Below, one piece after another: positions 1 through 64,000 of a stretch of DNA of 64,000 nucleotides. The notes below the pieces were generated by a model. It was not told the origin of the DNA and did no database searches. It saw only the letters and a program-made list of their open reading frames with translations. How positions within the stretch are numbered: the stretch's first letter is position 1; each line of letters begins with the position of its first letter. The stretch covers positions 1 through 64,000 of IMG/VR virus record IMGVR_UViG_3300030430_003122; one strand, 5' to 3'. This DNA is from a virus. A program made the position numbers and the translations under genes.

Positions 1-2
1 TC

Positions 3-497
3 GCTGATAAGTTTGGTCTTGATCAATTTACTCTTACTGAAACACAAGTTCCTCTACCCCTACACTTCCACGGCACTGGTTACATCGATAAAGATGATGA
101 CACCTATTTCCCAATTGCAGGTGAGGAGAACGAGCATGGATTTATGGGACAACCGGGATTTGGTAATCAAAAAGTGGCACTAATTAGTGGTGATGGTCCC
201 GATGGTAGTGATCCGACCACCGGTCGCACCATGCGGTCGGTTTCCGCCAATGTGAATGCAAGCACCGAGTATATCAGAGAGGACAGTATAATCTACCCTG
301 CACTCACAACATATCAAGTTCGACCCTCCGTCTCATCGGAGACAAATGGTTTCTTGGGTGGGTTCCCACCAAGACCCGGAACGATTACTCCCGCCGAGTT
401 TACCGGTAACACCCGAGGTTATGATACGGAAGTGTCCCTTGATAAAATTACCAACACACAACCGTCCATCGCGTTGAACTACATAATTAAGTTCTAA
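3..497 (+). CDS. C-terminal part of a phage structural protein (5' truncated)
   Basis: The reading frame is open from the first bases of the window, so the true start lies upstream; about 164 residues are visible. I do not recognise the family. The visible part is rich in Gly, Thr, Pro and Asp, has no membrane segment, contains an HFHGTGY stretch early on and ends in a beta-strand-like NYIIKF, as many phage fibre or baseplate proteins do. It is followed after 15 bases by another fibre-like gene, then by the neck genes, so a virion role is inferred from context only. Confidence 0.6.
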   Translation, partial: ADKFGLDQFTLTETQVPLPLHFHGTGYIDKDDDTYFPIAGEENEHGFMGQPGFGNQKVALISGDGPDGSDPTTGRTMRSVSANVNASTEYIREDSIIYPALTTYQVRPSVSSETNGFLGGFPPRPGTITPAEFTGNTRGYDTEVSLDKITNTQPSIALNYIIKF

Positions 498-512
498 TAG
501 AGAAAGAGATCA

Positions 513-2291
513 ATGGCAGGAAAAGCATTTACAAATTTAAACAAGATCTTTCTATCGGATACCTTTCGTGCGTGGTTTGATAAAACAAACCAAATCATAA
601 GCACAATTAACCCGCTCGAAATCTACGGTGTCACCGCTGGTGTCGGCGAAGTCGCTGGCATCACTATGGAATTCAATACTGACGGAACAGTGACCATTGG
701 TCTTGACCTACCGGACGCACTTACAGGTGACTTTAGTTTTAATACTGGGGTAACTTTTAACAATTTTATAAGTGTCGCTGGTCTGACTGTAGACTTTTCT
801 GCGAACGGAGGACATGGTGCGACTTTAACCGGTCGAGTTGTCCGCACCATCAACGGAGCAACGGGAGATGTCGCTCTGGATTTTGTTGCTATCCCCGGAA
901 ACTCTGCGGACGGTGATATACTCTACTATGAGAACACAGGGGCGGGGGCAACCTTCCGTTCCTATAACTTGTTCTCAGATGGAACCGCTGATAACGGCAT
1001 GGTTCATGTTGGCGGTAGTGGTGGTGTTTTCTTCGGCATCACCGCAGGCGGTGCCTCTTCGGCAAATGAATTTGTAAAACTAGGGAACATTCAACTTGTA
1101 GGCACAACCGCCTCTGGTATCTACATGGTTGATAACTCACAAACATCCCTAAGCACTGCGAAGATCGCCGGTGCAGACATTCGCTACGGCACGGAGGGTA
1201 GTTCACAGTTACTCACTATCGGTGGTAGGAATATTAGTGGGACTAAACACTCCACGAACAACCTTATTTTAGATTTTAATAATCAGACCACGACGGTTGG
1301 TGGTGGAGTGACTGGAAACGGTTCCCTAAACATCGGAGACGCGAGTAACTTCGGAAGACCCATTCTCTATACGGACAACGGTGGGGAAACATTTGCTCTT
1401 CGATACCTTTTAGTAAACGAAAAGGGCGGTAGGACATCCGGCGGATCTGCTGGTGTCGCTGCCCTCGGAGGAAACCCATCAACCAAGGGACTTTCGGATG
1501 TTGGCAAGCGGATTCGACTGGAGCATGACGCTGCCTCTGTTGAAGTTGAAATTTCTGGTCCGGGCAAAACCTCTGGTTTTGTAGTTTATGGTCAAGAGGA
1601 ATCTGGACATGTTTACGGCGACTTGCTTCTTCCAACGCTTGTTGCAAGAAAAGACGGAAACGTTGTAATTGGTGGTATTGCTCCAGATGATGGTGGTATC
1701 ACAGGAACAACATTTGGTAGTCTCAACGTTCCTAGTGGTAAATTATATCTTGGAGGAAAGATTGGAGAGTCTGCCACCAAGGGAATGCAAATCATCACCA
1801 GTAATGGTGTAACCGCTGGATGGACCTCACTATCAAGCACGGCATTTAACTACGTTGGGACAATTTCCTCCTTGAATGATACTACCGCCTCTCTAGGCGA
1901 AAGTCCATCAGTCTCAGAGAATTCAAGCAATACTATTTTGTTCAGGGATGAAAATAGGTTAGAGCAAACTGGTCCCTTTACAATTCAAGTAAACTTCCCG
2001 TTAGTTAAACTATCAGGAAAACAATCAAGAACTTATGATGCAGTTTTAGGTGTCGCAATAAATATAGATGGCACTCAAAAGTTAATGAGAGAAACTGTTT
2101 TGTGGAAAGATCTCCATGCACATGGGATAGATTCAATTTCTCCGACATTTGTGATGGCAGGTCAAGCGAATAAATTTGTAAGGATAACACCATTCGCCAC
2201 ACTTAGACTAACTACTGCGAACGGTGCTGACGAGAGATTTTCATATGTTATTCCCGGAACTTACACAGCAACATTCAATAAGATAGGTTAA
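513..2291 (+). CDS. Tail fibre/baseplate-type structural protein
   Basis: A 592-residue protein dominated by Gly, Thr, Ser and Val with beta-strand-like periodicity and no signal peptide or membrane segment. The N-terminus (residues 1-40: LNKIFLSDTFRAWFDKTNQII and then NPLEIYG) resembles the attachment end of fibre proteins of marine T4-like phages. The middle carries a GATGDV motif and repeated glycine-rich blocks, and the C-terminal 150 residues look globular. The start follows a weak AAAGAG ribosome site. It lies in a run of structural genes just before the neck operon. The fibre assignment is by composition and position; exact role and receptor are unknown. Confidence 0.6.
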   Translation: MAGKAFTNLNKIFLSDTFRAWFDKTNQIISTINPLEIYGVTAGVGEVAGITMEFNTDGTVTIGLDLPDALTGDFSFNTGVTFNNFISVAGLTVDFSANGGHGATLTGRVVRTINGATGDVALDFVAIPGNSADGDILYYENTGAGATFRSYNLFSDGTADNGMVHVGGSGGVFFGITAGGASSANEFVKLGNIQLVGTTASGIYMVDNSQTSLSTAKIAGADIRYGTEGSSQLLTIGGRNISGTKHSTNNLILDFNNQTTTVGGGVTGNGSLNIGDASNFGRPILYTDNGGETFALRYLLVNEKGGRTSGGSAGVAALGGNPSTKGLSDVGKRIRLEHDAASVEVEISGPGKTSGFVVYGQEESGHVYGDLLLPTLVARKDGNVVIGGIAPDDGGITGTTFGSLNVPSGKLYLGGKIGESATKGMQIITSNGVTAGWTSLSSTAFNYVGTISSLNDTTASLGESPSVSENSSNTILFRDENRLEQTGPFTIQVNFPLVKLSGKQSRTYDAVLGVAINIDGTQKLMRETVLWKDLHAHGIDSISPTFVMAGQANKFVRITPFATLRLTTANGADERFSYVIPGTYTATFNKIG

Positions 2292-2292
2292 A

Positions 2293-3357
2293 ATGGCACT
2301 ATACTCAGGAAATGTAAATGGTAATACTCGAACGTTTGTTTTCTCCGCCACAGGCGGAACAAACGCTAATTTCGTAACGACTATTGGTGCTGGTGCTTCC
2401 ACCGGTGATTATGTCTCCGCTGGTGGAGACACCTTTGGCACTACAGCGGAGATTAGATCGTTTCGTGGAAACGTGGCATATTTAAACTATAAAAGAAACA
2501 CCACCGAGGTTAGAACAGAACTTTTACCAAGTGGTGGTATAACCTTCACAGAGGAAGATGTTATTCCTGATCCAAGAATTGTCGTTGGATTTTTGGTGGG
2601 AGAGGGAATAACTGGTCACCACATGGATGAGATTCACTATCAGAGTGGTGCTGGAAATGTTGAGGCATTTCTTGGTCGATTAACCTACTCTAGCGGTTCT
2701 ACTCTAGTCCCTGAAGGTTCAGCACTAATTGAACTTGTTGCCCCCGGTCTTACGGGAGTTACTACCCCAAATAGAGATGACCCGGACCCACTTAAAGATA
2801 TTTTTACTGTCGCTGCTGGGAATACCATCGAAAATAAAACAAATGGTATGGTAAGTTCAAATACAACCGGTTCAACTTTTACCAGCACCGCTACTTTTGT
2901 TCGAGTGCCTGTTCCCACTTATAAAAACGTAATTTTAGGTCAAGTTAGGGGTAGTGTTGAGTCTGCTGGTTTAGACTCTAACGGTCTCACTGGTATCACC
3001 ATCGGAGATGCTACTCACCTAAGACACGTTATGGTCGAACTAGGATCTAAAGAATTAAATGAATTTTTAAATAAATCAGCACACGTTAGAAATAACAATG
3101 CAATAACTGGTGACTCTTCCCGAGTTGGACAAATATTTACGTCTACAGGTATTTCAGGAACCACTATCTCAAACAAGGGGATCCTACTCAACGCGGTTAC
3201 TGGTGGAACGGTGGCGGGAACTAGTGTTTTGCAAGAGTTTGCCGCTAAGGTAGCAAACGCTGAATTTCAATTAGACCTAGATGAGAGGACCACTGTAGAG
3301 AAAATCTTAAATCAAACCTCTGTTCGTGGAATTGATCAGATCCCATTCACTTCTTGA
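2293..3357 (+). CDS. Structural protein of unknown family
   Basis: A 354-residue Gly/Thr/Ser-rich protein starting one base after the preceding stop. The N-terminal third contains repeated short beta-rich segments (ATGGTNANF, GAGASTGDY); the C-terminal 60 residues are more helical and charged (EFAAKVANAEFQLDLDERTT). No catalytic motif, signal peptide or membrane segment is visible. The position between a fibre-like gene and gene 13 suggests a virion component, perhaps fibre-associated or baseplate-associated. I do not recognise a T4 counterpart. Confidence 0.5.
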   Translation: MALYSGNVNGNTRTFVFSATGGTNANFVTTIGAGASTGDYVSAGGDTFGTTAEIRSFRGNVAYLNYKRNTTEVRTELLPSGGITFTEEDVIPDPRIVVGFLVGEGITGHHMDEIHYQSGAGNVEAFLGRLTYSSGSTLVPEGSALIELVAPGLTGVTTPNRDDPDPLKDIFTVAAGNTIENKTNGMVSSNTTGSTFTSTATFVRVPVPTYKNVILGQVRGSVESAGLDSNGLTGITIGDATHLRHVMVELGSKELNEFLNKSAHVRNNNAITGDSSRVGQIFTSTGISGTTISNKGILLNAVTGGTVAGTSVLQEFAAKVANAEFQLDLDERTTVEKILNQTSVRGIDQIPFTS

Positions 3358-3382
3358 CATTCTCGCTCCATACATATATTAT
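3354..3382 (+). promoter_or_regulatory. Sigma70-like promoter before gene 13
   Basis: TTGACA at 3354-3359, a 17-base spacer and TATTAT at 3377-3382. The -35 box overlaps the stop of the preceding gene and the -10 lies 16 bases before the gene 13 start codon. An AAGGAG ribosome site follows at 3387-3392. It is one of the best consensus matches in the window and would drive the neck-terminase operon with host RNA polymerase, which is odd for what are late genes in T4. Confidence 0.6.
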
Positions 3383-3398
3383 GATAAGGAGCGTATAG

Positions 3399-4190
3399 AT
3401 GGCAAAACCCACATCACGACAAGGACTTAAAGACTATGCGTTACGCAGACTAGGTTCGCCTGTAGTAGAGATCAACGTAGATGACTCGCAGGTAGAAGAT
3501 CGAGTCGATGACGCTTTACAAATGTTTTCTGAATATCACTTTGATGGTGTGCAGAAGGCGTATTACAAATACCAAGTAACTAGCACGGATATCAGTAACG
3601 GATTTATTGATACCGACGAGTTGGTAAAAAATGATGGGGCGATTGGTCCTGAACTTGAAGCGGGTAACCAAATCATATCTGTTCTCAGAATTTTTGAATT
3701 TTCTGATTCAGGCACCAGTAATATTTTTAGCGTCCCATATCAATTAGCATTAAATGATGTTTATGGTATTCGTAATCCCGGTTCACTCACCGACTATACG
3801 ATTACACAACAACATATTCAGATGATTCAAGATTATTTGGATCCCGAGAAGATGATTAGGTTTAGTAGGGTGACAAATAGAATTTATATTGATAACAATT
3901 GGACAGAGGACATCAAGGAAAATACTTTCCTGACAATTGAGTGCTATGTCGCTCTAAATCCGAACACATATCCTGAGATATTTAATGATATTCTTCTTAA
4001 AAGATATGTCACTGCCTCAATTAAACAACAATGGGGGGCAAACCTTTCAAAGTATAATAACGTAACTCTTCCCGGAGGTCTTTCGTATAATGGTGCTGAA
4101 ATTTATCAGCAAGCGACAGACGAGATGAATCAAATAGAAGAAACTCTTCAAGACAAGTACGAACTTCCTCCGGACATAATGGTAGGATAA
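3399..4190 (+). CDS. 13: Neck protein gp13
   Basis: Head-completion protein that, with gp14, closes the portal of the filled head and forms the joining site for the tail. At 263 residues it is somewhat shorter than T4 gp13 (309). The N-terminal part reads LKDYALRRLGSPVVEINVD and then DRVDDALQMFSEYHFDG, a signature I recognise from gp13 of marine T4-like phages. A good AAGGAG ribosome site precedes the ATG. It is followed by a small conserved gene and then gp14, the usual order. Confidence 0.9.
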   Translation: MAKPTSRQGLKDYALRRLGSPVVEINVDDSQVEDRVDDALQMFSEYHFDGVQKAYYKYQVTSTDISNGFIDTDELVKNDGAIGPELEAGNQIISVLRIFEFSDSGTSNIFSVPYQLALNDVYGIRNPGSLTDYTITQQHIQMIQDYLDPEKMIRFSRVTNRIYIDNNWTEDIKENTFLTIECYVALNPNTYPEIFNDILLKRYVTASIKQQWGANLSKYNNVTLPGGLSYNGAEIYQQATDEMNQIEETLQDKYELPPDIMVG

Positions 4191-4193
4191 TCA

Positions 4194-4655
4194 ATGGTAG
4201 AATTTAACAAAGACATAGACACATCGGATTTTGACGAGTTTGATTTTGGGTTTGAGTTGGTTGATGGTCCCGCTCCAGTCGAGACCACTTCTGAACCACA
4301 ATCCGTTTCCGTTGACACGACGGAGATTGATGATCGACTAGACACACTCGAAGACAAGATTAATAATGTTCTTAATATCGTTTCGCTCAGTGATTCTAGC
4401 GATGATATTCGTAGAGCGATTGAGGACCAAGGGGTCTCTATTTCAACCGCACTCGAATCTGTCGAGGATATGAAAGAAAATATGCAAAGAGAATATGAAA
4501 GAAAACTAGAAGAAGTTGAAAAACTTGTTCTACCTCTTTTAGTCAATCTTACAAAAAACCCAGAACGAGAATACATCAAGTGGCCAAATCGTGCTAAGTC
4601 CGTGCAAGGTCACATTAATAAGATTTTAGAGGTAACCAGAGGTAATGGCGACTAA
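4194..4655 (+). CDS. Conserved small protein between neck genes 13 and 14
   Basis: A 153-residue acidic protein. Residues 1-50 are Asp/Glu-rich and probably disordered; residues about 50-115 form a predicted coiled coil (repeated DRLDTLEDKINNVLN-type heptads and EREYERKLEEVEKL). The C-terminus contains NPEREYIKWPNR, a short conserved block I associate with small proteins of marine T4-like phages. Its stop overlaps the gene 14 start by 11 bases, so expression is probably coupled. The function is unknown; a virion assembly helper would fit the position. Confidence 0.6.
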   Translation: MVEFNKDIDTSDFDEFDFGFELVDGPAPVETTSEPQSVSVDTTEIDDRLDTLEDKINNVLNIVSLSDSSDDIRRAIEDQGVSISTALESVEDMKENMQREYERKLEEVEKLVLPLLVNLTKNPEREYIKWPNRAKSVQGHINKILEVTRGNGD

Positions 4656-5499
4656 TCCATACTTTCGTAAAGCAGTTCGCTCAGAGCAAGACCTTATTGA
4701 TGATCTTTCTATTGAAGTGATCAAAATCAATGGGTTTGATATGATATATCTCCCGCGAACTCTTGTGAGAGAGGATGAAATTTTCGGTGAAGACAGAACT
4801 CCCTCTAGATTTAGCACTGGTAGAGAAATTGAAATGCTCGTCGAATCAGTCGATGGTTTTGAAGGAGACGGAGAGGTCTTTGGCAGATTTGGTCTTGAGA
4901 TTAAAGATAATGTTTCTCTGCTTGTTTCAAAAACAAGATTTGAAAAAGAGTTTTCTGATCTTGGGTTCAAGGAACCAAGAGAAGGTGATCTGATCTATTT
5001 CCCCATATCAGGTGGTCTTTTTGAAATTGATTACGTTGAGAGAGAAAATCCATTCTATCAACTTAACAAGATTAATACGTTCAAGTTAACTTGCTCGCTT
5101 TTCCGTTTCAGTGGAGAGGATTTCCAAACTGGGTTCTCAGTGGTCGATGGTGTCACTAGTGATCACCTCGATCAATTGCAAACTCTTGTGCTTGGTGCGG
5201 GGACAGGAAACTACACAGAGGGAGAGACTGTTATTCAGGGTGCGGGTTCCACAATCGCTGCTCTCGTTCAGGAGTGGAAGTCCGCCAGCAAAACTCTTTT
5301 CGTCAACGGTATTACCGGTGCGTTCCAAGTTGGTGTTACCGTTGAGGGTCAGTCCTCCGGAACCAAGTATCTTCTTGGAAGCACCGGAACCACCAACGAG
5401 TTCGTTGTCCCCGACGCTGATGAGGATAACACCGAATTTGAAAGTAACGCATTGTTCGACTTTACAGACCTCGATCCGTTCTCGGAGGGTGACCTATAA
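4645..5499 (+). CDS. 14: Neck protein gp14
   Basis: Head-completion/neck protein partner of gp13 and contact for whiskers and tail. The first 170 residues (NPYFRKAVRSEQDLIDDLSIEVIKINGFDMIYLPR, given here in two blocks: residues 4-23 and 24-39) match the gp14 family. Length 284 against 256 in T4. Residues about 185-270 form a Gly/Thr-rich beta insertion (YTEGETVIQ, GVTVEGQSSGT) also seen in other marine T4-like virion proteins. The start codon lies inside the preceding gene and the stop overlaps the gene 15 start by one base. Confidence 0.88.
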   Translation: MATNPYFRKAVRSEQDLIDDLSIEVIKINGFDMIYLPRTLVREDEIFGEDRTPSRFSTGREIEMLVESVDGFEGDGEVFGRFGLEIKDNVSLLVSKTRFEKEFSDLGFKEPREGDLIYFPISGGLFEIDYVERENPFYQLNKINTFKLTCSLFRFSGEDFQTGFSVVDGVTSDHLDQLQTLVLGAGTGNYTEGETVIQGAGSTIAALVQEWKSASKTLFVNGITGAFQVGVTVEGQSSGTKYLLGSTGTTNEFVVPDADEDNTEFESNALFDFTDLDPFSEGDL

Positions 5500-6347
5500 T
5501 GTTTGAAACATTTTATAACGAAACTATAAGAAACACCGTCATTGGGTTTGGTTCTTTATTCAATGAGATATTTGTAAGCAGAAAAGACTCAGACGGAAAC
5601 GAGACGAGTAGATTTAAAGTCCCGATTACATACGCACCAAAAGAAAAGTTTATTCGTATGCTTAACGAATACTCTGGTCTCAAGGGAACAGCGAACGAGC
5701 GTGATATATCAACTATTTTGCCGAGAATTGGTTTTAACATAGAGGCGATAAATTATGATTCTGAGAGAAAAAGAAACACCCTCTCAAAAAGATATACTGC
5801 TAGTTCAACATCAAATCAAATTAAGTTTGAGTATGCAGAGGTTCCGTACTCGATAGACTTCTTTCTAACCATTGCGTCTAGAACTATGGAAGACGCTCTA
5901 CAAATAATAGAGCAAATTCTCGCATTCTTCACACCAGAGTTTATTGTTTCCATAAACTTCACTGACGCTAGAAATAAAATAGATGTGCCGATTACTCTGA
6001 CTTCGGTTGCCTCAGAGGTTGACTTCGAGGGTGATACATCAACACAAAGATCCATAGTTTTTAATCTATCTTTCACCGCGAGAACATATGTTTACGGTCC
6101 AACTAAAGAAAGCAAGGTTATTACAAAAGTCGATACGACTTTCTTCAACGCAGACTTCGACTCGCAAGGTGTCACCGGGGCAACCGGCGCACTGGCACGG
6201 GTCATCGCTGGTATCACCGGACCTAATGGACTAACGTCTGATATCAATGAATATACTGGAGTAAATGTATTCGGGTCAACAACTGACAGAGCAAATTCTA
6301 TCTTTGAGTATCCAAATACGCTTGACTCACTAGGAGCAACAATATGA
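5499..6347 (+). CDS. 15: Tail sheath stabiliser / tail terminator gp15
   Basis: Caps the head-proximal end of the tail tube and sheath and connects the finished tail to the neck. The sequence shows the family hallmarks near the N-terminus (FYNETIRNTVIGFGSLFNEI, then VPITYAPKEKF around residue 47). Length 282 compared with 272 for T4 gp15. The region after residue 205 is Gly/Thr-rich (GVTGATGAL) and may be a loop extension. It overlaps gene 14 by one base and gene 16 by four bases, consistent with one translation-coupled operon. Confidence 0.9.
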   Translation: MFETFYNETIRNTVIGFGSLFNEIFVSRKDSDGNETSRFKVPITYAPKEKFIRMLNEYSGLKGTANERDISTILPRIGFNIEAINYDSERKRNTLSKRYTASSTSNQIKFEYAEVPYSIDFFLTIASRTMEDALQIIEQILAFFTPEFIVSINFTDARNKIDVPITLTSVASEVDFEGDTSTQRSIVFNLSFTARTYVYGPTKESKVITKVDTTFFNADFDSQGVTGATGALARVIAGITGPNGLTSDINEYTGVNVFGSTTDRANSIFEYPNTLDSLGATI

Positions 6348-6805
6348 GTGATAAATTAGAAAAATCATTAAATATCGATCCCGTCGAAAAAATCAAACAA
6401 CCGGTCGTAAGAAAAAAACCAGTTGAGATCGTGGTTTCCGATGAAGTTCGTGAAAATAAAAAGAAAATGGATCAAAACGCTGACTACGCTGAAGTTCGTG
6501 ATAATCTAAAGAATATAATTGGTACGGGGTTGAACGCCATAGATGGGATTCTTTCCGTTGCGAGTGAGGGAGAGTCTCCACGGGCATATGAGGTCGTCTC
6601 ACAGTTAATCAAGAGTGTCACCGATGCAAACAAAGATCTCATCGGACTGCACAAGCAGATGCAGGACTTGGATGAACAGGGTGGAGGCAAAACCACCGGA
6701 CCTGTCACTAATAATTCGATCTTCGTCGGTTCGACAAAGGAACTACAAAAACTAGTGAAAAGTAATTTTAAACAATTGAAGGACGAAGCGGATGGCGGAT
6801 CATGA
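6344..6805 (+). CDS. 16: Small terminase subunit gp16
   Basis: DNA-recognition subunit of the packaging motor; in T4 it stimulates the gp17 ATPase. The protein is 153 residues (T4: 164). The central part (about residues 50-115) is helical with the conserved run ending in YEVVSQLIKSVTDANKDLI, the coiled-coil core of the gp16 family. The Lys-rich N-terminus and Gly-rich segment near residue 120 are likely flexible. It overlaps gp15 by four bases and the large subunit by 14 bases. Confidence 0.9.
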   Translation: MSDKLEKSLNIDPVEKIKQPVVRKKPVEIVVSDEVRENKKKMDQNADYAEVRDNLKNIIGTGLNAIDGILSVASEGESPRAYEVVSQLIKSVTDANKDLIGLHKQMQDLDEQGGGKTTGPVTNNSIFVGSTKELQKLVKSNFKQLKDEADGGS

Positions 6806-8435
6806 ATCTACTTATCTTGGCAACATAAACCTAAAACCCGCCGGGGTAAACATAGAGTTTACAGAGGAGCAGGTTCAAGAGTATCTCAAGTGCCAGCAGG
6901 ATCCTCTTTACTTTATTAAAAATTATATTAAAATCATTTCTCTTGACGAGGGTCTTGTTCCATTCAAGACTTGGGCATATCAAGATAATATGATCAATAC
7001 AATTCATAATAATAGATTTACAATTGCCAAACTTCCACGGCAGTCAGGAAAGTCTACTACGGTTATCGCTTACCTTTTACATTATGTTCTTTTCAACTCT
7101 GAAGTTAATGTTGCAATTCTCGCCAACAAGCAAGCGACCGCACGGGAACTCCTCTACCGATTAAAGTTGGCATATGAAAACTTACCCAAGTGGTTGCAGC
7201 AAGGGATCATCGAATGGAACAAGGGAAATATTTCTTTAGAAAACAACTCTAAGGTTCTTGCCTCCTCCACCTCGTCCAGTGCGGTTCGTGGTGGTTCATT
7301 CAACATGATCTTTCTTGATGAATTTGCATATGTCCCTGAAAATGTGGCAGATGAATTTTTCTCATCTGTCTATCCGACAATCTCATCTGGTAAAGAAACC
7401 AAAGTTTTAATTATCAGCACGCCCAAAGGTTTGAACATGTATTACAAACTTTGGCGTGATGCGGAGGAAGGAAACAACTCTTATGTTCCCATTGAAGTGC
7501 ATTGGTCGGAAGTTCCGGGACGCGATGATAAGTGGAAGAAAGAGACGATTGCAAACACCTCGCAGTCACAGTTTCGTGCTGAGTTTGAATGTGAGTTTAT
7601 TGGATCACAGAACACACTGATCGACCCTGCTAAATTAAAATGCTTGGCGTATCGAAAACCCATAGCAGAACGAGATGATGGTTTTGTGCAATATTATCCA
7701 CCAGAAGAGGATCGCACATACTTCATGTCAGTGGATGTGTCCCGTGGTCGTGAACTAGACTACCACGCGGTAACTGTTCTGGATATAACGGAGATGCCAT
7801 ATAAAATTTGTGCAATTTATAGAAACAACGAACTCGCTCCCATGCTTTTACCAAATATTGTAAATGCCATAGGTAATATTTACAACAAAGCATGGTGTCT
7901 AGTTGAGATCAACGATATCGGTGGTCAGGTCGCGGATGTTCTCTATAACGAACTCGAATATGAGAATCTTATGATTACCAGTGTTCGTGGTCGTAAGGGT
8001 CAGACGATGGATGGTGGTTTTGGTAGTTTTCAATCACAACTGGGTGTGCGAACCAGTCCTGCTGTGAAGAAACTTGGGTGTGCTTTACTTAAAGACATGA
8101 TCGAGGGCGACAAGATGCTCATCGAAGATTATCAAATGATCCAAGAACTCACGGCGTTTGTTTCAAAAAAGAATTCATATGAGGCAGAAACGGGTCACCA
8201 CGATGACTTGGTAATGACTCTGGTTTTATTTGCATGGACCACTTCGCAAAACTATTTCAAAGAACTAACTGACCTAGATATAAGGACGAAACTTTATCAA
8301 GACAAAATTCGTCAAATAGAAGAAGATCTTGCTCCATTTGGTTTTATTGACGACGGATCGTTGGACGATACCTTTATCGATAATCAAGGAACGCGGTGGA
8401 GTGTGGATAAAGACAACGACAGTATGGGTTGGTGA
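6792..8435 (+). CDS. 17: Large terminase subunit gp17 (ATPase and nuclease)
   Basis: Motor and headful nuclease of DNA packaging. The 547-residue protein shows Walker A RQSGKST at residues 83-89, Walker B MIFLDEF at 172-178, the ATPase coupling motif STPKG around 209-213, and an RNase H-fold nuclease with Asp at about 315 (SVDVSRG) and the HHDD acidic pair near 470. All expected catalytic residues are present. It is shorter than T4 gp17 (610), mainly at the N-terminus. It is preceded by gp16 and followed by a 46-base gap before the tail sheath gene. Confidence 0.97.
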   Translation: MADHESTYLGNINLKPAGVNIEFTEEQVQEYLKCQQDPLYFIKNYIKIISLDEGLVPFKTWAYQDNMINTIHNNRFTIAKLPRQSGKSTTVIAYLLHYVLFNSEVNVAILANKQATARELLYRLKLAYENLPKWLQQGIIEWNKGNISLENNSKVLASSTSSSAVRGGSFNMIFLDEFAYVPENVADEFFSSVYPTISSGKETKVLIISTPKGLNMYYKLWRDAEEGNNSYVPIEVHWSEVPGRDDKWKKETIANTSQSQFRAEFECEFIGSQNTLIDPAKLKCLAYRKPIAERDDGFVQYYPPEEDRTYFMSVDVSRGRELDYHAVTVLDITEMPYKICAIYRNNELAPMLLPNIVNAIGNIYNKAWCLVEINDIGGQVADVLYNELEYENLMITSVRGRKGQTMDGGFGSFQSQLGVRTSPAVKKLGCALLKDMIEGDKMLIEDYQMIQELTAFVSKKNSYEAETGHHDDLVMTLVLFAWTTSQNYFKELTDLDIRTKLYQDKIRQIEEDLAPFGFIDDGSLDDTFIDNQGTRWSVDKDNDSMGW

Positions 8436-8448
8436 AAATAACTAATTT

Positions 8449-8456
8449 GCTAGATA
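8449..8456 (+). promoter_or_regulatory. Possible late-promoter-like motif before gene 18
   Basis: GCTAGATA in the gap upstream of the sheath gene. The TAGATA core recurs at 11410 and 14830, each 21-31 bases before the start of a structural gene that has a clear ribosome site. It resembles the T4 late element TATAAATA only partly. The assignment is an inference from recurrence and position. Confidence 0.25.
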
Positions 8457-8481
8457 CTACAGCGTTGATAAGGAGATAACA

Positions 8482-10815
8482 ATGGCATTTCAACTTAGTC
8501 CCGGTGTCGATGTAAAAGAAATCGATCTGACAGCAATCATCCCTGCCGTGTCCACAACCAAGGCAGGATTTGCAGGACTCTTTAACTGGGGTCCAGTGGA
8601 ACAAAGAATTACAGTCACCAGTGTAAACGACTTGGTGGAGCGGTTTAACAACCCAGATAACGTAAACTACTCGTATTGGTTTACCGCAGCGAACTACCTT
8701 GGTTACTCAAATAACCTTCAAGTGGTTCGAGTAGTAGATCAAGACACTGCAAAGAACGCATCTACCAATGGTGGATTCTTTGTAAAAAATGATGAACACT
8801 TTGAAGAAGTCGATTCAACAGCAACCGCTGCAAACCATGAGTTCATTGGTAAATATTGCGGAACACTCGGTAACTCTCTGTTCGTCTCTGTCTCTGATAG
8901 GACCGAACAAAGTCTGAACCCAGTTATCGCCTTCCCATCTACTTCTACCGGATTTACCATTACAAACACAAGTGGTCCAACCACATCATCCACTGCGTTT
9001 GGTTTTATTACAACCAACCTACCAAGTGGAATTGTTGCAAATAGTGATAAGTTGAGATTTAAGCGAGGTGAACCAAGAACTATTACCGGAGTTACCAATG
9101 CCGTCTCCTTTGGTAAGTTTGAATCAAGTGGTGCTGGTGCTACCGTCGCTGCTCTCGGTAAAGCAGTAACTCGCGCCGCAGGTGCTACTTTCAACATCAC
9201 GCTAACCACTGCTGGATCCACCGCTGGTCTCGAACCCGGAGGTTATCTAACGTTTACTAATAGCAGTGGTGTCGTTGGTGTGGCAAAAATTAGTGCGATG
9301 TCAAACGCGGCAGCGGGTGTAACGTGTCAGGTCACAACCGGTGCAAGTGGGTTTGGTTTTGCAGGTGATTCTACTACCTTCACGACAGACAGTGAATTTA
9401 TTACTCTCGGTCAAGTAACCGCAGGAGGATTCACTTTCGCAGATGCTACCTCTGGTCTCACCGCCGCCAGTGTTCGATGGAAGTATGCTGAAGAGTTTGA
9501 TCAAAAACTACCAGCGACCAGTTCCTCCGTTGAAGCACACGGTGCCTCTTTCGATCTACTCCACGCCATTGTGATCGACGAAGACGGTGACTGGACAGGG
9601 ACAAAGGGAACTGTTCTTGAAAGATTCCCATCACTTTCTAAGGCAAAGAATGCCAAGAGAGCGAATGGTTCCTCGATTTACTATAAGGACTTTATTAACG
9701 CCAACTCTGAGTATGTGTTCTCAGCAGATGATCCCGGTTTTGCCACACACGTTGCGGGAACCTTCGCCTTTGGTGATGATTCAACTTCATCTGGTGGAAC
9801 GTTTGCTAAACTCTCACAGAACTACTATGAGTCTCTCTCTGGTGGTACGTCCTCTGCCCCCGCCCAGAATGATTTCTACGAAAATGGTTACGAATTGTTC
9901 GCCGACTCAGAAACCGTGGATATTTCACTAATTCTAGGTGGTCCGACAGAGGGAATCCAAGCGAAGAAACTTGTCGATCTTGTTACCGCTAGGAAAGATG
10001 CAGTTGTATTCTTGTCTCCTCCATCTAACGCGGTTGTTAACTCAACCGGAAACGCATCTAAGAGTGCGGCGGTTGCAACAGCAAATGTTGCAGCATATCG
10101 TCAAGGTCTTAACGGTGCTGATGCCGGAGGTGATGTCAACTACACTAATGATAACTTAAATGTATCTTCTTCCTATGCAGTTCTAGACAGTGGTTACAAG
10201 TATATGTTTGATCAGTTTAATGATGTCTTCCGGTTCGTCCCGCTTAACGGGGATATCGCAGGTATCGCAGTTAGATCAGACCTCGAAACTGAAACTTGGT
10301 TCTCTCCAGCAGGATTTAACCGTGGACAGGTTCGTGGAGTCGTGAAACTTGCATACAACCCACTCAAGGCACAGAGAGATGAACTCTATATCAACGGAAT
10401 CAACCCAGTTGTTTCCTTCCCCGGAGAAGGCACAGTTCTCTTCGGTGATAAGACTCTACTCTCCAAACCAAGTGCGTTTGATAGAATTAATGTAAGACGA
10501 CTCTTTATTGTTCTTGAGAAGGCAATTGCCACCGCTGCTAAGTTCCAACTCTTCGAGCAGAACGATGCGTTTACCCGTGCTTCCTTCCGACAGTTGATCG
10601 AACCATTCCTTCGAGATGTTCAGTCTCGAAGAGGTATCATCGACTTCAAGGTCGTGTGTGATGAGTCCAACAACACCGGAGAGGTGATTGATAGAAACGA
10701 GTTTGTTGCAGATATCTTTATCAAACCAACTCGCTCGATCAACTTCATCTCGCTTAACTTCATTGCCACTAGAACTGGCATTGACTTTGACGAAATTGGC
10801 GGATCGTCCGCATAA
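8482..10815 (+). CDS. 18: Tail sheath protein gp18
   Basis: Subunit of the contractile sheath. The start region (FQLSPGVDVKEIDLT) and the C-terminal 250 residues (from VSFPGEGTVLFGDKTL through FTRASFRQLIEPFLRDVQ to FIKPTRSINFI) are diagnostic of the T4 gp18 family. At 777 residues it is longer than T4 gp18 (659). Residues about 160-330 are a Gly/Ala/Thr/Ser-rich low-complexity stretch that looks like added surface-domain sequence. The AAGGAG site at 8471-8476 supports the ATG. It is followed by the tube gene in the standard order. Confidence 0.95.
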   Translation: MAFQLSPGVDVKEIDLTAIIPAVSTTKAGFAGLFNWGPVEQRITVTSVNDLVERFNNPDNVNYSYWFTAANYLGYSNNLQVVRVVDQDTAKNASTNGGFFVKNDEHFEEVDSTATAANHEFIGKYCGTLGNSLFVSVSDRTEQSLNPVIAFPSTSTGFTITNTSGPTTSSTAFGFITTNLPSGIVANSDKLRFKRGEPRTITGVTNAVSFGKFESSGAGATVAALGKAVTRAAGATFNITLTTAGSTAGLEPGGYLTFTNSSGVVGVAKISAMSNAAAGVTCQVTTGASGFGFAGDSTTFTTDSEFITLGQVTAGGFTFADATSGLTAASVRWKYAEEFDQKLPATSSSVEAHGASFDLLHAIVIDEDGDWTGTKGTVLERFPSLSKAKNAKRANGSSIYYKDFINANSEYVFSADDPGFATHVAGTFAFGDDSTSSGGTFAKLSQNYYESLSGGTSSAPAQNDFYENGYELFADSETVDISLILGGPTEGIQAKKLVDLVTARKDAVVFLSPPSNAVVNSTGNASKSAAVATANVAAYRQGLNGADAGGDVNYTNDNLNVSSSYAVLDSGYKYMFDQFNDVFRFVPLNGDIAGIAVRSDLETETWFSPAGFNRGQVRGVVKLAYNPLKAQRDELYINGINPVVSFPGEGTVLFGDKTLLSKPSAFDRINVRRLFIVLEKAIATAAKFQLFEQNDAFTRASFRQLIEPFLRDVQSRRGIIDFKVVCDESNNTGEVIDRNEFVADIFIKPTRSINFISLNFIATRTGIDFDEIGGSSA

Positions 10816-10845
10816 ACGCCATACATAGAAAAGGAGATCTAACAC

Positions 10846-11409
10846 ATGAATATCGAAAGATTTAAATCAGCACTTTCTACAGGTGGCGTTCGTCCAGCAT
10901 TTTTCCGGGTTCAGGGTAACATCGGAAAGACAACGCTACCTGATAAGGTTGGTTTTCTAGTTAAAACCGCCGCCCTACCTGCCACTGAGATTGGTGAAAT
11001 CCCAGTGGACTATAGGGGTCGAACCATCAAACTTCCCGGAAAAAGAACCTATGGTGACTGGGAGATTACGCTTCTCGCGGATGGTGAGTTCCAACTTAGA
11101 AACGCCTTCGAGCGTTGGGTCAATGACCTAAACGATACTGTAGAGAATGTTGCCGATCAAGAGCATAACCTAAACAATGTTTTGTTCCCAAACTGGAGTA
11201 TTGATCAACTCGATAGACGAGGCAATCCAATTAAAACTTATACCATGTTCCACTGCTGGCCAAAGGCGGTTTCTCAGATCGAGAACACATATGATAATGA
11301 AGGTCTAGCAGAGTTTTCCGTGACACTCGCCTATTCTTACTTCCTCACCAATGACGGAACTGGTGCGAATCGAGTCCCACTCGGTGATGCTGCGTTCCCC
11401 GGTGAGTGA
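10846..11409 (+). CDS. 19: Tail tube protein gp19
   Basis: Subunit of the inner tail tube through which DNA passes. 187 residues (T4: 163). Family features include KVGFLVKTAALPATEIGEIPV near residues 37-57, the GRTIKLPGKRTYGDWEITLL block around 62-82 and the C-terminal EFSVTLAYSYF strand. A strong AAGGAG ribosome site precedes it. It lies between sheath and portal genes as in T4. A second tube-fold protein is encoded downstream of gp23. Confidence 0.95.
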   Translation: MNIERFKSALSTGGVRPAFFRVQGNIGKTTLPDKVGFLVKTAALPATEIGEIPVDYRGRTIKLPGKRTYGDWEITLLADGEFQLRNAFERWVNDLNDTVENVADQEHNLNNVLFPNWSIDQLDRRGNPIKTYTMFHCWPKAVSQIENTYDNEGLAEFSVTLAYSYFLTNDGTGANRVPLGDAAFPGE

Positions 11410-11415
11410 TAGATA
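11408..11415 (+). promoter_or_regulatory. Possible late-promoter-like motif before gene 20
   Basis: GATAGATA immediately after the gp19 stop codon and 16 bases before the gp20 start, sharing TAGATA with sites before genes 18 and 22. It also overlaps the region where the ribosome site (AAGAGGTG) begins, so an untranslated leader would be short. Tentative. Confidence 0.2.
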
Positions 11416-11430
11416 AAGAAGAGGTGAATT

Positions 11431-12933
11431 ATGCCAATAGATATTTTTGGTTTTAGTATTGGAAGAACAAAATCTTCCCCAAACATGGACCCCTCCTTAG
11501 ATGCTAAAGAGGTGAAGTCGTTCGTTCCACCGTTACTCGACGATGCAAGTTATGTCGATGCCGGTGGATATTTTGGTGCTTATCTTGATTTAGATGGGTC
11601 ACTAAAAACTGAGCAAGAGTTTATCGCAAAATATAGAGAGATGTCACTACACCCAGAGGTAGAGAGTGCCATCGAGGATGTTTGTAACGAGGCGATAGTT
11701 TTTGATGAAGAGAGAAAATCAGTAGAGTTAGTTCTTGATCAAGTTGATATTTCAGATCAAATGAAGGGCAAAATTCAAGAGGAATACGCACAAATATTAC
11801 GTCTTCTTGATTTTGGCAATCGTGGTTATGAAATTTTCCGACGATGGTTTATTGATGGTAAAGGATACTACCATATTCTTATCGATAAATCGAACCCCAA
11901 AAAAGGAATTATAGAATTACGTCCCGTAGATGCACTAAAGATGAAGAAAATTGTCGAGGTTCAGAAAGAGACGGACCAAAAAACTGGGACTAAGGTGGTC
12001 AAAGGTGTTAAAGAATTTTACACTTTTAGAGAAAAGTCAACCGATCAAACTGGATTAAAACTATCACCTGAATCAATTTGTTACTATCATTCTGGACTGT
12101 TTGATCCACTTTCCAACCGTGCCATAAGTTATCTACACAAAGCAATCAAACCGCTCAATCAACTCAGAATGATCGAGGACGCTGTTGTAATTTATAGAAT
12201 ATCTCGGGCACCAGAGAGAAGAATATTTTACGTTGATGTCGGTTCTTTGCCAAAGAATAAAGCAGAGGCATACGTTCGAGATCTCATGAATAGATACCGA
12301 ACAAAACTTACATATGACGCTTCAACCGGAGAAATCCGCGATCAGAAAAAGTTCATGTCAATGCTAGAGGATTACTGGTTACCAAGACGAGAGGGTGGTA
12401 AAGGCACAGAAATCCAAACTCTTGATGGTGGACAAAATCTAGGTGAAATGGAAGATGTCGAGTATTTCCTTAAGAAACTTTACAAAGCACTCAACGTCCC
12501 ACAATCAAGACTAGAGGCAGAGAATGGTTTTAACATGGGTAGATCATCTGAAATCACCCGCGATGAACTAAAATTTTATAAGTATATTGAAAGACTTCGT
12601 TCAAAGTTCAACAGTATTTTTATTCATCTACTAAAAACTCAATGTATTCTCAAGGGTATGATGAAGGAGGAAGATTGGTTTAAGATTGAACAAGATATTC
12701 GTTTCGAGTATGTGACTGATTCTTACTTCACAGAGTTAAAAGAATATGAAATATTAAAGGAAAGACTAGATACTCTAGACACTGTTCAACAACACATCGG
12801 TGATTACTACTCTAGAGAGTGGGTTCGTAAGAATATCTTGCAGCAAACGGACAAAGAAATCAAGAAGCAAGATAAGGTAATTCAGAAAGAAAGAGAACTA
12901 GGTCTAATTAAAGACGACACCGGAGGATTCTAA
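11431..12933 (+). CDS. 20: Portal protein gp20
   Basis: Forms the dodecameric portal vertex for head assembly, packaging and tail attachment. 500 residues (T4: 524). Recognisable blocks include KYREMSLHPEVESAIEDVCN around residue 68, FDPLSNRAISYLHKAIKPLNQLRM near 226-250, RIFYVDVGSLPKNKAEAYV near 270 and YKALNVPQSRLEAENGFNMG near 350. These are the segments widely used as marine myovirus g20 markers. The start has a GAGGTG site; the stop overlaps the next gene start by one base. Confidence 0.96.
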   Translation: MPIDIFGFSIGRTKSSPNMDPSLDAKEVKSFVPPLLDDASYVDAGGYFGAYLDLDGSLKTEQEFIAKYREMSLHPEVESAIEDVCNEAIVFDEERKSVELVLDQVDISDQMKGKIQEEYAQILRLLDFGNRGYEIFRRWFIDGKGYYHILIDKSNPKKGIIELRPVDALKMKKIVEVQKETDQKTGTKVVKGVKEFYTFREKSTDQTGLKLSPESICYYHSGLFDPLSNRAISYLHKAIKPLNQLRMIEDAVVIYRISRAPERRIFYVDVGSLPKNKAEAYVRDLMNRYRTKLTYDASTGEIRDQKKFMSMLEDYWLPRREGGKGTEIQTLDGGQNLGEMEDVEYFLKKLYKALNVPQSRLEAENGFNMGRSSEITRDELKFYKYIERLRSKFNSIFIHLLKTQCILKGMMKEEDWFKIEQDIRFEYVTDSYFTELKEYEILKERLDTLDTVQQHIGDYYSREWVRKNILQQTDKEIKKQDKVIQKERELGLIKDDTGGF

Positions 12934-13664
12934 TGCGTTCGCTTATAGATTTTATAGAAAACGATCAGATTGACTTACTTGAAACTTTTATCGAGTCTCG
13001 TTTATCTGAACTTGCTATAAAAAACTTTGACGAGGCGACTCCGCGTGTGTTTAATATTTTTGAACAAGAGGGTTCTGCGACAGAGGATCCCAAAGGAACA
13101 ATAGAGGATCCGTTACTACAACCATCTGACATTGTTTCAAAGGAATATTTCTTCAAAAGGTTTCCATACGGTGATCATGAGATTCTCATGAAAAAGGTTG
13201 GCATGGGACAAAACGCACCAACGGTAACTTACATTGATGGTGAGCGGTATGAAGTTTTCACCACATCGAAGCAGGCAGAAAAGGAGACCATTCGCTATAT
13301 TAAGGATGGTTCTTATGCTAAAGCAAACGACGCAAAAAAAGCAAAAGAAGATGAGGCGGCGAAGGCAGAGCAAGACAAAGTAGAGGCAGAAGATCAAAAG
13401 AAAAAAGAGGAAGAGGCGAACCACGAAAAAATAACTGAGTCTCTACGTCGGGTCACTGACACTGGTCGTCCCTCTATTTTTACAATGACAAACGGCGAGG
13501 AAATGATAATTACGCTATCAGAAGCGACACACGCCTTAGAAATACTAAATCTGCTAAATAATCAGAACGGCATTAAGTTTTTAAGGCGTTTGTCTGACAG
13601 TGTGACTTCATATCAAGACACTATGGACTTTTTTCTCGACAGAATTAGAAAAGGAATCTATTGA
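12933..13664 (+). CDS. Unknown protein in the head-scaffold cluster
   Basis: A 243-residue protein directly after the portal gene, where T4 has the small prohead core genes 67 and 68. The N-terminus (residues 1-35) is helical and acidic. Residues 140-165 are a Lys/Glu/Ala-rich coiled coil. The last 70 residues (TNGEEMIITLSEATHALEIL, then LLNNQNGIKFLRRLSD) are well ordered in appearance. The coiled coil and position suggest a core or portal-associated assembly protein, but I cannot align it to a named T4 gene. It overlaps both neighbours by 1-4 bases. Confidence 0.5.
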   Translation: MRSLIDFIENDQIDLLETFIESRLSELAIKNFDEATPRVFNIFEQEGSATEDPKGTIEDPLLQPSDIVSKEYFFKRFPYGDHEILMKKVGMGQNAPTVTYIDGERYEVFTTSKQAEKETIRYIKDGSYAKANDAKKAKEDEAAKAEQDKVEAEDQKKKEEEANHEKITESLRRVTDTGRPSIFTMTNGEEMIITLSEATHALEILNLLNNQNGIKFLRRLSDSVTSYQDTMDFFLDRIRKGIY

Positions 13665-14179
13665 TGGAAACGGAAACTATTTTACGGTCAATTGAAAATG
13701 GAAAACTTAACGATGCCCGTGAGGGTATTGATGAGATTCTACTTAACAAGATTGCAGATTCTCTTGAAGAGAAACGTCAAGGTCTTGGTGACGCACTAGT
13801 TGGTGTGTGTGAGGGATGTGAAGAAGAAATCGCAGAAATAAAAATGGATGCCAAAGAAATGAAAATGGAAATGGCAGCAATGAAAGAAGCGATGCATAAA
13901 GAGATGGCAGGCGGCGGCGCATCTGAAATGGAAATCGCTGAAATGATGAAAAAAATGGAAGCAATGACCTACAAAGAAATGAAAGAACTCATGCATAAAG
14001 AGGGCATCCATTATGAAACAAGTCACATGGACGAGGAGTCAGACTATGACGCTTTTTTTAAAAAGGCGATGAAAAAGTTTAATATCTCTTCGCCCGCCGA
14101 TCTCAAGAGTGATGAGGAAAAGAAAAAGTTCTTTAACTATGTTGACAAGAACTACAAAGCAGAAAAAGAGACAGACTGA
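13661..14179 (+). CDS. Prohead core-type protein sharing a module with gp22
   Basis: A 172-residue protein rich in Met, Lys and Glu. Residues about 66-126 (from MEMAAMKEAMHKEMAGGGAS to HYETSHMDEES) are nearly repeated near the start of the scaffold protein gp22 encoded at 14858. The C-terminus has the block DLKSDEEKKKFFNYVDKNYK, which I associate with prohead or virion proteins of T4-like phages. Positioned like T4 gene 67/68 between portal and protease. Probably an internal scaffold component cleaved by gp21; that is inferred from context and the shared module. Confidence 0.55.
   Translation: MMETETILRSIENGKLNDAREGIDEILLNKIADSLEEKRQGLGDALVGVCEGCEEEIAEIKMDAKEMKMEMAAMKEAMHKEMAGGGASEMEIAEMMKKMEAMTYKEMKELMHKEGIHYETSHMDEESDYDAFFKKAMKKFNISSPADLKSDEEKKKFFNYVDKNYKAEKETD
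13850..14039 (+). repeat. First copy of a duplicated scaffold module
   Basis: Encodes the Met/Lys/Glu-rich helix module of the core-type protein. The same series of residues, with the landmark pieces KEAMHKEMA, EIAEMMKKMEAM, YKEMKELMHKEGI and SHMDEES, appears in gp22 at about 14960-15140. DNA identity is clear by eye but with many third-position changes, so the duplication is not very recent or is under protein-level selection. Confidence 0.8.
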
Positions 14180-14826
14180 TGCTACTTATTACCGAACATA
14201 CTGATAACATCAACTTGATCACTGAAGGAACTGATGGTTCTAAGGAGTATCATATTGAAGGTATCTTTATGGAGGCAGATAAGAAAAACCGCAACGGTCG
14301 TGTTTACCCTAAGAAAATTCTTTTTAATGAAGTCAAGCGATACAATGAAGACTTTGTTTCTAAGAATCGGGGTATGGGTGAACTAGGTCACCCTGATGGT
14401 CCCACCGTAAATCTTGAGCGAGTTTCTCATATTATCAAGGAACTTAAGACAGACGGAACAAATATCATGGGCAAGGCAAAGATCCTTGATACTCCATATG
14501 GTAAAATTGTAAAGAACCTGATCGACGAGGGCGTTAAGATTGGCGTTTCCTCCCGTGGAATGGGTTCCCTTAAAAACGTAGACGGCATCAATGAAGTCCA
14601 AGATGACTTTTTACTTGCCGCAGTAGACATCGTTGCTGATCCATCAGCACCCAATGCATTTGTTGAGGGAGTTATGGAAGGCAAGGAATGGGTTTGGAAC
14701 AACGGAGTTCTCGAACCAAGACACATTGAGTCTTACAAGGACAGGATTCAAAAAGCATCGACTATACGAGAATCTAATGAAGCGAAGTTGTATGCCTTCG
14801 CTGATTTCCTGTCAAAACTTATTTAA
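14179..14826 (+). CDS. 21: Prohead maturation protease gp21
   Basis: Serine-type protease that assembles within the prohead core and cleaves scaffold and capsid proteins. 215 residues, matching T4 gp21 (212). Key residues visible are His71 in GELGHPDGP and the Ser124/Ser125 pair in GVSSRGMG, with the NRNGRVYP block near residue 37 conserved in this U9/S78-type fold. It starts at the base where the previous gene ends, and a 31-base gap follows before gp22. Confidence 0.95.
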   Translation: MLLITEHTDNINLITEGTDGSKEYHIEGIFMEADKKNRNGRVYPKKILFNEVKRYNEDFVSKNRGMGELGHPDGPTVNLERVSHIIKELKTDGTNIMGKAKILDTPYGKIVKNLIDEGVKIGVSSRGMGSLKNVDGINEVQDDFLLAAVDIVADPSAPNAFVEGVMEGKEWVWNNGVLEPRHIESYKDRIQKASTIRESNEAKLYAFADFLSKLI

Positions 14827-14827
14827 T

Positions 14828-14835
14828 TATAGATA
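14828..14835 (+). promoter_or_regulatory. Possible late promoter before gene 22
   Basis: TATAGATA, one mismatch from the T4 late -10 element TATAAATA, located 22 bases before the gp22 ATG and upstream of an AAGGAG ribosome site. A late RNA from here would have a short leader carrying that site. It is the best late-promoter candidate I found. Recognition by the phage gp55 is inferred. Confidence 0.4.
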
Positions 14836-14857
14836 AGAGGAATAAGGAGCGTTACAA

Positions 14858-16114
14858 ATGACTCGCAAAGACCCACTTGAAACAGCGAAGGCAATTTTAG
14901 AAGGGAAGTCTTCGATGGATGAAGGAAAGCACACCCGAGAAGGTATGCATGACCAAGAGCAAGCAGAGATGGTTGCTATGAAGGAAGCAATGCATAAAGA
15001 AATGGCACACGCTGGTGCCTCCGAAGACGAGATTGCTGAAATGATGAAAAAGATGGAAGCAATGTCGTATAAGGAAATGAAAGAATTAATGCATAAAGAA
15101 GGCATCAAGTACGAGATGAGTCACATGGATGAAGAGTCCAGTGAAGATCTTGAAGTCTACAGCGAAGATGCCGAGGATCTAGAAGAAATGGATGAAAAGG
15201 GAGTTGGTAAAACAAAGACCGACCGTCCTGATGCAACTCTTGCTGATACTGAAGACGATCTTGAACCTCTTAAGAAGGCAAAAAGCACCAAGAAGGTTGA
15301 AGCAGGTAAGATTAAACCTTCCGCCGCTTCAGGTAAGATTGAGAAACCATCCATGAAGGAAGATCTCGACGCTCTATTCACTGGTGAAGAACTCACCGAG
15401 GACTTCAAGGAGAAGGCATCGGTTATTTTTGAGTCCGCCATTAACATGCGAGTCGAAGCACTCCGCGAGGAGATTGAGGCAGAGTCCGCTGCACAACTAG
15501 AGGAAGAGAAGGAAGAGTTCCGTAACGAACTATCCGCCAAAATGGATGACTATCTTTCCTATGTTATTGAAGAGTGGATGAAGGAAAACGAACTTGCCAT
15601 TGAGCGTGGTCTCAAGGGTGATATCGCTGAGTCCTTTATGACTGGTCTCAAGGGTCTTTTCGAGGATCACTACATCAGCGTTCCTGATGACAAGTATGAT
15701 CTTCTTGAAGGTCTTTATGAGAAGATCTCTGGTCTCGAAACCAAACTCGACGAGCAAATTCAGAAGAACACTGAACTCAACAAGGACGCTATGGTCTCTC
15801 GTTGTATCAATGTCTTCAATGATGTCGCCGAGGGTTTAACCGAGGTCGAAATTGAAAAATTACAATCTCTCGCAGAAGGTCTTGAGTATGACTCAGAAGA
15901 CCAATTCCGCGATAAACTATCCGTTCTTCGTGAAAATTATTTCAACGATGTTTCAGAAACAAATGAACTTGCCAATGAAATTGTGGGTGACACAATCACC
16001 GAGTCCGCAAACGTAGAGGAACACGCCCCCTCTCTAGACGGTTCCATGAAGTTCTATTCTGATATGCTAACCCGGTCAGCAATCGTAGAAAAGCAGACCA
16101 ACTTTAAGGGTTGA
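14858..16114 (+). CDS. 22: Major prohead scaffold protein gp22
   Basis: Forms the core around which gp23 assembles and is degraded by gp21. At 418 residues it is much longer than T4 gp22 (269). The N-terminal 90 residues contain the Met/Lys/Glu-rich module shared with the gene at 13661. A Lys/Glu/Asp-rich linker follows (about 90-165). The rest is acidic and helical (EEIEAESAAQLEEEKEEF and ETKLDEQIQKNTELNKD), typical of gp22. AAGGAG precedes the start. The assignment rests on position between gp21 and gp23 and on composition. Confidence 0.85.
   Translation: MTRKDPLETAKAILEGKSSMDEGKHTREGMHDQEQAEMVAMKEAMHKEMAHAGASEDEIAEMMKKMEAMSYKEMKELMHKEGIKYEMSHMDEESSEDLEVYSEDAEDLEEMDEKGVGKTKTDRPDATLADTEDDLEPLKKAKSTKKVEAGKIKPSAASGKIEKPSMKEDLDALFTGEELTEDFKEKASVIFESAINMRVEALREEIEAESAAQLEEEKEEFRNELSAKMDDYLSYVIEEWMKENELAIERGLKGDIAESFMTGLKGLFEDHYISVPDDKYDLLEGLYEKISGLETKLDEQIQKNTELNKDAMVSRCINVFNDVAEGLTEVEIEKLQSLAEGLEYDSEDQFRDKLSVLRENYFNDVSETNELANEIVGDTITESANVEEHAPSLDGSMKFYSDMLTRSAIVEKQTNFKG
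14960..15140 (+). repeat. Second copy of the duplicated scaffold module
   Basis: N-terminal segment of gp22 matching the module at 13850-14039: KEAMHKEMA, then EIAEMMKKMEAM, YKEMKELMHKEGI and SHMDEES in the same order and with almost the same spacing. Confidence 0.8.
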
Positions 16115-16150
16115 CACGGTATTAATTCCATTAACTAAGGAGAATCAAAA

Positions 16151-17647
16151 ATGGAAAAGAAAGAATTCGTTACCGAACAACTCAGAAAGAAGTGGGCACC
16201 CGTTATTGAACACGCTGACATGCCCACAATTTCTGACGACTATCGGAAAAATATCACTGCCGTTCTTCTAGAGAACCAAGAGCAGTATCTTAAGGAAGCA
16301 GCACCCTCCAACTTTGGTTCGGGTCTTGCCGGTGGTGCTAACACCGATGGTAACTTTAGCAGCGTTGCTGGATTCGATCCAGTGCTTATCTCGCTCGTTC
16401 GTCGTGCGATGCCAAACCTAATGGCATATGATGTCTGTGGTGTTCAACCAATGAACGCTCCCACCGGACTCATCTTTGCCATGAAGGCAAACTTCAAGCA
16501 GCAAGGCGGCGGTGAAGCACTCTTCAACGAGGCACCCACCTCATTCGGTGCAACTGGTAACAACGGCGTTGTTCACGGTAGCACTGCCGCACAGGGTACT
16601 GACCCACTACTTGCCGAGACTTATGGCGACAACACTGCTGATTATCTCGTTAATGGTGGTATGTCAACTGCCCGTGCTGAAGCACTCGGTGGTGTTCAAC
16701 TCGACGATGGTAACTTCAACGAGATGGCATTCGTCATTGATCGTCAGTCTGTTACCGCTAAGACTCGCGCCCTCAAGGCAGAATACACCACTGAACTCGC
16801 TCAGGATCTCAAGGCAGTTCACGGTCTAGATGCCGAAACCGAACTCGCTAACATTCTCAGCACTGAGATTCTTAGCGAAATCAACCGTGAAGTAGTCCGT
16901 ACCATTTACAAGACTGCTAAACTCGGCGCACAGCAACCAGACCTCTTCTTCAAGGGTGGTCAAAACGTTGGTGCATCGCTTCCCGGATCCGATTCGGCAA
17001 CCACTCACTTTGGTGGTCTTTCCGGTGCTGCTGATCCTAACGTCCCCACCTCGTCTGACGGCGTTGGTGGTGTGTATGACCTCGAACTCGACTCCGATGG
17101 TCGTTGGTCTGCGGAACGCTTCCGTGGTCTCGTCTATCAGATCGAGCGTGAGTGCAACACCATTGCTAAGGAAACTCGTCGTGGTAAGGGTAACATTCTT
17201 ATTACCTCCTCCGACGTTGCTTCCGCTCTTGCAATGAGTGGATTCCTCAACCTAACCCCAACCCCACAGGTTCCCGGTTATGCTGATGATACCGCAAACA
17301 CCTTCATCGGTACTCTCAATGGTAACATCAAGGTCTATGTTGATCCTTATTCCACCATTGGTAAGGACTACTGCTGCATCGGTTATAGAGGTACTTCACC
17401 CTATGACGCAGGACTCTTCTACTGCCCATACGTTCCACTCCAGATGGTTCGTGCGGTTGGTGAGCAGACCTTCCAACCCAAGATCGGGTTCAAGACTCGC
17501 TACGGCATGGTCAGCAACCCATTCGTCTCGGGTGGTGGAGTAGATCGCTCTGATCCAAACAGTTCTGATGCAGTTCGTAGTAACCAATACTACAGAATCT
17601 TCCGTGTAGACAAACTACATGGTCAGGCATCTGCCTACACTCACTGA
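16151..17647 (+). CDS. 23: Major capsid protein gp23
   Basis: Hexamer-forming shell protein. 498 residues (T4: 521). The segment FDPVLISLVRRAMPNLMAYD (near residue 78) and the following GVQPMNAPTGLIFAM are the standard g23 signature. A gp21-type cleavage site (LxE before Ala) is visible at LKE49/Ala50, giving a mature N-terminus AAPSNFG. The C-terminal part contains GYRGTSPYDAGLFYCPYVPL. The start has an AAGGAG site. A strong hairpin terminator follows 28 bases after the stop. Confidence 0.98.
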   Translation: MEKKEFVTEQLRKKWAPVIEHADMPTISDDYRKNITAVLLENQEQYLKEAAPSNFGSGLAGGANTDGNFSSVAGFDPVLISLVRRAMPNLMAYDVCGVQPMNAPTGLIFAMKANFKQQGGGEALFNEAPTSFGATGNNGVVHGSTAAQGTDPLLAETYGDNTADYLVNGGMSTARAEALGGVQLDDGNFNEMAFVIDRQSVTAKTRALKAEYTTELAQDLKAVHGLDAETELANILSTEILSEINREVVRTIYKTAKLGAQQPDLFFKGGQNVGASLPGSDSATTHFGGLSGAADPNVPTSSDGVGGVYDLELDSDGRWSAERFRGLVYQIERECNTIAKETRRGKGNILITSSDVASALAMSGFLNLTPTPQVPGYADDTANTFIGTLNGNIKVYVDPYSTIGKDYCCIGYRGTSPYDAGLFYCPYVPLQMVRAVGEQTFQPKIGFKTRYGMVSNPFVSGGGVDRSDPNSSDAVRSNQYYRIFRVDKLHGQASAYTH

Positions 17648-17674
17648 TACTGAGTTAGGATAAACTGAACGAAG

Positions 17675-17706
17675 CAGGGAGAGGGTAAAACCTCTCCCTG
17701 TTTCAT
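17675..17706 (+). terminator. Terminator-like hairpin after gene 23
   Basis: A perfect 10-base-pair stem: CAGGGAGAGG at 17675-17684 pairs with CCTCTCCCTG at 17691-17700 around a GTAAAA loop, followed by TTTCATT. The U-tract is interrupted, so termination may be partial. It stands where T4 also ends gene 23 transcription. Confidence 0.8.
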
Positions 17707-17721
17707 TACATACATACTTGT

Positions 17722-18300
17722 ATGACAAGATCAAATCCATTTGAAGGTAATAATTTAATCCACGGGTTTACCTCTGGTAGAGAGAAACTTGCAAAGGAAT
17801 CTGTTCTTGATAGGCAACCAACAAACCAGAACTATATTTACCCAACGTATTTTCAGTTTGTTCTCTCCGCCTTGCCCAAGATGACATATTTTATTACAAA
17901 AGCAAATCTTCCAGATTTTGGGTACGACTCTGCTCTTATTCAACCGAACCGTTTTTCGTCAATTAAACATCCAGCGAACAAACTAGGTTTTCAGGATCTT
18001 GAACTATCATTCCTTGTAGATGAGGATATGAGCAACTGGAGAGAGATCTCCGATTGGATCAAACGCACCAGCGTAGTTGATGATCATTTAGATTTTGATA
18101 CGAGTATAAAGGATCATTTCTGTGATGGGACTCTCATTATTACAAATAGTTCCATGCGACCAAACGTAGAAGTGACCTTTCGGAATATGTTCCCCACTAG
18201 AATCAATGGTTTTCAGTTTGACAGTAGCATCACTGAACTAACACCATTTGAGACCACCGCCACTTTTGCCTACGATTACTACGAAGTCAGAAAAATCTGA
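17722..18300 (+). CDS. Tail-tube-fold protein (gp19-like, second copy)
   Basis: A 192-residue protein with features of the T4 tube superfamily: PTYFQFVLSALPKMTYFITK near residue 41 corresponds to the tube N-terminal strand-helix, followed by NLPDFGYD, a central LGFQDLELSFLVDEDMSNW block and a C-terminal TPFETTATFAYDYYEV strand. It is not gp19 itself (encoded at 10846). It could be a baseplate-tube protein of the gp48/gp54 type or a tail-completion tube cap. No ribosome site is evident; the ATG is preceded by TACTTGT, a context shared with the gene at 25353. Confidence 0.65.
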   Translation: MTRSNPFEGNNLIHGFTSGREKLAKESVLDRQPTNQNYIYPTYFQFVLSALPKMTYFITKANLPDFGYDSALIQPNRFSSIKHPANKLGFQDLELSFLVDEDMSNWREISDWIKRTSVVDDHLDFDTSIKDHFCDGTLIITNSSMRPNVEVTFRNMFPTRINGFQFDSSITELTPFETTATFAYDYYEVRKI

Positions 18301-18317
18301 TTTTCTCCCATTTCTTC

Positions 18318-18345
18318 TTGACTTAACTCAAAACCCGTGTAGACT
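18318..18345 (+). promoter_or_regulatory. Sigma70-like promoter before uvsY
   Basis: TTGACT at 18318-18323, 16-base spacer, TAGACT at 18340-18345, in the 90-base gap upstream of uvsY. Transcription would start about 35-40 bases before the uvsY ATG. One mismatch in the -35 and two in the -10 from consensus. Confidence 0.5.
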
Positions 18346-18390
18346 CTGAGTGTCAACGAGGGAAAAGGGAAAGAGTATTAGGACTACACT

Positions 18391-18825
18391 ATGAATCTCA
18401 ATAACATAAAGCAGATGGTCTTACAGGATTGTGATATCGATGAGACCCAACTCGACCGCGAGTCGTTAAAACTACCCCAACTGCATAATAAATATTTGAA
18501 CCTCTACTTGGACGCGAAACTCATTCTAGAAAGAAAAGAGAACGAGTTCAAGAGGTTACGCCGTGCAAAATGGGAATATTATACAGGAAAAATGGACGAG
18601 GAAGTTCTTGCCAAACTAGGATGGGAACCTTTTAATCTAAAAATTCTCAAGCAAGATATTGCAATTTATATGGAGGGTGATGAGGATCTGATTGCCTTAC
18701 AGGAGCAGGTTTGTTATTATAAAGAACTATGCTCATACCTTGATGCAACTGTCAAGGAAATCACCTACCGCCACAATAAGATCCGCAACGCCATTGATTG
18801 GAAAAAGTTCTTAGGAGGTCAATAA
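18391..18825 (+). CDS. uvsY: Recombination mediator UvsY
   Basis: Loads the UvsX recombinase on gp32-coated single-stranded DNA during recombination-dependent replication. 144 residues (T4: 137). Diagnostic blocks are KLPQLHNKYLNLYLDAKLIL (about residues 29-48), RRAKWEYYTGKMD (about 58-70) and the helical C-terminus ending DWKKFLGG. The stop codon lies just before the uvsW start hairpin. Its place upstream of uvsW follows the T4 order. Confidence 0.92.
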   Translation: MNLNNIKQMVLQDCDIDETQLDRESLKLPQLHNKYLNLYLDAKLILERKENEFKRLRRAKWEYYTGKMDEEVLAKLGWEPFNLKILKQDIAIYMEGDEDLIALQEQVCYYKELCSYLDATVKEITYRHNKIRNAIDWKKFLGGQ

Positions 18826-18842
18826 TCCCTAAATATAGGGAT
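18825..18842 (+). promoter_or_regulatory. Hairpin spanning the uvsW start codon
   Basis: ATCCCTA (18825-18831) pairs perfectly with TAGGGAT (18836-18842) around an AATA loop. The right arm contains the A and T of the uvsW ATG at 18841. The only good ribosome site, AGGAGG at 18812-18817, lies 23 bases from that ATG and inside the end of uvsY. The stem could either bring the distant ribosome site close to the start, as in T4 gene 25, or hide the start until ribosomes finish uvsY. Confidence 0.6.
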
Positions 18843-20367
18843 GAGTGAACTTTTAATAGAACATGTTGATTCTGTCAATATACGAGTGAGATGTGAGAGG
18901 GGAGTTGCAAAAGAACTCTCTGATTACTTCACATTTAAAGTTCCCGGTCACGCCTATATGCCCGCGTATCGTAAACGGATATGGGACGGTCAGATTAAAC
19001 TATACAATATGTTCTCTCAAATGATCTATGCGGGTCTTGAGAAATATGTTATTCGCTTCGCTTCGGAACGTGGATACAAGGTAAAAACCGTAGCCAGAAA
19101 ACAAAATGGATTCACTGAATCTACGGTTCAGTCATATATGGAAGATCATTTAAAACTCTCCATAGGTGGCAAACCAATCAAACCACATGAACATCAGGTG
19201 AACGCCGTTACGCACGCTCTACGGAACGACAGAGCGTTGCTAGTGTCTCCAACGGGTTCTGGTAAGAGTCTAATCATCTACGCACTAATGCGTTACCATT
19301 TGGATAAAATAGAAAATGATAGAAAGATTCTCATCATCGTTCCTACCACCAGTCTGGTGTCTCAGTTATATTCTGACTTTGCAGACTACGCCAGTGGATC
19401 CACATGGAAAGTTGATCAAAACTGTCACAAAGTCATGGCAGGTGTTCCGAAAGATGATATCAAGCGTCGAGTGATTATTTCAACATGGCAGAGCATCCAC
19501 AAACAACCCAAGAAATTTTTTGACAAGTTTGCTGCGGTGTTTGGTGATGAATGTCACTTGTTTAAGGCGAAGTCTCTCACCGGCATTATGACCAAATTAG
19601 AAAACTGTCCTGTCCGAGTTGGAACCACCGGAACTCTAGATGGATCTCTTACACATAAACTCGTCATTGAAGGATTGTTTGGTCCCGTTCATCAGGTCAC
19701 AAAAACAAAAACGTTGATGGAAAGAAAACTCTTGTCAGAGTTGAAGATAGATGCTATACTGTTAAAACACAGCGAGTCTGTTCGTAATGAGATGAAGCGA
19801 TGTGCTTATCAAGACGAGATAGACTACATTGTTCGTTGCGATGAGAGAAACAGGTTTATATGCGATTTATGCTCGAACCTCAAAGGAAATACGCTCGTAC
19901 TATTCCAGTTCGTCGAAAAGCATGGTAAAATGTTACACAAGATAATGCAAGAAAAAAACCCAAATAAAAAGATCTTTTTTATCTACGGTAAAACAGATGC
20001 AGACATGCGAGAAGAGGTCCGAAGTATAACAGAGGGTGTAGACAACGCTATCATCATTGCATCCTATGGAACGTTTAGCACTGGTGTCTCCATCAAAAGA
20101 CTACATAATATTGTGTTCTCTTCACCGTCCAAAAGTAGGATTCGAGTGTTACAGAGCATCGGTCGTCAGTTGCGGAAGTCGGAGCATAAAGATGTTGCAA
20201 AACTTTACGATATTGCAGATGACCTCTCATGGAAAAAATACAAGAATCATACCCTTCGTCACTTCGAGGACCGCCTCAAGATTTACGACGGAGAGGGTTT
20301 TGAACACAAGGTTATCAAACTCAATCTGAAGGAGGATTTTCATGGCGAAAAACTACAAAGTTCTTAA
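18841..20367 (+). CDS. uvsW: ATP-dependent helicase UvsW
   Basis: Superfamily 2 helicase that unwinds R-loops and remodels branched DNA, shifting replication from origin to recombination mode in T4. 508 residues, close to T4 (503). Visible: N-terminal domain with the conserved RIWDGQIKL near residue 46, Walker A PTGSGKS at 137-143, a DECH box at 236-239, and motif VI SIGRQLRKSE in the C-terminal helicase domain. The N-terminus aligns with T4 UvsW from the chosen ATG, so the unusual start context is probably genuine. The end overlaps the next gene by 26 bases. Confidence 0.95.
   Translation: MSELLIEHVDSVNIRVRCERGVAKELSDYFTFKVPGHAYMPAYRKRIWDGQIKLYNMFSQMIYAGLEKYVIRFASERGYKVKTVARKQNGFTESTVQSYMEDHLKLSIGGKPIKPHEHQVNAVTHALRNDRALLVSPTGSGKSLIIYALMRYHLDKIENDRKILIIVPTTSLVSQLYSDFADYASGSTWKVDQNCHKVMAGVPKDDIKRRVIISTWQSIHKQPKKFFDKFAAVFGDECHLFKAKSLTGIMTKLENCPVRVGTTGTLDGSLTHKLVIEGLFGPVHQVTKTKTLMERKLLSELKIDAILLKHSESVRNEMKRCAYQDEIDYIVRCDERNRFICDLCSNLKGNTLVLFQFVEKHGKMLHKIMQEKNPNKKIFFIYGKTDADMREEVRSITEGVDNAIIIASYGTFSTGVSIKRLHNIVFSSPSKSRIRVLQSIGRQLRKSEHKDVAKLYDIADDLSWKKYKNHTLRHFEDRLKIYDGEGFEHKVIKLNLKEDFHGEKLQSS
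19732..19760 (+). promoter_or_regulatory. Internal sigma70-like promoter within uvsW
   Basis: TTGTCA, 17-base spacer, TATACT, inside uvsW coding sequence. One mismatch from the TTGACA-17-TATACT pattern found exactly three times elsewhere in the window. It could transcribe the genes from 20342 onward. Confidence 0.35.
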
Positions 20368-20911
20368 GTTAAGAAGCGGTGATAGTGTTGTCGCAGAGTT
20401 AGTAGAAAACTCTAAATCTCATATTAAAATAGATCGACCAATGGAGATTAAATATATGCACTTCATTGACGCACTAGGACGAAAGCATGAAACTCTTATC
20501 CTTGTTGATTGGTTGAAGTCCACCACAGTGAACGCCGTTAAACTTGAAAAAGATTTTATCTTGGGTATTTTTACTCCAAGTCCAGATGTCATTCAAACAT
20601 ATGATCAACAAAAAAATCTTGATGATAACGGAGGAAAGATTCCGGCGAGTAATGCCTTTGGTCTTTTTTCACAAAAAGACAAAGAGGGGTTAGATCGAAT
20701 GCTTAGAAATATTGAAAACGAGTTCAAAAACATTGATCCTAAAGATATTGAAGATATGATCAAAGAACAACTTGAAGAAGAACAAGAAGAATTAATAGAA
20801 AATATCATAGAAGAAAAAACACAAGAAAGACTTATAGTTGATGAGGACAATCCAAACTATGGGACTAGTTATATTGACTGGTCACCAAATCCAGAAGATT
20901 ATCTTTCTTAA
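20342..20911 (+). CDS. Conserved phage protein with Sm-like N-terminus
   Basis: A 189-residue protein overlapping the end of uvsW. Residues about 1-80 (KVLKLRSGDSVVAELVENS, MEIKYMHFID, HETLILVDWL) have the pattern of short beta strands of an LSm/bacterial SM-like fold often seen in T4-like phages between uvsW and gene 55. Residues 120-165 are a highly charged Glu/Lys/Ile coiled coil. The C-terminus DEDNPNYGTSYIDWSPNPEDYL is typical of its phage relatives. RNA or protein binding is possible but unproven. Confidence 0.55.
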   Translation: MAKNYKVLKLRSGDSVVAELVENSKSHIKIDRPMEIKYMHFIDALGRKHETLILVDWLKSTTVNAVKLEKDFILGIFTPSPDVIQTYDQQKNLDDNGGKIPASNAFGLFSQKDKEGLDRMLRNIENEFKNIDPKDIEDMIKEQLEEEQEELIENIIEEKTQERLIVDEDNPNYGTSYIDWSPNPEDYLS

Positions 20912-20915
20912 TCCC

Positions 20916-20943
20916 TTTACATTCTAGTTGTATGTGATATACT
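20916..20943 (+). promoter_or_regulatory. Sigma70-like promoter before gene 55
   Basis: TTTACA at 20916-20921, 16-base spacer, TATACT at 20938-20943, entirely in the gap upstream of gene 55, whose ATG is at 20965. It would place the RNA start near 20950 with a short leader carrying an AAAGGC ribosome site. Confidence 0.6.
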
Positions 20944-20964
20944 TAAACAAAGAAAAGGCATAAC

Positions 20965-21510
20965 ATGAGTAAAGAAGATAGTCATTATGTTGACAACCAA
21001 AAATTTCTACAAGCGATGTCTGAGTGGAAAGAGGAAGTCAAAAAAGCAGAAAACTCTGGCGAAGATAAACCACCGGTCACCGAGTATATCGGTGAGTGTT
21101 TTCTGCTTATAGCAGAACGTCTGTCTCTACGAGCAAACTTTATCAATTATCCATATAGGGAAGAAATGGTAGGGGACGCTATTGAAAATTGTCTGATGTA
21201 CGCAAGTAATTTTGATCCTGAGAAATCAAAAAATCCATTTTCATATTTTACACAAATCATCTATTATGCCTTCCTTCGTCGAATCCAAAAAGAGAAAAAG
21301 CAAAACTATATCAAGTATCGAATTGTAGAGTCTGCTGATCACATGGGTGATATTGCCCGTTTTCTCGATCCGGAAAAGACAAGAGGTAACCCATACGCAG
21401 AATTTTTCAAACTTACATCAAAAGATATAGATAACTTCTCTCCTAAAAAGAAGAAGTCCTCTAAAAAGAAAAAGACTGACGGAGATGATAAATGCGAATC
21501 GCTATTTTAA
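20965..21510 (+). CDS. 55: Late-transcription sigma factor gp55
   Basis: Small sigma-family protein that directs host RNA polymerase to phage late promoters with the sliding clamp and co-activator. 181 residues (T4: 185). The core reads YPYREEMVGDAIENCLMYAS near residue 69, NPFSYFTQIIYYAFLRRIQK near 92, the equivalent of sigma region 2. The C-terminus is Lys-rich (KKKKSSKKKKTDGDD) and ends in CESLF; in T4 a hydrophobic C-terminal tail binds the clamp, and LF here could serve that role. It overlaps gene 47 by 19 bases. Confidence 0.93.
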   Translation: MSKEDSHYVDNQKFLQAMSEWKEEVKKAENSGEDKPPVTEYIGECFLLIAERLSLRANFINYPYREEMVGDAIENCLMYASNFDPEKSKNPFSYFTQIIYYAFLRRIQKEKKQNYIKYRIVESADHMGDIARFLDPEKTRGNPYAEFFKLTSKDIDNFSPKKKKSSKKKKTDGDDKCESLF

Positions 21511-22538
21511 CAGATACCCACTTTGGTGCGAGAAATGACTCGCAACAGTTCTTAGATTATTTTCTTGGTTTTATTGAGAATCAATTTTTACCAGAGTGTG
21601 AAAAACAAAACATAGACACTGTGTTGCACTTGGGAGATCTTATGGATCGTCGCAAGTTTGTTAACTTTAATACACTCAATCAGGTCAGAGAACGTTTTAT
21701 CGAAAGACTTCAAGAACGTAACATGAAAATGTATTGCCTAATTGGCAATCACGACACATATTATAAAAATACAAATCAAGTAAACTCACTTACTGAATTG
21801 TTTGGTGAGAGGTATGATTGTTTTATCCCTATTGATGAACCCACGGACATATGTCTCGGTGGAAAAACATTTGGTATGGTCCCTTGGATAAACAAAGAAA
21901 ATAAAGAGCAATGTGATAATTTCTTAAAAGATAGTAAAGCAGATATCATGTGTGGTCACTTTGAACTCTCTGGTTATGAGGTTCTTCGTGGTGTTAAGTT
22001 TGACGGTGGGATGAGCGACAACCTGTTGAAAAGATTTGATGAGGTTTGGTCTGGCCATTTTCATATGAAACATTATAAGAATAATGTCCGGTACATGGGA
22101 ACCCCGTATCAAATCACATTTTCTGATCTATATGAGTCTAAAGGGTTTTATATTTATGACACCGATTCTGGTGACTTAGAGTTCATAGAAAACCCAGAAA
22201 AAATGTTCCTACATATTAATTATAAAGACAACACCGATATAGATGATCTGTCTGAGTATGAAAATAAGTTTATCAAAGTTTTTGTTGATGAGAAAAAGAG
22301 TCAAACTAAGTTTGATACATTCATAGACAATCTTTATGACGCAAAAGTTGGTAGCGTCACTATCGTAGAGAATGAAGAGTCGTTAGTCGAGGACACTGAT
22401 GTTGCAGATATGTCACTAGATACATTGTCTTTAATTTACAAAGAGGCGGAGGACTTTTACTCCACTATTGAAGGCGTGAATACAGCAAGACTAAAAAGAC
22501 TCATTCAAGAAATATACATGGAGGCAATATCACAATGA
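21492..22538 (+). CDS. 47: Recombination nuclease subunit gp47
   Basis: Mre11/SbcD-type metallophosphoesterase; with gp46 it resects DNA ends for recombination-dependent replication. 348 residues (T4: 339). All metal-binding motifs are visible: DTHFG (residues 7-11), GDLMDRR near 48, GNHDTY near 87, and the His-containing GHFEL and GHFHMKH motifs near 155 and 185. It ends four bases into a small Cys-rich gene that separates it from gene 46. Confidence 0.95.
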   Translation: MRIAILTDTHFGARNDSQQFLDYFLGFIENQFLPECEKQNIDTVLHLGDLMDRRKFVNFNTLNQVRERFIERLQERNMKMYCLIGNHDTYYKNTNQVNSLTELFGERYDCFIPIDEPTDICLGGKTFGMVPWINKENKEQCDNFLKDSKADIMCGHFELSGYEVLRGVKFDGGMSDNLLKRFDEVWSGHFHMKHYKNNVRYMGTPYQITFSDLYESKGFYIYDTDSGDLEFIENPEKMFLHINYKDNTDIDDLSEYENKFIKVFVDEKKSQTKFDTFIDNLYDAKVGSVTIVENEESLVEDTDVADMSLDTLSLIYKEAEDFYSTIEGVNTARLKRLIQEIYMEAISQ

Positions 22539-22783
22539 GTGAAGAAGAATCAGAGGGTCTAGGAGACACCGTAGAAAAAATTATCACTAAAATAGGTGAT
22601 GTAACAAAAATCGAATGGATTAGAAAAAAGAAAGGTTGCTCTGGTTGTCGTAAAAGACAAAGGATGCTAAACAACGCCTTTCCATATAAGAAGAAAGAGG
22701 AAAAAAGTGAAGGCGGTTGCCCTGACTGCGATAAAAAGAAAAAGAAGGGCGGAGGCGGTTGTAAGGGTTGCGGAAATAAATGA
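22535..22783 (+). CDS. Small CxxC-rich protein between genes 47 and 46
   Basis: An 82-residue basic protein overlapping both neighbours by four bases. It contains three CxxC pairs: GCSGC near residue 36, GGCPDC near 65 and GCKGC near the C-terminus. This suggests a zinc or other metal site. The block CRKRQRMLNNAFPY resembles a short motif I recall from small proteins encoded at this position in marine T4-like phages. Translational coupling between the two nuclease subunits suggests an accessory role with gp46/47, which is inference. Confidence 0.6.
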   Translation: MSEEESEGLGDTVEKIITKIGDVTKIEWIRKKKGCSGCRKRQRMLNNAFPYKKKEEKSEGGCPDCDKKKKKGGGGCKGCGNK

Positions 22784-24504
22784 TTAGATTTCATAAAGTG
22801 AGATTCAGGAACTTTGGTTCCTTTGGTAATAATGGAACTGAAATCCACTTAGACAGACACAAGACCACTTTGGTCTCTGGGATGAATGGGCATGGTAAAT
22901 CATTTGCTTTGCTTGATTCTATTACATTTGCTCTGTTCGGTAAACCATTCAGAAAGATTAACATCCCACAACTAGTAAATTCTATTAATGAAAAAGATTG
23001 TTACGTTGAGGTTCATTTCTCCGTTGGTGAAGATGATTACGTTGTTCATCGAGGGGTCAAACCAAAGGTATTTGAAATTTATAAAAATAAAGAATTGATT
23101 GATCAAAATGCGAAAGCGAAGGACTATCAGAAAATGCTTGAGGAGAACATCCTCAAGATGAACTATAAGTCTTTTACTCAAGTTGTGATTCTCGGTAGTT
23201 CCTCCTTTGTTCCATTCATGCAGTTGTCCGCTGCTGATCGAAGAGAGGTCATTGAGGATGTTCTGGATATTCAAGTATTTTCCGACATGAATACTGTCCT
23301 TAAAACAAGAGTCTCTCTTAAGAAAGAAGAAATTAAAGATCTTGAAACTAGAGCAGAACTTCTCAAGTCTAAAATCTCTATGTTAGAGAGTCATATTGCC
23401 TCCTTAAAAGAACAAGATGACAGTAAGGTGTCTTCGCTTACAGAAGAACTTGAACTCACAGAATCAACCATTGAATCGTATGAAAAGAACGTGGACGCAC
23501 TGCTTGAAGAGCAGTCAGATCTTATCAATAAAACAGGAAAAGTTGATAAAGTAAAATCCGATCTATCAAAGTATGAAAATATGAGGAAGATCATTCAACA
23601 AACACATGATAAGAATGTGAAGAAGATCGAAGACATGGAGAAGATGGATCAGTGTCCGACTTGCACACAAAGTGTTCCGGAAGTTGTCAAGACAGAACTA
23701 ATTAATAAATTTGAAACAAAGCGGGAAGAATTATCCAATGGTCTTGATGACATCGCCACGCAGATTCAAGAGAAGAACGAAGCACTCGACGAATTGAGAG
23801 AATACTCCGCTAGAGCGAAAGAGGTTCATGATCAAATTGTGAAGAAGCGAAGTGAAGTAGAATCGAGTAAAAAGTATTCGACTAAACTAAGAAAAGAAAT
23901 CGCAGACATCCAGAAGAAGACCAGTGAAACAGATCAAACTGAAAACGCCACCACTTTGAAGAAATATAAAAAGGAGATGGCGGATACCAGAGATGAGAAG
24001 GTTCAACTCAAGGAAGACGCTGTTCTTCTTGGTGCGGTTGGTAATCTTTTAAAGGACACTGGAATTAAATCTAAGATCATCCGACATTACCTACCGGTCA
24101 TGAACAAACTAATCAATAAGTATCTAACCGACATGGGATTCTTCGCACAGTTTACTTTGGATGAAAACTTTAACGAAACAATCAAGAGCAGACATAGAGA
24201 TCAATTTAGTTACATGTCCTTTTCAGAGGGAGAAAAAATGAGAATAGATCTTGCCCTGCTCCTTGCTTGGAGAGAGATTGCTCGTCTCAAAAACAGTGCA
24301 AATACTAATCTACTCATTCTAGACGAGGTATTCGACTCTTCACTGGATACGGTTGGAACGGATGAGTTCTTGAAGTTAATGAGTGTTCTCAGTGCAAACA
24401 CGAATGTGTTTGTGATCAGTCACAAGTCCGATCAACTTGTAGATAAATTTGATAATCAGATTACCTTCGTGAAGAAGGGTAACTTTAGTAAACTCACTGG
24501 ATAA
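22780..24504 (+). CDS. 46: Recombination ATPase subunit gp46
   Basis: Rad50/SbcC-type SMC-like ATPase partner of gp47. 574 residues (T4: 560). Walker A is GMNGHGKS near residue 32, long coiled coils run from about 170 to 390 with a zinc-hook CPTC at about 292-295, and the C-terminal half carries the signature FSEGEKMRIDLALLLAW followed by the Walker B LLILDEVFDSS. All elements of an active SMC-type ATPase are present. The stop overlaps the dam start by one base. Confidence 0.95.
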   Translation: MIRFHKVRFRNFGSFGNNGTEIHLDRHKTTLVSGMNGHGKSFALLDSITFALFGKPFRKINIPQLVNSINEKDCYVEVHFSVGEDDYVVHRGVKPKVFEIYKNKELIDQNAKAKDYQKMLEENILKMNYKSFTQVVILGSSSFVPFMQLSAADRREVIEDVLDIQVFSDMNTVLKTRVSLKKEEIKDLETRAELLKSKISMLESHIASLKEQDDSKVSSLTEELELTESTIESYEKNVDALLEEQSDLINKTGKVDKVKSDLSKYENMRKIIQQTHDKNVKKIEDMEKMDQCPTCTQSVPEVVKTELINKFETKREELSNGLDDIATQIQEKNEALDELREYSARAKEVHDQIVKKRSEVESSKKYSTKLRKEIADIQKKTSETDQTENATTLKKYKKEMADTRDEKVQLKEDAVLLGAVGNLLKDTGIKSKIIRHYLPVMNKLINKYLTDMGFFAQFTLDENFNETIKSRHRDQFSYMSFSEGEKMRIDLALLLAWREIARLKNSANTNLLILDEVFDSSLDTVGTDEFLKLMSVLSANTNVFVISHKSDQLVDKFDNQITFVKKGNFSKLTG

Positions 24505-25304
24505 TGCAAGAAGGTCAAAAATCAAAATCGTTGCTCCGCTATCCCGGCGGAAAGTCATATGCCATCAGTGCGTTGATGCCATACTTCCCAGACGATATCA
24601 CTGAGATGGTTTCGCCATTTTTTGGTGGTGGATCTTTAGAGTGGCATCTCGCATCTAATGGTATCAATGTTTATGGGTATGATATTTTTGAACCATTGGT
24701 AAACTTCTGGCAACATGTTCTTAATCATAAAGAAGAATTACACGCACGGATTCTAGAGTTTCCGATTCCTCTGCCCAAGGAGGAATTTTATCGTATGCAA
24801 AAAGAATATGATAAATTAGAGAGTCCACTGGAGCAAGCAGCACATTTTTATGTTCTGAACCGAACCAGTTTCTCTGGAACTACTTTCTCCGGGGGCATGT
24901 CTCCCTCTCAGAAAAACTGGAACCCAAGATGTATAGAAAAGTTAAAGAATTTTTCACTAGGTGGACTTTTTGGGTCTGGCGGCACGGTGACAGTTGAGTG
25001 CCTAGACTTTAATGAATCTATGGAAAAGCATAAAAATCTTTTTGCCTATATGGATCCACCGTATCTTTTAGAGAACTCAACACTCTACGGTGACCGAGGT
25101 AGCACCCATAAAGATTTTGATCATTTGCAATTTTACAATAAGGTAAAAGATATGACTGGAAAGTGGGCGATCTCGTACAACGATCATCCCGAACTGATGG
25201 AACTCTATAAAGACTACAATATCCATACCCCAACATGGAGATATTCTATGAAATCAAAGGGTGGGTGCAAAGAGTCCTACGAAATATTGATTACCAATTA
25301 CTGA
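24504..25304 (+). CDS. dam: DNA adenine methyltransferase (Dam type)
   Basis: SAM-dependent N6-adenine methyltransferase of the D12/Dam class, 266 residues (T4 Dam: 259). Motifs in order: RYPGGKS near residue 13, SPFFGGGSLEW near 37 (SAM-binding motif I), NRTSFSGTTFSGG near 118 and the catalytic DPPYLL near 180. GATC is the expected target by family, not proven here. It overlaps gp46 by one base and is followed by a promoter containing a GATC within a near-palindrome. Confidence 0.9.
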   Translation: MQEGQKSKSLLRYPGGKSYAISALMPYFPDDITEMVSPFFGGGSLEWHLASNGINVYGYDIFEPLVNFWQHVLNHKEELHARILEFPIPLPKEEFYRMQKEYDKLESPLEQAAHFYVLNRTSFSGTTFSGGMSPSQKNWNPRCIEKLKNFSLGGLFGSGGTVTVECLDFNESMEKHKNLFAYMDPPYLLENSTLYGDRGSTHKDFDHLQFYNKVKDMTGKWAISYNDHPELMELYKDYNIHTPTWRYSMKSKGGCKESYEILITNY

Positions 25305-25317
25305 TTCAGTTTAGCAC

Positions 25318-25346
25318 TTGACAGTTGATCGACTGTGGGGTATACT
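25318..25346 (+). promoter_or_regulatory. Strong sigma70-like promoter with possible operator, after dam
   Basis: TTGACA at 25318-25323, exactly 17 bases, TATACT at 25341-25346. The spacer holds a near-palindrome, ACAGT-TGATCG-ACTGT at 25321-25336, with a central GATC. The expected RNA start falls at about 25353, the A of the next ATG, so the transcript could be leaderless. Confidence 0.75.
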
Positions 25347-25352
25347 ACTTGT

Positions 25353-25820
25353 ATGAACATCTTCGTATTAGATAAAAATCCATATGAAGCAGCACGACAG
25401 GCGTGTGATAAGCATGTCGTAAAAATGATTTTAGAGTCTGCTCAAATGCTATGTGCCGTGCATCCGGAAGGAGTGGCACCATATAAGCGTTCTTTTTATA
25501 ATCATCCATGCACGAAATGGGTTCGTGAAACTGACAAAAACTACGACTGGTTGGTAAACCATGCACTCGGTTTGTGTGCAGAGTATACTCGTCGGTATGG
25601 AAAAACACACAAGTCGGAGGAAGTTATCCAGTGGTGTAGATGTAACCGACCATACCTCCCCCTCGGCGAACTTACTAAGCACCCCACATGTATGCCTGAT
25701 AAGTATAAGGTAGACTGTGTAGTAAAGTCTTATCAAAATTACTATAATGGTGAGAAAGCATATTTCGCCAAGTGGAAAGACGGACCAGTCCCCTCTTGGT
25801 TTACAGGAGTATTTGTATGA
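25353..25820 (+). CDS. Conserved phage protein of unknown function
   Basis: A 155-residue protein beginning MNIFVLDKNPYEAARQ, followed by CDKHVVKMILESAQML, a combination I recognise from many phage hypothetical proteins. Some relatives are annotated as pyrimidine-dimer DNA glycosylases of the DenV type, but I cannot verify catalytic residues. Further conserved-looking pieces are HPCTKWVRE and EYTRRYGKTHKS. I chose the ATG over the upstream GTG at 25335, which lies between the promoter boxes. There is no ribosome site. The stop overlaps galE by four bases (ATGA). Confidence 0.6.
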   Translation: MNIFVLDKNPYEAARQACDKHVVKMILESAQMLCAVHPEGVAPYKRSFYNHPCTKWVRETDKNYDWLVNHALGLCAEYTRRYGKTHKSEEVIQWCRCNRPYLPLGELTKHPTCMPDKYKVDCVVKSYQNYYNGEKAYFAKWKDGPVPSWFTGVFV

Positions 25821-26806
25821 AACATGAAACAGTGTTGGTCACTGGTGGTGCAGGGTATATTGGTTCACATGCTGTTATGTCCTTACTATCATCAGGAAGA
25901 AAAGTAATAGTCATTGATAGAGATAAAGATTCTTGTGAAAATCTAAGAAAGATATTCTCTAGAAGAAAGAACAAACCCATCATTCATTGTTGTGATATCG
26001 ACAACGACGTTTGGGTCGATGGCATTCTACAAAACGAAAAACCAACGGCAGTCATGCACTTTGCTGCGAACATCTCGGTTCCAGAGTCGGTGATGAATCC
26101 TCTAAAGTATTTTGAAAATAATACAGCAAAGACAATAAAGTTTTTAAGTAAACTACATCGAAACGGTATCCATCGTTTTATTTTTTCAAGCACTGCTGCC
26201 GTTTATGGTTCGCCTACAGGCGAAGGTAGTATTGTAGAAACCACGCCGTGTCAACCAATCAACGCTTATGGCAATTCTAAACTAATGACTGAGTTTGTCT
26301 TGAAGCAAATGTCAAAGGCGATTCCCGCTTTCACATACACATCATTTCGATATTTTAATGTAGCAGGTTCTCATATTTCTGGTAGGGTAACAGATCCTAA
26401 GTGGAAAGAAAAAGAAAATGTGTTTCCTCGTTTCATGTCTGGTATCATGAATAATAATGGTAGAATTTATGTTTATGGAACCGACTATCCCACACAGGAC
26501 GGAACCTGTGTCCGTGATTATATTCATCCAGAGGACATTGTTTCCGCACACATGATTGCACTTGATAATGATATCGATGGTGTTTATAACCTTGGTTCAG
26601 GAACCGGACACTCCGTTTGGAATATTGTAGAAAGTTTTGTTTCTGTTACAGGCAGAGAACTTGATGTGATACATAAACCACGAAGGACAGGTGATCCTGC
26701 ATTACTAATTGCTGACTCAACTAGGTTCAGAAGTCTGACTGGTTGGGAACCAACATATACATTGAAAGACATGGTTGCTACAGCATGGAAGACTTACGGT
26801 GAATAA
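25817..26806 (+). CDS. galE: UDP-glucose 4-epimerase family protein
   Basis: Extended short-chain dehydrogenase that interconverts UDP-glucose and UDP-galactose (or the GlcNAc/GalNAc pair). 329 residues, usual GalE length. N-terminal NAD site GGAGYIGSH, the catalytic SSTAAVYG and YGNSK (Tyr-x3-Lys), and the C-terminal GTCVRDYIHPEDIVSAH typical of GalE are all present. It lies alone among replication genes, about 6 kb before the sugar island, but could supply galactose or GalNAc donors for the GT6 enzyme. Specificity cannot be read from sequence. Confidence 0.85.
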   Translation: MKHETVLVTGGAGYIGSHAVMSLLSSGRKVIVIDRDKDSCENLRKIFSRRKNKPIIHCCDIDNDVWVDGILQNEKPTAVMHFAANISVPESVMNPLKYFENNTAKTIKFLSKLHRNGIHRFIFSSTAAVYGSPTGEGSIVETTPCQPINAYGNSKLMTEFVLKQMSKAIPAFTYTSFRYFNVAGSHISGRVTDPKWKEKENVFPRFMSGIMNNNGRIYVYGTDYPTQDGTCVRDYIHPEDIVSAHMIALDNDIDGVYNLGSGTGHSVWNIVESFVSVTGRELDVIHKPRRTGDPALLIADSTRFRSLTGWEPTYTLKDMVATAWKTYGE

Positions 26807-26807
26807 A

Positions 26808-27905
26808 GTGAAAAATCAACAAAAGTATATTGATAGAGCGTATGGAACAGAACCAGAGTGGACTGGGAGTGAGGAAGACTTTGATGCCAATGATATTCTA
26901 AAGTCCATTAACTGGTATGTCACTCGATCTGACAAGAGAAACTATAAGAAGTGGACTCTTGACTGGATGAAGGACAAGAAAAGTTCTTGGACAAAAGAGG
27001 ATCTTGATTTTGCAAAAAGGTCTCCACTCAAAGAATTCAGAACATACGGACACTACTGTCGGATGCTTTCTCGCGGATTCCCGCAAGTACCGGAACTAAC
27101 GACAACCGTAGATGAGCATATCAAAAGATTGATCGCACTTGGTAAGACTAAAAAAGAGTCCACCAAGGATAAGGTTGTTATTTCTCCGAAAGAAAGAATG
27201 GAAAATCAAGTTACTGAACTTGCAGGTGAACTCATGCAAATTTGTGACGATGCCAACCAGTCTATTATGAATAAAACCGATGACCACAAAAAGGTAAAAA
27301 TTTATCAATGGTTGAAGGGAAAGCAGGTTGGATACAAGCAGGCGGAGATGCTCGCACTTGTTTTTTCACCAGCGTTAGCAGAACTTGACGAGTTGGTTAA
27401 GGGAGAAGATAAGCAACTCATGGAGGGATATTCTTACCTTGGCAAAAGACAACAAAAGAACCTTCACAAGTTTATGGGTGATCTTGTCTCGGACTGTCTT
27501 AGATACCACGGAGACAACAAGACCGTTCGTAAGAAGAGAAAGACCGATCCAAAGAAGGTTGTTGCAAAGGTACAATACGAAAAGCAATCAAAAGAGTTTG
27601 GAATTAAAAGTGTTGATCCCATTAACATATTAGATTCTACAAAAGTCGTTGTTTATAATACCAAGTATAACACTCTTAGTGTATACTATGCATGTGCAGG
27701 ACAAACTCTCTCGATCAAGGGAACGACCATTCAGAACTTTGATGAGGACAAGTCCGAGTCTCGAACCATCAAGCGACCAAAGGATGTCATCAAGACAATT
27801 AAAAATCAATCCTCACTTGATAAGGTCTGGAACTCACAGCACAGTATGATTAAGAGTCCGAATGGTAGACTCAATGCAAACACCGTGATTATGAAAGTTT
27901 TTTAA
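26808..27905 (+). CDS. Conserved T4-like phage protein, unknown function
   Basis: A protein of about 365 residues immediately upstream of RNase H. It is basic and mostly helical, with a charged coiled segment near residues 115-150 and a C-terminal beta-rich part (VVVYNTKYNTLSVYYA). Similar genes sit before rnh in marine T4-like phages. I chose GTG at 26808, preceded by a GGTGA site and starting just after galE; a TTG at 26775 would overlap galE by 32 bases. No enzymatic motif is recognised; nucleic-acid binding would fit the charge. Confidence 0.55.
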   Translation: MKNQQKYIDRAYGTEPEWTGSEEDFDANDILKSINWYVTRSDKRNYKKWTLDWMKDKKSSWTKEDLDFAKRSPLKEFRTYGHYCRMLSRGFPQVPELTTTVDEHIKRLIALGKTKKESTKDKVVISPKERMENQVTELAGELMQICDDANQSIMNKTDDHKKVKIYQWLKGKQVGYKQAEMLALVFSPALAELDELVKGEDKQLMEGYSYLGKRQQKNLHKFMGDLVSDCLRYHGDNKTVRKKRKTDPKKVVAKVQYEKQSKEFGIKSVDPINILDSTKVVVYNTKYNTLSVYYACAGQTLSIKGTTIQNFDEDKSESRTIKRPKDVIKTIKNQSSLDKVWNSQHSMIKSPNGRLNANTVIMKVF

Positions 27906-28781
27906 ATGATTCTTCTAGATACAAACCAGTTGTTTCTCGCCTCGTATTTTGTTCATCGAAAGTTTAGTGACGAGTTGGACGAGGGGATGTTGAGACATCT
28001 TTTCCTTAACACAATTCGCATGTATCGAAAGCAATTCAAAGACGAATACGGTGAGGTAGTTCTCTGTCTTGAGTCATCGAATGTGTGGAGAAAGGATATT
28101 TTCCCGCACTATAAGGCAAACCGAAAGAAGACAAAGGATGATAGTCACGACTGGGGAACCGTCTTCGGTTACTTTGAAAACTATCTTTCTGAAATCGACG
28201 AGGTATTTCCTTGGATGCAACTTAGAGTCCCCCGTGCGGAGGCAGATGATATCATCGCAGTAGTTTGTCAGCAGTTTCACTGTGATGAAAAGATTATGAT
28301 TTTGTCTAACGACAAGGACTTCATGCAACTGCAAAGATATCCTTCAATTAAGCAATACAGTCCAATCAAGAAAGAGATTCTCGACTGCACTTGTCCCAAG
28401 GACTTCCTTCTCGAACATATTCTTAAGGGAGATGCCTCTGACGGCATTCCTAATATTTTGTCCGAGGATGATACCTTTATTGTCGAAGGTAAGCGGCAGA
28501 AACCAGTCGGCAAAAAGAAAATGATGCAAATGATCGCGGACGGTAAATTGTCCGAAATGGAAAATTGGAATCGTAACCAAACTCTAGTTGACTTTACTTG
28601 TATTCCTGATACACTAAGAGAAGAAATCATCAGAACATACAAGAATGAAAAGAGCAGAAAGGATAACCAAAGGCAAGAAACTAAAATGCGTCCGGGTGCT
28701 GGACTTTATGTTTCTGTGTCGAACTACTTCTTGGAGAAGAAGTTGGAAAACCTAACGGATCTAGTAAGTGATTTCGTATGA
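27906..28781 (+). CDS. rnh: Phage RNase H (5' to 3' exonuclease)
   Basis: FEN-1-like nuclease that removes RNA primers and adjacent DNA from lagging-strand fragments. 291 residues (T4: 305). Metal-binding acidic residues are visible in DTNQLF (residue 5), the ESSNVWRKDIFPHYKANRK arch region near 58-76, RAEADD near 108-113 and SNDKDFMQL near 133. The helix-hairpin region GDASDGIPNI follows. It overlaps the next small gene by four bases. Confidence 0.93.
   Translation: MILLDTNQLFLASYFVHRKFSDELDEGMLRHLFLNTIRMYRKQFKDEYGEVVLCLESSNVWRKDIFPHYKANRKKTKDDSHDWGTVFGYFENYLSEIDEVFPWMQLRVPRAEADDIIAVVCQQFHCDEKIMILSNDKDFMQLQRYPSIKQYSPIKKEILDCTCPKDFLLEHILKGDASDGIPNILSEDDTFIVEGKRQKPVGKKKMMQMIADGKLSEMENWNRNQTLVDFTCIPDTLREEIIRTYKNEKSRKDNQRQETKMRPGAGLYVSVSNYFLEKKLENLTDLVSDFV
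28588..28615 (+). promoter_or_regulatory. Internal sigma70-like promoter near the end of rnh
   Basis: TTGACT, 16-base spacer, TACACT, within the rnh coding region about 160 bases upstream of the small gene at 28778 and 340 upstream of the clamp gene. It could give separate expression of the clamp and clamp-loader genes. Confidence 0.35.
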
Positions 28782-28978
28782 AAAAGAAAAAGACTAATCG
28801 TGGTGATAATCAGACCGGTCGTTTTGAAGACCTTGATTATCATGGATATTACAAAAGTGCCAGAAAAAACGAAAAGCGTAAAATAAGGCACGGTAAGAAA
28901 AAGAACATTCGGGATGTTGTCAACGGTGGGTTGACACCCGAAGAGTATGAGGAATATTATGGCGACTATGACCAGTGA
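28778..28978 (+). CDS. Small basic/acidic conserved protein
   Basis: A 66-residue protein with a Lys/Arg-rich first half (KKKKTNRGD, ARKNEKRKIRHGKKK) and an acidic tail (EEYEEYYGDYDQ). It resembles small proteins encoded just before the sliding clamp in marine T4-like phages. The end overlaps gene 45 by 20 bases. Nucleic-acid binding is plausible from charge; the function is unknown. Confidence 0.55.
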   Translation: MKKKKTNRGDNQTGRFEDLDYHGYYKSARKNEKRKIRHGKKKNIRDVVNGGLTPEEYEEYYGDYDQ

Positions 28979-29660
28979 AACTACAATGAAACTTTCAAAA
29001 CAATCAATCGAAATTCTTAAGAACTTTAACACAATAAATTCTAACCTGCATATTGTTCCGGGTCGGGACCAAGTAACTGTTTCACCCATGAAGAATATCA
29101 TGGTGGAAGCAAAGTTTGAAGAGGATTTTCCGGTTGAGTTTGCAATCTGGGATCTAAGTAAGTTCCTCGGGACTCTATCTTTATTCGAGGATCCCTCCCT
29201 CACATTCCACGAAAATCATGTGACGATTTCTAGTGATTCTACTAATGTTGTCTATCACTACGCGGAACCGAAACTAGTCAAGGGTTGTCGTCCGGACAAG
29301 GAGTTTGTGATGCCGGATACCGTGGTTCACTTCGATCTCTCGCAGAGAGAATTTGTTGAACTACAGAGAGCATCCGCTGTTCTTCGTCTTCCTGATTTGT
29401 GTATCACAGACAACGATGGTTCGATTGATATCTTGTCTCTTGATAAGACCGATCCAACCACGAACCGATACTCGATCTCTGTTTCGGATGAAGCACCAGA
29501 CGCTAGTTTTAAGATGTATCTTAAGAGTGAATATCTTAAGTTGCTTCCCGGTGATTATTCTGTTTCGATTTCTGATCGTGTCGTGAGTCGGTTTGAGCAT
29601 TCCGACATTGATGTGACTTACTATATTGCACTGGACTCGGATTCCGTATACAATGGTTGA
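28959..29660 (+). CDS. 45: Sliding clamp gp45
   Basis: Trimeric processivity factor for the DNA polymerase and mobile activator of late transcription. 233 residues (T4: 228). Matching parts are MKLSKQSIEILKNFNTINSN near the N-terminus, PVEFAIWDLSKFLGTLSLF near residue 59 and PSLTFHENHVTISS. I chose the ATG at 28959, which has a GAGG site ten bases upstream; in-frame ATGs at 28947 and 28968 are alternatives. TTGACA-18-TATTAT at 28931-28960 lies across the start and may be coincidental. Confidence 0.92.
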   Translation: MATMTSETTMKLSKQSIEILKNFNTINSNLHIVPGRDQVTVSPMKNIMVEAKFEEDFPVEFAIWDLSKFLGTLSLFEDPSLTFHENHVTISSDSTNVVYHYAEPKLVKGCRPDKEFVMPDTVVHFDLSQREFVELQRASAVLRLPDLCITDNDGSIDILSLDKTDPTTNRYSISVSDEAPDASFKMYLKSEYLKLLPGDYSVSISDRVVSRFEHSDIDVTYYIALDSDSVYNG

Positions 29661-30603
29661 TATGAAGACAGAAGAATTCCTTTGGGTTGAGAAGTATCGT
29701 CCCCGAACAGTTGAAGATTGCATTCTGCCAGAGGACTTGAAAAAGTCCTTTGTGCAAATCGTTGAGAGTGGAGAGATGCAGAATCTCTTACTCGCCGGTG
29801 GTCCGGGTTGTGGTAAAACGACTGTTGCCCGTGCGTTGTGTGATGAACTTGGTTGTGATTCTATTGTGATTAACTGCTCGGAGGATGGAAACATCGATAC
29901 ACTCCGAACCAAGATCCGAAACTTTGCAAGCACAGTTTCTTTATCTGATAATAAAAAGGTAGTGATCTTAGATGAGTTTGATTATTCAAACGCACAGTCC
30001 ACGCAACCTGCACTTCGTGGTTTTATCGAAGAGTTCTCAAAGAACTGTCGATTTGTTCTGACTTGTAACTACAAGAATCGAATCATCGAACCACTGCACT
30101 CTCGATGCACTGTTATCGACTTCCGGTTTGATAAGGTAGCAAAGAGCAAGGTCATGCCCGCGTTCATGGAGAGACTCAGTGGTATTCTCCATGCCGAGGG
30201 TGTTGGTTTCGATGAAAGAGTTCTTGCAAAACTTATTACAAGATATGCCCCCGACTGGCGACGAATCCTAAACGAGTGTCAGCGATACTCTGTTGGGGGT
30301 GATATTGATGTTGGTGTCCTTTCCGAGTCCGGTGATGTCAAAGTCAATGAATTAATGAAGCACCTCTCTGCTAAGGACTTCACTAATGTCCGCAAATGGG
30401 TGACTGCAAATATTCACAACGACCAGACTTTGATTTTCCGAAAGATCTATGATTGTCTTTATGATAAGATGCAACCACAGTCGATCCCAAGTGCTGTTCT
30501 GATTCTTGCAGATTATCAATACAAGGCAGCGTTTGTCGCGGATGCAGAGATTAACCTTACGGCATGTCTTACGACTATTATGATGGAGTGTGATTTCAAA
30601 TGA
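29653..30603 (+). CDS. 44: Clamp loader large subunit gp44
   Basis: AAA+ ATPase that with gp62 loads gp45 on primer-templates. About 316 residues (T4: 319). WVEKYRPRTVEDCILP opens the AAA+ domain, Walker A is GGPGCGKTT at 49-57, Walker B VVILDEFD at 103-110, and the arginine-finger segment HSRC near 150. The start could also be ATG 29662. In T4 gene 62 follows directly; here a methyltransferase-like gene is interposed. Confidence 0.94.
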   Translation: MVDMKTEEFLWVEKYRPRTVEDCILPEDLKKSFVQIVESGEMQNLLLAGGPGCGKTTVARALCDELGCDSIVINCSEDGNIDTLRTKIRNFASTVSLSDNKKVVILDEFDYSNAQSTQPALRGFIEEFSKNCRFVLTCNYKNRIIEPLHSRCTVIDFRFDKVAKSKVMPAFMERLSGILHAEGVGFDERVLAKLITRYAPDWRRILNECQRYSVGGDIDVGVLSESGDVKVNELMKHLSAKDFTNVRKWVTANIHNDQTLIFRKIYDCLYDKMQPQSIPSAVLILADYQYKAAFVADAEINLTACLTTIMMECDFK

Positions 30604-31160
30604 GTATAGAAACAGATGTATTGACATCATTATTCAATCTTGAGAATAAAGACTGTTGCTTTATCGAAACAGGATCTTGGCACGGAGATACAGTCGCCCG
30701 TGCCCTTGATATTGGATTTACTAAAGTTAAAAGTATTGAGGCGGGAAAAGATCTGTATGACAAATGTTATGAGAGATTTTCTGATGAGGAAAGAGTCACT
30801 CTCTATCATGGTTCAAGTTCAGATCGCTTATATGAGATGTGTCATGATGAGGATGGAGATCTTTTTTTCTGGTTAGATGCACACTATAGTGGAGGAGATA
30901 CGTTTCTTTCTAATAATCAAATATGTCCACTCTATGAGGAACTGGATCAAATAAAGAAATTAAAAAAGAATACTCACACTATACTGATAGACGATGTTAG
31001 AGACATTATCAACGGATACATGAGGGTGAATATGCAAGAACTGAAAAATAAACTTTTGGAGATCAATCCAAATTATGATTTGTACCTCTTGCCCGGACAC
31101 CAAGAAAATGATATACTAATGGCGACTACAAAGAATGTGACTTTAAATGAATCTATCTGA
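30600..31160 (+). CDS. Methyltransferase-like protein inserted between 44 and 62
   Basis: A 186-residue protein with a SAM-type Rossmann start: FIETGSWHGDTVARAL (residues about 21-36) fits motif I, followed by KSIEAGKDLYDKCYERF and LYHGSSSDRL, and later LFFWLDAHYSGGD. This is like small FkbM-type or class I methyltransferases found in glycan loci. The substrate is unknown; sugar O-methylation would fit the nearby island. It overlaps gene 44 and gene 62 by 4 and 14 bases, so it is stitched into the clamp-loader operon. A nonmethyltransferase role is possible. Confidence 0.6.
   Translation: MSIETDVLTSLFNLENKDCCFIETGSWHGDTVARALDIGFTKVKSIEAGKDLYDKCYERFSDEERVTLYHGSSSDRLYEMCHDEDGDLFFWLDAHYSGGDTFLSNNQICPLYEELDQIKKLKKNTHTILIDDVRDIINGYMRVNMQELKNKLLEINPNYDLYLLPGHQENDILMATTKNVTLNESI
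31089..31117 (+). promoter_or_regulatory. Sigma70-like promoter before gene 62
   Basis: TTGCCC, 17-base spacer, TATACT, inside the end of the methyltransferase-like gene and 30 bases before the gene 62 start. The -35 is weak. If used, it would restore independent expression of gene 62 and regA downstream of the insertion. Confidence 0.35.
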
Positions 31161-31524
31161 AGTTCTCAACTCGATAAACTATAATAAAGAAGACATATTT
31201 GAAAACCTTCCGGAAGTGACGCAGAAGGAGTATGTTCCTTTTGTTGTTAATAAGTGCTTATCTTATTTTCCTGACACGATTCTACAGGCAAACAACATGA
31301 ATATGCATTCAGGGATTGATCCCAGAATGCAATATCATTATCTTATTAACTCTATCCGGAAAAGAAAGAGATTTTCAAAGTGGAATAAGAATAAAGAATC
31401 GGACCAGTTGGAGGCAGTGAAGAGACACTACGGATATTCTAATCAAAAAGCAGAGGAGGCACTACGACTTCTCACTGATAAGCAAGTGGAATACCTTATT
31501 ACCCTACATAAAGGGGAATCATAA
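31147..31524 (+). CDS. 62: Clamp loader small subunit gp62
   Basis: Partner of gp44. 125 residues against 187 in T4. The central section (QKEYVPFVVNKCLSYFPD, then ILQANNMNMHSG and QYHYLINSIRKRKRFSKW) aligns with the core of gp62, and the C-terminal EAVKRHYGYSNQKAEEALRLL continues the match to short versions in marine T4-like phages. Both ends are shorter than in T4. It is separated from gp44 by one gene and followed by regA. Confidence 0.88.
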   Translation: MNLSEVLNSINYNKEDIFENLPEVTQKEYVPFVVNKCLSYFPDTILQANNMNMHSGIDPRMQYHYLINSIRKRKRFSKWNKNKESDQLEAVKRHYGYSNQKAEEALRLLTDKQVEYLITLHKGES

Positions 31525-31549
31525 TGATTTTTAGAATAAGGTATTACAC

Positions 31550-31954
31550 ATGGGTGAAAAGATAGAAATAGAAGATCTGGTTGAGATTACTCTCAACACA
31601 GATGAAGACTTTTTGAAAGTCAAGGAGACCCTCACACGAATAGGGGTCGCCTCAAGAAAAGATAAAAAGTTGTATCAGTCCTGTCATATACTTCACAAAA
31701 GAGGAAAGTATTATATTGTTCACTTCAAAGAACTGTTTGCACTTGATGGACTGAGATCAGACTTTGATGAGGAAGATCGTGGTAGAAGAAATGCAATTGT
31801 TGGTTTGCTTGGTGAATGGGGACTGATTAACATCGTTGATGCAGATTCTTGCTCAGAACCAGTTGCTCCAATCAACAAGATTAAAATTTTAAAATACTCG
31901 GAGAGGGATGATTGGGAGTTGTGTCCTAAATACCATATAGGAAAGTCGAGATAA
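31550..31954 (+). CDS. regA: Translational repressor RegA
   Basis: RNA-binding protein that represses translation of early phage mRNAs by covering their initiation regions. 134 residues (T4: 122). LVEITLNTDEDFLKVKETLT, SRKDKKLYQSCHILHKRGKY and YYIVHFKELFALDG closely follow the T4 protein, with about nine extra N-terminal residues. The start is preceded by an AAGG site. It is the last T4-type gene before the sugar island; in T4 gene 43 follows at once. Confidence 0.95.
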   Translation: MGEKIEIEDLVEITLNTDEDFLKVKETLTRIGVASRKDKKLYQSCHILHKRGKYYIVHFKELFALDGLRSDFDEEDRGRRNAIVGLLGEWGLINIVDADSCSEPVAPINKIKILKYSERDDWELCPKYHIGKSR

Positions 31955-31961
31955 CTTTGAT

Positions 31962-32615
31962 ATGAAAATTGATCTTCGTGATGTGACCGTGAGATGGGTC
32001 AATGTTGACTCAGACACGGAAAAAAATAAAATGATGGAAGAACTATGTGATCGGGTTGGGTTTAAAAATGCTTCCCGTTTTTCCGCAGTTACAGGTATTG
32101 ATCCACACGAAGGCGTGATCGCCGGGGAAGAACACTACCGAAATTGTGCTGAATCACATTTTAAAATATACGAGGAAACAGATTCCTTCCCACTTCTCAT
32201 CCTAGAGGACGATGTGGAAATTGAGGAATCTGTTTTTACATATAATCTTGATAATGTCCCAGATGATGCAGATGCGATTTACCTTGGCACATCACATGGA
32301 GATGGTAGATACTCAGCACGGGATGTAGGAAACGGATGGATGCGGGTCGAGAGAGTTTTTGCCACGCACTCTATTCTATACTTAAATAAACGAATATGCG
32401 AAAAGGTCATCGAGGTGGGCAAACATTGGATCTATGAACTAAACAGACCATTCGATGTCGGTTTTGCATATCATGTTCAACCGCACTTTAATGTCTACTC
32501 TCCACACATTCCATTTTTCTATCAAGCAGACTCGAAAAATACGAAAAACAAGTGGGAGAAGTTAACAAGAACTCCTCTACAGCACAAGAAAAAGTTTTCG
32601 GTATTTACAACATGA
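31962..32615 (+). CDS. GT25-type (LPS family) glycosyltransferase
   Basis: First gene of the sugar island. A 217-residue protein with the GT25 architecture: an N-terminal VRWVNVDSDTEKNKMMEE (compare the usual NLDRxxDR start), RFSAVTGIDP near residue 40, and the metal-binding LLILEDDVEIEE near 75. Members add sugars to LPS or to collagen-type hydroxylysine. A second GT25-like gene lies at 34095. The acceptor is unknown. It overlaps the next gene by four bases. Confidence 0.65.
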   Translation: MKIDLRDVTVRWVNVDSDTEKNKMMEELCDRVGFKNASRFSAVTGIDPHEGVIAGEEHYRNCAESHFKIYEETDSFPLLILEDDVEIEESVFTYNLDNVPDDADAIYLGTSHGDGRYSARDVGNGWMRVERVFATHSILYLNKRICEKVIEVGKHWIYELNRPFDVGFAYHVQPHFNVYSPHIPFFYQADSKNTKNKWEKLTRTPLQHKKKFSVFTT

Positions 32616-33412
32616 CAAAAACAATCAGTTTTAATATGCTCGGCCGATATGGTCGTCTAGGAAACTCAATGTTTCAGTATGCCGCCGTGTTAGGATCTGC
32701 TAGAGCATCAGGACACAATCCCATTTGCCACCTTTCCGGGATACCCTTAATGTCAGAGTGTTTTGAATTGGGTTCAGTCCAAGATGGTCAGATTGAACCT
32801 GACTTATTGCTTAATGAGCAAGGGTTTAATTATCAACAAATAGCACATAATATTCCGTTCAATCGCAGTGTTGATTTCCGTGGTTACTTTCAAACAGAAA
32901 AATATTTTAAGCACGTTGAGACTGAGGTGAGACAAAACTTCGCTTTTAAACAATATATCAAGGATCTAGCGATTGAAAAAATTCCAGAAGACGTATGTGT
33001 TTCCGTTCATGTTCGTAGGGGGGATTATGTTGCTTTAGCAGAATACCACCATAACCAAACAATGGAATATTATCATGAAGCATTATCTAAATTTCCGAGG
33101 CACCGTCCCGTATTTTTTTCTGATGATATTGCGTGGTGTAAAGAGAATTTTTCACACATCGATAAGGCAGTTTTTGTCGAGAATGAAGAAACTCTAAACA
33201 CCAATGCCACATATAATTCAGACATATCTGGATACGTTGATATGTGTGCGATGTCTTTTTGCAACGACCATATCATTGCAAATAGTAGTTTTAGTTGGTG
33301 GGGTGCTTGGTTGGGACAAGGTAACGTGGTTGCACCTAAAAAGTGGTTTGGATCAAAAAAAGAAAATGAAAACCATGAAGATATTTATTGTGAAGGTTGG
33401 ATGGTCGTATGA
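32612..33412 (+). CDS. GT11 fucosyltransferase-like protein (copy 1)
   Basis: Family 11 enzymes transfer fucose from GDP-fucose in alpha-1,2 linkage. This 266-residue protein has the GDP-fucose motif HVRRGDY at 133-139, the N-terminal GRLGNSMFQYA near 14-24, FFSDDIAWC near 165 and the C-terminal ANSSFSWWGAWLG. All family hallmarks are present. I used the ATG that overlaps the previous stop (ATGA). It is followed directly by a GT6 gene, which would act on the product of an alpha-1,2-fucosyltransferase in the blood-group pathway. Confidence 0.85.
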   Translation: MTKTISFNMLGRYGRLGNSMFQYAAVLGSARASGHNPICHLSGIPLMSECFELGSVQDGQIEPDLLLNEQGFNYQQIAHNIPFNRSVDFRGYFQTEKYFKHVETEVRQNFAFKQYIKDLAIEKIPEDVCVSVHVRRGDYVALAEYHHNQTMEYYHEALSKFPRHRPVFFSDDIAWCKENFSHIDKAVFVENEETLNTNATYNSDISGYVDMCAMSFCNDHIIANSSFSWWGAWLGQGNVVAPKKWFGSKKENENHEDIYCEGWMVV

Positions 33413-34098
33413 AAATTTTAATGATGAATATCGCCACAAACAAATACACTAGGTTTGTTGACGATTTTTATGTTTCTTGTAATCAGTTCTTTTTACCTAA
33501 TACAGATGTTCATCATTTACTGTTTACAGACAACATGGAGTTTGAAACAAACACCGGAGTTCCTCTTAAAAAAAGTTATGTCGAGCATAAACCGTTTCCA
33601 GAACCAACTCTAAAAAGATATCACTACTTTCTCCAAGAAAGAGATTATATTGAGCAGTTTGATTATGTTTTTTACTCTGATATCGATATGAAGTTTGTTT
33701 CCCCTGTATCAGAGGAAGAGATTTGCTCCGATCTCACTCTAACAATACACCCCATGATTAGAACGAATCGGGAACTGTATTCTTATGACTCTAATAAAGA
33801 AAGCACTGCTTATATCAATATCAACACTGAGGGGGAGTATTATTTTTGTGGTGGGTTTAATGGTGGGTCTTCTAAAAAGTTCATGGAACTATCCAATACC
33901 ATAGCGAAAAACGTTGACACTGATAGTAAAAAAGGTACAATGGCAATTTGGCATGATGAGAGTCATTTGAATAGATACGCGGTTGACAACCCACCAACAA
34001 ATATAATTGATTGGTGTGTCACTGATTGGTATTGGGCACGAACTGGACAAGGAAAATTAATTTGTCTTTCAAAAGACCACACGGAGATTAGATCATGA
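33409..34098 (+). CDS. GT6 family (ABO/alpha-galactosyl-type) glycosyltransferase
   Basis: GT6 enzymes add Gal or GalNAc in alpha-1,3 linkage to beta-galactosides. This 229-residue catalytic-domain-only protein shows the metal-binding DID at 91-93 in YSDIDMKFV, GGFNGGS near 148-154 and the near-invariant WHDESHLNRY at 181-190. Bacterial GT6 proteins often have NxN in place of DxD; this one keeps DxD, like animal enzymes and like the cyanophage P-SSM2 homologue I recall. The first ATG with stop overlap was chosen over an upstream TTG. Confidence 0.85.
   Translation: MKILMMNIATNKYTRFVDDFYVSCNQFFLPNTDVHHLLFTDNMEFETNTGVPLKKSYVEHKPFPEPTLKRYHYFLQERDYIEQFDYVFYSDIDMKFVSPVSEEEICSDLTLTIHPMIRTNRELYSYDSNKESTAYININTEGEYYFCGGFNGGSSKKFMELSNTIAKNVDTDSKKGTMAIWHDESHLNRYAVDNPPTNIIDWCVTDWYWARTGQGKLICLSKDHTEIRS
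33914..33941 (+). promoter_or_regulatory. Internal sigma70-like promoter in the GT6 gene
   Basis: TTGACA, 16-base spacer, TACAAT, inside the GT6 coding region, 154 bases upstream of the gene at 34095. It could start an internal transcript covering the next part of the island. Confidence 0.4.
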
Positions 34099-34700
34099 AA
34101 CTAAATTTAACAGAGTTACCGGTTGTTTATATTAATCTTGACAGAGACACAGAAAAAAGACAGAGCATGGAAAAGATTTTTTGTGATCATGGTTTTTCAA
34201 ACGTTCACAGGTCTCCGGGGGTGATTGTCCCGAATGAACATGTTTGTGTTGGTATATCTCACGCATTTAGAAATGCGTTTGAGTTAGCATTTTCTGTGAG
34301 TAACGGCGGACCTTTTTTAATGTTTGAGGATGATCTGGTAACCCGAGATGCCTTTACAACCGAGATTGATCTTCCGGACAATTACGATGCATGTTACTTG
34401 GGTATCTCTACATGGGCGAGAGTCAATGGAATAAGTGGACCATATTTGAAAGGCGAACTACTCGAAGATAGATCTGATCTGGTTAGGATTCATAACATGC
34501 TATCGGGACACGCCATACTTTATAGAGGAAACGAATACTCAAAAGTTATTCATGCAAAAATGACGAGGGCGATACAAGAAAAAACATATCAAGATATTGA
34601 GTTCGCAGAAACGATGGGTGCATATAATGTATATGCATTCACCGATCCTTTGTTTTATCAGTCCAGTAGTGAAAATGTAACAAACTTGAGGTTACAATGA
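34095..34700 (+). CDS. GT25-type glycosyltransferase (copy 2)
   Basis: A 201-residue protein with a classic GT25 beginning, VVYINLDRDTEKRQSME (residues about 9-25), and the acidic metal site FLMFEDDLVTRDAF near 75-88. HAILYRGNEYSKVI near 140 matches the family's central helix. It is a diverged paralogue of the gene at 31962. It overlaps both neighbours by four bases. Donor and acceptor are unknown. Confidence 0.75.
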   Translation: MKLNLTELPVVYINLDRDTEKRQSMEKIFCDHGFSNVHRSPGVIVPNEHVCVGISHAFRNAFELAFSVSNGGPFLMFEDDLVTRDAFTTEIDLPDNYDACYLGISTWARVNGISGPYLKGELLEDRSDLVRIHNMLSGHAILYRGNEYSKVIHAKMTRAIQEKTYQDIEFAETMGAYNVYAFTDPLFYQSSSENVTNLRLQ

Positions 34701-35551
34701 CAAATGTAACTTATGTTGGTGGTTGTGATTGGTTGTGTGTCCCTGAATGGTTCTCATCTGAAAAAGATATTGAGATAGTTTCTGAGATTGGTGATTGGAT
34801 ACCAGATAAGAATAAATTAAGTGTCTTCATTGATTTCAGTGAACCCGATTGGTATCTTACAACTAAAACAAATGAAGTGTTAAGTAGAGTTGACGATTTC
34901 CAACTTATAGTAACGAGAAGACCAGAACTTTTAGAGTATCCACAATCAGAAAAACTAATTGCGGGCGCGTGTTGGTTGAGTGATGAATATAGAAACAATC
35001 CAAATGTAAACAAAGAACCATCTGTGTCTTTCACGAACACAAACAAATGCATGGTTTATCCTTGGGGGTTTGCTGATGGGTATGATCACCGACATTCCAT
35101 TACCCGAGATTGGAATGAACTTCAAACACTTTCTAACCTCCCACTGCATTTCTATAATAGTAGAAAATTTCCCTGTCCCCTAGAGGGCATGGAAATTAAA
35201 TTTTTAGATGAACACAGTAAAGACTCATGCATGAATCACATGTTTCACATAGCAGTGGAGAACGCACAATCACCAAATTACATAACAGAAAAACTGATAG
35301 ACTGTCTCGCAGCAAAAACCATACCCATATATTATGGTTGTTATAACATACACGAATATTTTGACATCGATGGTATTTTGCAGTTCCACACCAGAGATCA
35401 ATTAATCGATATTTTGCAAAATCTTACGCCAGAGATGTATGAAGAAAGAAAAAAAGTAATCGATAAAAATTATGAACTGTCTAAAAAATGGTGGGACACC
35501 GGTGCTATTTTTTGGAAGAAAGTTGAAGAAAGGTTAAATCATGCTAAGTGA
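34697..35551 (+). CDS. GT10 fucosyltransferase-like protein
   Basis: GT10 enzymes transfer fucose alpha-1,3/1,4 to GlcNAc, making Lewis-type structures. This 284-residue protein has the C-terminal donor-binding segment at 183-214: FHIAVENAQSPNYITEKL followed by IDCLAAKTIPIYYG, the soluble-enzyme pattern. The N-terminal half is diverged, though KNKLSVFIDFSEPDWYL may match the acceptor domain. It stands right after GT11, GT6 and GT25 genes. The family call is good; linkage and fucose specificity are inference. Confidence 0.7.
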   Translation: MTNVTYVGGCDWLCVPEWFSSEKDIEIVSEIGDWIPDKNKLSVFIDFSEPDWYLTTKTNEVLSRVDDFQLIVTRRPELLEYPQSEKLIAGACWLSDEYRNNPNVNKEPSVSFTNTNKCMVYPWGFADGYDHRHSITRDWNELQTLSNLPLHFYNSRKFPCPLEGMEIKFLDEHSKDSCMNHMFHIAVENAQSPNYITEKLIDCLAAKTIPIYYGCYNIHEYFDIDGILQFHTRDQLIDILQNLTPEMYEERKKVIDKNYELSKKWWDTGAIFWKKVEERLNHAK

Positions 35552-36365
35552 GATTGGTTTATTTTATGATGGACAAGGTAGGGGTCCGGGTAAAGTTCGT
35601 GACAATTTAATCAAAGGTCTTGAACTGTTAGGTGTTAAGGTTTTTCATGGAGAGGAAAGAGAACACACAGGATGGTTACATAATTGTCCTCCCTCATTTA
35701 TTCCGGAACACTGGTTACTAGGTCCAAATTTATTTGTATTACCAACAGACGCACCTCCTGATTTCTGGAGCAAAAAAAGAAGACTGGTTACTCCGTGTTG
35801 GTGGACCACTGATGTTTACTCGCAGGTCTTGACACAGGCAGGTTTACCACATGAACTATACACATGGGCGGTTGGTATAGACACTGACAAGTTCTCCCCC
35901 AGTGATACAACAAAAACGAATGACTGCATCATTTATTTTAAGAATGGAAATCTGAATGATTATGTGGATGTGACCAAAAAACTAAAGAGTAGAAATCTAT
36001 CATATGAAGAGTTACGTTACGGAGACTACGATGAAAAGGATTTGATTGAACTAGCACAAAGATCTAAGTTTGTCGTGACTTTAACATCTACAGAGAGTCA
36101 GGGTATTGCATACCAAGAACTATTGTCAATGAATCTCCCCTGTTATGTTTTTGAAAGAGACATGTGGAGGGACAGACCCGGTTTTTCTTGTCCCGCATCT
36201 TCCGCCCCATATTTTGATAGCAGATGTGGGATAAAATGCAAAGACGTTTCTTTCCTTGATACGTTCATCAACGATCTAGAAAAATATGCTCCCCGTGACT
36301 ACATACTAGACAACCTAACGCTTGAAAAGTGTGCAAGTGAATACCTTTTAATGATGGAGAAATAA
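35541..36365 (+). CDS. GT-B type glycosyltransferase
   Basis: A 274-residue protein with a GT4-like C-terminal domain: ESQGIAYQELLSMNLPCYVFE (residues about 185-205) carries the E-x7-E nucleotide-sugar motif. The N-terminal half contains GQGRGPGKVRDNLIKGLELLG, typical of the glycine-rich acceptor-side loop in family 4 enzymes, and a WWTTDVYSQ segment. It is short for GT4 (usually 350 or more). It overlaps the GT10 gene by 11 bases. Donor unknown. Confidence 0.6.
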   Translation: MLSEIGLFYDGQGRGPGKVRDNLIKGLELLGVKVFHGEEREHTGWLHNCPPSFIPEHWLLGPNLFVLPTDAPPDFWSKKRRLVTPCWWTTDVYSQVLTQAGLPHELYTWAVGIDTDKFSPSDTTKTNDCIIYFKNGNLNDYVDVTKKLKSRNLSYEELRYGDYDEKDLIELAQRSKFVVTLTSTESQGIAYQELLSMNLPCYVFERDMWRDRPGFSCPASSAPYFDSRCGIKCKDVSFLDTFINDLEKYAPRDYILDNLTLEKCASEYLLMMEK

Positions 36366-36366
36366 T

Positions 36367-37431
36367 ATGAACAAATATGTTGTGGTTACTGGTTCTTGTG
36401 GTTTAATTGGAATGGAGTCTTGTCTATTCTTTCATAAAAAAGGATATCGTATCATTGGAATTGATAATGATATGAGATCTTACTTTTTTGGGGAAGGTGC
36501 ATCTACGGCATCGAATCGAAAATTTTTAGAGAGCAATATAGACGGATACATTCACCACCATATTGATATTAGAGATTTTCACTCAATGGAAGAAATTTTT
36601 GAGTCGTTTGGTTCAAACATTGAGTGTGTTATCCACTCAGCGGCACAACCCTCACATGACTGGGCAGTAAAAGAACCGTTTACTGATTTCAATATCAACG
36701 CCACCGCCACACTGAATCTCTTAGAGTTAACTAAGAAACATTGCAAAGATGCTTCTTTTATTTTTATGTCCACCAATAAAGTTTATGGTGATAGACCAAA
36801 CGGAATTTACGATAACTGTGACTTTAACATCAAAGAACTTGAAACTCGATATGAGGCATATGGTAATGATGGAGAACTCTACTCCGTAGATGAAGACATG
36901 TCAATTGATGGGTGTAAACATTCGGTGTTTGGTGCATCAAAGGTTGCAGCAGATGTTATGGTTCAAGAATACGGAAGATATCATAACATGAATACCGTAT
37001 GCTTTCGTGGAGGATGTTTGACTGGGGGAGGACATGCTGGTGCAGAACTACACGGGTTTATGTCATACCTTGTTAAGTGTATGAAATCAAATAAACATTA
37101 CACCATATTTGGTTACAAAGGAAAACAAGTGAGGGACAATATTCACTCATGGGATTTGGTTAATGCGTTTTGGCACTATCACCAAAATCCAACCTCTGCT
37201 GCCGTTTATAATATCGGTGGGGGTCGGGACAACGCAGTATCCATGACGGAGGCAATCGATCTGATTAATGAGGAAATGAACTCTAATTGGGATAATTATA
37301 CTCTCTCGAAAGAAAACAGAATTGGTGATCACATTTGGTATATCAGTGACTTGAGTAAATTTAAAAAAGACTATCCGGAGTGGAATATAACAAAAGACAT
37401 TAGAGAGATTATTCGGGAGATGATCGCATGA
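36367..37431 (+). CDS. NAD-dependent sugar epimerase/dehydratase (CDP-tyvelose-epimerase-like)
   Basis: Extended short-chain dehydrogenase of 354 residues. The NAD site is VVTGSCGLIGMES; MSTNKVYGD is the beta-5 segment; the Tyr-x3-Lys position reads SVFGASK, with Phe where Tyr is normally catalytic. FRGGCLTGGGHAGAELHGF and FGYKGKQVRDNIHS resemble a subgroup often annotated as CDP-paratose/tyvelose 2-epimerase. Such an enzyme would fit with the RfbH-type dehydrase downstream. The substrate is inferred and the Phe substitution leaves the reaction open. Confidence 0.6.
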   Translation: MNKYVVVTGSCGLIGMESCLFFHKKGYRIIGIDNDMRSYFFGEGASTASNRKFLESNIDGYIHHHIDIRDFHSMEEIFESFGSNIECVIHSAAQPSHDWAVKEPFTDFNINATATLNLLELTKKHCKDASFIFMSTNKVYGDRPNGIYDNCDFNIKELETRYEAYGNDGELYSVDEDMSIDGCKHSVFGASKVAADVMVQEYGRYHNMNTVCFRGGCLTGGGHAGAELHGFMSYLVKCMKSNKHYTIFGYKGKQVRDNIHSWDLVNAFWHYHQNPTSAAVYNIGGGRDNAVSMTEAIDLINEEMNSNWDNYTLSKENRIGDHIWYISDLSKFKKDYPEWNITKDIREIIREMIA

Positions 37432-38237
37432 TAATTGTTAAGTTAATGGGTGGTCTAGGGAATCAAATGTTTCAGTATGCTATGGGTCGATCTTTAGCAG
37501 AAAGAAATAATACAGAACTCATTGTCGATACCAGTTTCTTGGAAGATAAAAATAGCGGGGTCACTGTGTTTCGTGATTATGAACTTGATTTGTTCCCGAA
37601 TATAAAAGAAAAGAAATTACAGAGTTCGGTGGAGGCGGTTCCATTTTACGAGTCACACTTTCATTGTGATGAGCGTTTGTTAAACGTAAAGACATCACAG
37701 AACATTTATATGACTGGTTATTGGCAAACTTACAAATACTTCAATGACATCAATGATACCATAATAGAAGAATTTAAGTTCCCTATTATTCAAGATGAGA
37801 GAACAAGACTGTTACAAGAAGAAATTGTCTCTCGCAATTCTGTGATGATTAATGTTCGACGATCAGATTATTTGACTGATTCTTTGTTTGAGAATCTTGA
37901 CATGGACTATTACAATCAGTCCGTTGAGAAAATCACCGACATGGTGGACGACCCCATGTTTTATGTGTTTTCTGATGATATCGAGTGGTGTAGGGAAAAT
38001 TTTACCGAAGATAAGTTTTTTATTGTTGATAAGTCATACGCTGGTCCAAAGTATATCGACTACTTACATTTAATGTCCTCATGTAAACACCACATTATTC
38101 CTAATAGCACATTTGCTTGGTGGGCAGCGTGGTTGCATCAAGGAGAGGATCAAATAGTGACATACCCCTCAAAATGGTTCACGGATAAAAGTAAAGATAC
38201 AAAAGATATTTGTCCCCCAGAATGGATTAAACTATGA
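37428..38237 (+). CDS. GT11 fucosyltransferase-like protein (copy 2)
   Basis: A 269-residue GT11 protein: MGGLGNQMFQYAMGRSLA (residues about 7-24), TGYWQTYKYF near 96-105, NVRRSDY at 142-148 (Asn replaces the usual His of HxRRxDY), FYVFSDDIEWC near 181 and the C-terminal IIPNSTFAWWAAWL. It is closer to typical bacterial alpha-1,2-fucosyltransferases than copy 1 in its N-terminus. It overlaps neighbours by four bases each side. Two GT11 copies suggest two fucose-type additions or different acceptors. Confidence 0.85.
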   Translation: MIIVKLMGGLGNQMFQYAMGRSLAERNNTELIVDTSFLEDKNSGVTVFRDYELDLFPNIKEKKLQSSVEAVPFYESHFHCDERLLNVKTSQNIYMTGYWQTYKYFNDINDTIIEEFKFPIIQDERTRLLQEEIVSRNSVMINVRRSDYLTDSLFENLDMDYYNQSVEKITDMVDDPMFYVFSDDIEWCRENFTEDKFFIVDKSYAGPKYIDYLHLMSSCKHHIIPNSTFAWWAAWLHQGEDQIVTYPSKWFTDKSKDTKDICPPEWIKL

Positions 38238-38998
38238 AAAAAGTTAGTGCTATAATTTCTTGCTATAAGTCGGATCGTTACATTGAAACCTTCCTGAGAA
38301 CAATGGAATATCAAACGTATGATAATTTTGAATTAGTTATTCATACCAATGAAACCAGTCAACTTGAAAGAGATTGCATCAATCGTGCAAAACAATTTGT
38401 TGATATAGTTCACATCGAGGATGAACAAGTTATTCCTCTTTATGCCGCATGGAACAAATGCATTCAACACTCTGATGGTGAATTAATTTGTATTAATAAT
38501 GCGGATGATCTTCGAGCAAGTGACTCTATAGAAAACATGGTCGCGTGTTTTAATGATGAAGTTGAATTTTGTTATGGTAACTACATAGTCAGCACAAATT
38601 TTGGTGACACGCATGGTCGTTTGGTGGATGAAACTGGTCGTGAAAACGAACTAACCACCGGTATGATACTGGGACCATTTTTTATGTTCAAAAAGTCAGT
38701 GCTTGATAAATGTGGCATGTTTGATGAGCAGTTTAAATCCGGCGGGGACATGGACTTTGCAATGAGACTGGGAAGAAAATGTAAAGGTGTTCATACCCCA
38801 AGTTTACTGGGAGCGTATTTGGATGAGGGGACTGGTCTTAGCACGGGTTCAGAATTGCAACCTCTAGAAAGAACTGTAATTGAGCGTAGATATGGTCTTA
38901 ATATTCTAGAACCAAGATTTGTAGAAAAGTCAATGGAATATGACATTGCAAATGTGTCATACAATGGTTCCACCACGCCAATTGAGGAGTTTATCTGA
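38234..38998 (+). CDS. GT2 family glycosyltransferase
   Basis: A 254-residue GT-A enzyme. N-terminal VSAIISCYKSDRYIETFLRT (residues about 3-22) and YDNFELVIHTNE are the GT2 nucleotide-binding strands; CINNADD near 90 is the DxD-equivalent metal site; MILGPFFMFKKSVLDKCGMF near 140 and GGDMDFAMRLGRK near 170 form the acceptor side. No membrane segment is present. It overlaps the next gene by one base. Donor and acceptor are unknown. Confidence 0.75.
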   Translation: MKKVSAIISCYKSDRYIETFLRTMEYQTYDNFELVIHTNETSQLERDCINRAKQFVDIVHIEDEQVIPLYAAWNKCIQHSDGELICINNADDLRASDSIENMVACFNDEVEFCYGNYIVSTNFGDTHGRLVDETGRENELTTGMILGPFFMFKKSVLDKCGMFDEQFKSGGDMDFAMRLGRKCKGVHTPSLLGAYLDEGTGLSTGSELQPLERTVIERRYGLNILEPRFVEKSMEYDIANVSYNGSTTPIEEFI

Positions 38999-39777
38999 TG
39001 GAAATTTCAATTTGTATCGTAACTTTTAAAGAACGTGCTGAAGATATAAAGCGATTGGTATCGCAGATACGAGCAGACAATGACTCGGATGGTGTTGACA
39101 TAATTCTTGCCATAAACGGGAATATAGATGAGCGGATGGATGAATACTATCGAAAAGAAATGATGGAGTTGTGTTCTACCACACCAAACTGTTATCCAAT
39201 CTTCTGTCCAGAATTTAAAAGTTTACCGAAACTGTGGAATACACTAGCAATCTTTAGTCGAACTGAGTATAATTTGCTTCTAGGTGATGATGTAGAGTAT
39301 ACAAATACAAATACAATTAGAGAAATTAAAGACTACATATTGAACTCCTCTGATTCATTTTTTACCATAAACCACGGATTCTCTCATTTTGTGCTTACTA
39401 AAACTATACTCCATGAACTAAAATATTTTGATGAAAGATTTTGTGCTTACGGCGAAGAGGACGGTGATATGGTTCATCGGTTTATTGATCACATGGGAAC
39501 AGAAATAAATAATATTTTTATAGGTGGGTTGCACAATAAAGCGTTATATGATTCCAAGTCAAACCAACAGTTAGATTTCCATGAAAGCAATAAACCAAAA
39601 TTTAATAGAGAATTTTGCGGACTGAAGTATGAAAATAATCCTAATGGAATACGGGGAATGAGTCCAACCCCAGTATCAGTTAAGTCGGGTATGGAAGTTT
39701 TACAACAATATCCCTATGAGGAATTCGTTAGGAAAAATAAACATAACATTACGAAATTTAAGGAGATCGTTTTATGA
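38998..39777 (+). CDS. GT2-like glycosyltransferase
   Basis: A 259-residue protein starting EISICIVTFKERAEDIKRLV, a GT2-type first strand and helix. YNLLLGDDVEYTNTN near residue 92 is the likely metal-binding DD site and FDERFCAYGEEDGDMVHRF near 142 resembles the catalytic ED pair region. Diverged from the other GT2 genes in the island. It overlaps the next gene by four bases. Confidence 0.6.
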   Translation: MEISICIVTFKERAEDIKRLVSQIRADNDSDGVDIILAINGNIDERMDEYYRKEMMELCSTTPNCYPIFCPEFKSLPKLWNTLAIFSRTEYNLLLGDDVEYTNTNTIREIKDYILNSSDSFFTINHGFSHFVLTKTILHELKYFDERFCAYGEEDGDMVHRFIDHMGTEINNIFIGGLHNKALYDSKSNQQLDFHESNKPKFNREFCGLKYENNPNGIRGMSPTPVSVKSGMEVLQQYPYEEFVRKNKHNITKFKEIVL

Positions 39778-40763
39778 AAATTTTTGTCACCGGTTGTGCC
39801 GGATTATTGGGTGCTAACTATAGTAGACATCTTTTAAAAAATGGACATGAAGTGGTGGGCATTGATGATCTTTCTGGGGGATATGAATCATTTTTACCCA
39901 AAGAGGATAACTTTACCTTTGTAAAGATGAATCTTGAAAACCAAAAAAATGTTGTAGAGTTATTTGAAAGACATAAACCCAAAGTGGTTTTTCACTTCGC
40001 CGCTTATGCTGCGGAGGGTCTATCGCCTTTTATACGCAATTTTAATTACAGAAACAATCTTATTCCTTCTGTGAATTTAATTAATGAATGTATCAACCAT
40101 GAAGCAAAAATGATTTTCACTTCTAGTATGGCGGTGTATGGAGATCAACCTCCACCTTTCACCGAAGAGTTGCAACCGAATCCAATTGACCCATACGGAA
40201 TTGCAAAATACGCTGTGGAGGAAGACCTAAAAAATGCGTCACAACAATTTGATATGAGATACAGCGTCGTTCGTCCTCACAATGTTCTTGGTATTTACCA
40301 AAATATTTGGGACAAGTACCGTAATGTAATTGGCATTTTTATCCGAAGAACATTAGATGGTCAACCAATGATTATATTTGGTGATGGTGAGCAAACCCGT
40401 GCTTTTTCCGACATCAAACATTACATGGAACCTTTCGACAAATTAATTGATGATCATGATGGTGAAATTTTTAATATCGGCGCAGATAAATATTTCACTT
40501 TAAAAGAAGTCGCAGAGACAGTTCAAAAAATTGGTCGTAAATACGGTCATGACGCTACTATTGAATATGGTGAAAGTCGTCACGAAGTGAAGCACGCATA
40601 TTGTGATCACACAAAAGCAAAAAACATGCTCGACTTCAAAGACGAAACTAATCTTGAGGAGTTAATTGAAAGTATGTTTGTTTGGGCAATGGGTCAACCA
40701 AACAGAAAAGTAAAAATGATGGACTATGAAATCACAAAAAATATTTATGAGTATTGGAAATGA
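39774..40763 (+). CDS. NAD-dependent sugar epimerase (GalE-like)
   Basis: Extended short-chain dehydrogenase, 329 residues. NAD site IFVTGCAGLLGANY, central SSMAVYGDQ, catalytic YGIAK (Tyr-x3-Lys near residue 142), then VVRPHNVLG and a substrate-side FGDGEQTRAFSDIKHY. This pattern fits UDP-hexose 4-epimerases and related C5/C6 epimerases. It is distinct from the galE gene at 25817. The sugar is unknown. It ends two bases before the next dehydratase gene. Confidence 0.75.
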   Translation: MKIFVTGCAGLLGANYSRHLLKNGHEVVGIDDLSGGYESFLPKEDNFTFVKMNLENQKNVVELFERHKPKVVFHFAAYAAEGLSPFIRNFNYRNNLIPSVNLINECINHEAKMIFTSSMAVYGDQPPPFTEELQPNPIDPYGIAKYAVEEDLKNASQQFDMRYSVVRPHNVLGIYQNIWDKYRNVIGIFIRRTLDGQPMIIFGDGEQTRAFSDIKHYMEPFDKLIDDHDGEIFNIGADKYFTLKEVAETVQKIGRKYGHDATIEYGESRHEVKHAYCDHTKAKNMLDFKDETNLEELIESMFVWAMGQPNRKVKMMDYEITKNIYEYWK

Positions 40764-40764
40764 T

Positions 40765-41721
40765 ATGAAAAAGATTGTTTATGTGACAGGATGTCTTGGT
40801 TTCATCGGTTCGTATGTCACTCGTCTTTGTCTTGAGCGGGGATGGTATGTTAAGGGCGTAGATAAAATTACATACGCCGCGAACAAAAATCTTTTAGATG
40901 AATTTAATTCATACAAAAACTTTTCATTCGTTCATTGTGATATAAATGATTTGAAGTTTTTATATGACTGTGACTATATTATTAATACTGCGGCAGAGAC
41001 ACACGTTGGAAACTCTATCGCAAATAGTGATGATTTTGTAGAGTCGAATATCAACGGTGTTCATAATCTATTAGAGTTGATCAAAAACTATCGTCAGGAA
41101 CACACTAAGATTCCAACCCTTTTACATTTCAGCACAGATGAAGTTTATGGTGACATCGTAGATGGGGCACACACAGAGACTGATTTGCTAAAACCATCCA
41201 ACCCATACTCCGCAACTAAAGCGGCGGCGGACATGTTAATATTGGCATGGGCGAGGACATATGATATTCCATATGTTATTATTCGCCCCACTAACAACTA
41301 TGGCATCGGTCAGTATGTTGAAAAACTAATACCAAAAACCTGCAAGTCTCTTAAACTAGGAAGAAAGATTCCATTGCACAACAATGGCACTCCAGTACGA
41401 AATTGGTTACATGCCGAGGACACAGCGAACGCGGTAATTAAGATTATCGAAGCAGAAGTGACTAATGAAATTTACAATATTTCTGGTGGATTTGAACAAA
41501 GTAATATGGATACTGTTCGTAAACTTATTAATGTGTTGACAGATAGTTCAGATTACGATATACTAGACTACGTTGATACCTCGTTCTCAAGGGTCGGTCA
41601 GGATTTGAGATATGCTCTCGATGACTCCAAACTAAGATCACTAGGATGGGAACCCAGCAAAGTTTTTGATGAAGAAATAATCGATATAGTAGATTACTAT
41701 AAAAATAAGTTTATTTGGTGA
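40765..41721 (+). CDS. Nucleotide-sugar 4,6-dehydratase-like protein
   Basis: A 318-residue extended dehydrogenase of the dTDP-glucose 4,6-dehydratase group: VYVTGCLGFIGSYV, AAETHVGNSIANS, FSTDEVYGD with the Asp-Glu pair characteristic of 4,6-dehydratases, YSATK (Tyr-x3-Lys) and RPTNNYG. The TDE motif supports dehydration over epimerisation. The product, a 4-keto-6-deoxy nucleotide sugar, would be the substrate class for the RfbH-like enzyme. The base (TDP or CDP) is not determined. Start chosen at the ATG preceded by TTGGAAA. Confidence 0.8.
   Translation: MKKIVYVTGCLGFIGSYVTRLCLERGWYVKGVDKITYAANKNLLDEFNSYKNFSFVHCDINDLKFLYDCDYIINTAAETHVGNSIANSDDFVESNINGVHNLLELIKNYRQEHTKIPTLLHFSTDEVYGDIVDGAHTETDLLKPSNPYSATKAAADMLILAWARTYDIPYVIIRPTNNYGIGQYVEKLIPKTCKSLKLGRKIPLHNNGTPVRNWLHAEDTANAVIKIIEAEVTNEIYNISGGFEQSNMDTVRKLINVLTDSSDYDILDYVDTSFSRVGQDLRYALDDSKLRSLGWEPSKVFDEEIIDIVDYYKNKFIW
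41536..41564 (+). promoter_or_regulatory. Internal consensus promoter in the sugar island
   Basis: TTGACA at 41536-41541, exactly 17 bases, TATACT at 41559-41564, inside the dehydratase gene and about 185 bases before the DJ-1-like gene. Identical hexamers and spacing to the sites at 25318 and 60190. Confidence 0.65.
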
Positions 41722-41749
41722 TACAAATTAAAAAAAGTAAAGGAAATAA

Positions 41750-42286
41750 ATGATGAAAAATGCGTTAATGATGACATGGGAACAATATCAAGATCACGAA
41801 GTAATCTACCCATACTATAGGGTTATTGAAGAAGGATTTAGTATTGATATCATGGCCAATGTTAAGGGAAGAATTCATGGAATTCTTGGCACTTACATGG
41901 AAAGCACAAGAACAGTAAGTGAACTTGATACTTCTTATGATGAGATCATGGATGAGTATGACTTATTGATAATTCCCGGCGGAGTTAAGTCGCTCGAAAA
42001 ATTACGACAAGAACAGAAAGCATTGGATTTCATTGCAGACTGGGACAGTAGAAATAAAACTATAGCGTGCATCTGTCACGGTGGACAGATGTTGATTTCA
42101 TCCAAGATAACTGAAGGTCGTGATGTTTCCGGTTATTACAGTATTAAAGATGATTTGATTAATTCTGGTGGTAATTATGTTGATGCTCCGGCAGTTGTAT
42201 CTAACAATCTCGTTTCATGTCCCCATTACAAGTGGATGGGTGAATGGATGTCATCTGTTTTTGACGTATACAACGAAAGGAATTGA
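41750..42286 (+). CDS. DJ-1/PfpI family protein
   Basis: A 178-residue single-domain protein of the class I glutamine amidotransferase-like superfamily. The nucleophile elbow is CICHGGQML with Cys109-His110; LLIIPGGVKSLEKL near residue 72 and GYYSIKDDLINSGGNYVDAP near 125 match the PfpI-type protease/chaperone/deglycase group. The start follows AAAGGAAA in a 28-base gap. Its function in a sugar locus is unclear; glyoxalase or deglycase activity, or amidotransferase-like chemistry on a keto sugar, are guesses. Confidence 0.75.
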   Translation: MMKNALMMTWEQYQDHEVIYPYYRVIEEGFSIDIMANVKGRIHGILGTYMESTRTVSELDTSYDEIMDEYDLLIIPGGVKSLEKLRQEQKALDFIADWDSRNKTIACICHGGQMLISSKITEGRDVSGYYSIKDDLINSGGNYVDAPAVVSNNLVSCPHYKWMGEWMSSVFDVYNERN

Positions 42287-42969
42287 TGTTGTCCCACAAT
42301 AACAACATTGTGAAAAAACCGTGGGGTCATGAATACCTTTGTTATGAAAATGAACATGTCGGACTTTGGTTTTTATTCATAGAGAAGGATCACCAAACGT
42401 CACTTCACTGTCATCCTAAAAAAACTACAGGGTTGGTTCTTTTAGACGGTGAGGCAGAAATTTCATTTTTAGCAGATAAACGCACTATGAAATCAATTGA
42501 TAAGTTGATGATTAGGCGGGGACTGTTTCACTCTACTAAATCTTTATCAGATGGGGGGAGTTTTATTTTTGAAATAGAAACCCCGGTGGACAAAAAGGAT
42601 TTGGTTCGATTGAATGACAAGTATGGTCGCACCAGCAAACCATACGAAGACAGCAGTTTTGAATCGGCAAAGAATGAAGATTGCTTATGGATAGAAGAAC
42701 CCGATGTTGATAAATCAAATCACTATGATTTTTCAAATTGTAAATTGACTGTTGAAAATATTAGTAGTTTGGATTCTATTATTGAAAAGAAGGACGATGA
42801 CATTATAGTTTTTCTTCGTGGTGGCATGATTCGCACCATTGACGACATATCTCATTGTGTCACAGTGCCGGGTGATGTTGGTAAAGGAAACATTGTAAAG
42901 AAAGTGGCCCAGCAATTGGATGGGTTGAAACCAGAAACAATCATAATGACAATTAATAAGAATGATTAA
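42286..42969 (+). CDS. Cupin-domain protein (phosphomannose-isomerase-like fold)
   Basis: A 227-residue protein. KPWGHEYLCYENEHVGLWFL (residues about 11-30) and TSLHCHPKKTTGLVLLDGEAEI (about 40-61) are a cupin metal-binding region similar to type II mannose-6-phosphate isomerase domains, with His43 and His45-type ligands. The C-terminal 80 residues are a separate unknown domain (IIVFLRGGMIRTIDDI). Sugar-phosphate isomerase or sensing roles are possible. The start ATG overlaps the previous stop (TGATG). Confidence 0.65.
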   Translation: MLSHNNNIVKKPWGHEYLCYENEHVGLWFLFIEKDHQTSLHCHPKKTTGLVLLDGEAEISFLADKRTMKSIDKLMIRRGLFHSTKSLSDGGSFIFEIETPVDKKDLVRLNDKYGRTSKPYEDSSFESAKNEDCLWIEEPDVDKSNHYDFSNCKLTVENISSLDSIIEKKDDDIIVFLRGGMIRTIDDISHCVTVPGDVGKGNIVKKVAQQLDGLKPETIIMTINKND

Positions 42970-43465
42970 ATCACTAAAAACATTGTGTGAAGAGCATGAA
43001 ATTTTCATGTTTGATCTTGATCGGACGGTATTTGATACTCACACGAAAATGGGCGAACCCATTTGGGCAAAACAAATGATAAATCCATTAATTAATCTTG
43101 ATACAGACACTATTCGAGATGATTGTTTTTCTTTGTGTAAATTACAATCTGGTATTCGTTCTGTGTTAAGTTATTTACAGATTCATAATAAAAAACTTGG
43201 TTTTATATCACGGGGTGGGATATTTGATTTGGATTATGAAAAGCAACCCTCTGTTTTATTACTGAAAAATTTTGGGATTTATGATTACTTTTCGTATAAA
43301 AAAATCTTACTATACAAAGATGATAATAAGGCGGATCAATTATCTGAGATAGGATCTTGTGTATTTTTTGATGATATGGATAGAGATCTTGATTCTGCCA
43401 GAAAATTGGGTGGGATCGAGGTTTGTGATAGAAAACAATTTGAAACATGGGAAGATTTACTTTGA
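42962..43465 (+). CDS. HAD-superfamily hydrolase
   Basis: A 167-residue protein with HAD motif I FDLDRTVFDT (nucleophile Asp18, acid Asp20), motif II-like GFISRG near residue 79, and motif IV CVFFDDMDRDLDSA near 138. It is the size of small phosphatases acting on sugar phosphates or nucleotides. Between a cupin and a ThDP enzyme in the island, a sugar-phosphate phosphatase is the simplest inference. Stop and next start share one base. Confidence 0.75.
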   Translation: MIKSLKTLCEEHEIFMFDLDRTVFDTHTKMGEPIWAKQMINPLINLDTDTIRDDCFSLCKLQSGIRSVLSYLQIHNKKLGFISRGGIFDLDYEKQPSVLLLKNFGIYDYFSYKKILLYKDDNKADQLSEIGSCVFFDDMDRDLDSARKLGGIEVCDRKQFETWEDLL

Positions 43466-45255
43466 TGAAATTGTCAGATTATGTCTTTGATTTTATGTCG
43501 GAAAAATCAATCGATACTATTTTTTCTGTATCAGGAGGGGCGGCCGCCCATCTATTAAACTCTGTTGCAGAAAGAAACGATTTTAAATTCATATGCAATT
43601 ATCATGAACAATCGTGTGCGATGGCAGCAGAGTCTTATGCCAGATTGATGAATAAACCTGCATGTGTTTTGTTGACAAACGGACCCGGATCGACAAACGC
43701 AATAACAGGGGTCTCTGGTGCTTACGGTGAATCAATTCCAATGATTGTTATTTCTGGGCAAGTTCCAACTAACTTATCTTTGAATATTTTATCAAACGAC
43801 ATTAATCTCAGACAACTTGGTGTGCAAGAGTGTGACATCATTAGTTCGGTCAAGTGCATGACAAAGTATGCTACTCAAGTTACAGATCCAAAAAGAATAA
43901 GATATCATTTGGAAAAAGCATATCATCTGGCAACAACTGGCAGAAAAGGACCGGTGTGGTTAGACATTCCATTGGACATTCAGAATGCCCAGATTGAACC
44001 AGAAGAGTTAATTGGTTATGAACCAGAAGATACACCACGTTTCTCATATGATATGGATGAATTAATTCAATTAATTTGTAATGCAAAAAAACCTGTCATA
44101 GTTACAGGTAATGGAATACATTTATCCAATACTGAAAAATTGTTTTTGGAATTAAAAGAGAAACTTCAGATTCCCATAGTTTCGACATGGACATCAAAAG
44201 ATTTGATGAACTTTGATGATGAATTGTTTGTGGGTAACTTCGGCATAATGGGAGAGCGATCTGCAAATTTGTCGATTCAAAATTCTGATTTGCTACTAAT
44301 TTTAGGGAGCAGATTGTCCGTTCCAAATACTGGATATAACTACAATTCATTTTCACCAGATTCAACAAAAATAATGGTGGACATAGATGCGAATGAGTTA
44401 AACAAACCAACTCTTAAAATAGATTTTCCAATAAATGAAAACTTAAATGTTTTTCTTTCCGGTCTACTTTCTAAGTTACAAGACGTTGACTTGCCTAGTT
44501 ATGAGACTTGGAAAAATTTAACACAGTCTTGGAAGTTAAAATATCCTGTTTTCCAAGAGGAGTATAAAAACAACAAGTCTAAAATAAACTCGTTCTACTT
44601 TATGGAAGTTCTCTCCGATAAGTTAACTGAAGATAGCATTGTTGTTACTGATATGGGAACCAGTTTTACTTGTTCTATGCAATCTCTGAAGATGAATGGA
44701 CATAATAGACTGTTTACTTCAAGTTCCCAGTCTTCAATGGGATATGGATTACCGGGCGCAATTGGATCATATTTTGCACAACCAGACAAAAATATTATAC
44801 TGATAGCGGGTGATGGCGGATTTCAGATGAACATACAAGAATTACAATGTGTGGTTCACTATAACATACCAATTAAAATGTTTATTCTCAATAATAATGG
44901 ATACTTAGCCATTTCTTTGATGCAAGATAATTTGTTTAACAGTAAATATATTGGATCAAACACTCAAAGTGGTGTTAGTAGTCCTGATTTTACCAAGGTG
45001 TCGGATGCATACGGTATTAAAAGTTTTAAATTCAACAATAATACCGAACTAGAAAATCATATAGATGAAGTTTTGAATTACGAAGGGACTGCATTGTGTG
45101 AAATAATGATGACAGAAAACCAATTATTGGTTCCTCGTGTTCAGAGTAAAAAAGATAATTGTGGTAATATACAATCAACAACTTTGGACGATATGTTCCC
45201 GCATTTGAGTAATGATGAAAAGGAAAGTATAAAGATGGAAATTAATAGTATATGA
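43465..45255 (+). CDS. Thiamine-diphosphate-dependent enzyme (acetolactate-synthase-like)
   Basis: A full-length 596-residue ThDP enzyme. The catalytic Glu48 in CNYHEQSCAMAAESYA, VLLTNGPGSTNAITG near 72-86, and the ThDP/Mg motif GDGG at 449-452 followed by LNNNGY at about 477-482 are intact. The segment after it (GSNTQSGVSSPDF) resembles ThDP enzymes in O-antigen loci more than biosynthetic acetolactate synthase. YerE of yersiniose synthesis, which adds a two-carbon unit to a 4-keto-dideoxy sugar, is from this superfamily; that role here is inferred from the RfbH neighbour. Confidence 0.85.
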   Translation: MKLSDYVFDFMSEKSIDTIFSVSGGAAAHLLNSVAERNDFKFICNYHEQSCAMAAESYARLMNKPACVLLTNGPGSTNAITGVSGAYGESIPMIVISGQVPTNLSLNILSNDINLRQLGVQECDIISSVKCMTKYATQVTDPKRIRYHLEKAYHLATTGRKGPVWLDIPLDIQNAQIEPEELIGYEPEDTPRFSYDMDELIQLICNAKKPVIVTGNGIHLSNTEKLFLELKEKLQIPIVSTWTSKDLMNFDDELFVGNFGIMGERSANLSIQNSDLLLILGSRLSVPNTGYNYNSFSPDSTKIMVDIDANELNKPTLKIDFPINENLNVFLSGLLSKLQDVDLPSYETWKNLTQSWKLKYPVFQEEYKNNKSKINSFYFMEVLSDKLTEDSIVVTDMGTSFTCSMQSLKMNGHNRLFTSSSQSSMGYGLPGAIGSYFAQPDKNIILIAGDGGFQMNIQELQCVVHYNIPIKMFILNNNGYLAISLMQDNLFNSKYIGSNTQSGVSSPDFTKVSDAYGIKSFKFNNNTELENHIDEVLNYEGTALCEIMMTENQLLVPRVQSKKDNCGNIQSTTLDDMFPHLSNDEKESIKMEINSI

Positions 45256-45289
45256 ATGTATTAATTATGGTTGATTGGGGTTATTCGAT

Positions 45290-46141
45290 ATGATAGTGCA
45301 AGTTACTCTTACCCGAGACGAATTATTTTTAATTAAAGAGATGTTACCACAGTGGCAAAAGTACGCAGATGCTTTTGTTTTTATGGTTGATAGATCCGTT
45401 GATGGGACATATGAGTTCCTAATGGAAAATAAAGAAAAGTATAATATTCTCAGTGTTTTACAAACTAACTGGGAGATGGATGGGTTAACTGTAGAAACTG
45501 ATGAGAGACAAAGATTGTATGATGAAGCATTCAAACACAGTGGAAAAATCATATGTCTCGATACTGATGAATACATTGATGGTAATGTCACCAAGGAACA
45601 ACTGGAGGATATCTTAGAGGCAAACAAAAATACTGTATTCAAAGCACCGTGGATACAATACACATCAAAAGATACTCATAGGGTAGATGGTCCTTGGAGA
45701 AACAACTACCATGAGAGAATTGGTTCATATCAACAAAGAGGAAAATTTAAACAAGCAGTGAGGCATTCAGAACATATACCATCGAGTGATAATTCACTTG
45801 CGTTTAATTATCCTGATTTATTCATCGCACATCTTCAGTGGTTGGATAAAAAAACTGTTGGTGTTAAACAATATTATTGGAAGATTTCTGATTATGTTGC
45901 ACAAAGAGAACATGGTGCTGAGATCATATCGTCCGCTTGTTATGATGATTCTGTTAATAATTTCAACTGGGAGTATTCTAGTATTGACTTCCCTCTAAAG
46001 GTAAATGAAAATGTGTATGGTAAAAACAATCTAGAGGATAGTTTTAAATACAAATATATCATGGAATATATTAAAAAATATGACATCCCAAATATGAACG
46101 ATTGGGGTATGGGGATTCACTCGGGGGAAATATTCAAGTGA
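45290..46141 (+). CDS. Glycosyltransferase (GT2/GT92-like)
   Basis: A 283-residue protein. VQVTLTRDELFLIKEMLPQW near the N-terminus, FVFMVDRSVDGTYEFL and the metal-site IICLDTDEYIDG near residue 90 are the usual arrangement of GT-A enzymes with a DxDE motif. The following FKAPWIQYTSKD and IAHLQWLDKK resemble GT2 proteins in LPS loci. I chose ATG 45290; an upstream TTG is less likely. The stop overlaps the next gene start (GTGA). Donor unknown. Confidence 0.65.
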   Translation: MIVQVTLTRDELFLIKEMLPQWQKYADAFVFMVDRSVDGTYEFLMENKEKYNILSVLQTNWEMDGLTVETDERQRLYDEAFKHSGKIICLDTDEYIDGNVTKEQLEDILEANKNTVFKAPWIQYTSKDTHRVDGPWRNNYHERIGSYQQRGKFKQAVRHSEHIPSSDNSLAFNYPDLFIAHLQWLDKKTVGVKQYYWKISDYVAQREHGAEIISSACYDDSVNNFNWEYSSIDFPLKVNENVYGKNNLEDSFKYKYIMEYIKKYDIPNMNDWGMGIHSGEIFK

Positions 46142-46944
46142 AAATTTTAATAACAGGAGGCAATGGATACATTGCTAAAAGTCTTCATGAAAAATTCTCT
46201 GATAAGTATGATATAACCAGTGTGAGCAGAAAAGACTTTGATCTCTCAGACCCCATCGAAACCTTTAAGTGGTTCGAGGATAAAAAATTTGATGTTGTCA
46301 TCCACACCGCGATAGTTGGGGGAAATCGATTACAAGAAGACGACCATGAGATAACGAAACAAAATTTGTTAATGTATTATAATCTAATGCAAAATAAAAA
46401 GTCTTTTGGTAGATTACTTTCGTTTGGGTCTGGTGCAGAGGTCACAAGAACAAACACTCCATATGGGTTGAGTAAACGACTGATCGCAGACTCTATAGCA
46501 GAAACAGAAAACTTTTACAATATAATCATATTTGCGGTCTTTGATGAAAATGAATTAGATAGAAGATTTATCAAATCCAATATCAAGAGATATATCGAAA
46601 ACAAACCTATGATTGTTCATTCGGATAAGGTTATGGACTTCTTTTATATGGAGGATCTATGTTCTCTCGTTGATTACTACATCCAAAGAGTTTCCCCTCC
46701 AAAAGAAATTAACGCTTCGTATGAAAATAAATACTCACTTCGAGACATTGCAAACATGATAAACCAGTTGGGAAAACATATAGTTCCTGTTGAAATAAAA
46801 AACGAACATGACCCGGAAGTTTATGCTGGGTCTTCTGATCTACCAATTAAATGTGTTGGGTTGTTTAGGGGAATCGAAAAAACATATTTGACTTTGAAAA
46901 AACAGTCTGGTATAGTATGCACGGAAAATATATCACATGGTTAA
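46138..46944 (+). CDS. NAD(P)-dependent reductase/epimerase (SDR family)
   Basis: A 268-residue short-chain dehydrogenase: ILITGGNGYIAKSLH cofactor site, LLSFGSGAEV, catalytic YGLSK near residue 121 and DFFYMEDLCSLVDYY near 180. The short length and RmlD-like start (SVSRKDFDLSD) suggest a 4-ketoreductase. Located between the ThDP and RfbH genes, it is a candidate for the final C4 reduction of a dideoxy or branched sugar, as YerF or RfbS do. Start is GTG, preceded by GGGGGA. The promoter at 46888 lies in its 3' end. Confidence 0.7.
   Translation: MKILITGGNGYIAKSLHEKFSDKYDITSVSRKDFDLSDPIETFKWFEDKKFDVVIHTAIVGGNRLQEDDHEITKQNLLMYYNLMQNKKSFGRLLSFGSGAEVTRTNTPYGLSKRLIADSIAETENFYNIIIFAVFDENELDRRFIKSNIKRYIENKPMIVHSDKVMDFFYMEDLCSLVDYYIQRVSPPKEINASYENKYSLRDIANMINQLGKHIVPVEIKNEHDPEVYAGSSDLPIKCVGLFRGIEKTYLTLKKQSGIVCTENISHG
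46888..46916 (+). promoter_or_regulatory. Internal promoter upstream of the RfbH-like gene
   Basis: TTGACT at 46888-46893, 17-base spacer, TATAGT at 46911-46916, in the 3' end of the SDR gene, with an expected RNA start about 14 bases before the RfbH-like ATG at 46937. Placement so close to a start makes chance less likely. Confidence 0.55.
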
Positions 46945-48262
46945 TTTAACATCACAGAAACAACAAGAAGAAATCGCAGAATTAGTATCCAAGTATAGAG
47001 ATAGAAAAGAATGGACTCCGGGTGACTGGGTACAATATGCTGGACCATATTTCACCGACGAGGAGTTTATCAAAACCATCGAGTGTCTGTTAGGTGGTTG
47101 GTTGGTTCTTGGCGAAAAGGGTCTTCGCTTTGAGAGAAAATTTAAGAGATGGTTTGATAAGGGATATGGTGCGTTGACCAACAGTGGATCTAGTGCGAAC
47201 CTTCTCATGATCTCTTCCTTGAAGTCAAAGAGATTATACAATTTCAAAGAGGGAACCAAGATCATAACTCCGGTCGCAGGATTTCCTACCACACTAAATC
47301 CTATTTTACAGAATGGGTATGAACCTGTTTTTGTTGATATTGAAATTGATACGCTTAATCTAAACGTTGATCAACTAGAAGACGCAGCAAAGAGTGGAGC
47401 AAAAGCGATAACGTTCGCACATGTATTGGGCAACCCACCAAACATGGATAGAGTGATGGAGATTGTTCGAGACTATGATCTTATTCTACTAGAGGATACA
47501 TGTGACGCATTGGGTTCAACCTATGATGGAAAACTTCTAGGATCGTTCGGTAACTTCGCTTCTTGTTCTTTTTATCCTGCCCACCATATTACAATGGGAG
47601 AAGGTGGTTTTGTCGCCTGCTCCACTAAAGAGGAGGAGACGGTTGTTAAGTCACTCAGGGAATGGGGACGCGGGTGTTATTGTGCTGGTGAAAAAGCATC
47701 ATGTCTTAAGAATGGTATGTGTGGTAAAAGGTTCTCTCCTTGGATCGACTCAATGCCAGATACTATTTTTGACCACAAATACTTGTATGAAGAAATCGGA
47801 TACAACCTCAAACCAATGGACCTACAGGCAGCAATGGGATTGGTTCAACTAGACAAACTTGAGGAAATTATTGCCTTGCGTAAGAGAAACTATAAGGCAT
47901 ATTTCGATACCTTTCACAAGTATGAAGATTATTTTCACTTGCCCAGACCACAAGATAAAGCAGATCCCTCTTGGTTTGCGTTTCCACTCACGGTTCGAGA
48001 TAATGCTCCTTTTGATAGAAAAGACTTTACTCTGTGGTTAGAGGAGAATAAAATCCAAACCAGAAACTACTTTGCAGGTAATGTGTTGTTGCAACCTGCG
48101 TACACACATCTATATCCAAATATAGATGCCAAAACAAAATATCCAGTGGCGACAAAGGTGATGAAAGACACATTTTTCCTCGGAACCAGTCCTGTCATCA
48201 CAGAAGAACAGACTAAATATGTTTGTTCAACCGTAGACAAATTTTTTGAAACAAGGAAGTAA
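46937..48262 (+). CDS. rfbH: CDP-4-keto-6-deoxyglucose 3-dehydrase (RfbH/E1 type)
   Basis: PLP- and [2Fe-2S]-dependent enzyme that removes the C3 hydroxyl of a 4-keto-6-deoxy nucleotide sugar. 441 residues, usual length. In SFYPAHHITMGEGG, His216 replaces the aminotransferase Lys, the hallmark of E1. Cluster cysteines Cys189, Cys247, Cys249 and Cys256 have the C-x57-C-x1-C-x6-C spacing, close to the C-x57-C-x1-C-x7-C known for Yersinia E1. EDTCDALGSTY and IGYNLKPMDLQAAMGL match RfbH. The partner reductase (RfbI/E3) is not in this window. Confidence 0.92.
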   Translation: MVNLTSQKQQEEIAELVSKYRDRKEWTPGDWVQYAGPYFTDEEFIKTIECLLGGWLVLGEKGLRFERKFKRWFDKGYGALTNSGSSANLLMISSLKSKRLYNFKEGTKIITPVAGFPTTLNPILQNGYEPVFVDIEIDTLNLNVDQLEDAAKSGAKAITFAHVLGNPPNMDRVMEIVRDYDLILLEDTCDALGSTYDGKLLGSFGNFASCSFYPAHHITMGEGGFVACSTKEEETVVKSLREWGRGCYCAGEKASCLKNGMCGKRFSPWIDSMPDTIFDHKYLYEEIGYNLKPMDLQAAMGLVQLDKLEEIIALRKRNYKAYFDTFHKYEDYFHLPRPQDKADPSWFAFPLTVRDNAPFDRKDFTLWLEENKIQTRNYFAGNVLLQPAYTHLYPNIDAKTKYPVATKVMKDTFFLGTSPVITEEQTKYVCSTVDKFFETRK

Positions 48263-48265
48263 ATA

Positions 48266-49651
48266 ATGAGTGCAAGACCAAATGGCGTGACAGTTACACT
48301 GTGCATGATCGTAAAAGATGAAGAGCATATTATCCATGAGTGTTTGGATTCGATGCGTCCGTATATTGACCGATACGATATTACCGACACGGGATCAACC
48401 GACAGAACCAAAGAAATTATCAAAGAGTGGGGTGAGAAGAATAATATTCCCGGAACTGTTTATGATGCACCTTGGCGTGGGTTTGGTAAGTCTCGCACAG
48501 AATCTTTGAGAAACGCAGACAAGGGTGGTGCTGACTACTCTTGGGTCATCGATGCAGATGATTGTGTTCGTGGTAATTTTGTCTATCCACCCCAGTTTGG
48601 TGAACACGCTGCATATACCCTTAAGATTCATCGTGGTGACTTTGAATGGTGGCGTAATCAAATTTTTAAGAACAACATGGAGTGGGAGTATGTTGGTGTT
48701 ATTCACGAATATGCAAACAGTCCTAAACTCGCTGATTGTGGTCTGGGTGTTGCTCGACTACTCGGTGACTACAATATTGACGCTAGAACAATGGGCAATC
48801 GAACCAAGGAGTTTGATGTTAAGTTAGAAGAAGGTCAAACAGAAGAACCCGGAAAAGAATCTTGGAGGAAAAAGTATCTCCATGACGCTGCAACTTTGCT
48901 AGACTGCTTAACCAATCCCGAAAACGAAAATTACGAACCCGACAATTTAAGATATTATTTCTACCTAGCACAGTCATACTTTGATGGTGGTGACTTTGCC
49001 AGTGCGAAGGAGTGGTATACCAAGAGAGCAGAGAAGGGCGGTTGGGAAGAGGAGCAATGGTATTCTGTTCTTCGTGTTGCAATGTGCATGACTAATCTCG
49101 GAGAGAAGTGGCAGGATACTCAAGACGTATTTTTGCAGGCGTATAACCTCAGACCGCAGCGAGTTGAGTCACTCTTCAACCTTGCAAGAATTCATCGGAT
49201 GAATGGAAACCCAAGACTTGGGTATCTTTTTGCAAAAATGGGTGCTGGAACTCAAGTGCCACCCGAGGATGTATTGTTTGTCGCTAAAGATGTTTTCGAG
49301 TGGCAAATTTATGATGAACTCGCGTCCACCGCTTGGTATGCCAATGATATGCAGGCAGGACTTGCAGCGTCAAACAAACTTCTCACCGAAAAGTTGTACC
49401 CGCAAGAGCATCATGAAAGAATCATGAATAACTGGAAAAATTATGTTGCCTATTTTGAAAAAATAGAAGAAGAGAAAAAGCAAAGAGAAGCAGAGGCAAC
49501 TAAGCAAAAAATACTCAATGATGAATCCCAAAAAGCAGAGTCCGCTAAAAGGAAAGAGCAAACCAAAATTCGAGAGCAACAGAAGAAGATAAATAAGAGG
49601 AGACAGAAACAAAAAGCAGCGTCTAAGTCTCGCAAAGCATCGAGGAGATAA
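48266..49651 (+). CDS. GT2 glycosyltransferase with TPR-like and basic tail
   Basis: A 461-residue protein in three parts. Residues 1-220 are a GT2 domain: VTLCMIVKDEEHIIHECLDS, DTGSTDRTKEII and the metal site WVIDADD near 92. Residues about 230-385 are helical TPR-like repeats (YFYLAQSYFDGGDFASAKEW, LFNLARIHRMNGNPRLGYLF). Residues 390-461 are a very basic coiled coil ending in SKSRKASRR. The TPR part suggests protein acceptor binding, as in some protein O-glycosyltransferases. It ends the island, three bases before a fibre-type gene. Confidence 0.75.
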   Translation: MSARPNGVTVTLCMIVKDEEHIIHECLDSMRPYIDRYDITDTGSTDRTKEIIKEWGEKNNIPGTVYDAPWRGFGKSRTESLRNADKGGADYSWVIDADDCVRGNFVYPPQFGEHAAYTLKIHRGDFEWWRNQIFKNNMEWEYVGVIHEYANSPKLADCGLGVARLLGDYNIDARTMGNRTKEFDVKLEEGQTEEPGKESWRKKYLHDAATLLDCLTNPENENYEPDNLRYYFYLAQSYFDGGDFASAKEWYTKRAEKGGWEEEQWYSVLRVAMCMTNLGEKWQDTQDVFLQAYNLRPQRVESLFNLARIHRMNGNPRLGYLFAKMGAGTQVPPEDVLFVAKDVFEWQIYDELASTAWYANDMQAGLAASNKLLTEKLYPQEHHERIMNNWKNYVAYFEKIEEEKKQREAEATKQKILNDESQKAESAKRKEQTKIREQQKKINKRRQKQKAASKSRKASRR

Positions 49652-49653
49652 AC

Positions 49654-50118
49654 ATGCCCGCCGGAAGACATGATATAAGTGCCGAACAAGGTGTGACTTT
49701 TAAGTTGCATTTAAACTATAAGGATTCAAACACTAACCTTGTAGACCTTGCAACATATACTGCTAGAATGCAAGTTAGAAGATCACCCGAAGATTCCGAT
49801 CTTCTTCTTTTCGTCACTGGTTCTACCATGAACAATACCACCGGTGTGGTTCACAGTGGTTCTTTAACAGGCGGTGGTGTAACCGGTGATTTTTCCACTG
49901 GTAGTGGAATCGCTGGAGTTGGAGATCTAAAACTAAATTCAAATGCAGACGGATCAACCAATGGTGGAACGGGTGGTATTTTAATTAGTATGGATGCCAC
50001 TAGCATGGCAAATTGTCCCAAAGGAAATCATTTTTACGATTTAGAAATTATTAGCGGAACTGATGTCACTCGTTTGATTGAGGGAAGATTTTCTGTTGAT
50101 AGAGAAATCACAAGATGA
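49654..50118 (+). CDS. Small virion/fibre-associated protein
   Basis: A 154-residue beta-rich protein. [20 protein letters not shown] near residue 8, [16 protein letters not shown] near 33, [10 protein letters not shown] near 129 and the terminal [15 protein letters not shown] form a pattern common in phage virion proteins encoded beside fibre genes. It is probably an adaptor or N-terminal partner of the collagen-like fibre that follows, with which it overlaps by four bases. The role is inferred. Confidence 0.6.
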
Positions 50119-51530
50119 GTAACAAGATAACCATCAACACAAATGCACCGAATAAGGTGGAGGTTACTGCCACACCTAATAATATCACGGTGACTCAATC
50201 TTCTCCACAGAAAGAGACGATTGAAGTATCACAAGGTATCATTGCCGCTGGTGTCGCTGGTGCCGATGGTTCTGATGGTTCTGATGGTGTAACCGGATCG
50301 ACCGGGGCAACTGGGGCAACTGGGGCGACCGGATCGACCGGGGCAACTGGATCAACCGGTGCAACTGGATCAACCGGTGCGACTGGTGCTACCGGTATTC
50401 CCGCAGGAGTTCGTTTTCAGGTCACAACGACTTCCGGGGATGTTTCTGCTGGAGACGCTGCTTCACATGGTCAGGTGTTTTTTGCCTCGAACAATTCAAG
50501 TTTTAGAATTGCAAGCACCGACATAAATGCAGTTGATGTTAGTGCTATGGTTCATGGTTTAGGTGAGGGTAGTTTCTTAATATTCACAAATGATCTTGGA
50601 ACAAAAGAAAGAATCATTAGGATAAATGCACTCGCCTTCAGCATCGGTCTCGATTCCACTCCAAACGTCGCTAGTTACAATTCCATAACATACATTAAAC
50701 AAAGTGGATCAGTATTTTCTGATAACGAATTTGTAACAGTGAGTAGAGTTCTTGCTGGTGTGACTGGTGCTGCTGGTGCTACCGGTGCAACTGGGGCAAC
50801 TGGACTTGATCAGGTTGATACTGGTTTGACTCTCATTGAGGGATCTAGCGGTGTTACACTTGGTATTGATCCAACCTCGACCATTCATGTAGCAGGAGTA
50901 TCTTCGGATGGTGGAGCGACATTAGGTAGTTCACTTAGAGTTACAACTGCCGACAGCGATGGGGTTGCAGTTGAGGTGCCTAGCGGCGGAAGAATTCGCA
51001 ATACAAATGGTGGACCACAGGTTCACATCAAGTCAAATCAAGTTCAAATTTTACCATTGAACTCTGCCAGTTCTGGACTACATGTTACAGAGGACTTGGT
51101 GAAATCGAATAAGTTGGTTCACACCGTCGAAGGTATCTCTATGGATACCTCTGGCATCACCTTCCCCGATGGAACTCACCAGTCCAGTGCATCATCTGGT
51201 TCTATCTCAGAAATCACGGACTCATATGTTGGTCACATCGAACATGTGTTGAATAAAACATATTTCATCGATGCTAGGTTGGTTGCTGCGAGAACCATCA
51301 CTGAATTTTTTGCCTTCGCCTCTACTGGAGGTTGCACGGCGGAATTGCATGGCAACGGAAACTCAATCGGAACTATCATATTAAACCCAGATAGTCAGGG
51401 TGTCACCGGAGCAACGACACAATCCAGTTTAGCAAACACAACGATACCAGTAGGCAGCACTCTACAGTTTACGGTGAGTGGAAACACTCTCGCGGAAGAT
51501 TTCAGATTTGCGATTGGATACACACAATGA
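50115..51530 (+). CDS. Collagen-like tail fibre protein
   Basis: A 471-residue fibre protein. Residues about 54-95 are Gly-x-y triplets, mainly GAT and GST, and a shorter block [16 protein letters not shown] occurs near residue 216. Such Gly-Xaa-Thr repeats form trimeric collagen-like shafts and in bacterial spore protein BclA carry O-glycans on Thr. The rest alternates beta-rich segments with FPDGTHQSS (near 352), a common fibre motif. The C-terminus looks like a small trimeric head domain. The neighbour upstream is a TPR-containing glycosyltransferase. Confidence 0.8.
50285..50400 (+). repeat. Nine-base tandem repeat encoding collagen-like triplets
   Basis: Tandem degenerate units encoding Gly-Ala-Thr or Gly-Ser-Thr, for example GGGGCAACT and GGATCAACC, at about twelve units in a row with occasional identical copies. 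A shorter second block occurs at about 50757-50812. Near-identical neighbouring units make the array prone to length change by recombination. Confidence 0.85.
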
Positions 51531-52138
51531 CCCCCATATGGTTTGGTGGTAGTCAAGGCGGACAAAGTGAGGATTGGTTCACTGATATGCGTGGTGCTGG
51601 ATCGGCGTATATTGACGGAAGTGATGATAGCGATACCGCCCAAAGTGCTTTAGTCTATCATCCGGGGTATCCTCATAACGGAACATTTACTGAAATAAGA
51701 CTCACTGGTGCGGTTGATGGGACCGAGGGGGCATCGTCCCAATACAACAGAGTTCCAAATTCAAGATTTGCCACCACCGCTAACCGTTCTGATGATCCGT
51801 TGTATGTTGCCCTGTATATTCACACAGATCAAATTCACTCATCAACTGATCCCGCTGGTCAGTATGGAAGTGTGGGAGTTCCGGGGTGGTATGTTTTCGG
51901 TCCATTAGTGGATCAGAATCCCGGTGTTAATGGAAGAAACATATGGACACAAATCGTTGCTTGGCCTACAGGTGGACCAAACACAGATAGATCTAATAAT
52001 GGGTTTCTAGGTCTTGGTGGCGATGCATATAACTTAATTGTCGTTGGTAAAAATAGTAGACCAAAAGCAAGTGGTGAAGGTGGAACTGATAGTTGGAGTA
52101 TTCCGTATGAACTACTTGAGTTTGATCCAGATCAATAA
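51527..52138 (+). CDS. Structural protein of unknown family after the fibre gene
   Basis: A 203-residue protein rich in Gly, Ser, Asp and aromatic residues: [20 protein letters not shown] at the start, [15 protein letters not shown] in the middle and [15 protein letters not shown] near the end. It looks like an all-beta domain without signal peptide. Its four-base overlap with the collagen-like fibre gene suggests a fibre tip, chaperone or receptor-binding partner. I recognise no family. Confidence 0.5.
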
Positions 52139-52155
52139 ATTAACTAGGAGATAAA

Positions 52156-52656
52156 GTGAATTTTTACAGAATGAATGAACAGGCGGTTGCTCCGAAAAGG
52201 GCAACCGCAGGGTCCGCTTGTTTCGATTTATATTCTTGCTTTGCACAAGGCGGGGAAGTGACCCGCCTCGGAAAGCGAGAGGGTGAATCTTGGCAGACTA
52301 AACCAGTCGATGACTACCGCGTAATTAACCCCGGACAACGCATGGCAATTCCAACTGGGATTATTTTAGAAATTCCAGAGGGTCATGTTGTAAAGGTATT
52401 TGCAAGATCTGGTTTATCTTATAAAAAAGGAATCACCCTAGCGAACTGCGTCGGTATCATTGATCATGATTACCGCGAGGAGTTATTTGTTCTTTTGCAA
52501 AACAACAGCATGGAACCGTATGTTATCAATCACGGCGACCGCATCGCACAAATGGTTTTGGAAAAAGTTTTAAACTACGAACTACTTGAAATTTCCGAAA
52601 GACCTGCTATACTTGAGACCCGAGACGGCGGCATGGGCAGCACCGGAAAGAAATGA
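52156..52656 (+). CDS. dut: dUTPase
   Basis: Hydrolyses dUTP to dUMP and pyrophosphate, protecting phage DNA from uracil and feeding dTMP synthesis by the phage ThyX. 166 residues; all five trimeric-dUTPase motifs are visible: AGSACFDLYS near 18, RSGLSYKKGI near 88, GIIDHDYREEL near 103, GDRIAQMVLEKV near 127 and the C-terminal RDGGMGSTG. A charged insertion of about 20 residues follows motif 1. The start is GTG, with AGGAG at 52146-52150. It follows a fibre gene after a short gap. Confidence 0.92.
   Translation: MNFYRMNEQAVAPKRATAGSACFDLYSCFAQGGEVTRLGKREGESWQTKPVDDYRVINPGQRMAIPTGIILEIPEGHVVKVFARSGLSYKKGITLANCVGIIDHDYREELFVLLQNNSMEPYVINHGDRIAQMVLEKVLNYELLEISERPAILETRDGGMGSTGKK
52586..52613 (+). 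promoter_or_regulatory. Internal promoter at the end of the dUTPase gene
   Basis: TTGAAA, 16-base spacer, TATACT, ending 40 bases before the start at 52653. It could drive the DUF1599-like gene and DNA polymerase independently of the upstream fibre genes. Confidence 0.4.
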
Positions 52657-53090
52657 AAGGAAACTCAAAATTGACACGCGATGAATTGCTAAGATTCCAC
52701 GAAAAACTCTGCAAGGAAGGCAGAGATCTTATGAACCTCAAGAACCGTGACTATGCAGGTAACCACGGAACCGAACCATTTGCTAATTTTACTCGATGTG
52801 AGGCGATGGGTATTTGTAATACCGAACAAGGTTTCATGGTTCGTATCACCGACAAGATGAGTCGCTTGTCTTCATTTCTCGACTCTGGTAAGATGCATGT
52901 TAAGGACGAAAGTTTTCACGACACTGTTATTGATGTGATTAACTACATGGTGCTTCTTGCCGCATACACCGAGGACAAAGAATCGAAAGAATATGCACAG
53001 GAGCGAAACGAAGAGGACGAAGTGAACAGGCGGATTTCTAAGAATTGGTCTGAATATACAGAAGCAGGTCTACGCTGTAAGGATTCTTGA
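52653..53090 (+). CDS. DUF1599 / nucleotide-associated domain protein
   Basis: A 145-residue helical protein. LKNRDYAGNHGTEPFANFTR near residue 29, ITDKMSRLSSFLDSGK near 65 and the acidic SFHDTVIDVINYMVLLAAY near 87 fit the DUF1599 group, a family often found in phages near nucleotide-metabolism genes and distantly MazG-like. A nucleotide pyrophosphatase or sensing role is possible. It lies between dUTPase and DNA polymerase, overlapping both by 1-4 bases. Confidence 0.55.
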   Translation: MKGNSKLTRDELLRFHEKLCKEGRDLMNLKNRDYAGNHGTEPFANFTRCEAMGICNTEQGFMVRITDKMSRLSSFLDSGKMHVKDESFHDTVIDVINYMVLLAAYTEDKESKEYAQERNEEDEVNRRISKNWSEYTEAGLRCKDS

Positions 53091-55606
53091 TGGGTTTTTA
53101 TACCAATGTCTCGCTGAAAGGGAACCGTGTTCTCTATCGGGGATATCGAAAAGGACAAAGAGTGCAGGAGAGTGTGGAGTATAATCCTACACTCTTTGTC
53201 AATTCACCATCTCCCACAGAGTATAAGACTCTGGATGGGAAGTATGTCGAACCATTCCGCCCCGGCACAATCAAGGATTGTCGAAATTTTGTTCGTGACT
53301 ACGATGGTGTTAATGGATTTAATATTTACGGAAACACAGATTATGTGTATCAGTTTATAGGTGATTTGTTCAAGGAGGACATCGAATATGATCCTTCTCT
53401 GATTCGGATTGCCTACCTAGATATTGAAACGACATGTGAAGGTGGTTTCCCTGATGTTGATAGACCAAACGAAGAAGTTACTGTCATTACTGTTATCGTG
53501 GGTTCTGAGACTCACGTTCTTGCCATTGGCGATTATACTATTGATGATAGCAATGTTAATTCTCACCATTTTAGTAGCGAGTCAGATCTGCTTCGATTCT
53601 TCATCGAGATATGGAAAAAACTTGACCCGGACATCGTGACCGGATGGAACGTTAGGTTTTTTGATATTGCGTATCTTTTTTCTCGCATACGCAGAGTCTT
53701 GGGTGAGAACGATGCAAACCGGTTGTCTCCTTGGGGCATGACCCGTGAGCATATTGTTCATACTAAGCACGGCGAAAAGACCGCAGTTGATCTTATTGGT
53801 ATTTCTATTCTAGACTATCTTGATCTGTATCAAACTTTCACTTATGTAAATCAGGAGTCATACAAACTAGATCACATCGCACATGTAGAACTGGGCGAAC
53901 GCAAGATTGCGTATGATGAGTATGACAGTATCGCAGATTTTTACAAGAAGGACTTTTGTAAGTTTGTTCGCTACAATCATCAAGATACTGTCCTCATCCA
54001 GAAACTAGAGGATAAGATGAAGTTGCTGGAACTCGCACTCGCTCTTGCGTATGCGGCAAAGGTAAACTTCACCGATGTCTTTTCTCAGGTTCGGACTTGG
54101 GATCAGATAATTTATCATCATCTTCGATCAAACAATATTGTCATTCCGATGAAGCGTGGTTCCTCGAAGGACGCTCAGTTTGCAGGTGCATATGTTAAGG
54201 AACCAATCACAGGCAAGCATAACTGGGTGATGTCGTTTGACTTGAACAGTCTATATCCTCACCTTATTATGCAATACAATATCAGTCCCGAGACAAAGAT
54301 CAAAATGTCGGAGGAAGATCTTTTCGGGATGGGACCGGACAATATTCTCAAGACACATTCCGAAATGTATTGGAAGAAGTGTCATAACAAACTCGAACGC
54401 TTCAAGGCGATGGGTTACTCTGTCGCTGCGAATGGAACTTGTTACACGAAGAAGACTCAGGGGTTCTTGCCCGAACTTATGGAGAAGATGTATCAAGAAC
54501 GGAAGCACTATAAGAAGTTGATGATTGATGCACAAAAAAAGAAAGAAAAGAATCCAGACGACAAGTCGTTGGATATGGACATCTCAAAGTATCATAACTT
54601 TCAGTTGGTTCGCAAGATTCAATTGAACTCCGCTTACGGTGCGATTGGCAACCAATATTTCCGTTACTTCGATGTAGACATGGCGGAAGCGATTACCCTT
54701 TCCGGACAGTTGAGCATTCGATGGATTATCAATCATCTCAATGAATTTCTAAACACCACACTGGAGACAACCGATGTCGATTATGTTGTGGCATCTGATA
54801 CCGATTCTGTTTATCTTACCCTTGATGGTTTGGTCCGCAAGTTTTTACCTGATGAGACGGACACAAACAAGATCGTGGATTTCCTTGACAAGTCATCTCA
54901 AAAGATTCTTCAACCGTTCATCGACAAGAAGTATCAGGAACTAGCAGATCTCATGAATGCCTATGACAACAAAATGGTCATGGAGCGTGAGTGCATCGCG
55001 GACAAGGGTATTTGGACTGCAAAGAAAAGATACATGCTCAATGTCTTCGACTCCGAGGGCATTCGATACGAAACACCCAAGATGAAAATCATGGGTATCG
55101 AAACGACAAGATCATCGACTCCGCAGATTGTCCGAGACGCTCTCAAGAAAGCGATTCGGATTATGATGTCGGGGGACGAAGATGAACTTATTGAATTTGT
55201 TGCAAACTTTAAACGCGACTTCATGAGTCAACCGGTGGAAAACATTGCGTTCCCCCGAAGTTGCAACAACATGGATAACTATAGAGATCCCACCACGATC
55301 TGGAGGAAGTCAACTCCAATCGCAGTCAAGGGTGGTTTGGTTTACAACCATTTCGTAGACGAATGGGATCTGGACGCGAAGTATGTGAAGATTCAAGAGG
55401 GTGACAAGATTAAGTTTGTGAGTCTAAAGGAACAAAACCCATTTGGTTGTAATGTAATTTCTTTCCCGGCATCCCCTCCCAAAGAATTTGAATTGGAAAA
55501 GTATGCCGATTATAACAAACAATTTGAAACATCATTCCTAGATCCACTGTCTGTGATAATCTCACATATTGATTGGAACTACGAAAGAAAGGCGGTGTTA
55601 TTTTGA
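53090..55606 (+). CDS. 43: DNA polymerase gp43 (family B)
   Basis: Replicative polymerase with proofreading. 838 residues (T4: 898). Exo I DIETT at 111-115, Exo II GWNVRFFD near 185, Exo III region YNHQDT near 295; polymerase motif A DLNSLYP at 384-390, motif B KIQLNSAYGAIGNQYF near 509, motif C ASDTDS at 568-573. The C-terminal residues WNYERKAVLF resemble the clamp-binding tail. The ATG overlaps the preceding stop (TGATG). In T4 it follows regA; here 21 kb separate them. Confidence 0.98.
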   Translation: MGFYTNVSLKGNRVLYRGYRKGQRVQESVEYNPTLFVNSPSPTEYKTLDGKYVEPFRPGTIKDCRNFVRDYDGVNGFNIYGNTDYVYQFIGDLFKEDIEYDPSLIRIAYLDIETTCEGGFPDVDRPNEEVTVITVIVGSETHVLAIGDYTIDDSNVNSHHFSSESDLLRFFIEIWKKLDPDIVTGWNVRFFDIAYLFSRIRRVLGENDANRLSPWGMTREHIVHTKHGEKTAVDLIGISILDYLDLYQTFTYVNQESYKLDHIAHVELGERKIAYDEYDSIADFYKKDFCKFVRYNHQDTVLIQKLEDKMKLLELALALAYAAKVNFTDVFSQVRTWDQIIYHHLRSNNIVIPMKRGSSKDAQFAGAYVKEPITGKHNWVMSFDLNSLYPHLIMQYNISPETKIKMSEEDLFGMGPDNILKTHSEMYWKKCHNKLERFKAMGYSVAANGTCYTKKTQGFLPELMEKMYQERKHYKKLMIDAQKKKEKNPDDKSLDMDISKYHNFQLVRKIQLNSAYGAIGNQYFRYFDVDMAEAITLSGQLSIRWIINHLNEFLNTTLETTDVDYVVASDTDSVYLTLDGLVRKFLPDETDTNKIVDFLDKSSQKILQPFIDKKYQELADLMNAYDNKMVMERECIADKGIWTAKKRYMLNVFDSEGIRYETPKMKIMGIETTRSSTPQIVRDALKKAIRIMMSGDEDELIEFVANFKRDFMSQPVENIAFPRSCNNMDNYRDPTTIWRKSTPIAVKGGLVYNHFVDEWDLDAKYVKIQEGDKIKFVSLKEQNPFGCNVISFPASPPKEFELEKYADYNKQFETSFLDPLSVIISHIDWNYERKAVLF

Positions 55607-55800
55607 CATCTAAACTATTAGAACTTGACCAAAAGCAAATCGATGCTATAATTGGTCTCGCAAGCGATGAAGTGACCATGCTAAATGTAAAAATTACGGA
55701 AGCGGTCAAAGACTCGTATTGTAAGTATGAAACAATGGCAGCGATGACCAGAAGACGGAATGGGTTACTCGCATTAATCGACCTGTTAAAAGGAGACTAA
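55603..55800 (+). CDS. Small protein between polymerase and uvsX
   Basis: A 65-residue helical protein (LLELDQKQIDAIIGLASDEV, then ETMAAMTRRRNGLLALIDLL). The best start is a TTG overlapping the polymerase stop (TTGA), with GGCGGTG upstream; an earlier TTG at 55573 is possible. No family is recognised. A promoter for uvsX seems to lie within it. Confidence 0.5.
   Translation: MTSKLLELDQKQIDAIIGLASDEVTMLNVKITEAVKDSYCKYETMAAMTRRRNGLLALIDLLKGD
55625..55652 (+). promoter_or_regulatory. Internal promoter upstream of uvsX
   Basis: TTGACC, 16-base spacer, TATAAT (consensus -10), inside the small gene and about 150 bases before the uvsX start. Confidence 0.45.
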
Positions 55801-55803
55801 ATA

Positions 55804-56850
55804 ATGAATATTAATGAATTAGTGAGGGCAACTGGGAATGAACACGCGGGTATCGCGGAGGAAGGACTGGTTTCAGATGTTAGATCTTTTATTGACACTG
55901 GGTCTTATTGCTTCAATTCTCTATTATCGGGAAGTCTATACGGCGGTCTGCCGGATAACAAGATCACGGCGTTGGCAGGCGAATCCGCTACTGGCAAGAC
56001 ATTCTTCGCTCTTGGAATCGTGCATAAGTTCCTTTGTGATAATCCTGATGCTGTTGTGTTATATTTTGACACTGAACATGCTATTACCTCAGACATGGTT
56101 CGAGAGCGAGGAATCGATCCCAAGCGTATTGCCATCCTTCCTGTCGGCACTGTAGAAGAGTTTAGACATCAGGCGATCTCGGTTGTTGATAAGTATCGAG
56201 AGCAGAAGGAATCTGAAAAGAAACCAATGCTCATCGTTCTCGACTCACTCGGAATGCTTTCTACCAATAAGGAAATGGCAGACACCGCAGACGGTAAGAC
56301 CACGCGGGATATGACCCGTGCCCAAATTGTAAAGTCTACCTTCCGAACTTTAACTTTGAAGTTGGGTCAAGCAGGTGTTCCAATGCTCATGACTAACCAC
56401 ACTTATGATGTGGTCGGTTCTATGTTCCCCACCAAGGAAATGGGTGGTGGTTCCGGTCTCAAGTATGCCGCGTCAACTATCATCTACCTTTCCAAGAAGA
56501 AGGTGAAGGAAGGAACCGATGTCGTTGGTAACATCGTGCATTGTAAACTTTACAAGTCTCGACTGACCAAGGAAAACTCAATGGTCGATGTTCTTCTTCG
56601 TTACGACGAGGGACTTCACCCCTACTACGGTCTCGTTGATCTCGCACTGGAGTGCGAAGTATTTGAAAAGTTAGGAACCCGTGTTCAGGTTGCCGATGGA
56701 TCAAAGGTTTACGAAAAGGCAATCTACAAGGATCCTGAAAAGTATTTTACTCCGGATGTCATGGATAAAATCGAAAAGTATGTCGCGGGTAAATTCAAGT
56801 ATGGTTCTGCAATGGTAGAAGAAGATGAAACCGAAGTATCAGATAGTTGA
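55804..56850 (+). CDS. uvsX: Recombinase UvsX (RecA family)
   Basis: Strand-exchange ATPase for recombination-dependent replication and repair, working with UvsY. 348 residues (T4: 391). Walker [11 protein letters not shown] at 59-68, Walker [11 protein letters not shown] near 140, the DNA-binding loop region [26 protein letters not shown] (residues about 178-203) and [11 protein letters not shown] near 215 are clear. The acidic C-terminus [12 protein letters not shown] overlaps the next gene by 26 bases. Confidence 0.96.
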
Positions 56851-57106
56851 AGGTAAAGAAACCCAAGCGGTTGCAGTAGAGATTCAAAACACACAATTCA
56901 AAGGTATGGTTGTTCGTTTTGGAAAAGTTGCCATTCACGAAAAGAATGATACTGCACAACTGGCATTTGATTTTGATGTCATCAAGGGAAAACTTCCTAA
57001 GAACAAGACAAAATTCTCTAGACTTGAAGAGACACTTGGTGATATACTAGTGGACATTCTCGAAAACAACATGGACGCAGTGGAGTTTATTGGTGGAGAC
57101 GACTGA
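56825..57106 (+). CDS. Small protein between uvsX and gene 41
   Basis: A 93-residue protein with an early beta-rich part ([32 protein letters not shown]) and a C-terminal acidic helix ([20 protein letters not shown]). It overlaps uvsX and the helicase gene. Genes of this size occur here in marine T4-like phages; function unknown. No ribosome site is clear, so coupling to uvsX translation is likely. Confidence 0.5.
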
Positions 57107-58514
57107 AAAAGTTATTCTTAGAAATTTAATGCGAGACGAGGAGTTCTCTCGCAGAGTTATTCCTTTCTTGAAGGATGAGTATTTTAAATCGAAAAACGAC
57201 AAGACAGTTTTTCAGATGATTGCCCATCATATTGAAAAGTATAATGCACTTCCCACATCGGATGTCCTGACAATCGCACTCGATGAGAAAAACAATATCA
57301 GTGAGCAGGAATACAAGAACTGCCTTGAACTCGTCGAGGAACTTGGTGAGGAAAAAGAAAAGGTAGACTTCGAGTGGTTGCTCGATAAGACAGAGAACTT
57401 CTGTAAGGATCGGGCAATCTACAATGCTATTCTTGAGTCGATTGAAATTATTGATGGCAAGTCCAGCAATAAAACGAAGAACGCACTACCCGAGATTTTG
57501 TCCGACGCACTCGCAGTCTCATTCGACGAACATATCGGTCACGACTATGAGGGAGATGCAGAGGAGCGATTTGATTTCTATCACAAGGTCGAATCAAAGA
57601 CTCCGTTCGATCTGGAGTTTTTCAATCTAATTAGCAACGGTGGTGTTCCGAACAAAACTTTGAATATCATTCTCGCTGGCACTGGTGTTGGCAAGTCACT
57701 CTTCATGTGTCACCACGCAGCGTCTTGTTACTCTGCTGGTAAAAATGTTCTTTACATTACATGTGAAATGGCAGAGGAGAGAATCGCGGAGAGAATCGAT
57801 GCCAACCTCATGGACATCACACTCGACGAACTCAAGATTCTTCCGAAGGCATCTTATGAAAAGAAACTGGAAAAGGTAACACAGAACATTCAGTCGAAAC
57901 TGATTGTCAAAGAGTATCCGACCGCGACCGCTAACGTGCAACACTTTAGAATTCTACTGGAGGAACTTAAACTCAAAAAGAACTTTGTTCCTGATGTAAT
58001 CTTTATTGATTATTTGAACATTTGTGCGTCGAGTCGATTCAAGGGTGGGAACAATGTAAACTCTTACACGATGATCAAGGCGATTGCCGAGGAACTTCGC
58101 GGACTCGCCGTCGAAAAGAATGTTCCTATCTTTTCTGCAACACAAACGAACCGATCTGGTTTCTCCAGCAGCGATGTTGGTCTCGAAGACACATCCGAAT
58201 CGTTTGGTCTCCCTGCGACTGCCGACTTCATGTTTGCTCTTATATCTACGGAGGAGTTGGATGAGCAGGGACAGATTCTTGTAAAGCAACTTAAAAATCG
58301 TTACAATGATATCGTCACAAACAAGAAGTTTGTTGTCGGCATCAATCGTGGAAAAATGAAACTGTTTGATGTTGACAATTCAGAGGTCAACCTACAGGGA
58401 AGTAACCAAGATGAAACGGACATGTCCGGACTTGGTGTTGGGTTTGATGGAAGAAACTTCGACGAAAAGTTCAAGTCGAATCAAGATAAAATAAGGCAAC
58501 TAAAAGTATTATGA
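57093..58514 (+). CDS. 41: Replicative helicase gp41 (DnaB type)
   Basis: Hexameric 5' to 3' helicase that works with primase gp61. About 473 residues (T4: 475). The N-terminal domain (ILRNLMRDEEFSRRVIPFL) precedes a RecA-like core with Walker A AGTGVGKS at 195-202, ITCEMAEERIAERID near 226, Walker B VIFIDYLNI near 300, and a SATQTNRSGF segment near 346. I prefer GTG at 57093, which has GGAG seven bases upstream; TTG 57090 is the alternative. The stop overlaps a short gene (ATGA). Confidence 0.95.
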   Translation: METTEKVILRNLMRDEEFSRRVIPFLKDEYFKSKNDKTVFQMIAHHIEKYNALPTSDVLTIALDEKNNISEQEYKNCLELVEELGEEKEKVDFEWLLDKTENFCKDRAIYNAILESIEIIDGKSSNKTKNALPEILSDALAVSFDEHIGHDYEGDAEERFDFYHKVESKTPFDLEFFNLISNGGVPNKTLNIILAGTGVGKSLFMCHHAASCYSAGKNVLYITCEMAEERIAERIDANLMDITLDELKILPKASYEKKLEKVTQNIQSKLIVKEYPTATANVQHFRILLEELKLKKNFVPDVIFIDYLNICASSRFKGGNNVNSYTMIKAIAEELRGLAVEKNVPIFSATQTNRSGFSSSDVGLEDTSESFGLPATADFMFALISTEELDEQGQILVKQLKNRYNDIVTNKKFVVGINRGKMKLFDVDNSEVNLQGSNQDETDMSGLGVGFDGRNFDEKFKSNQDKIRQLKVL

Positions 58515-58675
58515 AGTATCAAAAAAGACCGTATCAAAAAAGAGAACCCGAACGCATGAGTCGGGACTGGCAGGAAGAATACCGAATGTGGTATGAAAAC
58601 TGGAAGCGAGATCACTGGAATCGAAAGTTCCGTGAACTAAATAAGAAAAACCGCAAAACCAGAAAGCACAGATGA
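58511..58675 (+). CDS. Short very basic protein between helicase and primase
   Basis: A 54-residue reading frame with four-base ATGA overlaps at both ends: its ATG overlaps the helicase stop and its TGA overlaps the primase ATG. Composition is striking: about 40 percent Lys/Arg plus four Trp (MKYQKRPYQKREPERMSRDW at the start; NKKNRKTRKHR at the end). The exact tiling leaves little doubt that it is translated. Nucleic-acid or helicase-primase binding is inferred from charge and place; no family is recognised. Confidence 0.65.
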   Translation: MKYQKRPYQKREPERMSRDWQEEYRMWYENWKRDHWNRKFRELNKKNRKTRKHR

Positions 58676-59760
58676 CCGTTTACATCGATAGAAAATTTGT
58701 TGACTATGTTTCAGGTTCACTCGACAAATTTTCTTGGAAAAAAGATAACCTTGCAAATTGTAGGTGTCCCCTTTGTGGCGACTCACAAAAAAACAAGAAC
58801 AAGTGTAGAGGATTCTTTTATGAACGAGAGGGTTCCTACTATTACAAGTGTCACAATTGTGGAGTGTCACTTTCGCTTTACTCCTTCTTGGAGCAGCACG
58901 CTCCAGCGTTGAAGACGGAGTATCAACTAGAACGGTATCGTGCGAACACGGAGAGTAAACCGAGACCACGACCCGTAAAAATTAAATCAACCGGTGTTGA
59001 AGAAATGTTTAGGAAAAAGTATAAAGAAGTTGTAGATACAAATTGGTTGACCCCAATTAAAGATCTTGACGAGAGTCATGCTGCTCGTCAGTTTGTGATC
59101 AATAGGAAGATCCCAAAGGACAAGCAGGATCTTTTATACTATTGCAAAAACTTTGGTTCATTTACGAAGCGACTGACAGGACAAACAAATCTTTATGGTG
59201 GGGGCGAAGACCGTATCGTTCTTCCTTTCTTTAACAAGGAGGGTAAGATGGTTGCCGCTCAGGGTCGAGCGTTGGCGATGCAGTCTGTTCATGGGAATGT
59301 TGATGACAATAGGCAGACACGAAAGACCAGAGAGTTACTTCGATACATCACCATCAAGTCAAGTGATGCCCCGGATAAACTTTGGTTCGGTCAATGGCGA
59401 GTAAATCCAAAGAAAAAAGTTTACATCGTCGAGGGACCAATTGATAGTTTGTTCATTAAAAACTGCATTGCAATGGTTGGTGCATCTGGGGTTGACAACG
59501 TTCCTCCCCATCTACAAAATAGCGAAGGCGTGTATGTTCTCGACAACGAACCACGCAACAAAGAAATTTACAATCTAAACGAAAAACTAATAAACCTTGG
59601 TAAGACCGTTTGTATTTGGCCAAGTGACATCACACAGAAAGACCCAAATGATATGGTTATGGCAGGGTATACAAGAAGAGAAATTAAAAAGATAATTGAT
59701 GACAATACTTGTAGCGGACTGGTCGCCAAGCATCGACTGAACGAATGGAGTAGAGCATGA
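58672..59760 (+). CDS. 61: DNA primase gp61
   Basis: Synthesises RNA primers for lagging-strand replication. 362 residues (T4: 342). N-terminal zinc ribbon CPLC at 32-35 and CHNC at 60-63; primase core with the TOPRIM motifs IVEGPIDSLF near 258 and YVLDNEPRN near 289, and DPNDMV near 325. It lies after the helicase gene, overlapping the short basic gene and thyX by four bases each. Confidence 0.94.
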   Translation: MTVYIDRKFVDYVSGSLDKFSWKKDNLANCRCPLCGDSQKNKNKCRGFFYEREGSYYYKCHNCGVSLSLYSFLEQHAPALKTEYQLERYRANTESKPRPRPVKIKSTGVEEMFRKKYKEVVDTNWLTPIKDLDESHAARQFVINRKIPKDKQDLLYYCKNFGSFTKRLTGQTNLYGGGEDRIVLPFFNKEGKMVAAQGRALAMQSVHGNVDDNRQTRKTRELLRYITIKSSDAPDKLWFGQWRVNPKKKVYIVEGPIDSLFIKNCIAMVGASGVDNVPPHLQNSEGVYVLDNEPRNKEIYNLNEKLINLGKTVCIWPSDITQKDPNDMVMAGYTRREIKKIIDDNTCSGLVAKHRLNEWSRA

Positions 59761-60473
59761 GAGTATTAGATAGAGGACATGTTCAACTTGTGGATCACAT
59801 GGGTTCGGATCTCACAGTTTGTAACGCAGCACGGGTTTCGTTTAACAATGAAACGGACTGGTGTCAAGATCAAAAAGCAATAACTCGTTTAGCAGAGACA
59901 GGATCAAAATACCACGAAGAAGATGTTAGGTGTCTGTGCGATAAAGATAAGAAACTTATAAAGTATCTTGCAAAACATCAACACTGGACTCCCTTTGCAC
60001 ATCCGCAGATCACTTTACGGATCAAAGCACCTATCTCTATTCGCACTCAGTTTTTCAAGCATAAGCAGGGATTCGTCGAGAACGAAATAAGTAGGCGATA
60101 TGTTTCATTTGAACCAGAATTTTACATCCCCCTCTGGAGAGGCAAACCAACTGATGGTGCAAAACAGGGAAGTAGTGAAAGAATATGTGTTGACAACGAA
60201 ACAGATACAAACTATACTAACGCTCTTAAGTTGTGTCTTTACGCATATGAACAACTGCTAGAAAATGGAGTCGCACCAGAACAGGCAAGGTTTGTTCTCC
60301 CACAAGGCATGTATACCGAGTGGTATTGGACTGGATCACTTGCTGCGTATGCAAGATTTTACAAGCAGAGAAAAGACGAACACGCACAATGGGAAATCCG
60401 AGAATACGCAACTGCAATCTCTGAACTAATTCAACCACTGTTTCCTGAGTCATGGAAAAACCTGACTACATAA
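59757..60473 (+). CDS. thyX: Flavin-dependent thymidylate synthase ThyX
   Basis: Makes dTMP from dUMP with methylene-THF, FAD and NADPH. 238 residues, typical ThyX length. The signature, usually RHR-x7-S, reads KHKQGFVENEISRRY at 101-115, with Lys at both Arg positions but the catalytic-domain S and RRY retained. VCNAARVSF near 21 and LPQGMYTEWYWTG near 180 are conserved. It is in line with dUTPase and RNR genes to supply thymidine nucleotides. Confidence 0.94.
   Translation: MRVLDRGHVQLVDHMGSDLTVCNAARVSFNNETDWCQDQKAITRLAETGSKYHEEDVRCLCDKDKKLIKYLAKHQHWTPFAHPQITLRIKAPISIRTQFFKHKQGFVENEISRRYVSFEPEFYIPLWRGKPTDGAKQGSSERICVDNETDTNYTNALKLCLYAYEQLLENGVAPEQARFVLPQGMYTEWYWTGSLAAYARFYKQRKDEHAQWEIREYATAISELIQPLFPESWKNLTT
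60190..60218 (+). promoter_or_regulatory. Internal consensus promoter in thyX
   Basis: TTGACA at 60190-60195, 17-base spacer, TATACT at 60213-60218, about 277 bases upstream of the ribonucleotide reductase gene. Third exact copy of this promoter pattern in the window. Confidence 0.6.
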
Positions 60474-60494
60474 AGGACACCCAAAGGAAATATA

Positions 60495-62438
60495 ATGAGC
60501 AAACTACCAACCTTATATCAAGATTTTATTCACCTGTCCCGCTACTCCCGATGGTTACCTGAAGAGAACCGAAGAGAGACTTGGGAAGAAACCGTTTCAC
60601 GATACTTTGACTTTTTTGTTGATCATCTTCAGACCAAGCATGATTACAAAGTTTCAAATAAACAAAGAAAAGAATTAGAAGAGGCAGTGATCAACCTAGA
60701 GATCATGCCATCCATGCGTGCGTTAATGACCGCAGGCGAAGCACTTCGTCGTGACAATGTTGCTGGTTACAATTGCTCATATGTCGCTGTCAACAGACTT
60801 CGTGCTTTTGATGAAATCCTTTATGTTCTCATGTGTGGAACCGGTGTTGGTTTTTCCGTGGAGCGTGCAGAGGTCGATCAACTTCCTCCAGTCGCAGAAG
60901 AATTCCACGAAACGGATACCACTATTGTCGTTGCCGATTCCAAGGTTGGTTGGGCAAAGGCATACAAAGAACTCGTATCCCTGCTCGTTCATGGACAAGT
61001 CCCCAAGTGGGATGTGAGCAAGGTGCGTCCCGCTGGAGAGCGTCTTAAGACTTTCGGCGGTCGAGCATCGGGTCCAGAACCTTTAGTTGATTTGTTTGAG
61101 TTTACTGTAAATACTTTTAAGAAAGCAGCAGGACGGCGACTCACGACCATCGAATGTCATGATATTGTTTGCAAGATTGCAGAAATCGTCGTCGTTGGCG
61201 GAGTCCGCCGTTCTGCTCTTATCTCATTGTCCTCGCTCATGGATGATCGTATGCGTGATGCGAAGTCTGGTCAGTGGTGGGTCACCGAACCGCAGCGTGC
61301 GTTGGCAAATAACTCTGCTGTTTACAATGGCGGTCCCACTGACATCGGAACCTTTATGAAAGAGTGGATGTCACTTTACGAGTCCAAGAGTGGTGAGCGT
61401 GGTATCTTCAACCGATCCAGTGCGAAGAGTCAGTGTAAGAAACTTGCCGATGTTCGCGGTGAGGGTCATGTTCACCGAGACCCAGAACACCGGTTTGGAA
61501 CAAACCCATGCTCGGAAATTATTCTTCGTGATGCAGAATTTTGTAATTTAACAGAAGTGGTTGTTCGTGAGAACGATACTGTTGAGTCTCTTAAGAGAAA
61601 GATTCGACTCGCAACCATTCTTGGAACATGGCAGTCCACTCTTACAAACTTTCGTTACCTTTCATCTGTATGGAAGAACAACTGTGAAGAAGAGCGTCTT
61701 CTTGGGGTGTCCTTGACTGGTATCATGGACTGTGAAACCACCCGTTGCACTGATAAACTAGAATTTAGACTAGAGGAAATGCGAAGAGTTTGCATCGACA
61801 CCAACAAGGAGTTTGCCGGTAAGATTGGTATCCCTCAGTCCGCCGCCACCACTTGCGTAAAACCATCTGGAACTGTTTCGCAGTTGGTCGATGCAGCATC
61901 GGGTATTCATGCTCGACACAATGAACATTACATCCGTACCGTTCGTGCAGACAATAAGGATCCGCTTTGTCAGTTTATGAAGGATAAAGGATTCCCACAC
62001 GAAGCATGTGTATTGAAACCAGAAAATGTAACAGTGTTTGCTTTCCCAACCAAGTCTCCAAACGGTTGTGTCACCAGAACTGACATGACCGCTCTTGAGC
62101 AACTTGAGTTGTGGTTGATTTATCAGCGACACTGGTGCGAACACAAACCATCAGTCACCATCTCCGTCAAGGAGCATGAGTGGATGGAGGTTGGTGCATG
62201 GGTGTGGAATCACCTAGATGAGATCTCTGGTATTTCTTTCCTTCCGTTCTCTGATCATGTGTATAAGCAAGCACCATATCAGGACATCGATAAAGAGACA
62301 TACATAAAAGAACTCAAAAATTTACCCCAGAGCGTAAACTGGGAAGAGTTAGCAAACTATGAAAGGGAAGACAATACTTCTGGAACACAGACCTACGCAT
62401 GTAGCGGTGATTCATGTGAAGTAGTAGATCTTACCTGA
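60495..62438 (+). CDS. nrdJ: Adenosylcobalamin-dependent (class II) ribonucleotide reductase
   Basis: Reduces ribonucleotides to deoxyribonucleotides. A single 647-residue chain resembling monomeric NrdJ/RTPR. The redox-active and radical cysteines are visible: YNCSYV near 94, NPCSEIILRDAEFCNL near 338 (NPCSE radical site) and the C-terminal CSGDSC pair (C-x4-C). SGTVSQLVDAASGIH near 470 is family-typical. T4 and most T4-like phages carry the two-subunit NrdA/NrdB; a B12-dependent enzyme is unusual. The start follows AAAGGAAA. Confidence 0.92.
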   Translation: MSKLPTLYQDFIHLSRYSRWLPEENRRETWEETVSRYFDFFVDHLQTKHDYKVSNKQRKELEEAVINLEIMPSMRALMTAGEALRRDNVAGYNCSYVAVNRLRAFDEILYVLMCGTGVGFSVERAEVDQLPPVAEEFHETDTTIVVADSKVGWAKAYKELVSLLVHGQVPKWDVSKVRPAGERLKTFGGRASGPEPLVDLFEFTVNTFKKAAGRRLTTIECHDIVCKIAEIVVVGGVRRSALISLSSLMDDRMRDAKSGQWWVTEPQRALANNSAVYNGGPTDIGTFMKEWMSLYESKSGERGIFNRSSAKSQCKKLADVRGEGHVHRDPEHRFGTNPCSEIILRDAEFCNLTEVVVRENDTVESLKRKIRLATILGTWQSTLTNFRYLSSVWKNNCEEERLLGVSLTGIMDCETTRCTDKLEFRLEEMRRVCIDTNKEFAGKIGIPQSAATTCVKPSGTVSQLVDAASGIHARHNEHYIRTVRADNKDPLCQFMKDKGFPHEACVLKPENVTVFAFPTKSPNGCVTRTDMTALEQLELWLIYQRHWCEHKPSVTISVKEHEWMEVGAWVWNHLDEISGISFLPFSDHVYKQAPYQDIDKETYIKELKNLPQSVNWEELANYEREDNTSGTQTYACSGDSCEVVDLT

Positions 62439-62461
62439 AACCATCTAAAAGGAGAATATAG

Positions 62462-63499
62462 ATGAATAGAATTTGTGCTATCCTATTACCATTTGTTTTC
62501 GGCGGAGTTGCCGTTGCAAGTGAACCAATGCCCGATGCGTATGAACTAATCATGCAAGATGTTCGGGATGATGCAGCGACCCGTCGATCACTAAAAGGTG
62601 ATCGGGTAGGAATCCGACTGGACGGTTTTGTTCAGACTGGTTGGTCCTACTCAGGCGGCGGTGATGCTGACGATGTGTACGGTTTCGATGTATACCGTGC
62701 AAGACTTGGACTCGCTGGTCGAGTCGGTAAGGATGCTACTTTCCGTCTAAGCGGCGAGTGGACTCCTGCAAGCGACTTTGAACTCGTCGAGGCGGTCCTC
62801 AACTACAGTGGATTCGACTTCGCTGATGTTCGTGTTGGTCAATTTGTTCCTGCTTTCTACAGCGGGTTCGTTGCCAACCCAACCGAACTCACCACGCAGA
62901 ACTATAGCGTTTCTGCTTTGACTTTTGGTCAGGGATTCGGTCAAGGCATTGAACTTTCACAGTCCTTCGGTGGACTTGATCTCAGTGCTTTCTACAATAA
63001 CGGGTTTGATAATCTAACCGGGGTCTCTAATGGTGACTATGCCGTTGGTGTCCGTGGTTCGTTTGAACTCGTTGACGGTTTCTCTCTCGGTGGCGGTTAC
63101 GCCTACATTGAGGGACCAAACCAGTATTCAACCGTTACTGTTGATGCTGACTTTGATCTTGACCCATTCAATCTAAATGTCGCGTGGATCGCTGACGACC
63201 AGATTGATGGTTGGGAGAACTACTCTGTGGTCGGAACTGGTTCTGTTGATCTTTCGGATCGTGCAGAACTCTTCGGTCAGTATGAGTATGGAAACCTCGG
63301 TGGTTTCGCCGGTGGTGATCTCAATGTGGGAACCATCGGTCTAAATTATGACTTGACCAAGGGTGTCAAGTGGACCAACTCGTTTGGTTACGCTTTTGAT
63401 GACATCGCCGGTGGTTTCGATACCACCAACACCGGTTGGAGAACTGGTGCAGGTCAAGGTGAATATGTGATTCGTAGTTTCGTCACAATTAGTTTCTGA
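62462..63499 (+). CDS. Outer-membrane porin, OprO/OprP-like
   Basis: A 345-residue secreted beta-barrel protein. The signal peptide is residues 1-20 (hydrophobic CAILLPFVFGGVAVA, likely cleaved after AVAS). Then a short charged helix (YELIMQDVRDDAATRR) and a barrel with YRARLGLAGRVGKDATFRLS near 80, DVRVGQFVPAFYSGF near 120, and a C-terminal aromatic residue (FVTISF), the barrel-assembly signal. This fits phosphate-selective porin O/P proteins. AAGGAG precedes the ATG. It follows nrdJ with a 23-base gap. Probably transferred from a Gram-negative host. Confidence 0.8.
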   Translation: MNRICAILLPFVFGGVAVASEPMPDAYELIMQDVRDDAATRRSLKGDRVGIRLDGFVQTGWSYSGGGDADDVYGFDVYRARLGLAGRVGKDATFRLSGEWTPASDFELVEAVLNYSGFDFADVRVGQFVPAFYSGFVANPTELTTQNYSVSALTFGQGFGQGIELSQSFGGLDLSAFYNNGFDNLTGVSNGDYAVGVRGSFELVDGFSLGGGYAYIEGPNQYSTVTVDADFDLDPFNLNVAWIADDQIDGWENYSVVGTGSVDLSDRAELFGQYEYGNLGGFAGGDLNVGTIGLNYDLTKGVKWTNSFGYAFDDIAGGFDTTNTGWRTGAGQGEYVIRSFVTISF

Positions 63500-63516
63500 A
63501 CATAAGGAGAAATTTT

Positions 63517-63717
63517 ATGACTAACAAGAAATGTGAACAAGTATGCCCCGTCACTGGCGATGGATGTGACTGTATTAGCAAGGCACTTTGCAAGGTTGGT
63601 GTTTGCCGATCCACGCTAATTACTCTTGCTCTACTCCCATTCGCATGGGATGGTGTCGTCTGGGGTGCAGAAGTTGTTCGGTTCCTTTGGGATTCGGCAA
63701 CCTCCGCTGTCTCCTGA
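63517..63717 (+). CDS. Small Cys-rich membrane peptide
   Basis: A 66-residue protein with six cysteines in the first 30 residues (positions 6, 10, 17, 19, 25, 30) and a hydrophobic stretch at about 32-58 (TLITLALLPFAWDGVVWGAEVV). A good AAGGAG ribosome site is present. Encoded directly after the porin and before a terminator, so likely co-expressed. No family is recognised; membrane insertion with a metal- or disulphide-bearing head is inferred. Confidence 0.6.
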   Translation: MTNKKCEQVCPVTGDGCDCISKALCKVGVCRSTLITLALLPFAWDGVVWGAEVVRFLWDSATSAVS

Positions 63718-63746
63718 TAAAAAAGAAGACAAGACAAAAGGCAAAC

Positions 63747-63775
63747 ACCCCGGTCACGGAAGACCGGGGTTTTTG
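63747..63775 (+). terminator. Rho-independent terminator
   Basis: A nine-base-pair stem, ACCCCGGTC (63747-63755) with GACCGGGGT (63762-63770), loop ACGGAA, followed by TTTT and G. Strong GC stem and U-tract. It ends the nrdJ-porin-Cys-peptide unit. Confidence 0.9.
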
Positions 63776-63865
63776 TCTATAAGTGGAGGTTGTTTTTTAC
63801 ATAATGCTAACACATCACACATACAACGATAACACAGTCTAGACTAAGTATTTTTTGGAGATCAT
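63776..63865. other. Intergenic stretch between terminator and last gene
   Basis: Ninety bases without a gene. It contains TTTACA at 63796-63801 but no convincing -10 at the right distance, and a TAGACT at about 63839. I see no tRNA or hairpin. A promoter for the secreted-protein gene probably lies here but cannot be placed. Confidence 0.4.
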
Positions 63866-64000
63866 ATGAAACTACTTTTATACGCCCTGTTATTTCTGAA
63901 TGTCGATGTTACCGAAGATATTACAACATCAACAACTTGGACTGCTGACAATGTTTACAACTTGACGAAACAAATCTATGTGTTGCCCGGTGCAACTTTG
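63866..64000 (+). CDS. Secreted surface protein, 5' part only
   Basis: The first 45 residues of a protein running off the window. It begins with a signal-like MKLLLYALLFLNVDV and continues EDITTSTTWTADNVYNLTKQ and IYVLPGATL. The pattern of Thr-Thr-Trp-Thr-x-x-Asn followed by a valine-gly-ala-thr-leu turn is typical of the first coil of bacterial beta-helix surface proteins. A TTGGAG site precedes the ATG. A phage-encoded secreted protein beside a porin suggests envelope modification. Family call is tentative because most of the protein is missing. Confidence 0.55.
   Translation, partial: MKLLLYALLFLNVDVTEDITTSTTWTADNVYNLTKQIYVLPGATL

Follow-up and report, generated by a model that had tools for sequence, protein, structure and literature searches.

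A T4-like phage gene island predicted to make a carbon-branched deoxysugar, probably for a tail fiber glycan

Here we describe an island of 20 genes located between regA and the DNA polymerase gene 43 of a T4-like phage. On balance, we consider it probable that this island makes a carbon-branched deoxysugar and, with other sugars, builds a glycan, most likely on the phage's own tail fiber. The computed results comprise family assignments, the conservation of catalytic residues, gene linkage across viruses, purifying selection and the absence of predicted membrane segments.

An intact island between regA and gene 43

The window, a 64-kb stretch of DNA, belongs to an 86-kb viral record that is itself a fragment. 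It carries the 45-44-62-regA and gene 43 cluster, and T4-type portal, head and tail sheath genes were found. Gp43 is nearest to that of Synechococcus phages (51%), whereas gp23 is about equally near to those of Prochlorococcus, Pelagibacter and Methylophilales phages (about 52%). A search for psbA as a cyanophage marker found none in the fragment, so the host need not be a cyanobacterium.

The island comprises 20 co-directional ORFs without internal stops (Table 1), which overlap at 15 of the 19 junctions and are separated at the remaining four by gaps of 1-28 nt. This confirmed the original prediction of a continuous multi-gene sugar island after regA, and the family assignments support its description as a dedicated glycan-building gene set between regA and 43. 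The island had also been said to split regA from the polymerase; it does lie inside the regA-gp43 interval, although tail fiber genes, a dUTPase and a MazG-like ORF intervene before gp43. The methyltransferase-like ORF of the left flank (30600-31160) had no convincing family match. Only short repeats and no insertion signature were found at the island borders, Rfam gave zero matches within 28-56 kb, and the tRNA search returned none. The T4-type late promoter TATAAATA occurs 0 times in the 64-kb window, versus 2.5 expected.

At the same site, the uncultured relative G017 (locus L039) carries most of the island genes in the same order, with proteins 38-92% identical while synonymous sites are near saturation. 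Because protein identity is kept despite this near-saturation, the island does not consist of chance open frames; its proteins are under purifying selection, and none of the genes is broken. It is therefore hardly credible that the island represents functionless cargo, whether decaying or transient, even though its G+C content (33-38% over most of its length, versus about 40-46% in many other parts) suggests separate acquisition and the site is variable.

Table 1 Features of the island and its flanks.
Feature	Coordinates	Strand	Evidence
Left flank: gp45, gp44, methyltransferase-like ORF, gp62, regA	28947..31954	+	Pfam gp45-slide_C, AAA/Gp44_lid, Phage_clamp_A, Translat_reg; gp45 at 28947, gp44 at 29626, gp62 at 31147, regA at 31550 (PF01818, 146 bits)
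GT25-like glycosyltransferase (a)	31962..32615	+	PF01755, weak, E 0.002; phrog_24091, 112 bits; phrog_2835
GT11 fucosyltransferase-type (a)	32612..33412	+	PF01531, 2.4e-26
GT6 glycosyltransferase, ABO transferase relative, D-x-D motif (DID)	33397..34098	+	PF03414, 1.6e-28; PDB 4ayj, 118 bits
GT25-like glycosyltransferase (b)	34095..34700	+	phrog_24091, 159 bits; no Pfam match
GT10 fucosyltransferase-type	34697..35551	+	PF00852, 1.6e-8
GT-B (GT4-like) glycosyltransferase	35541..36365	+	AlphaFold pTM 0.82; Foldseek top matches GT-B enzymes, best 8xsh, E 2.3e-8; no Pfam match
SDR, nearest solved relative CDP-tyvelose 2-epimerase	36367..37431	+	PDB 1orr, 108 bits; best non-tyvelose-epimerase match 54 bits
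GT11 fucosyltransferase-type (b)	37428..38237	+	PF01531, 1.4e-33
GT2 glycosyltransferase	38234..38998	+	PF00535, 4.4e-10
Probable glycosyltransferase, weak	38998..39777	+	PF02709, E 0.016 only; no PDB match
SDR, UDP-glucose 4-epimerase-like	39774..40763	+	PDB 4zrm, 142 bits; galE model 144 bits, below cut-off
RmlB-type NDP-glucose 4,6-dehydratase (dTDP-glucose type)	40726..41721	+	TIGR01181, 298 bits, cut-off 365; PDB 2hun
DJ-1/PfpI protein, ThDP module	41750..42286	+	PF01965, 7.9e-31; like neighborhood in other viruses
Cupin, ThDP module	42283..42969	+	PF01050, weak; kept near ThDP in DJ-1/cupin/HAD module type
HAD-like hydrolase, ThDP module	42962..43465	+	PF12689, weak; HAD-like ORF at same place in related modules
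YerE-like ThDP enzyme, predicted C-branch addition to keto sugar	43447..45255	+	PDB 8rph (JanthE), 399 bits; ThDP domains
Probable GT2-type glycosyltransferase, weak	45275..46141	+	PF13704, E 0.02; adjoins RfbH in several viruses
SDR, predicted sugar reductase, RmlD/fucose-synthase type	46102..46944	+	PF01370, 2.3e-17; weak PDB matches to RmlD, GDP-fucose synthase; kept near ThDP
RfbH, NDP-4-keto-6-deoxyhexose 3-dehydrase	46937..48262	+	NF011936, 466 bits, cut-off 423; PDB 3bcx, 354 bits
GT2-TPR glycosyltransferase, predicted polypeptide glycosyltransferase	48266..49651	+	PDB GmaR, 1.8e-12; Foldseek ThuS/SunS, about 1e-13; TPR matches
Three fiber-type ORFs: phrog_1084 type, collagen-like fiber, one without family	49654..52138	+	phrog_1084, phrog_8745 tail fiber, PF01391
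Right flank: dUTPase, MazG-like ORF, gp43 DNA polymerase (53087)	52156..55606	+	

A predicted sugar-branching pathway

Pfam, PHROG, PDB and fold comparison identified about 11 glycosyltransferases, two of them (38998 and 45275) weakly supported, in line with the roughly ten, from families GT25, GT11, GT6, GT10, GT-B and GT2, expected beforehand. The supported families are GT11 (two), GT6, GT10, GT2 (38234), GT2-TPR (48266), GT-B (35541) and GT25-like (two, through a weak Pfam match and phrog_24091). As a query in the viral scan, the GT-B protein found no relatives. Four further proteins had been called nucleotide-sugar dehydrogenases; this did not hold, as they are epimerase-, dehydratase- and reductase-type SDRs, none of them a strict nucleotide-sugar dehydrogenase. 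The anticipated RfbH-type dehydrase is present, scoring above the curated cut-off of NF011936. Aligned to 3bcx, it has a His in place of the PLP lysine and keeps the four cluster Cys, which we take to be the 2Fe-2S cluster positions.

Adjoining DJ-1, cupin and HAD genes, also as predicted (the cupin and HAD Pfam matches being weak), is the ThDP enzyme. In the PDB comparison it matches JanthE (8rph) with 399 bits, versus 255 for the best acetolactate synthase, and both the ThDP catalytic Glu (E48) and the GDG...NN motif (G449-D450-G451, N476-N477) are invariant in the alignment of ThDP proteins. By sequence, this enzyme is closer to YerE-like lyases than to acetolactate synthases, and keto-sugar carboligation is its predicted reaction. 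JanthE belongs to the YerE-like lyases; YerE itself attaches a two-carbon unit to CDP-3,6-dideoxy-4-keto-glucose (PMC12188165, PMC12247030). The DJ-1/cupin/HAD genes are its putative donor-making partner; a cupin-ThDP fusion was found in a Nitrospinaceae genome.

Gene linkage also connects the ThDP enzyme with sugars. Among 22 distinct viral ThDP loci, 19 carry RfbH, 19 RmlB and 17 the SDR, while RfbH was found in none of the 42 control loci that were seeded with regA and measured 10 kb or more; in cellular genomes, RfbH lies near ThDP genes in 37 of 80 loci. Viral surveys label such genes acetolactate synthase (PMC8226683), and models of that enzyme give the best NCBIfam matches here (TIGR00118, 380 bits), but the NCBIfam scores shown all fall under the curated cut-offs. 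Together with the JanthE match and the viral and cellular linkage to RfbH, this makes it highly improbable that the gene is a true acetolactate synthase for amino-acid synthesis accompanied by sugar genes as unrelated cargo.

A clustered RfbH-type 3-dehydrase, YerE-like ThDP lyase and SDR reductase are shared with the YerE-type O-antigen pathway (yersiniose, erwiniose; JanthE, ErwE). In contrast, the island is phage-borne and without O-antigen membrane genes. The CDP-glucose 4,6-dehydratase RfbG was not found; in its place is an RmlB-type (dTDP-like) dehydratase, for which the CDP-glucose 4,6-dehydratase model scores 76 bits versus 298 for TIGR01181. No nucleotidyltransferase (NTP_transferase family, such as glucose-1-phosphate cytidylyltransferase) and no ferredoxin (Fer2 family, the E3 partner of RfbH) was seen in the 86-kb fragment; the host may supply the E3/ferredoxin partner. 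These absences, although from a fragment, count against our reading, as does a mismatch in the putative nucleotide carrier: the dehydratase is of the dTDP type, yet RfbH of known structure and the solved tyvelose epimerase related to 36367 use CDP sugars.

The scheme that follows is our inference as to the order of the reactions, the carrier nucleotide, the donor acid, the product and the acceptor. The RmlB-type enzyme would turn host NDP-glucose into a 4-keto-6-deoxy sugar, from which RfbH would strip the 3-hydroxyl using reducing power from the host. The YerE-like enzyme would then decarboxylate an alpha-keto acid and join the acyl unit to C4, and the SDR at 46102 would reduce the branched product. 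Finally, GT2-TPR would prime the fiber protein, and the GT11, GT6, GT10, GT25, GT-B and GT2 enzymes would lengthen the chain in the cytoplasm.

The tail fiber as candidate acceptor

Like GmaR, SunS and ThuS, GT2-TPR carries TPR-like helices after its GT2 catalytic domain; unlike them, it is a phage enzyme adjoining a tail fiber gene, without an antirepressor domain. GmaR glycosylates flagellin (PMC9638930). In 14 of 15 distinct relatives a fiber gene directly follows GT2-TPR, the exception being G040, and the three fiber-type ORFs downstream of the island are candidate glycan acceptors. Against a fiber glycan, the GmaR match covers the catalytic domain only, and Foldseek gives modest TM scores (0.47-0.63). 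As a conserved acceptor, Thr-rich collagen repeats were rejected: beside GT2-TPR, Thr makes up anything between 0 and 0.76 of Y positions, no more than elsewhere. These repeats are not constant in neighboring fibers and so do not mark out an attachment site. The phage-encoded glycosylation of own virion proteins that we propose has a parallel in mycobacteriophages (Freeman 2023, as cited in PMC12619734), where the citing text places the glycans on capsid and tail-tube C-termini; here, we propose a large, dedicated nucleotide-sugar pathway and a fiber acceptor.

It had been left open whether the glycan is built on the phage or on the host envelope. The type of GT2-TPR, its fiber neighbors and the hydropathy of all island proteins, none of which has a membrane-type hydrophobic segment, lean towards the phage itself. 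The same branched sugar could instead remodel the host LPS, O-antigen or capsule, for example blocking superinfecting phages: YerE, RfbH and tyvelose-type enzymes serve bacterial O-antigen synthesis (PMC12247030), cyanophage RN05-S carries a comparable cluster, the island sits among early or middle replication genes, and soluble glycosyltransferases can also work on lipid-linked host glycans. However, we judge envelope remodeling unlikely, as no island protein has the membrane segments expected of a flippase, a polymerase or a priming transferase, and GT2-TPR resembles polypeptide glycosyltransferases and precedes fiber genes. The location between replication genes would also suit glycosylation of phage DNA bases, as by the T4 glucosyltransferases, and hypermodification of phage DNA with diverse glycans is known (work cited in PMC12619734). 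This is very unlikely here: PF00303 (thymidylate synthase/dCMP hydroxymethylase) is absent from the record, which has a Thy1 gene instead, the families are GT11, GT6, GT10 and GT25, and GT2-TPR is not a known DNA glucosyltransferase type.

Exchange of predicted branching modules in related viruses

Comparing the regA-gp43 interval across relatives, as the original prediction had suggested, revealed variable cargo spanning 1 to 32 kb among 15 distinct related records. In these uncultured phages, the interval thus repeatedly serves as a site for cargo. The combination had been considered undescribed, and no gene-for-gene counterpart emerged among described phages: a comparison with 50,697 phage records yielded no match at the DNA level, and the closest RfbH in an isolated phage is 42% identical. 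The uncultured G017, however, keeps most of it, which means that the island is not unique. Sugar clusters of isolated cyanophages (RN05-S, S-B43, S-H68) share an RfbH-family gene (42%), GT11, GT25 and SDR genes and a T4-like phage background, but occupy another genome position and have no ThDP branching enzyme among their annotated genes; GT2-TPR has no match in isolated cyanophages.

RfbH, RmlB and the SDR are 92%, 88% and 84% identical to their G017 counterparts, versus 63% for gp44 and 69% for regA. Where the branching module would lie, G017 has NeuB, a different ThDP enzyme, an SDR, a DHQ-synthase-like gene and an ORF of 317 aa. The recurrent genes across viruses are RmlB, RfbH and the reductase, whereas the ThDP enzyme is swapped together with its putative donor-making partner, the exchanged slot holding DJ-1/cupin/HAD, aldolase, PanB, NeuB or an E1 alpha/beta pair, the last being a second type of ThDP enzyme known in sugar branching (PMC12247030). 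We tentatively hypothesize, at somewhat short of even confidence, that phages run an exchangeable sugar-branching system, in which swappable ThDP enzymes and alpha-keto-acid makers on an RmlB-RfbH-reductase frame would place diverse branched sugars on tail fibers.

Pantoate transferase was reported to be the most abundant vitamin-metabolism gene in the viruses of one oxygen minimum zone, and was read as boosting CoA (PMC8940887). In our search, whose query was led by cellular PanB, ThDP genes adjoin 78 of 80 viral PanB copies, which calls the vitamin-B5 reading of these copies into question. The panB of 'Microcystis phage MaAM05' was set aside, since it adjoins panC and suf genes and its surroundings thus look like host DNA.

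If our model is correct, many of the viral genes labeled 'ilvB' or 'panB' and assigned to host metabolism would be virion glycan genes, changing how one group of viral 'auxiliary metabolic genes' is interpreted. Phages would make their own rare branched sugars, and the exchange of a single enzymatic step would vary them, offering a genetic means to diversify those tips that contact the host.

Gene content and the site between regA and gp43

As originally predicted, a block of 20 sugar genes follows regA: 20 ORFs, all on the + strand, run from regA to the fibre block and overlap at 15 of 19 junctions. The block does not, however, directly adjoin gp43, as fibre-type genes, a dUTPase gene and a MazG-like gene intervene. 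Matches in Pfam, NCBIfam, PHROGs and PDB, together with fold comparisons, back glycosyltransferases of the types GT11 (two), GT6, GT10, GT2, GT2-TPR, GT25-like (two) and GT-B (one), and two more ORFs are weak glycosyltransferase candidates. The other nine encode four SDRs, RfbH, a ThDP enzyme, and DJ-1, cupin and HAD proteins; the SDRs, initially taken for nucleotide-sugar dehydrogenases, are of epimerase, dehydratase and reductase type. The virus record, of which the window is a part, is itself a fragment of 86,122 bases. The late-promoter motif TATAAATA was absent from the whole 64 kb window, where 2.5 occurrences were expected.

Features of the window and of compared loci
Feature	Position	Remark
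SDR, epimerase/4,6-dehydratase type	25772-26806	extra; upstream of replication genes, outside island
Methyltransferase-like ORF	30600-31160	unassigned; gp44-gp62 interval; shared with relatives G017, G046
regA	31550-31954	left neighbour of island
GT6	33397-34098	D-x-D at position of N-x-N in metal-independent Bacteroides enzyme
ThDP enzyme	43447-45255	
RfbH	46937-48262	
GT2-TPR	48266 (start)	
gp43	53087 (start)	
gp43, relatives	G021:C1:40375-44566; G030; L178	two separated pieces; intein- or intron-like insert possible
E1 alpha/beta ThDP pairs	L054:12909-14031; L031:8810-9979; L055	in slot of YerE-like enzyme or beside it
GT2-TPR gene, split	L136:9641-10846	two adjacent ORFs
Cupin-ThDP fusion	L203:9212-11800	Nitrospinaceae genome
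panB, panC, suf genes	L292 (MW495066.1 254360-273139)	end of Microcystis phage MaAM05 record; resembles host DNA

In records carrying both genes, the regA-gp43 interval measured 1.0, 2.3-2.5, 2.9, 3.8, 11.8, 17.6, 19.0, 21.1 (window), 22.6, 24.7, 26.4, 28.3, 30.6 and 32.3 kb; it is about 2 kb in isolate S-CAM9. The long intervals that were mapped carry genes for sugars and for fibres; short intervals contain just a dUTPase, a MazG-like ORF and a few others, to which the related record G040 adds GT2-TPR alone. These varied lengths and contents mark the interval as a site of variable cargo in uncultured T4-like phages and not as a unique insertion. The suggested novelty of the island is thus partly upheld: it has no DNA match across 50,697 phage records, but its site recurs in uncultured relatives.

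A putative branched-sugar pathway

The ThDP protein scored 399 bits against JanthE (8rph) versus 255 against acetolactate synthase. JanthE falls among YerE-like lyases. YerE itself attaches activated acetaldehyde to CDP-3,6-dideoxy-4-keto-glucose, and ErwE works with 4-hydroxy-2-oxo acids (PMC12247030, PMC12188165). RfbH, in which the dehydrase His and four Cys are conserved, would be the source of the 3-deoxy keto sugar needed by a YerE-like enzyme. The 4,6-dehydratase is RmlB-type (298 bits versus 76 for the CDP-glucose model), and a gene of this general type lies near the ThDP gene at 23 of 31 viral loci but at only 1 of 80 cellular loci. Since the 86-kb fragment holds no nucleotidyltransferase, the phage may use the host's dTDP-glucose; the CDP-tyvelose-epimerase-like SDR, however, points against a dTDP carrier. 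Viral rfbH and ilvB have been listed as auxiliary genes (PMC10653327, PMC8226683), and no description of a phage YerE-type pathway was found in the open-access full-text literature.

Across the viral loci compared, all uncultured contigs, RmlB, RfbH and SDR recur and the surroundings of the ThDP gene vary. The DJ-1/cupin/HAD version occurs in the window and nine other loci; in other versions an HMGL-type aldolase is paired with a phosphoribosyltransferase-like protein, NeuB is paired with a DHQ-synthase-like protein, or PanB is present. Aldolase, PanB and NeuB all make or act on alpha-keto acids, so a donor-making role would fit these exchanged enzymes. Two viral loci instead carry an E1 alpha/beta pair, E1-type ThDP pairs being a second class known for sugar branching (PMC12247030).

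Cupin and ThDP domains form a single 862-aa ORF in a Nitrospinaceae genome, and DJ-1, cupin and ThDP genes are neighbours in a Pacearchaeota genome. When 105 ThDP sequences were placed in a tree, the type found in the window formed a supported all-virus clade of nine, next to these Nitrospinaceae and Pacearchaeota sequences. The viral label changes five times on this tree, made by a quick method and with long branches flagged, so viral types appear to have been acquired more than once.

Candidate acceptor and conservation

GT2-TPR matches in sequence GmaR, which glycosylates flagellin (PMC9638930), and its predicted model (pLDDT 87) is matched by ThuS and SunS, which are peptide glycosyltransferases. 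The candidate acceptor here is the adjacent fibre: of 15 distinct relatives, 14 have a fibre-type gene right after GT2-TPR. Hydrophobic segments of membrane type are missing from all island proteins, and with them a flippase and a polymerase. Together, these likenesses, the fibre neighbour and the lack of membrane segments favour cytoplasmic protein glycosylation over synthesis of an envelope glycan. Glycosylation of DNA by the island enzymes is unlikely, as the record encodes no PF00303 enzyme and has Thy1 instead.

In the comparison with locus L039 of G017, an uncultured relative with most island genes in order, synonymous sites have come close to saturation (pS at or above about 0.7). Identity reaches 92% for RfbH, 88% for RmlB and 84% for the tyvelose-epimerase-like SDR, versus 63% for gp44, 69% for regA and 48% for gp62, placing several sugar-making enzymes among the best-conserved proteins of the stretch. 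Glycosyltransferases range from 42 to 80%. Judged from these sequences, the island is intact and under selection, and most sugar-attaching enzymes diverge faster than sugar-making ones.

PanB genes beside the ThDP gene

A scan with viral PanB, its query derived from ThDP-linked genes, found 79 viral loci, and in all 79 a ThDP gene lay no more than 2.5 kb away. An RfbH-family gene was present at 72 of the 79, although hits of low identity may include other DegT-family proteins. Because of the origin of this query, the scan was repeated with a cellular-PanB-led alignment, which kept three viral rows; a ThDP neighbour was found in 78 of the best 80 loci, many of them common to both scans (L293-L369, L373-L447). 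In a published survey, viral pantoate transferase was classed with the vitamin genes (PMC8940887); viral PanB genes, nearly all beside a YerE-like ThDP gene, may instead supply the donor for sugar branching and have no part in making vitamin B5.
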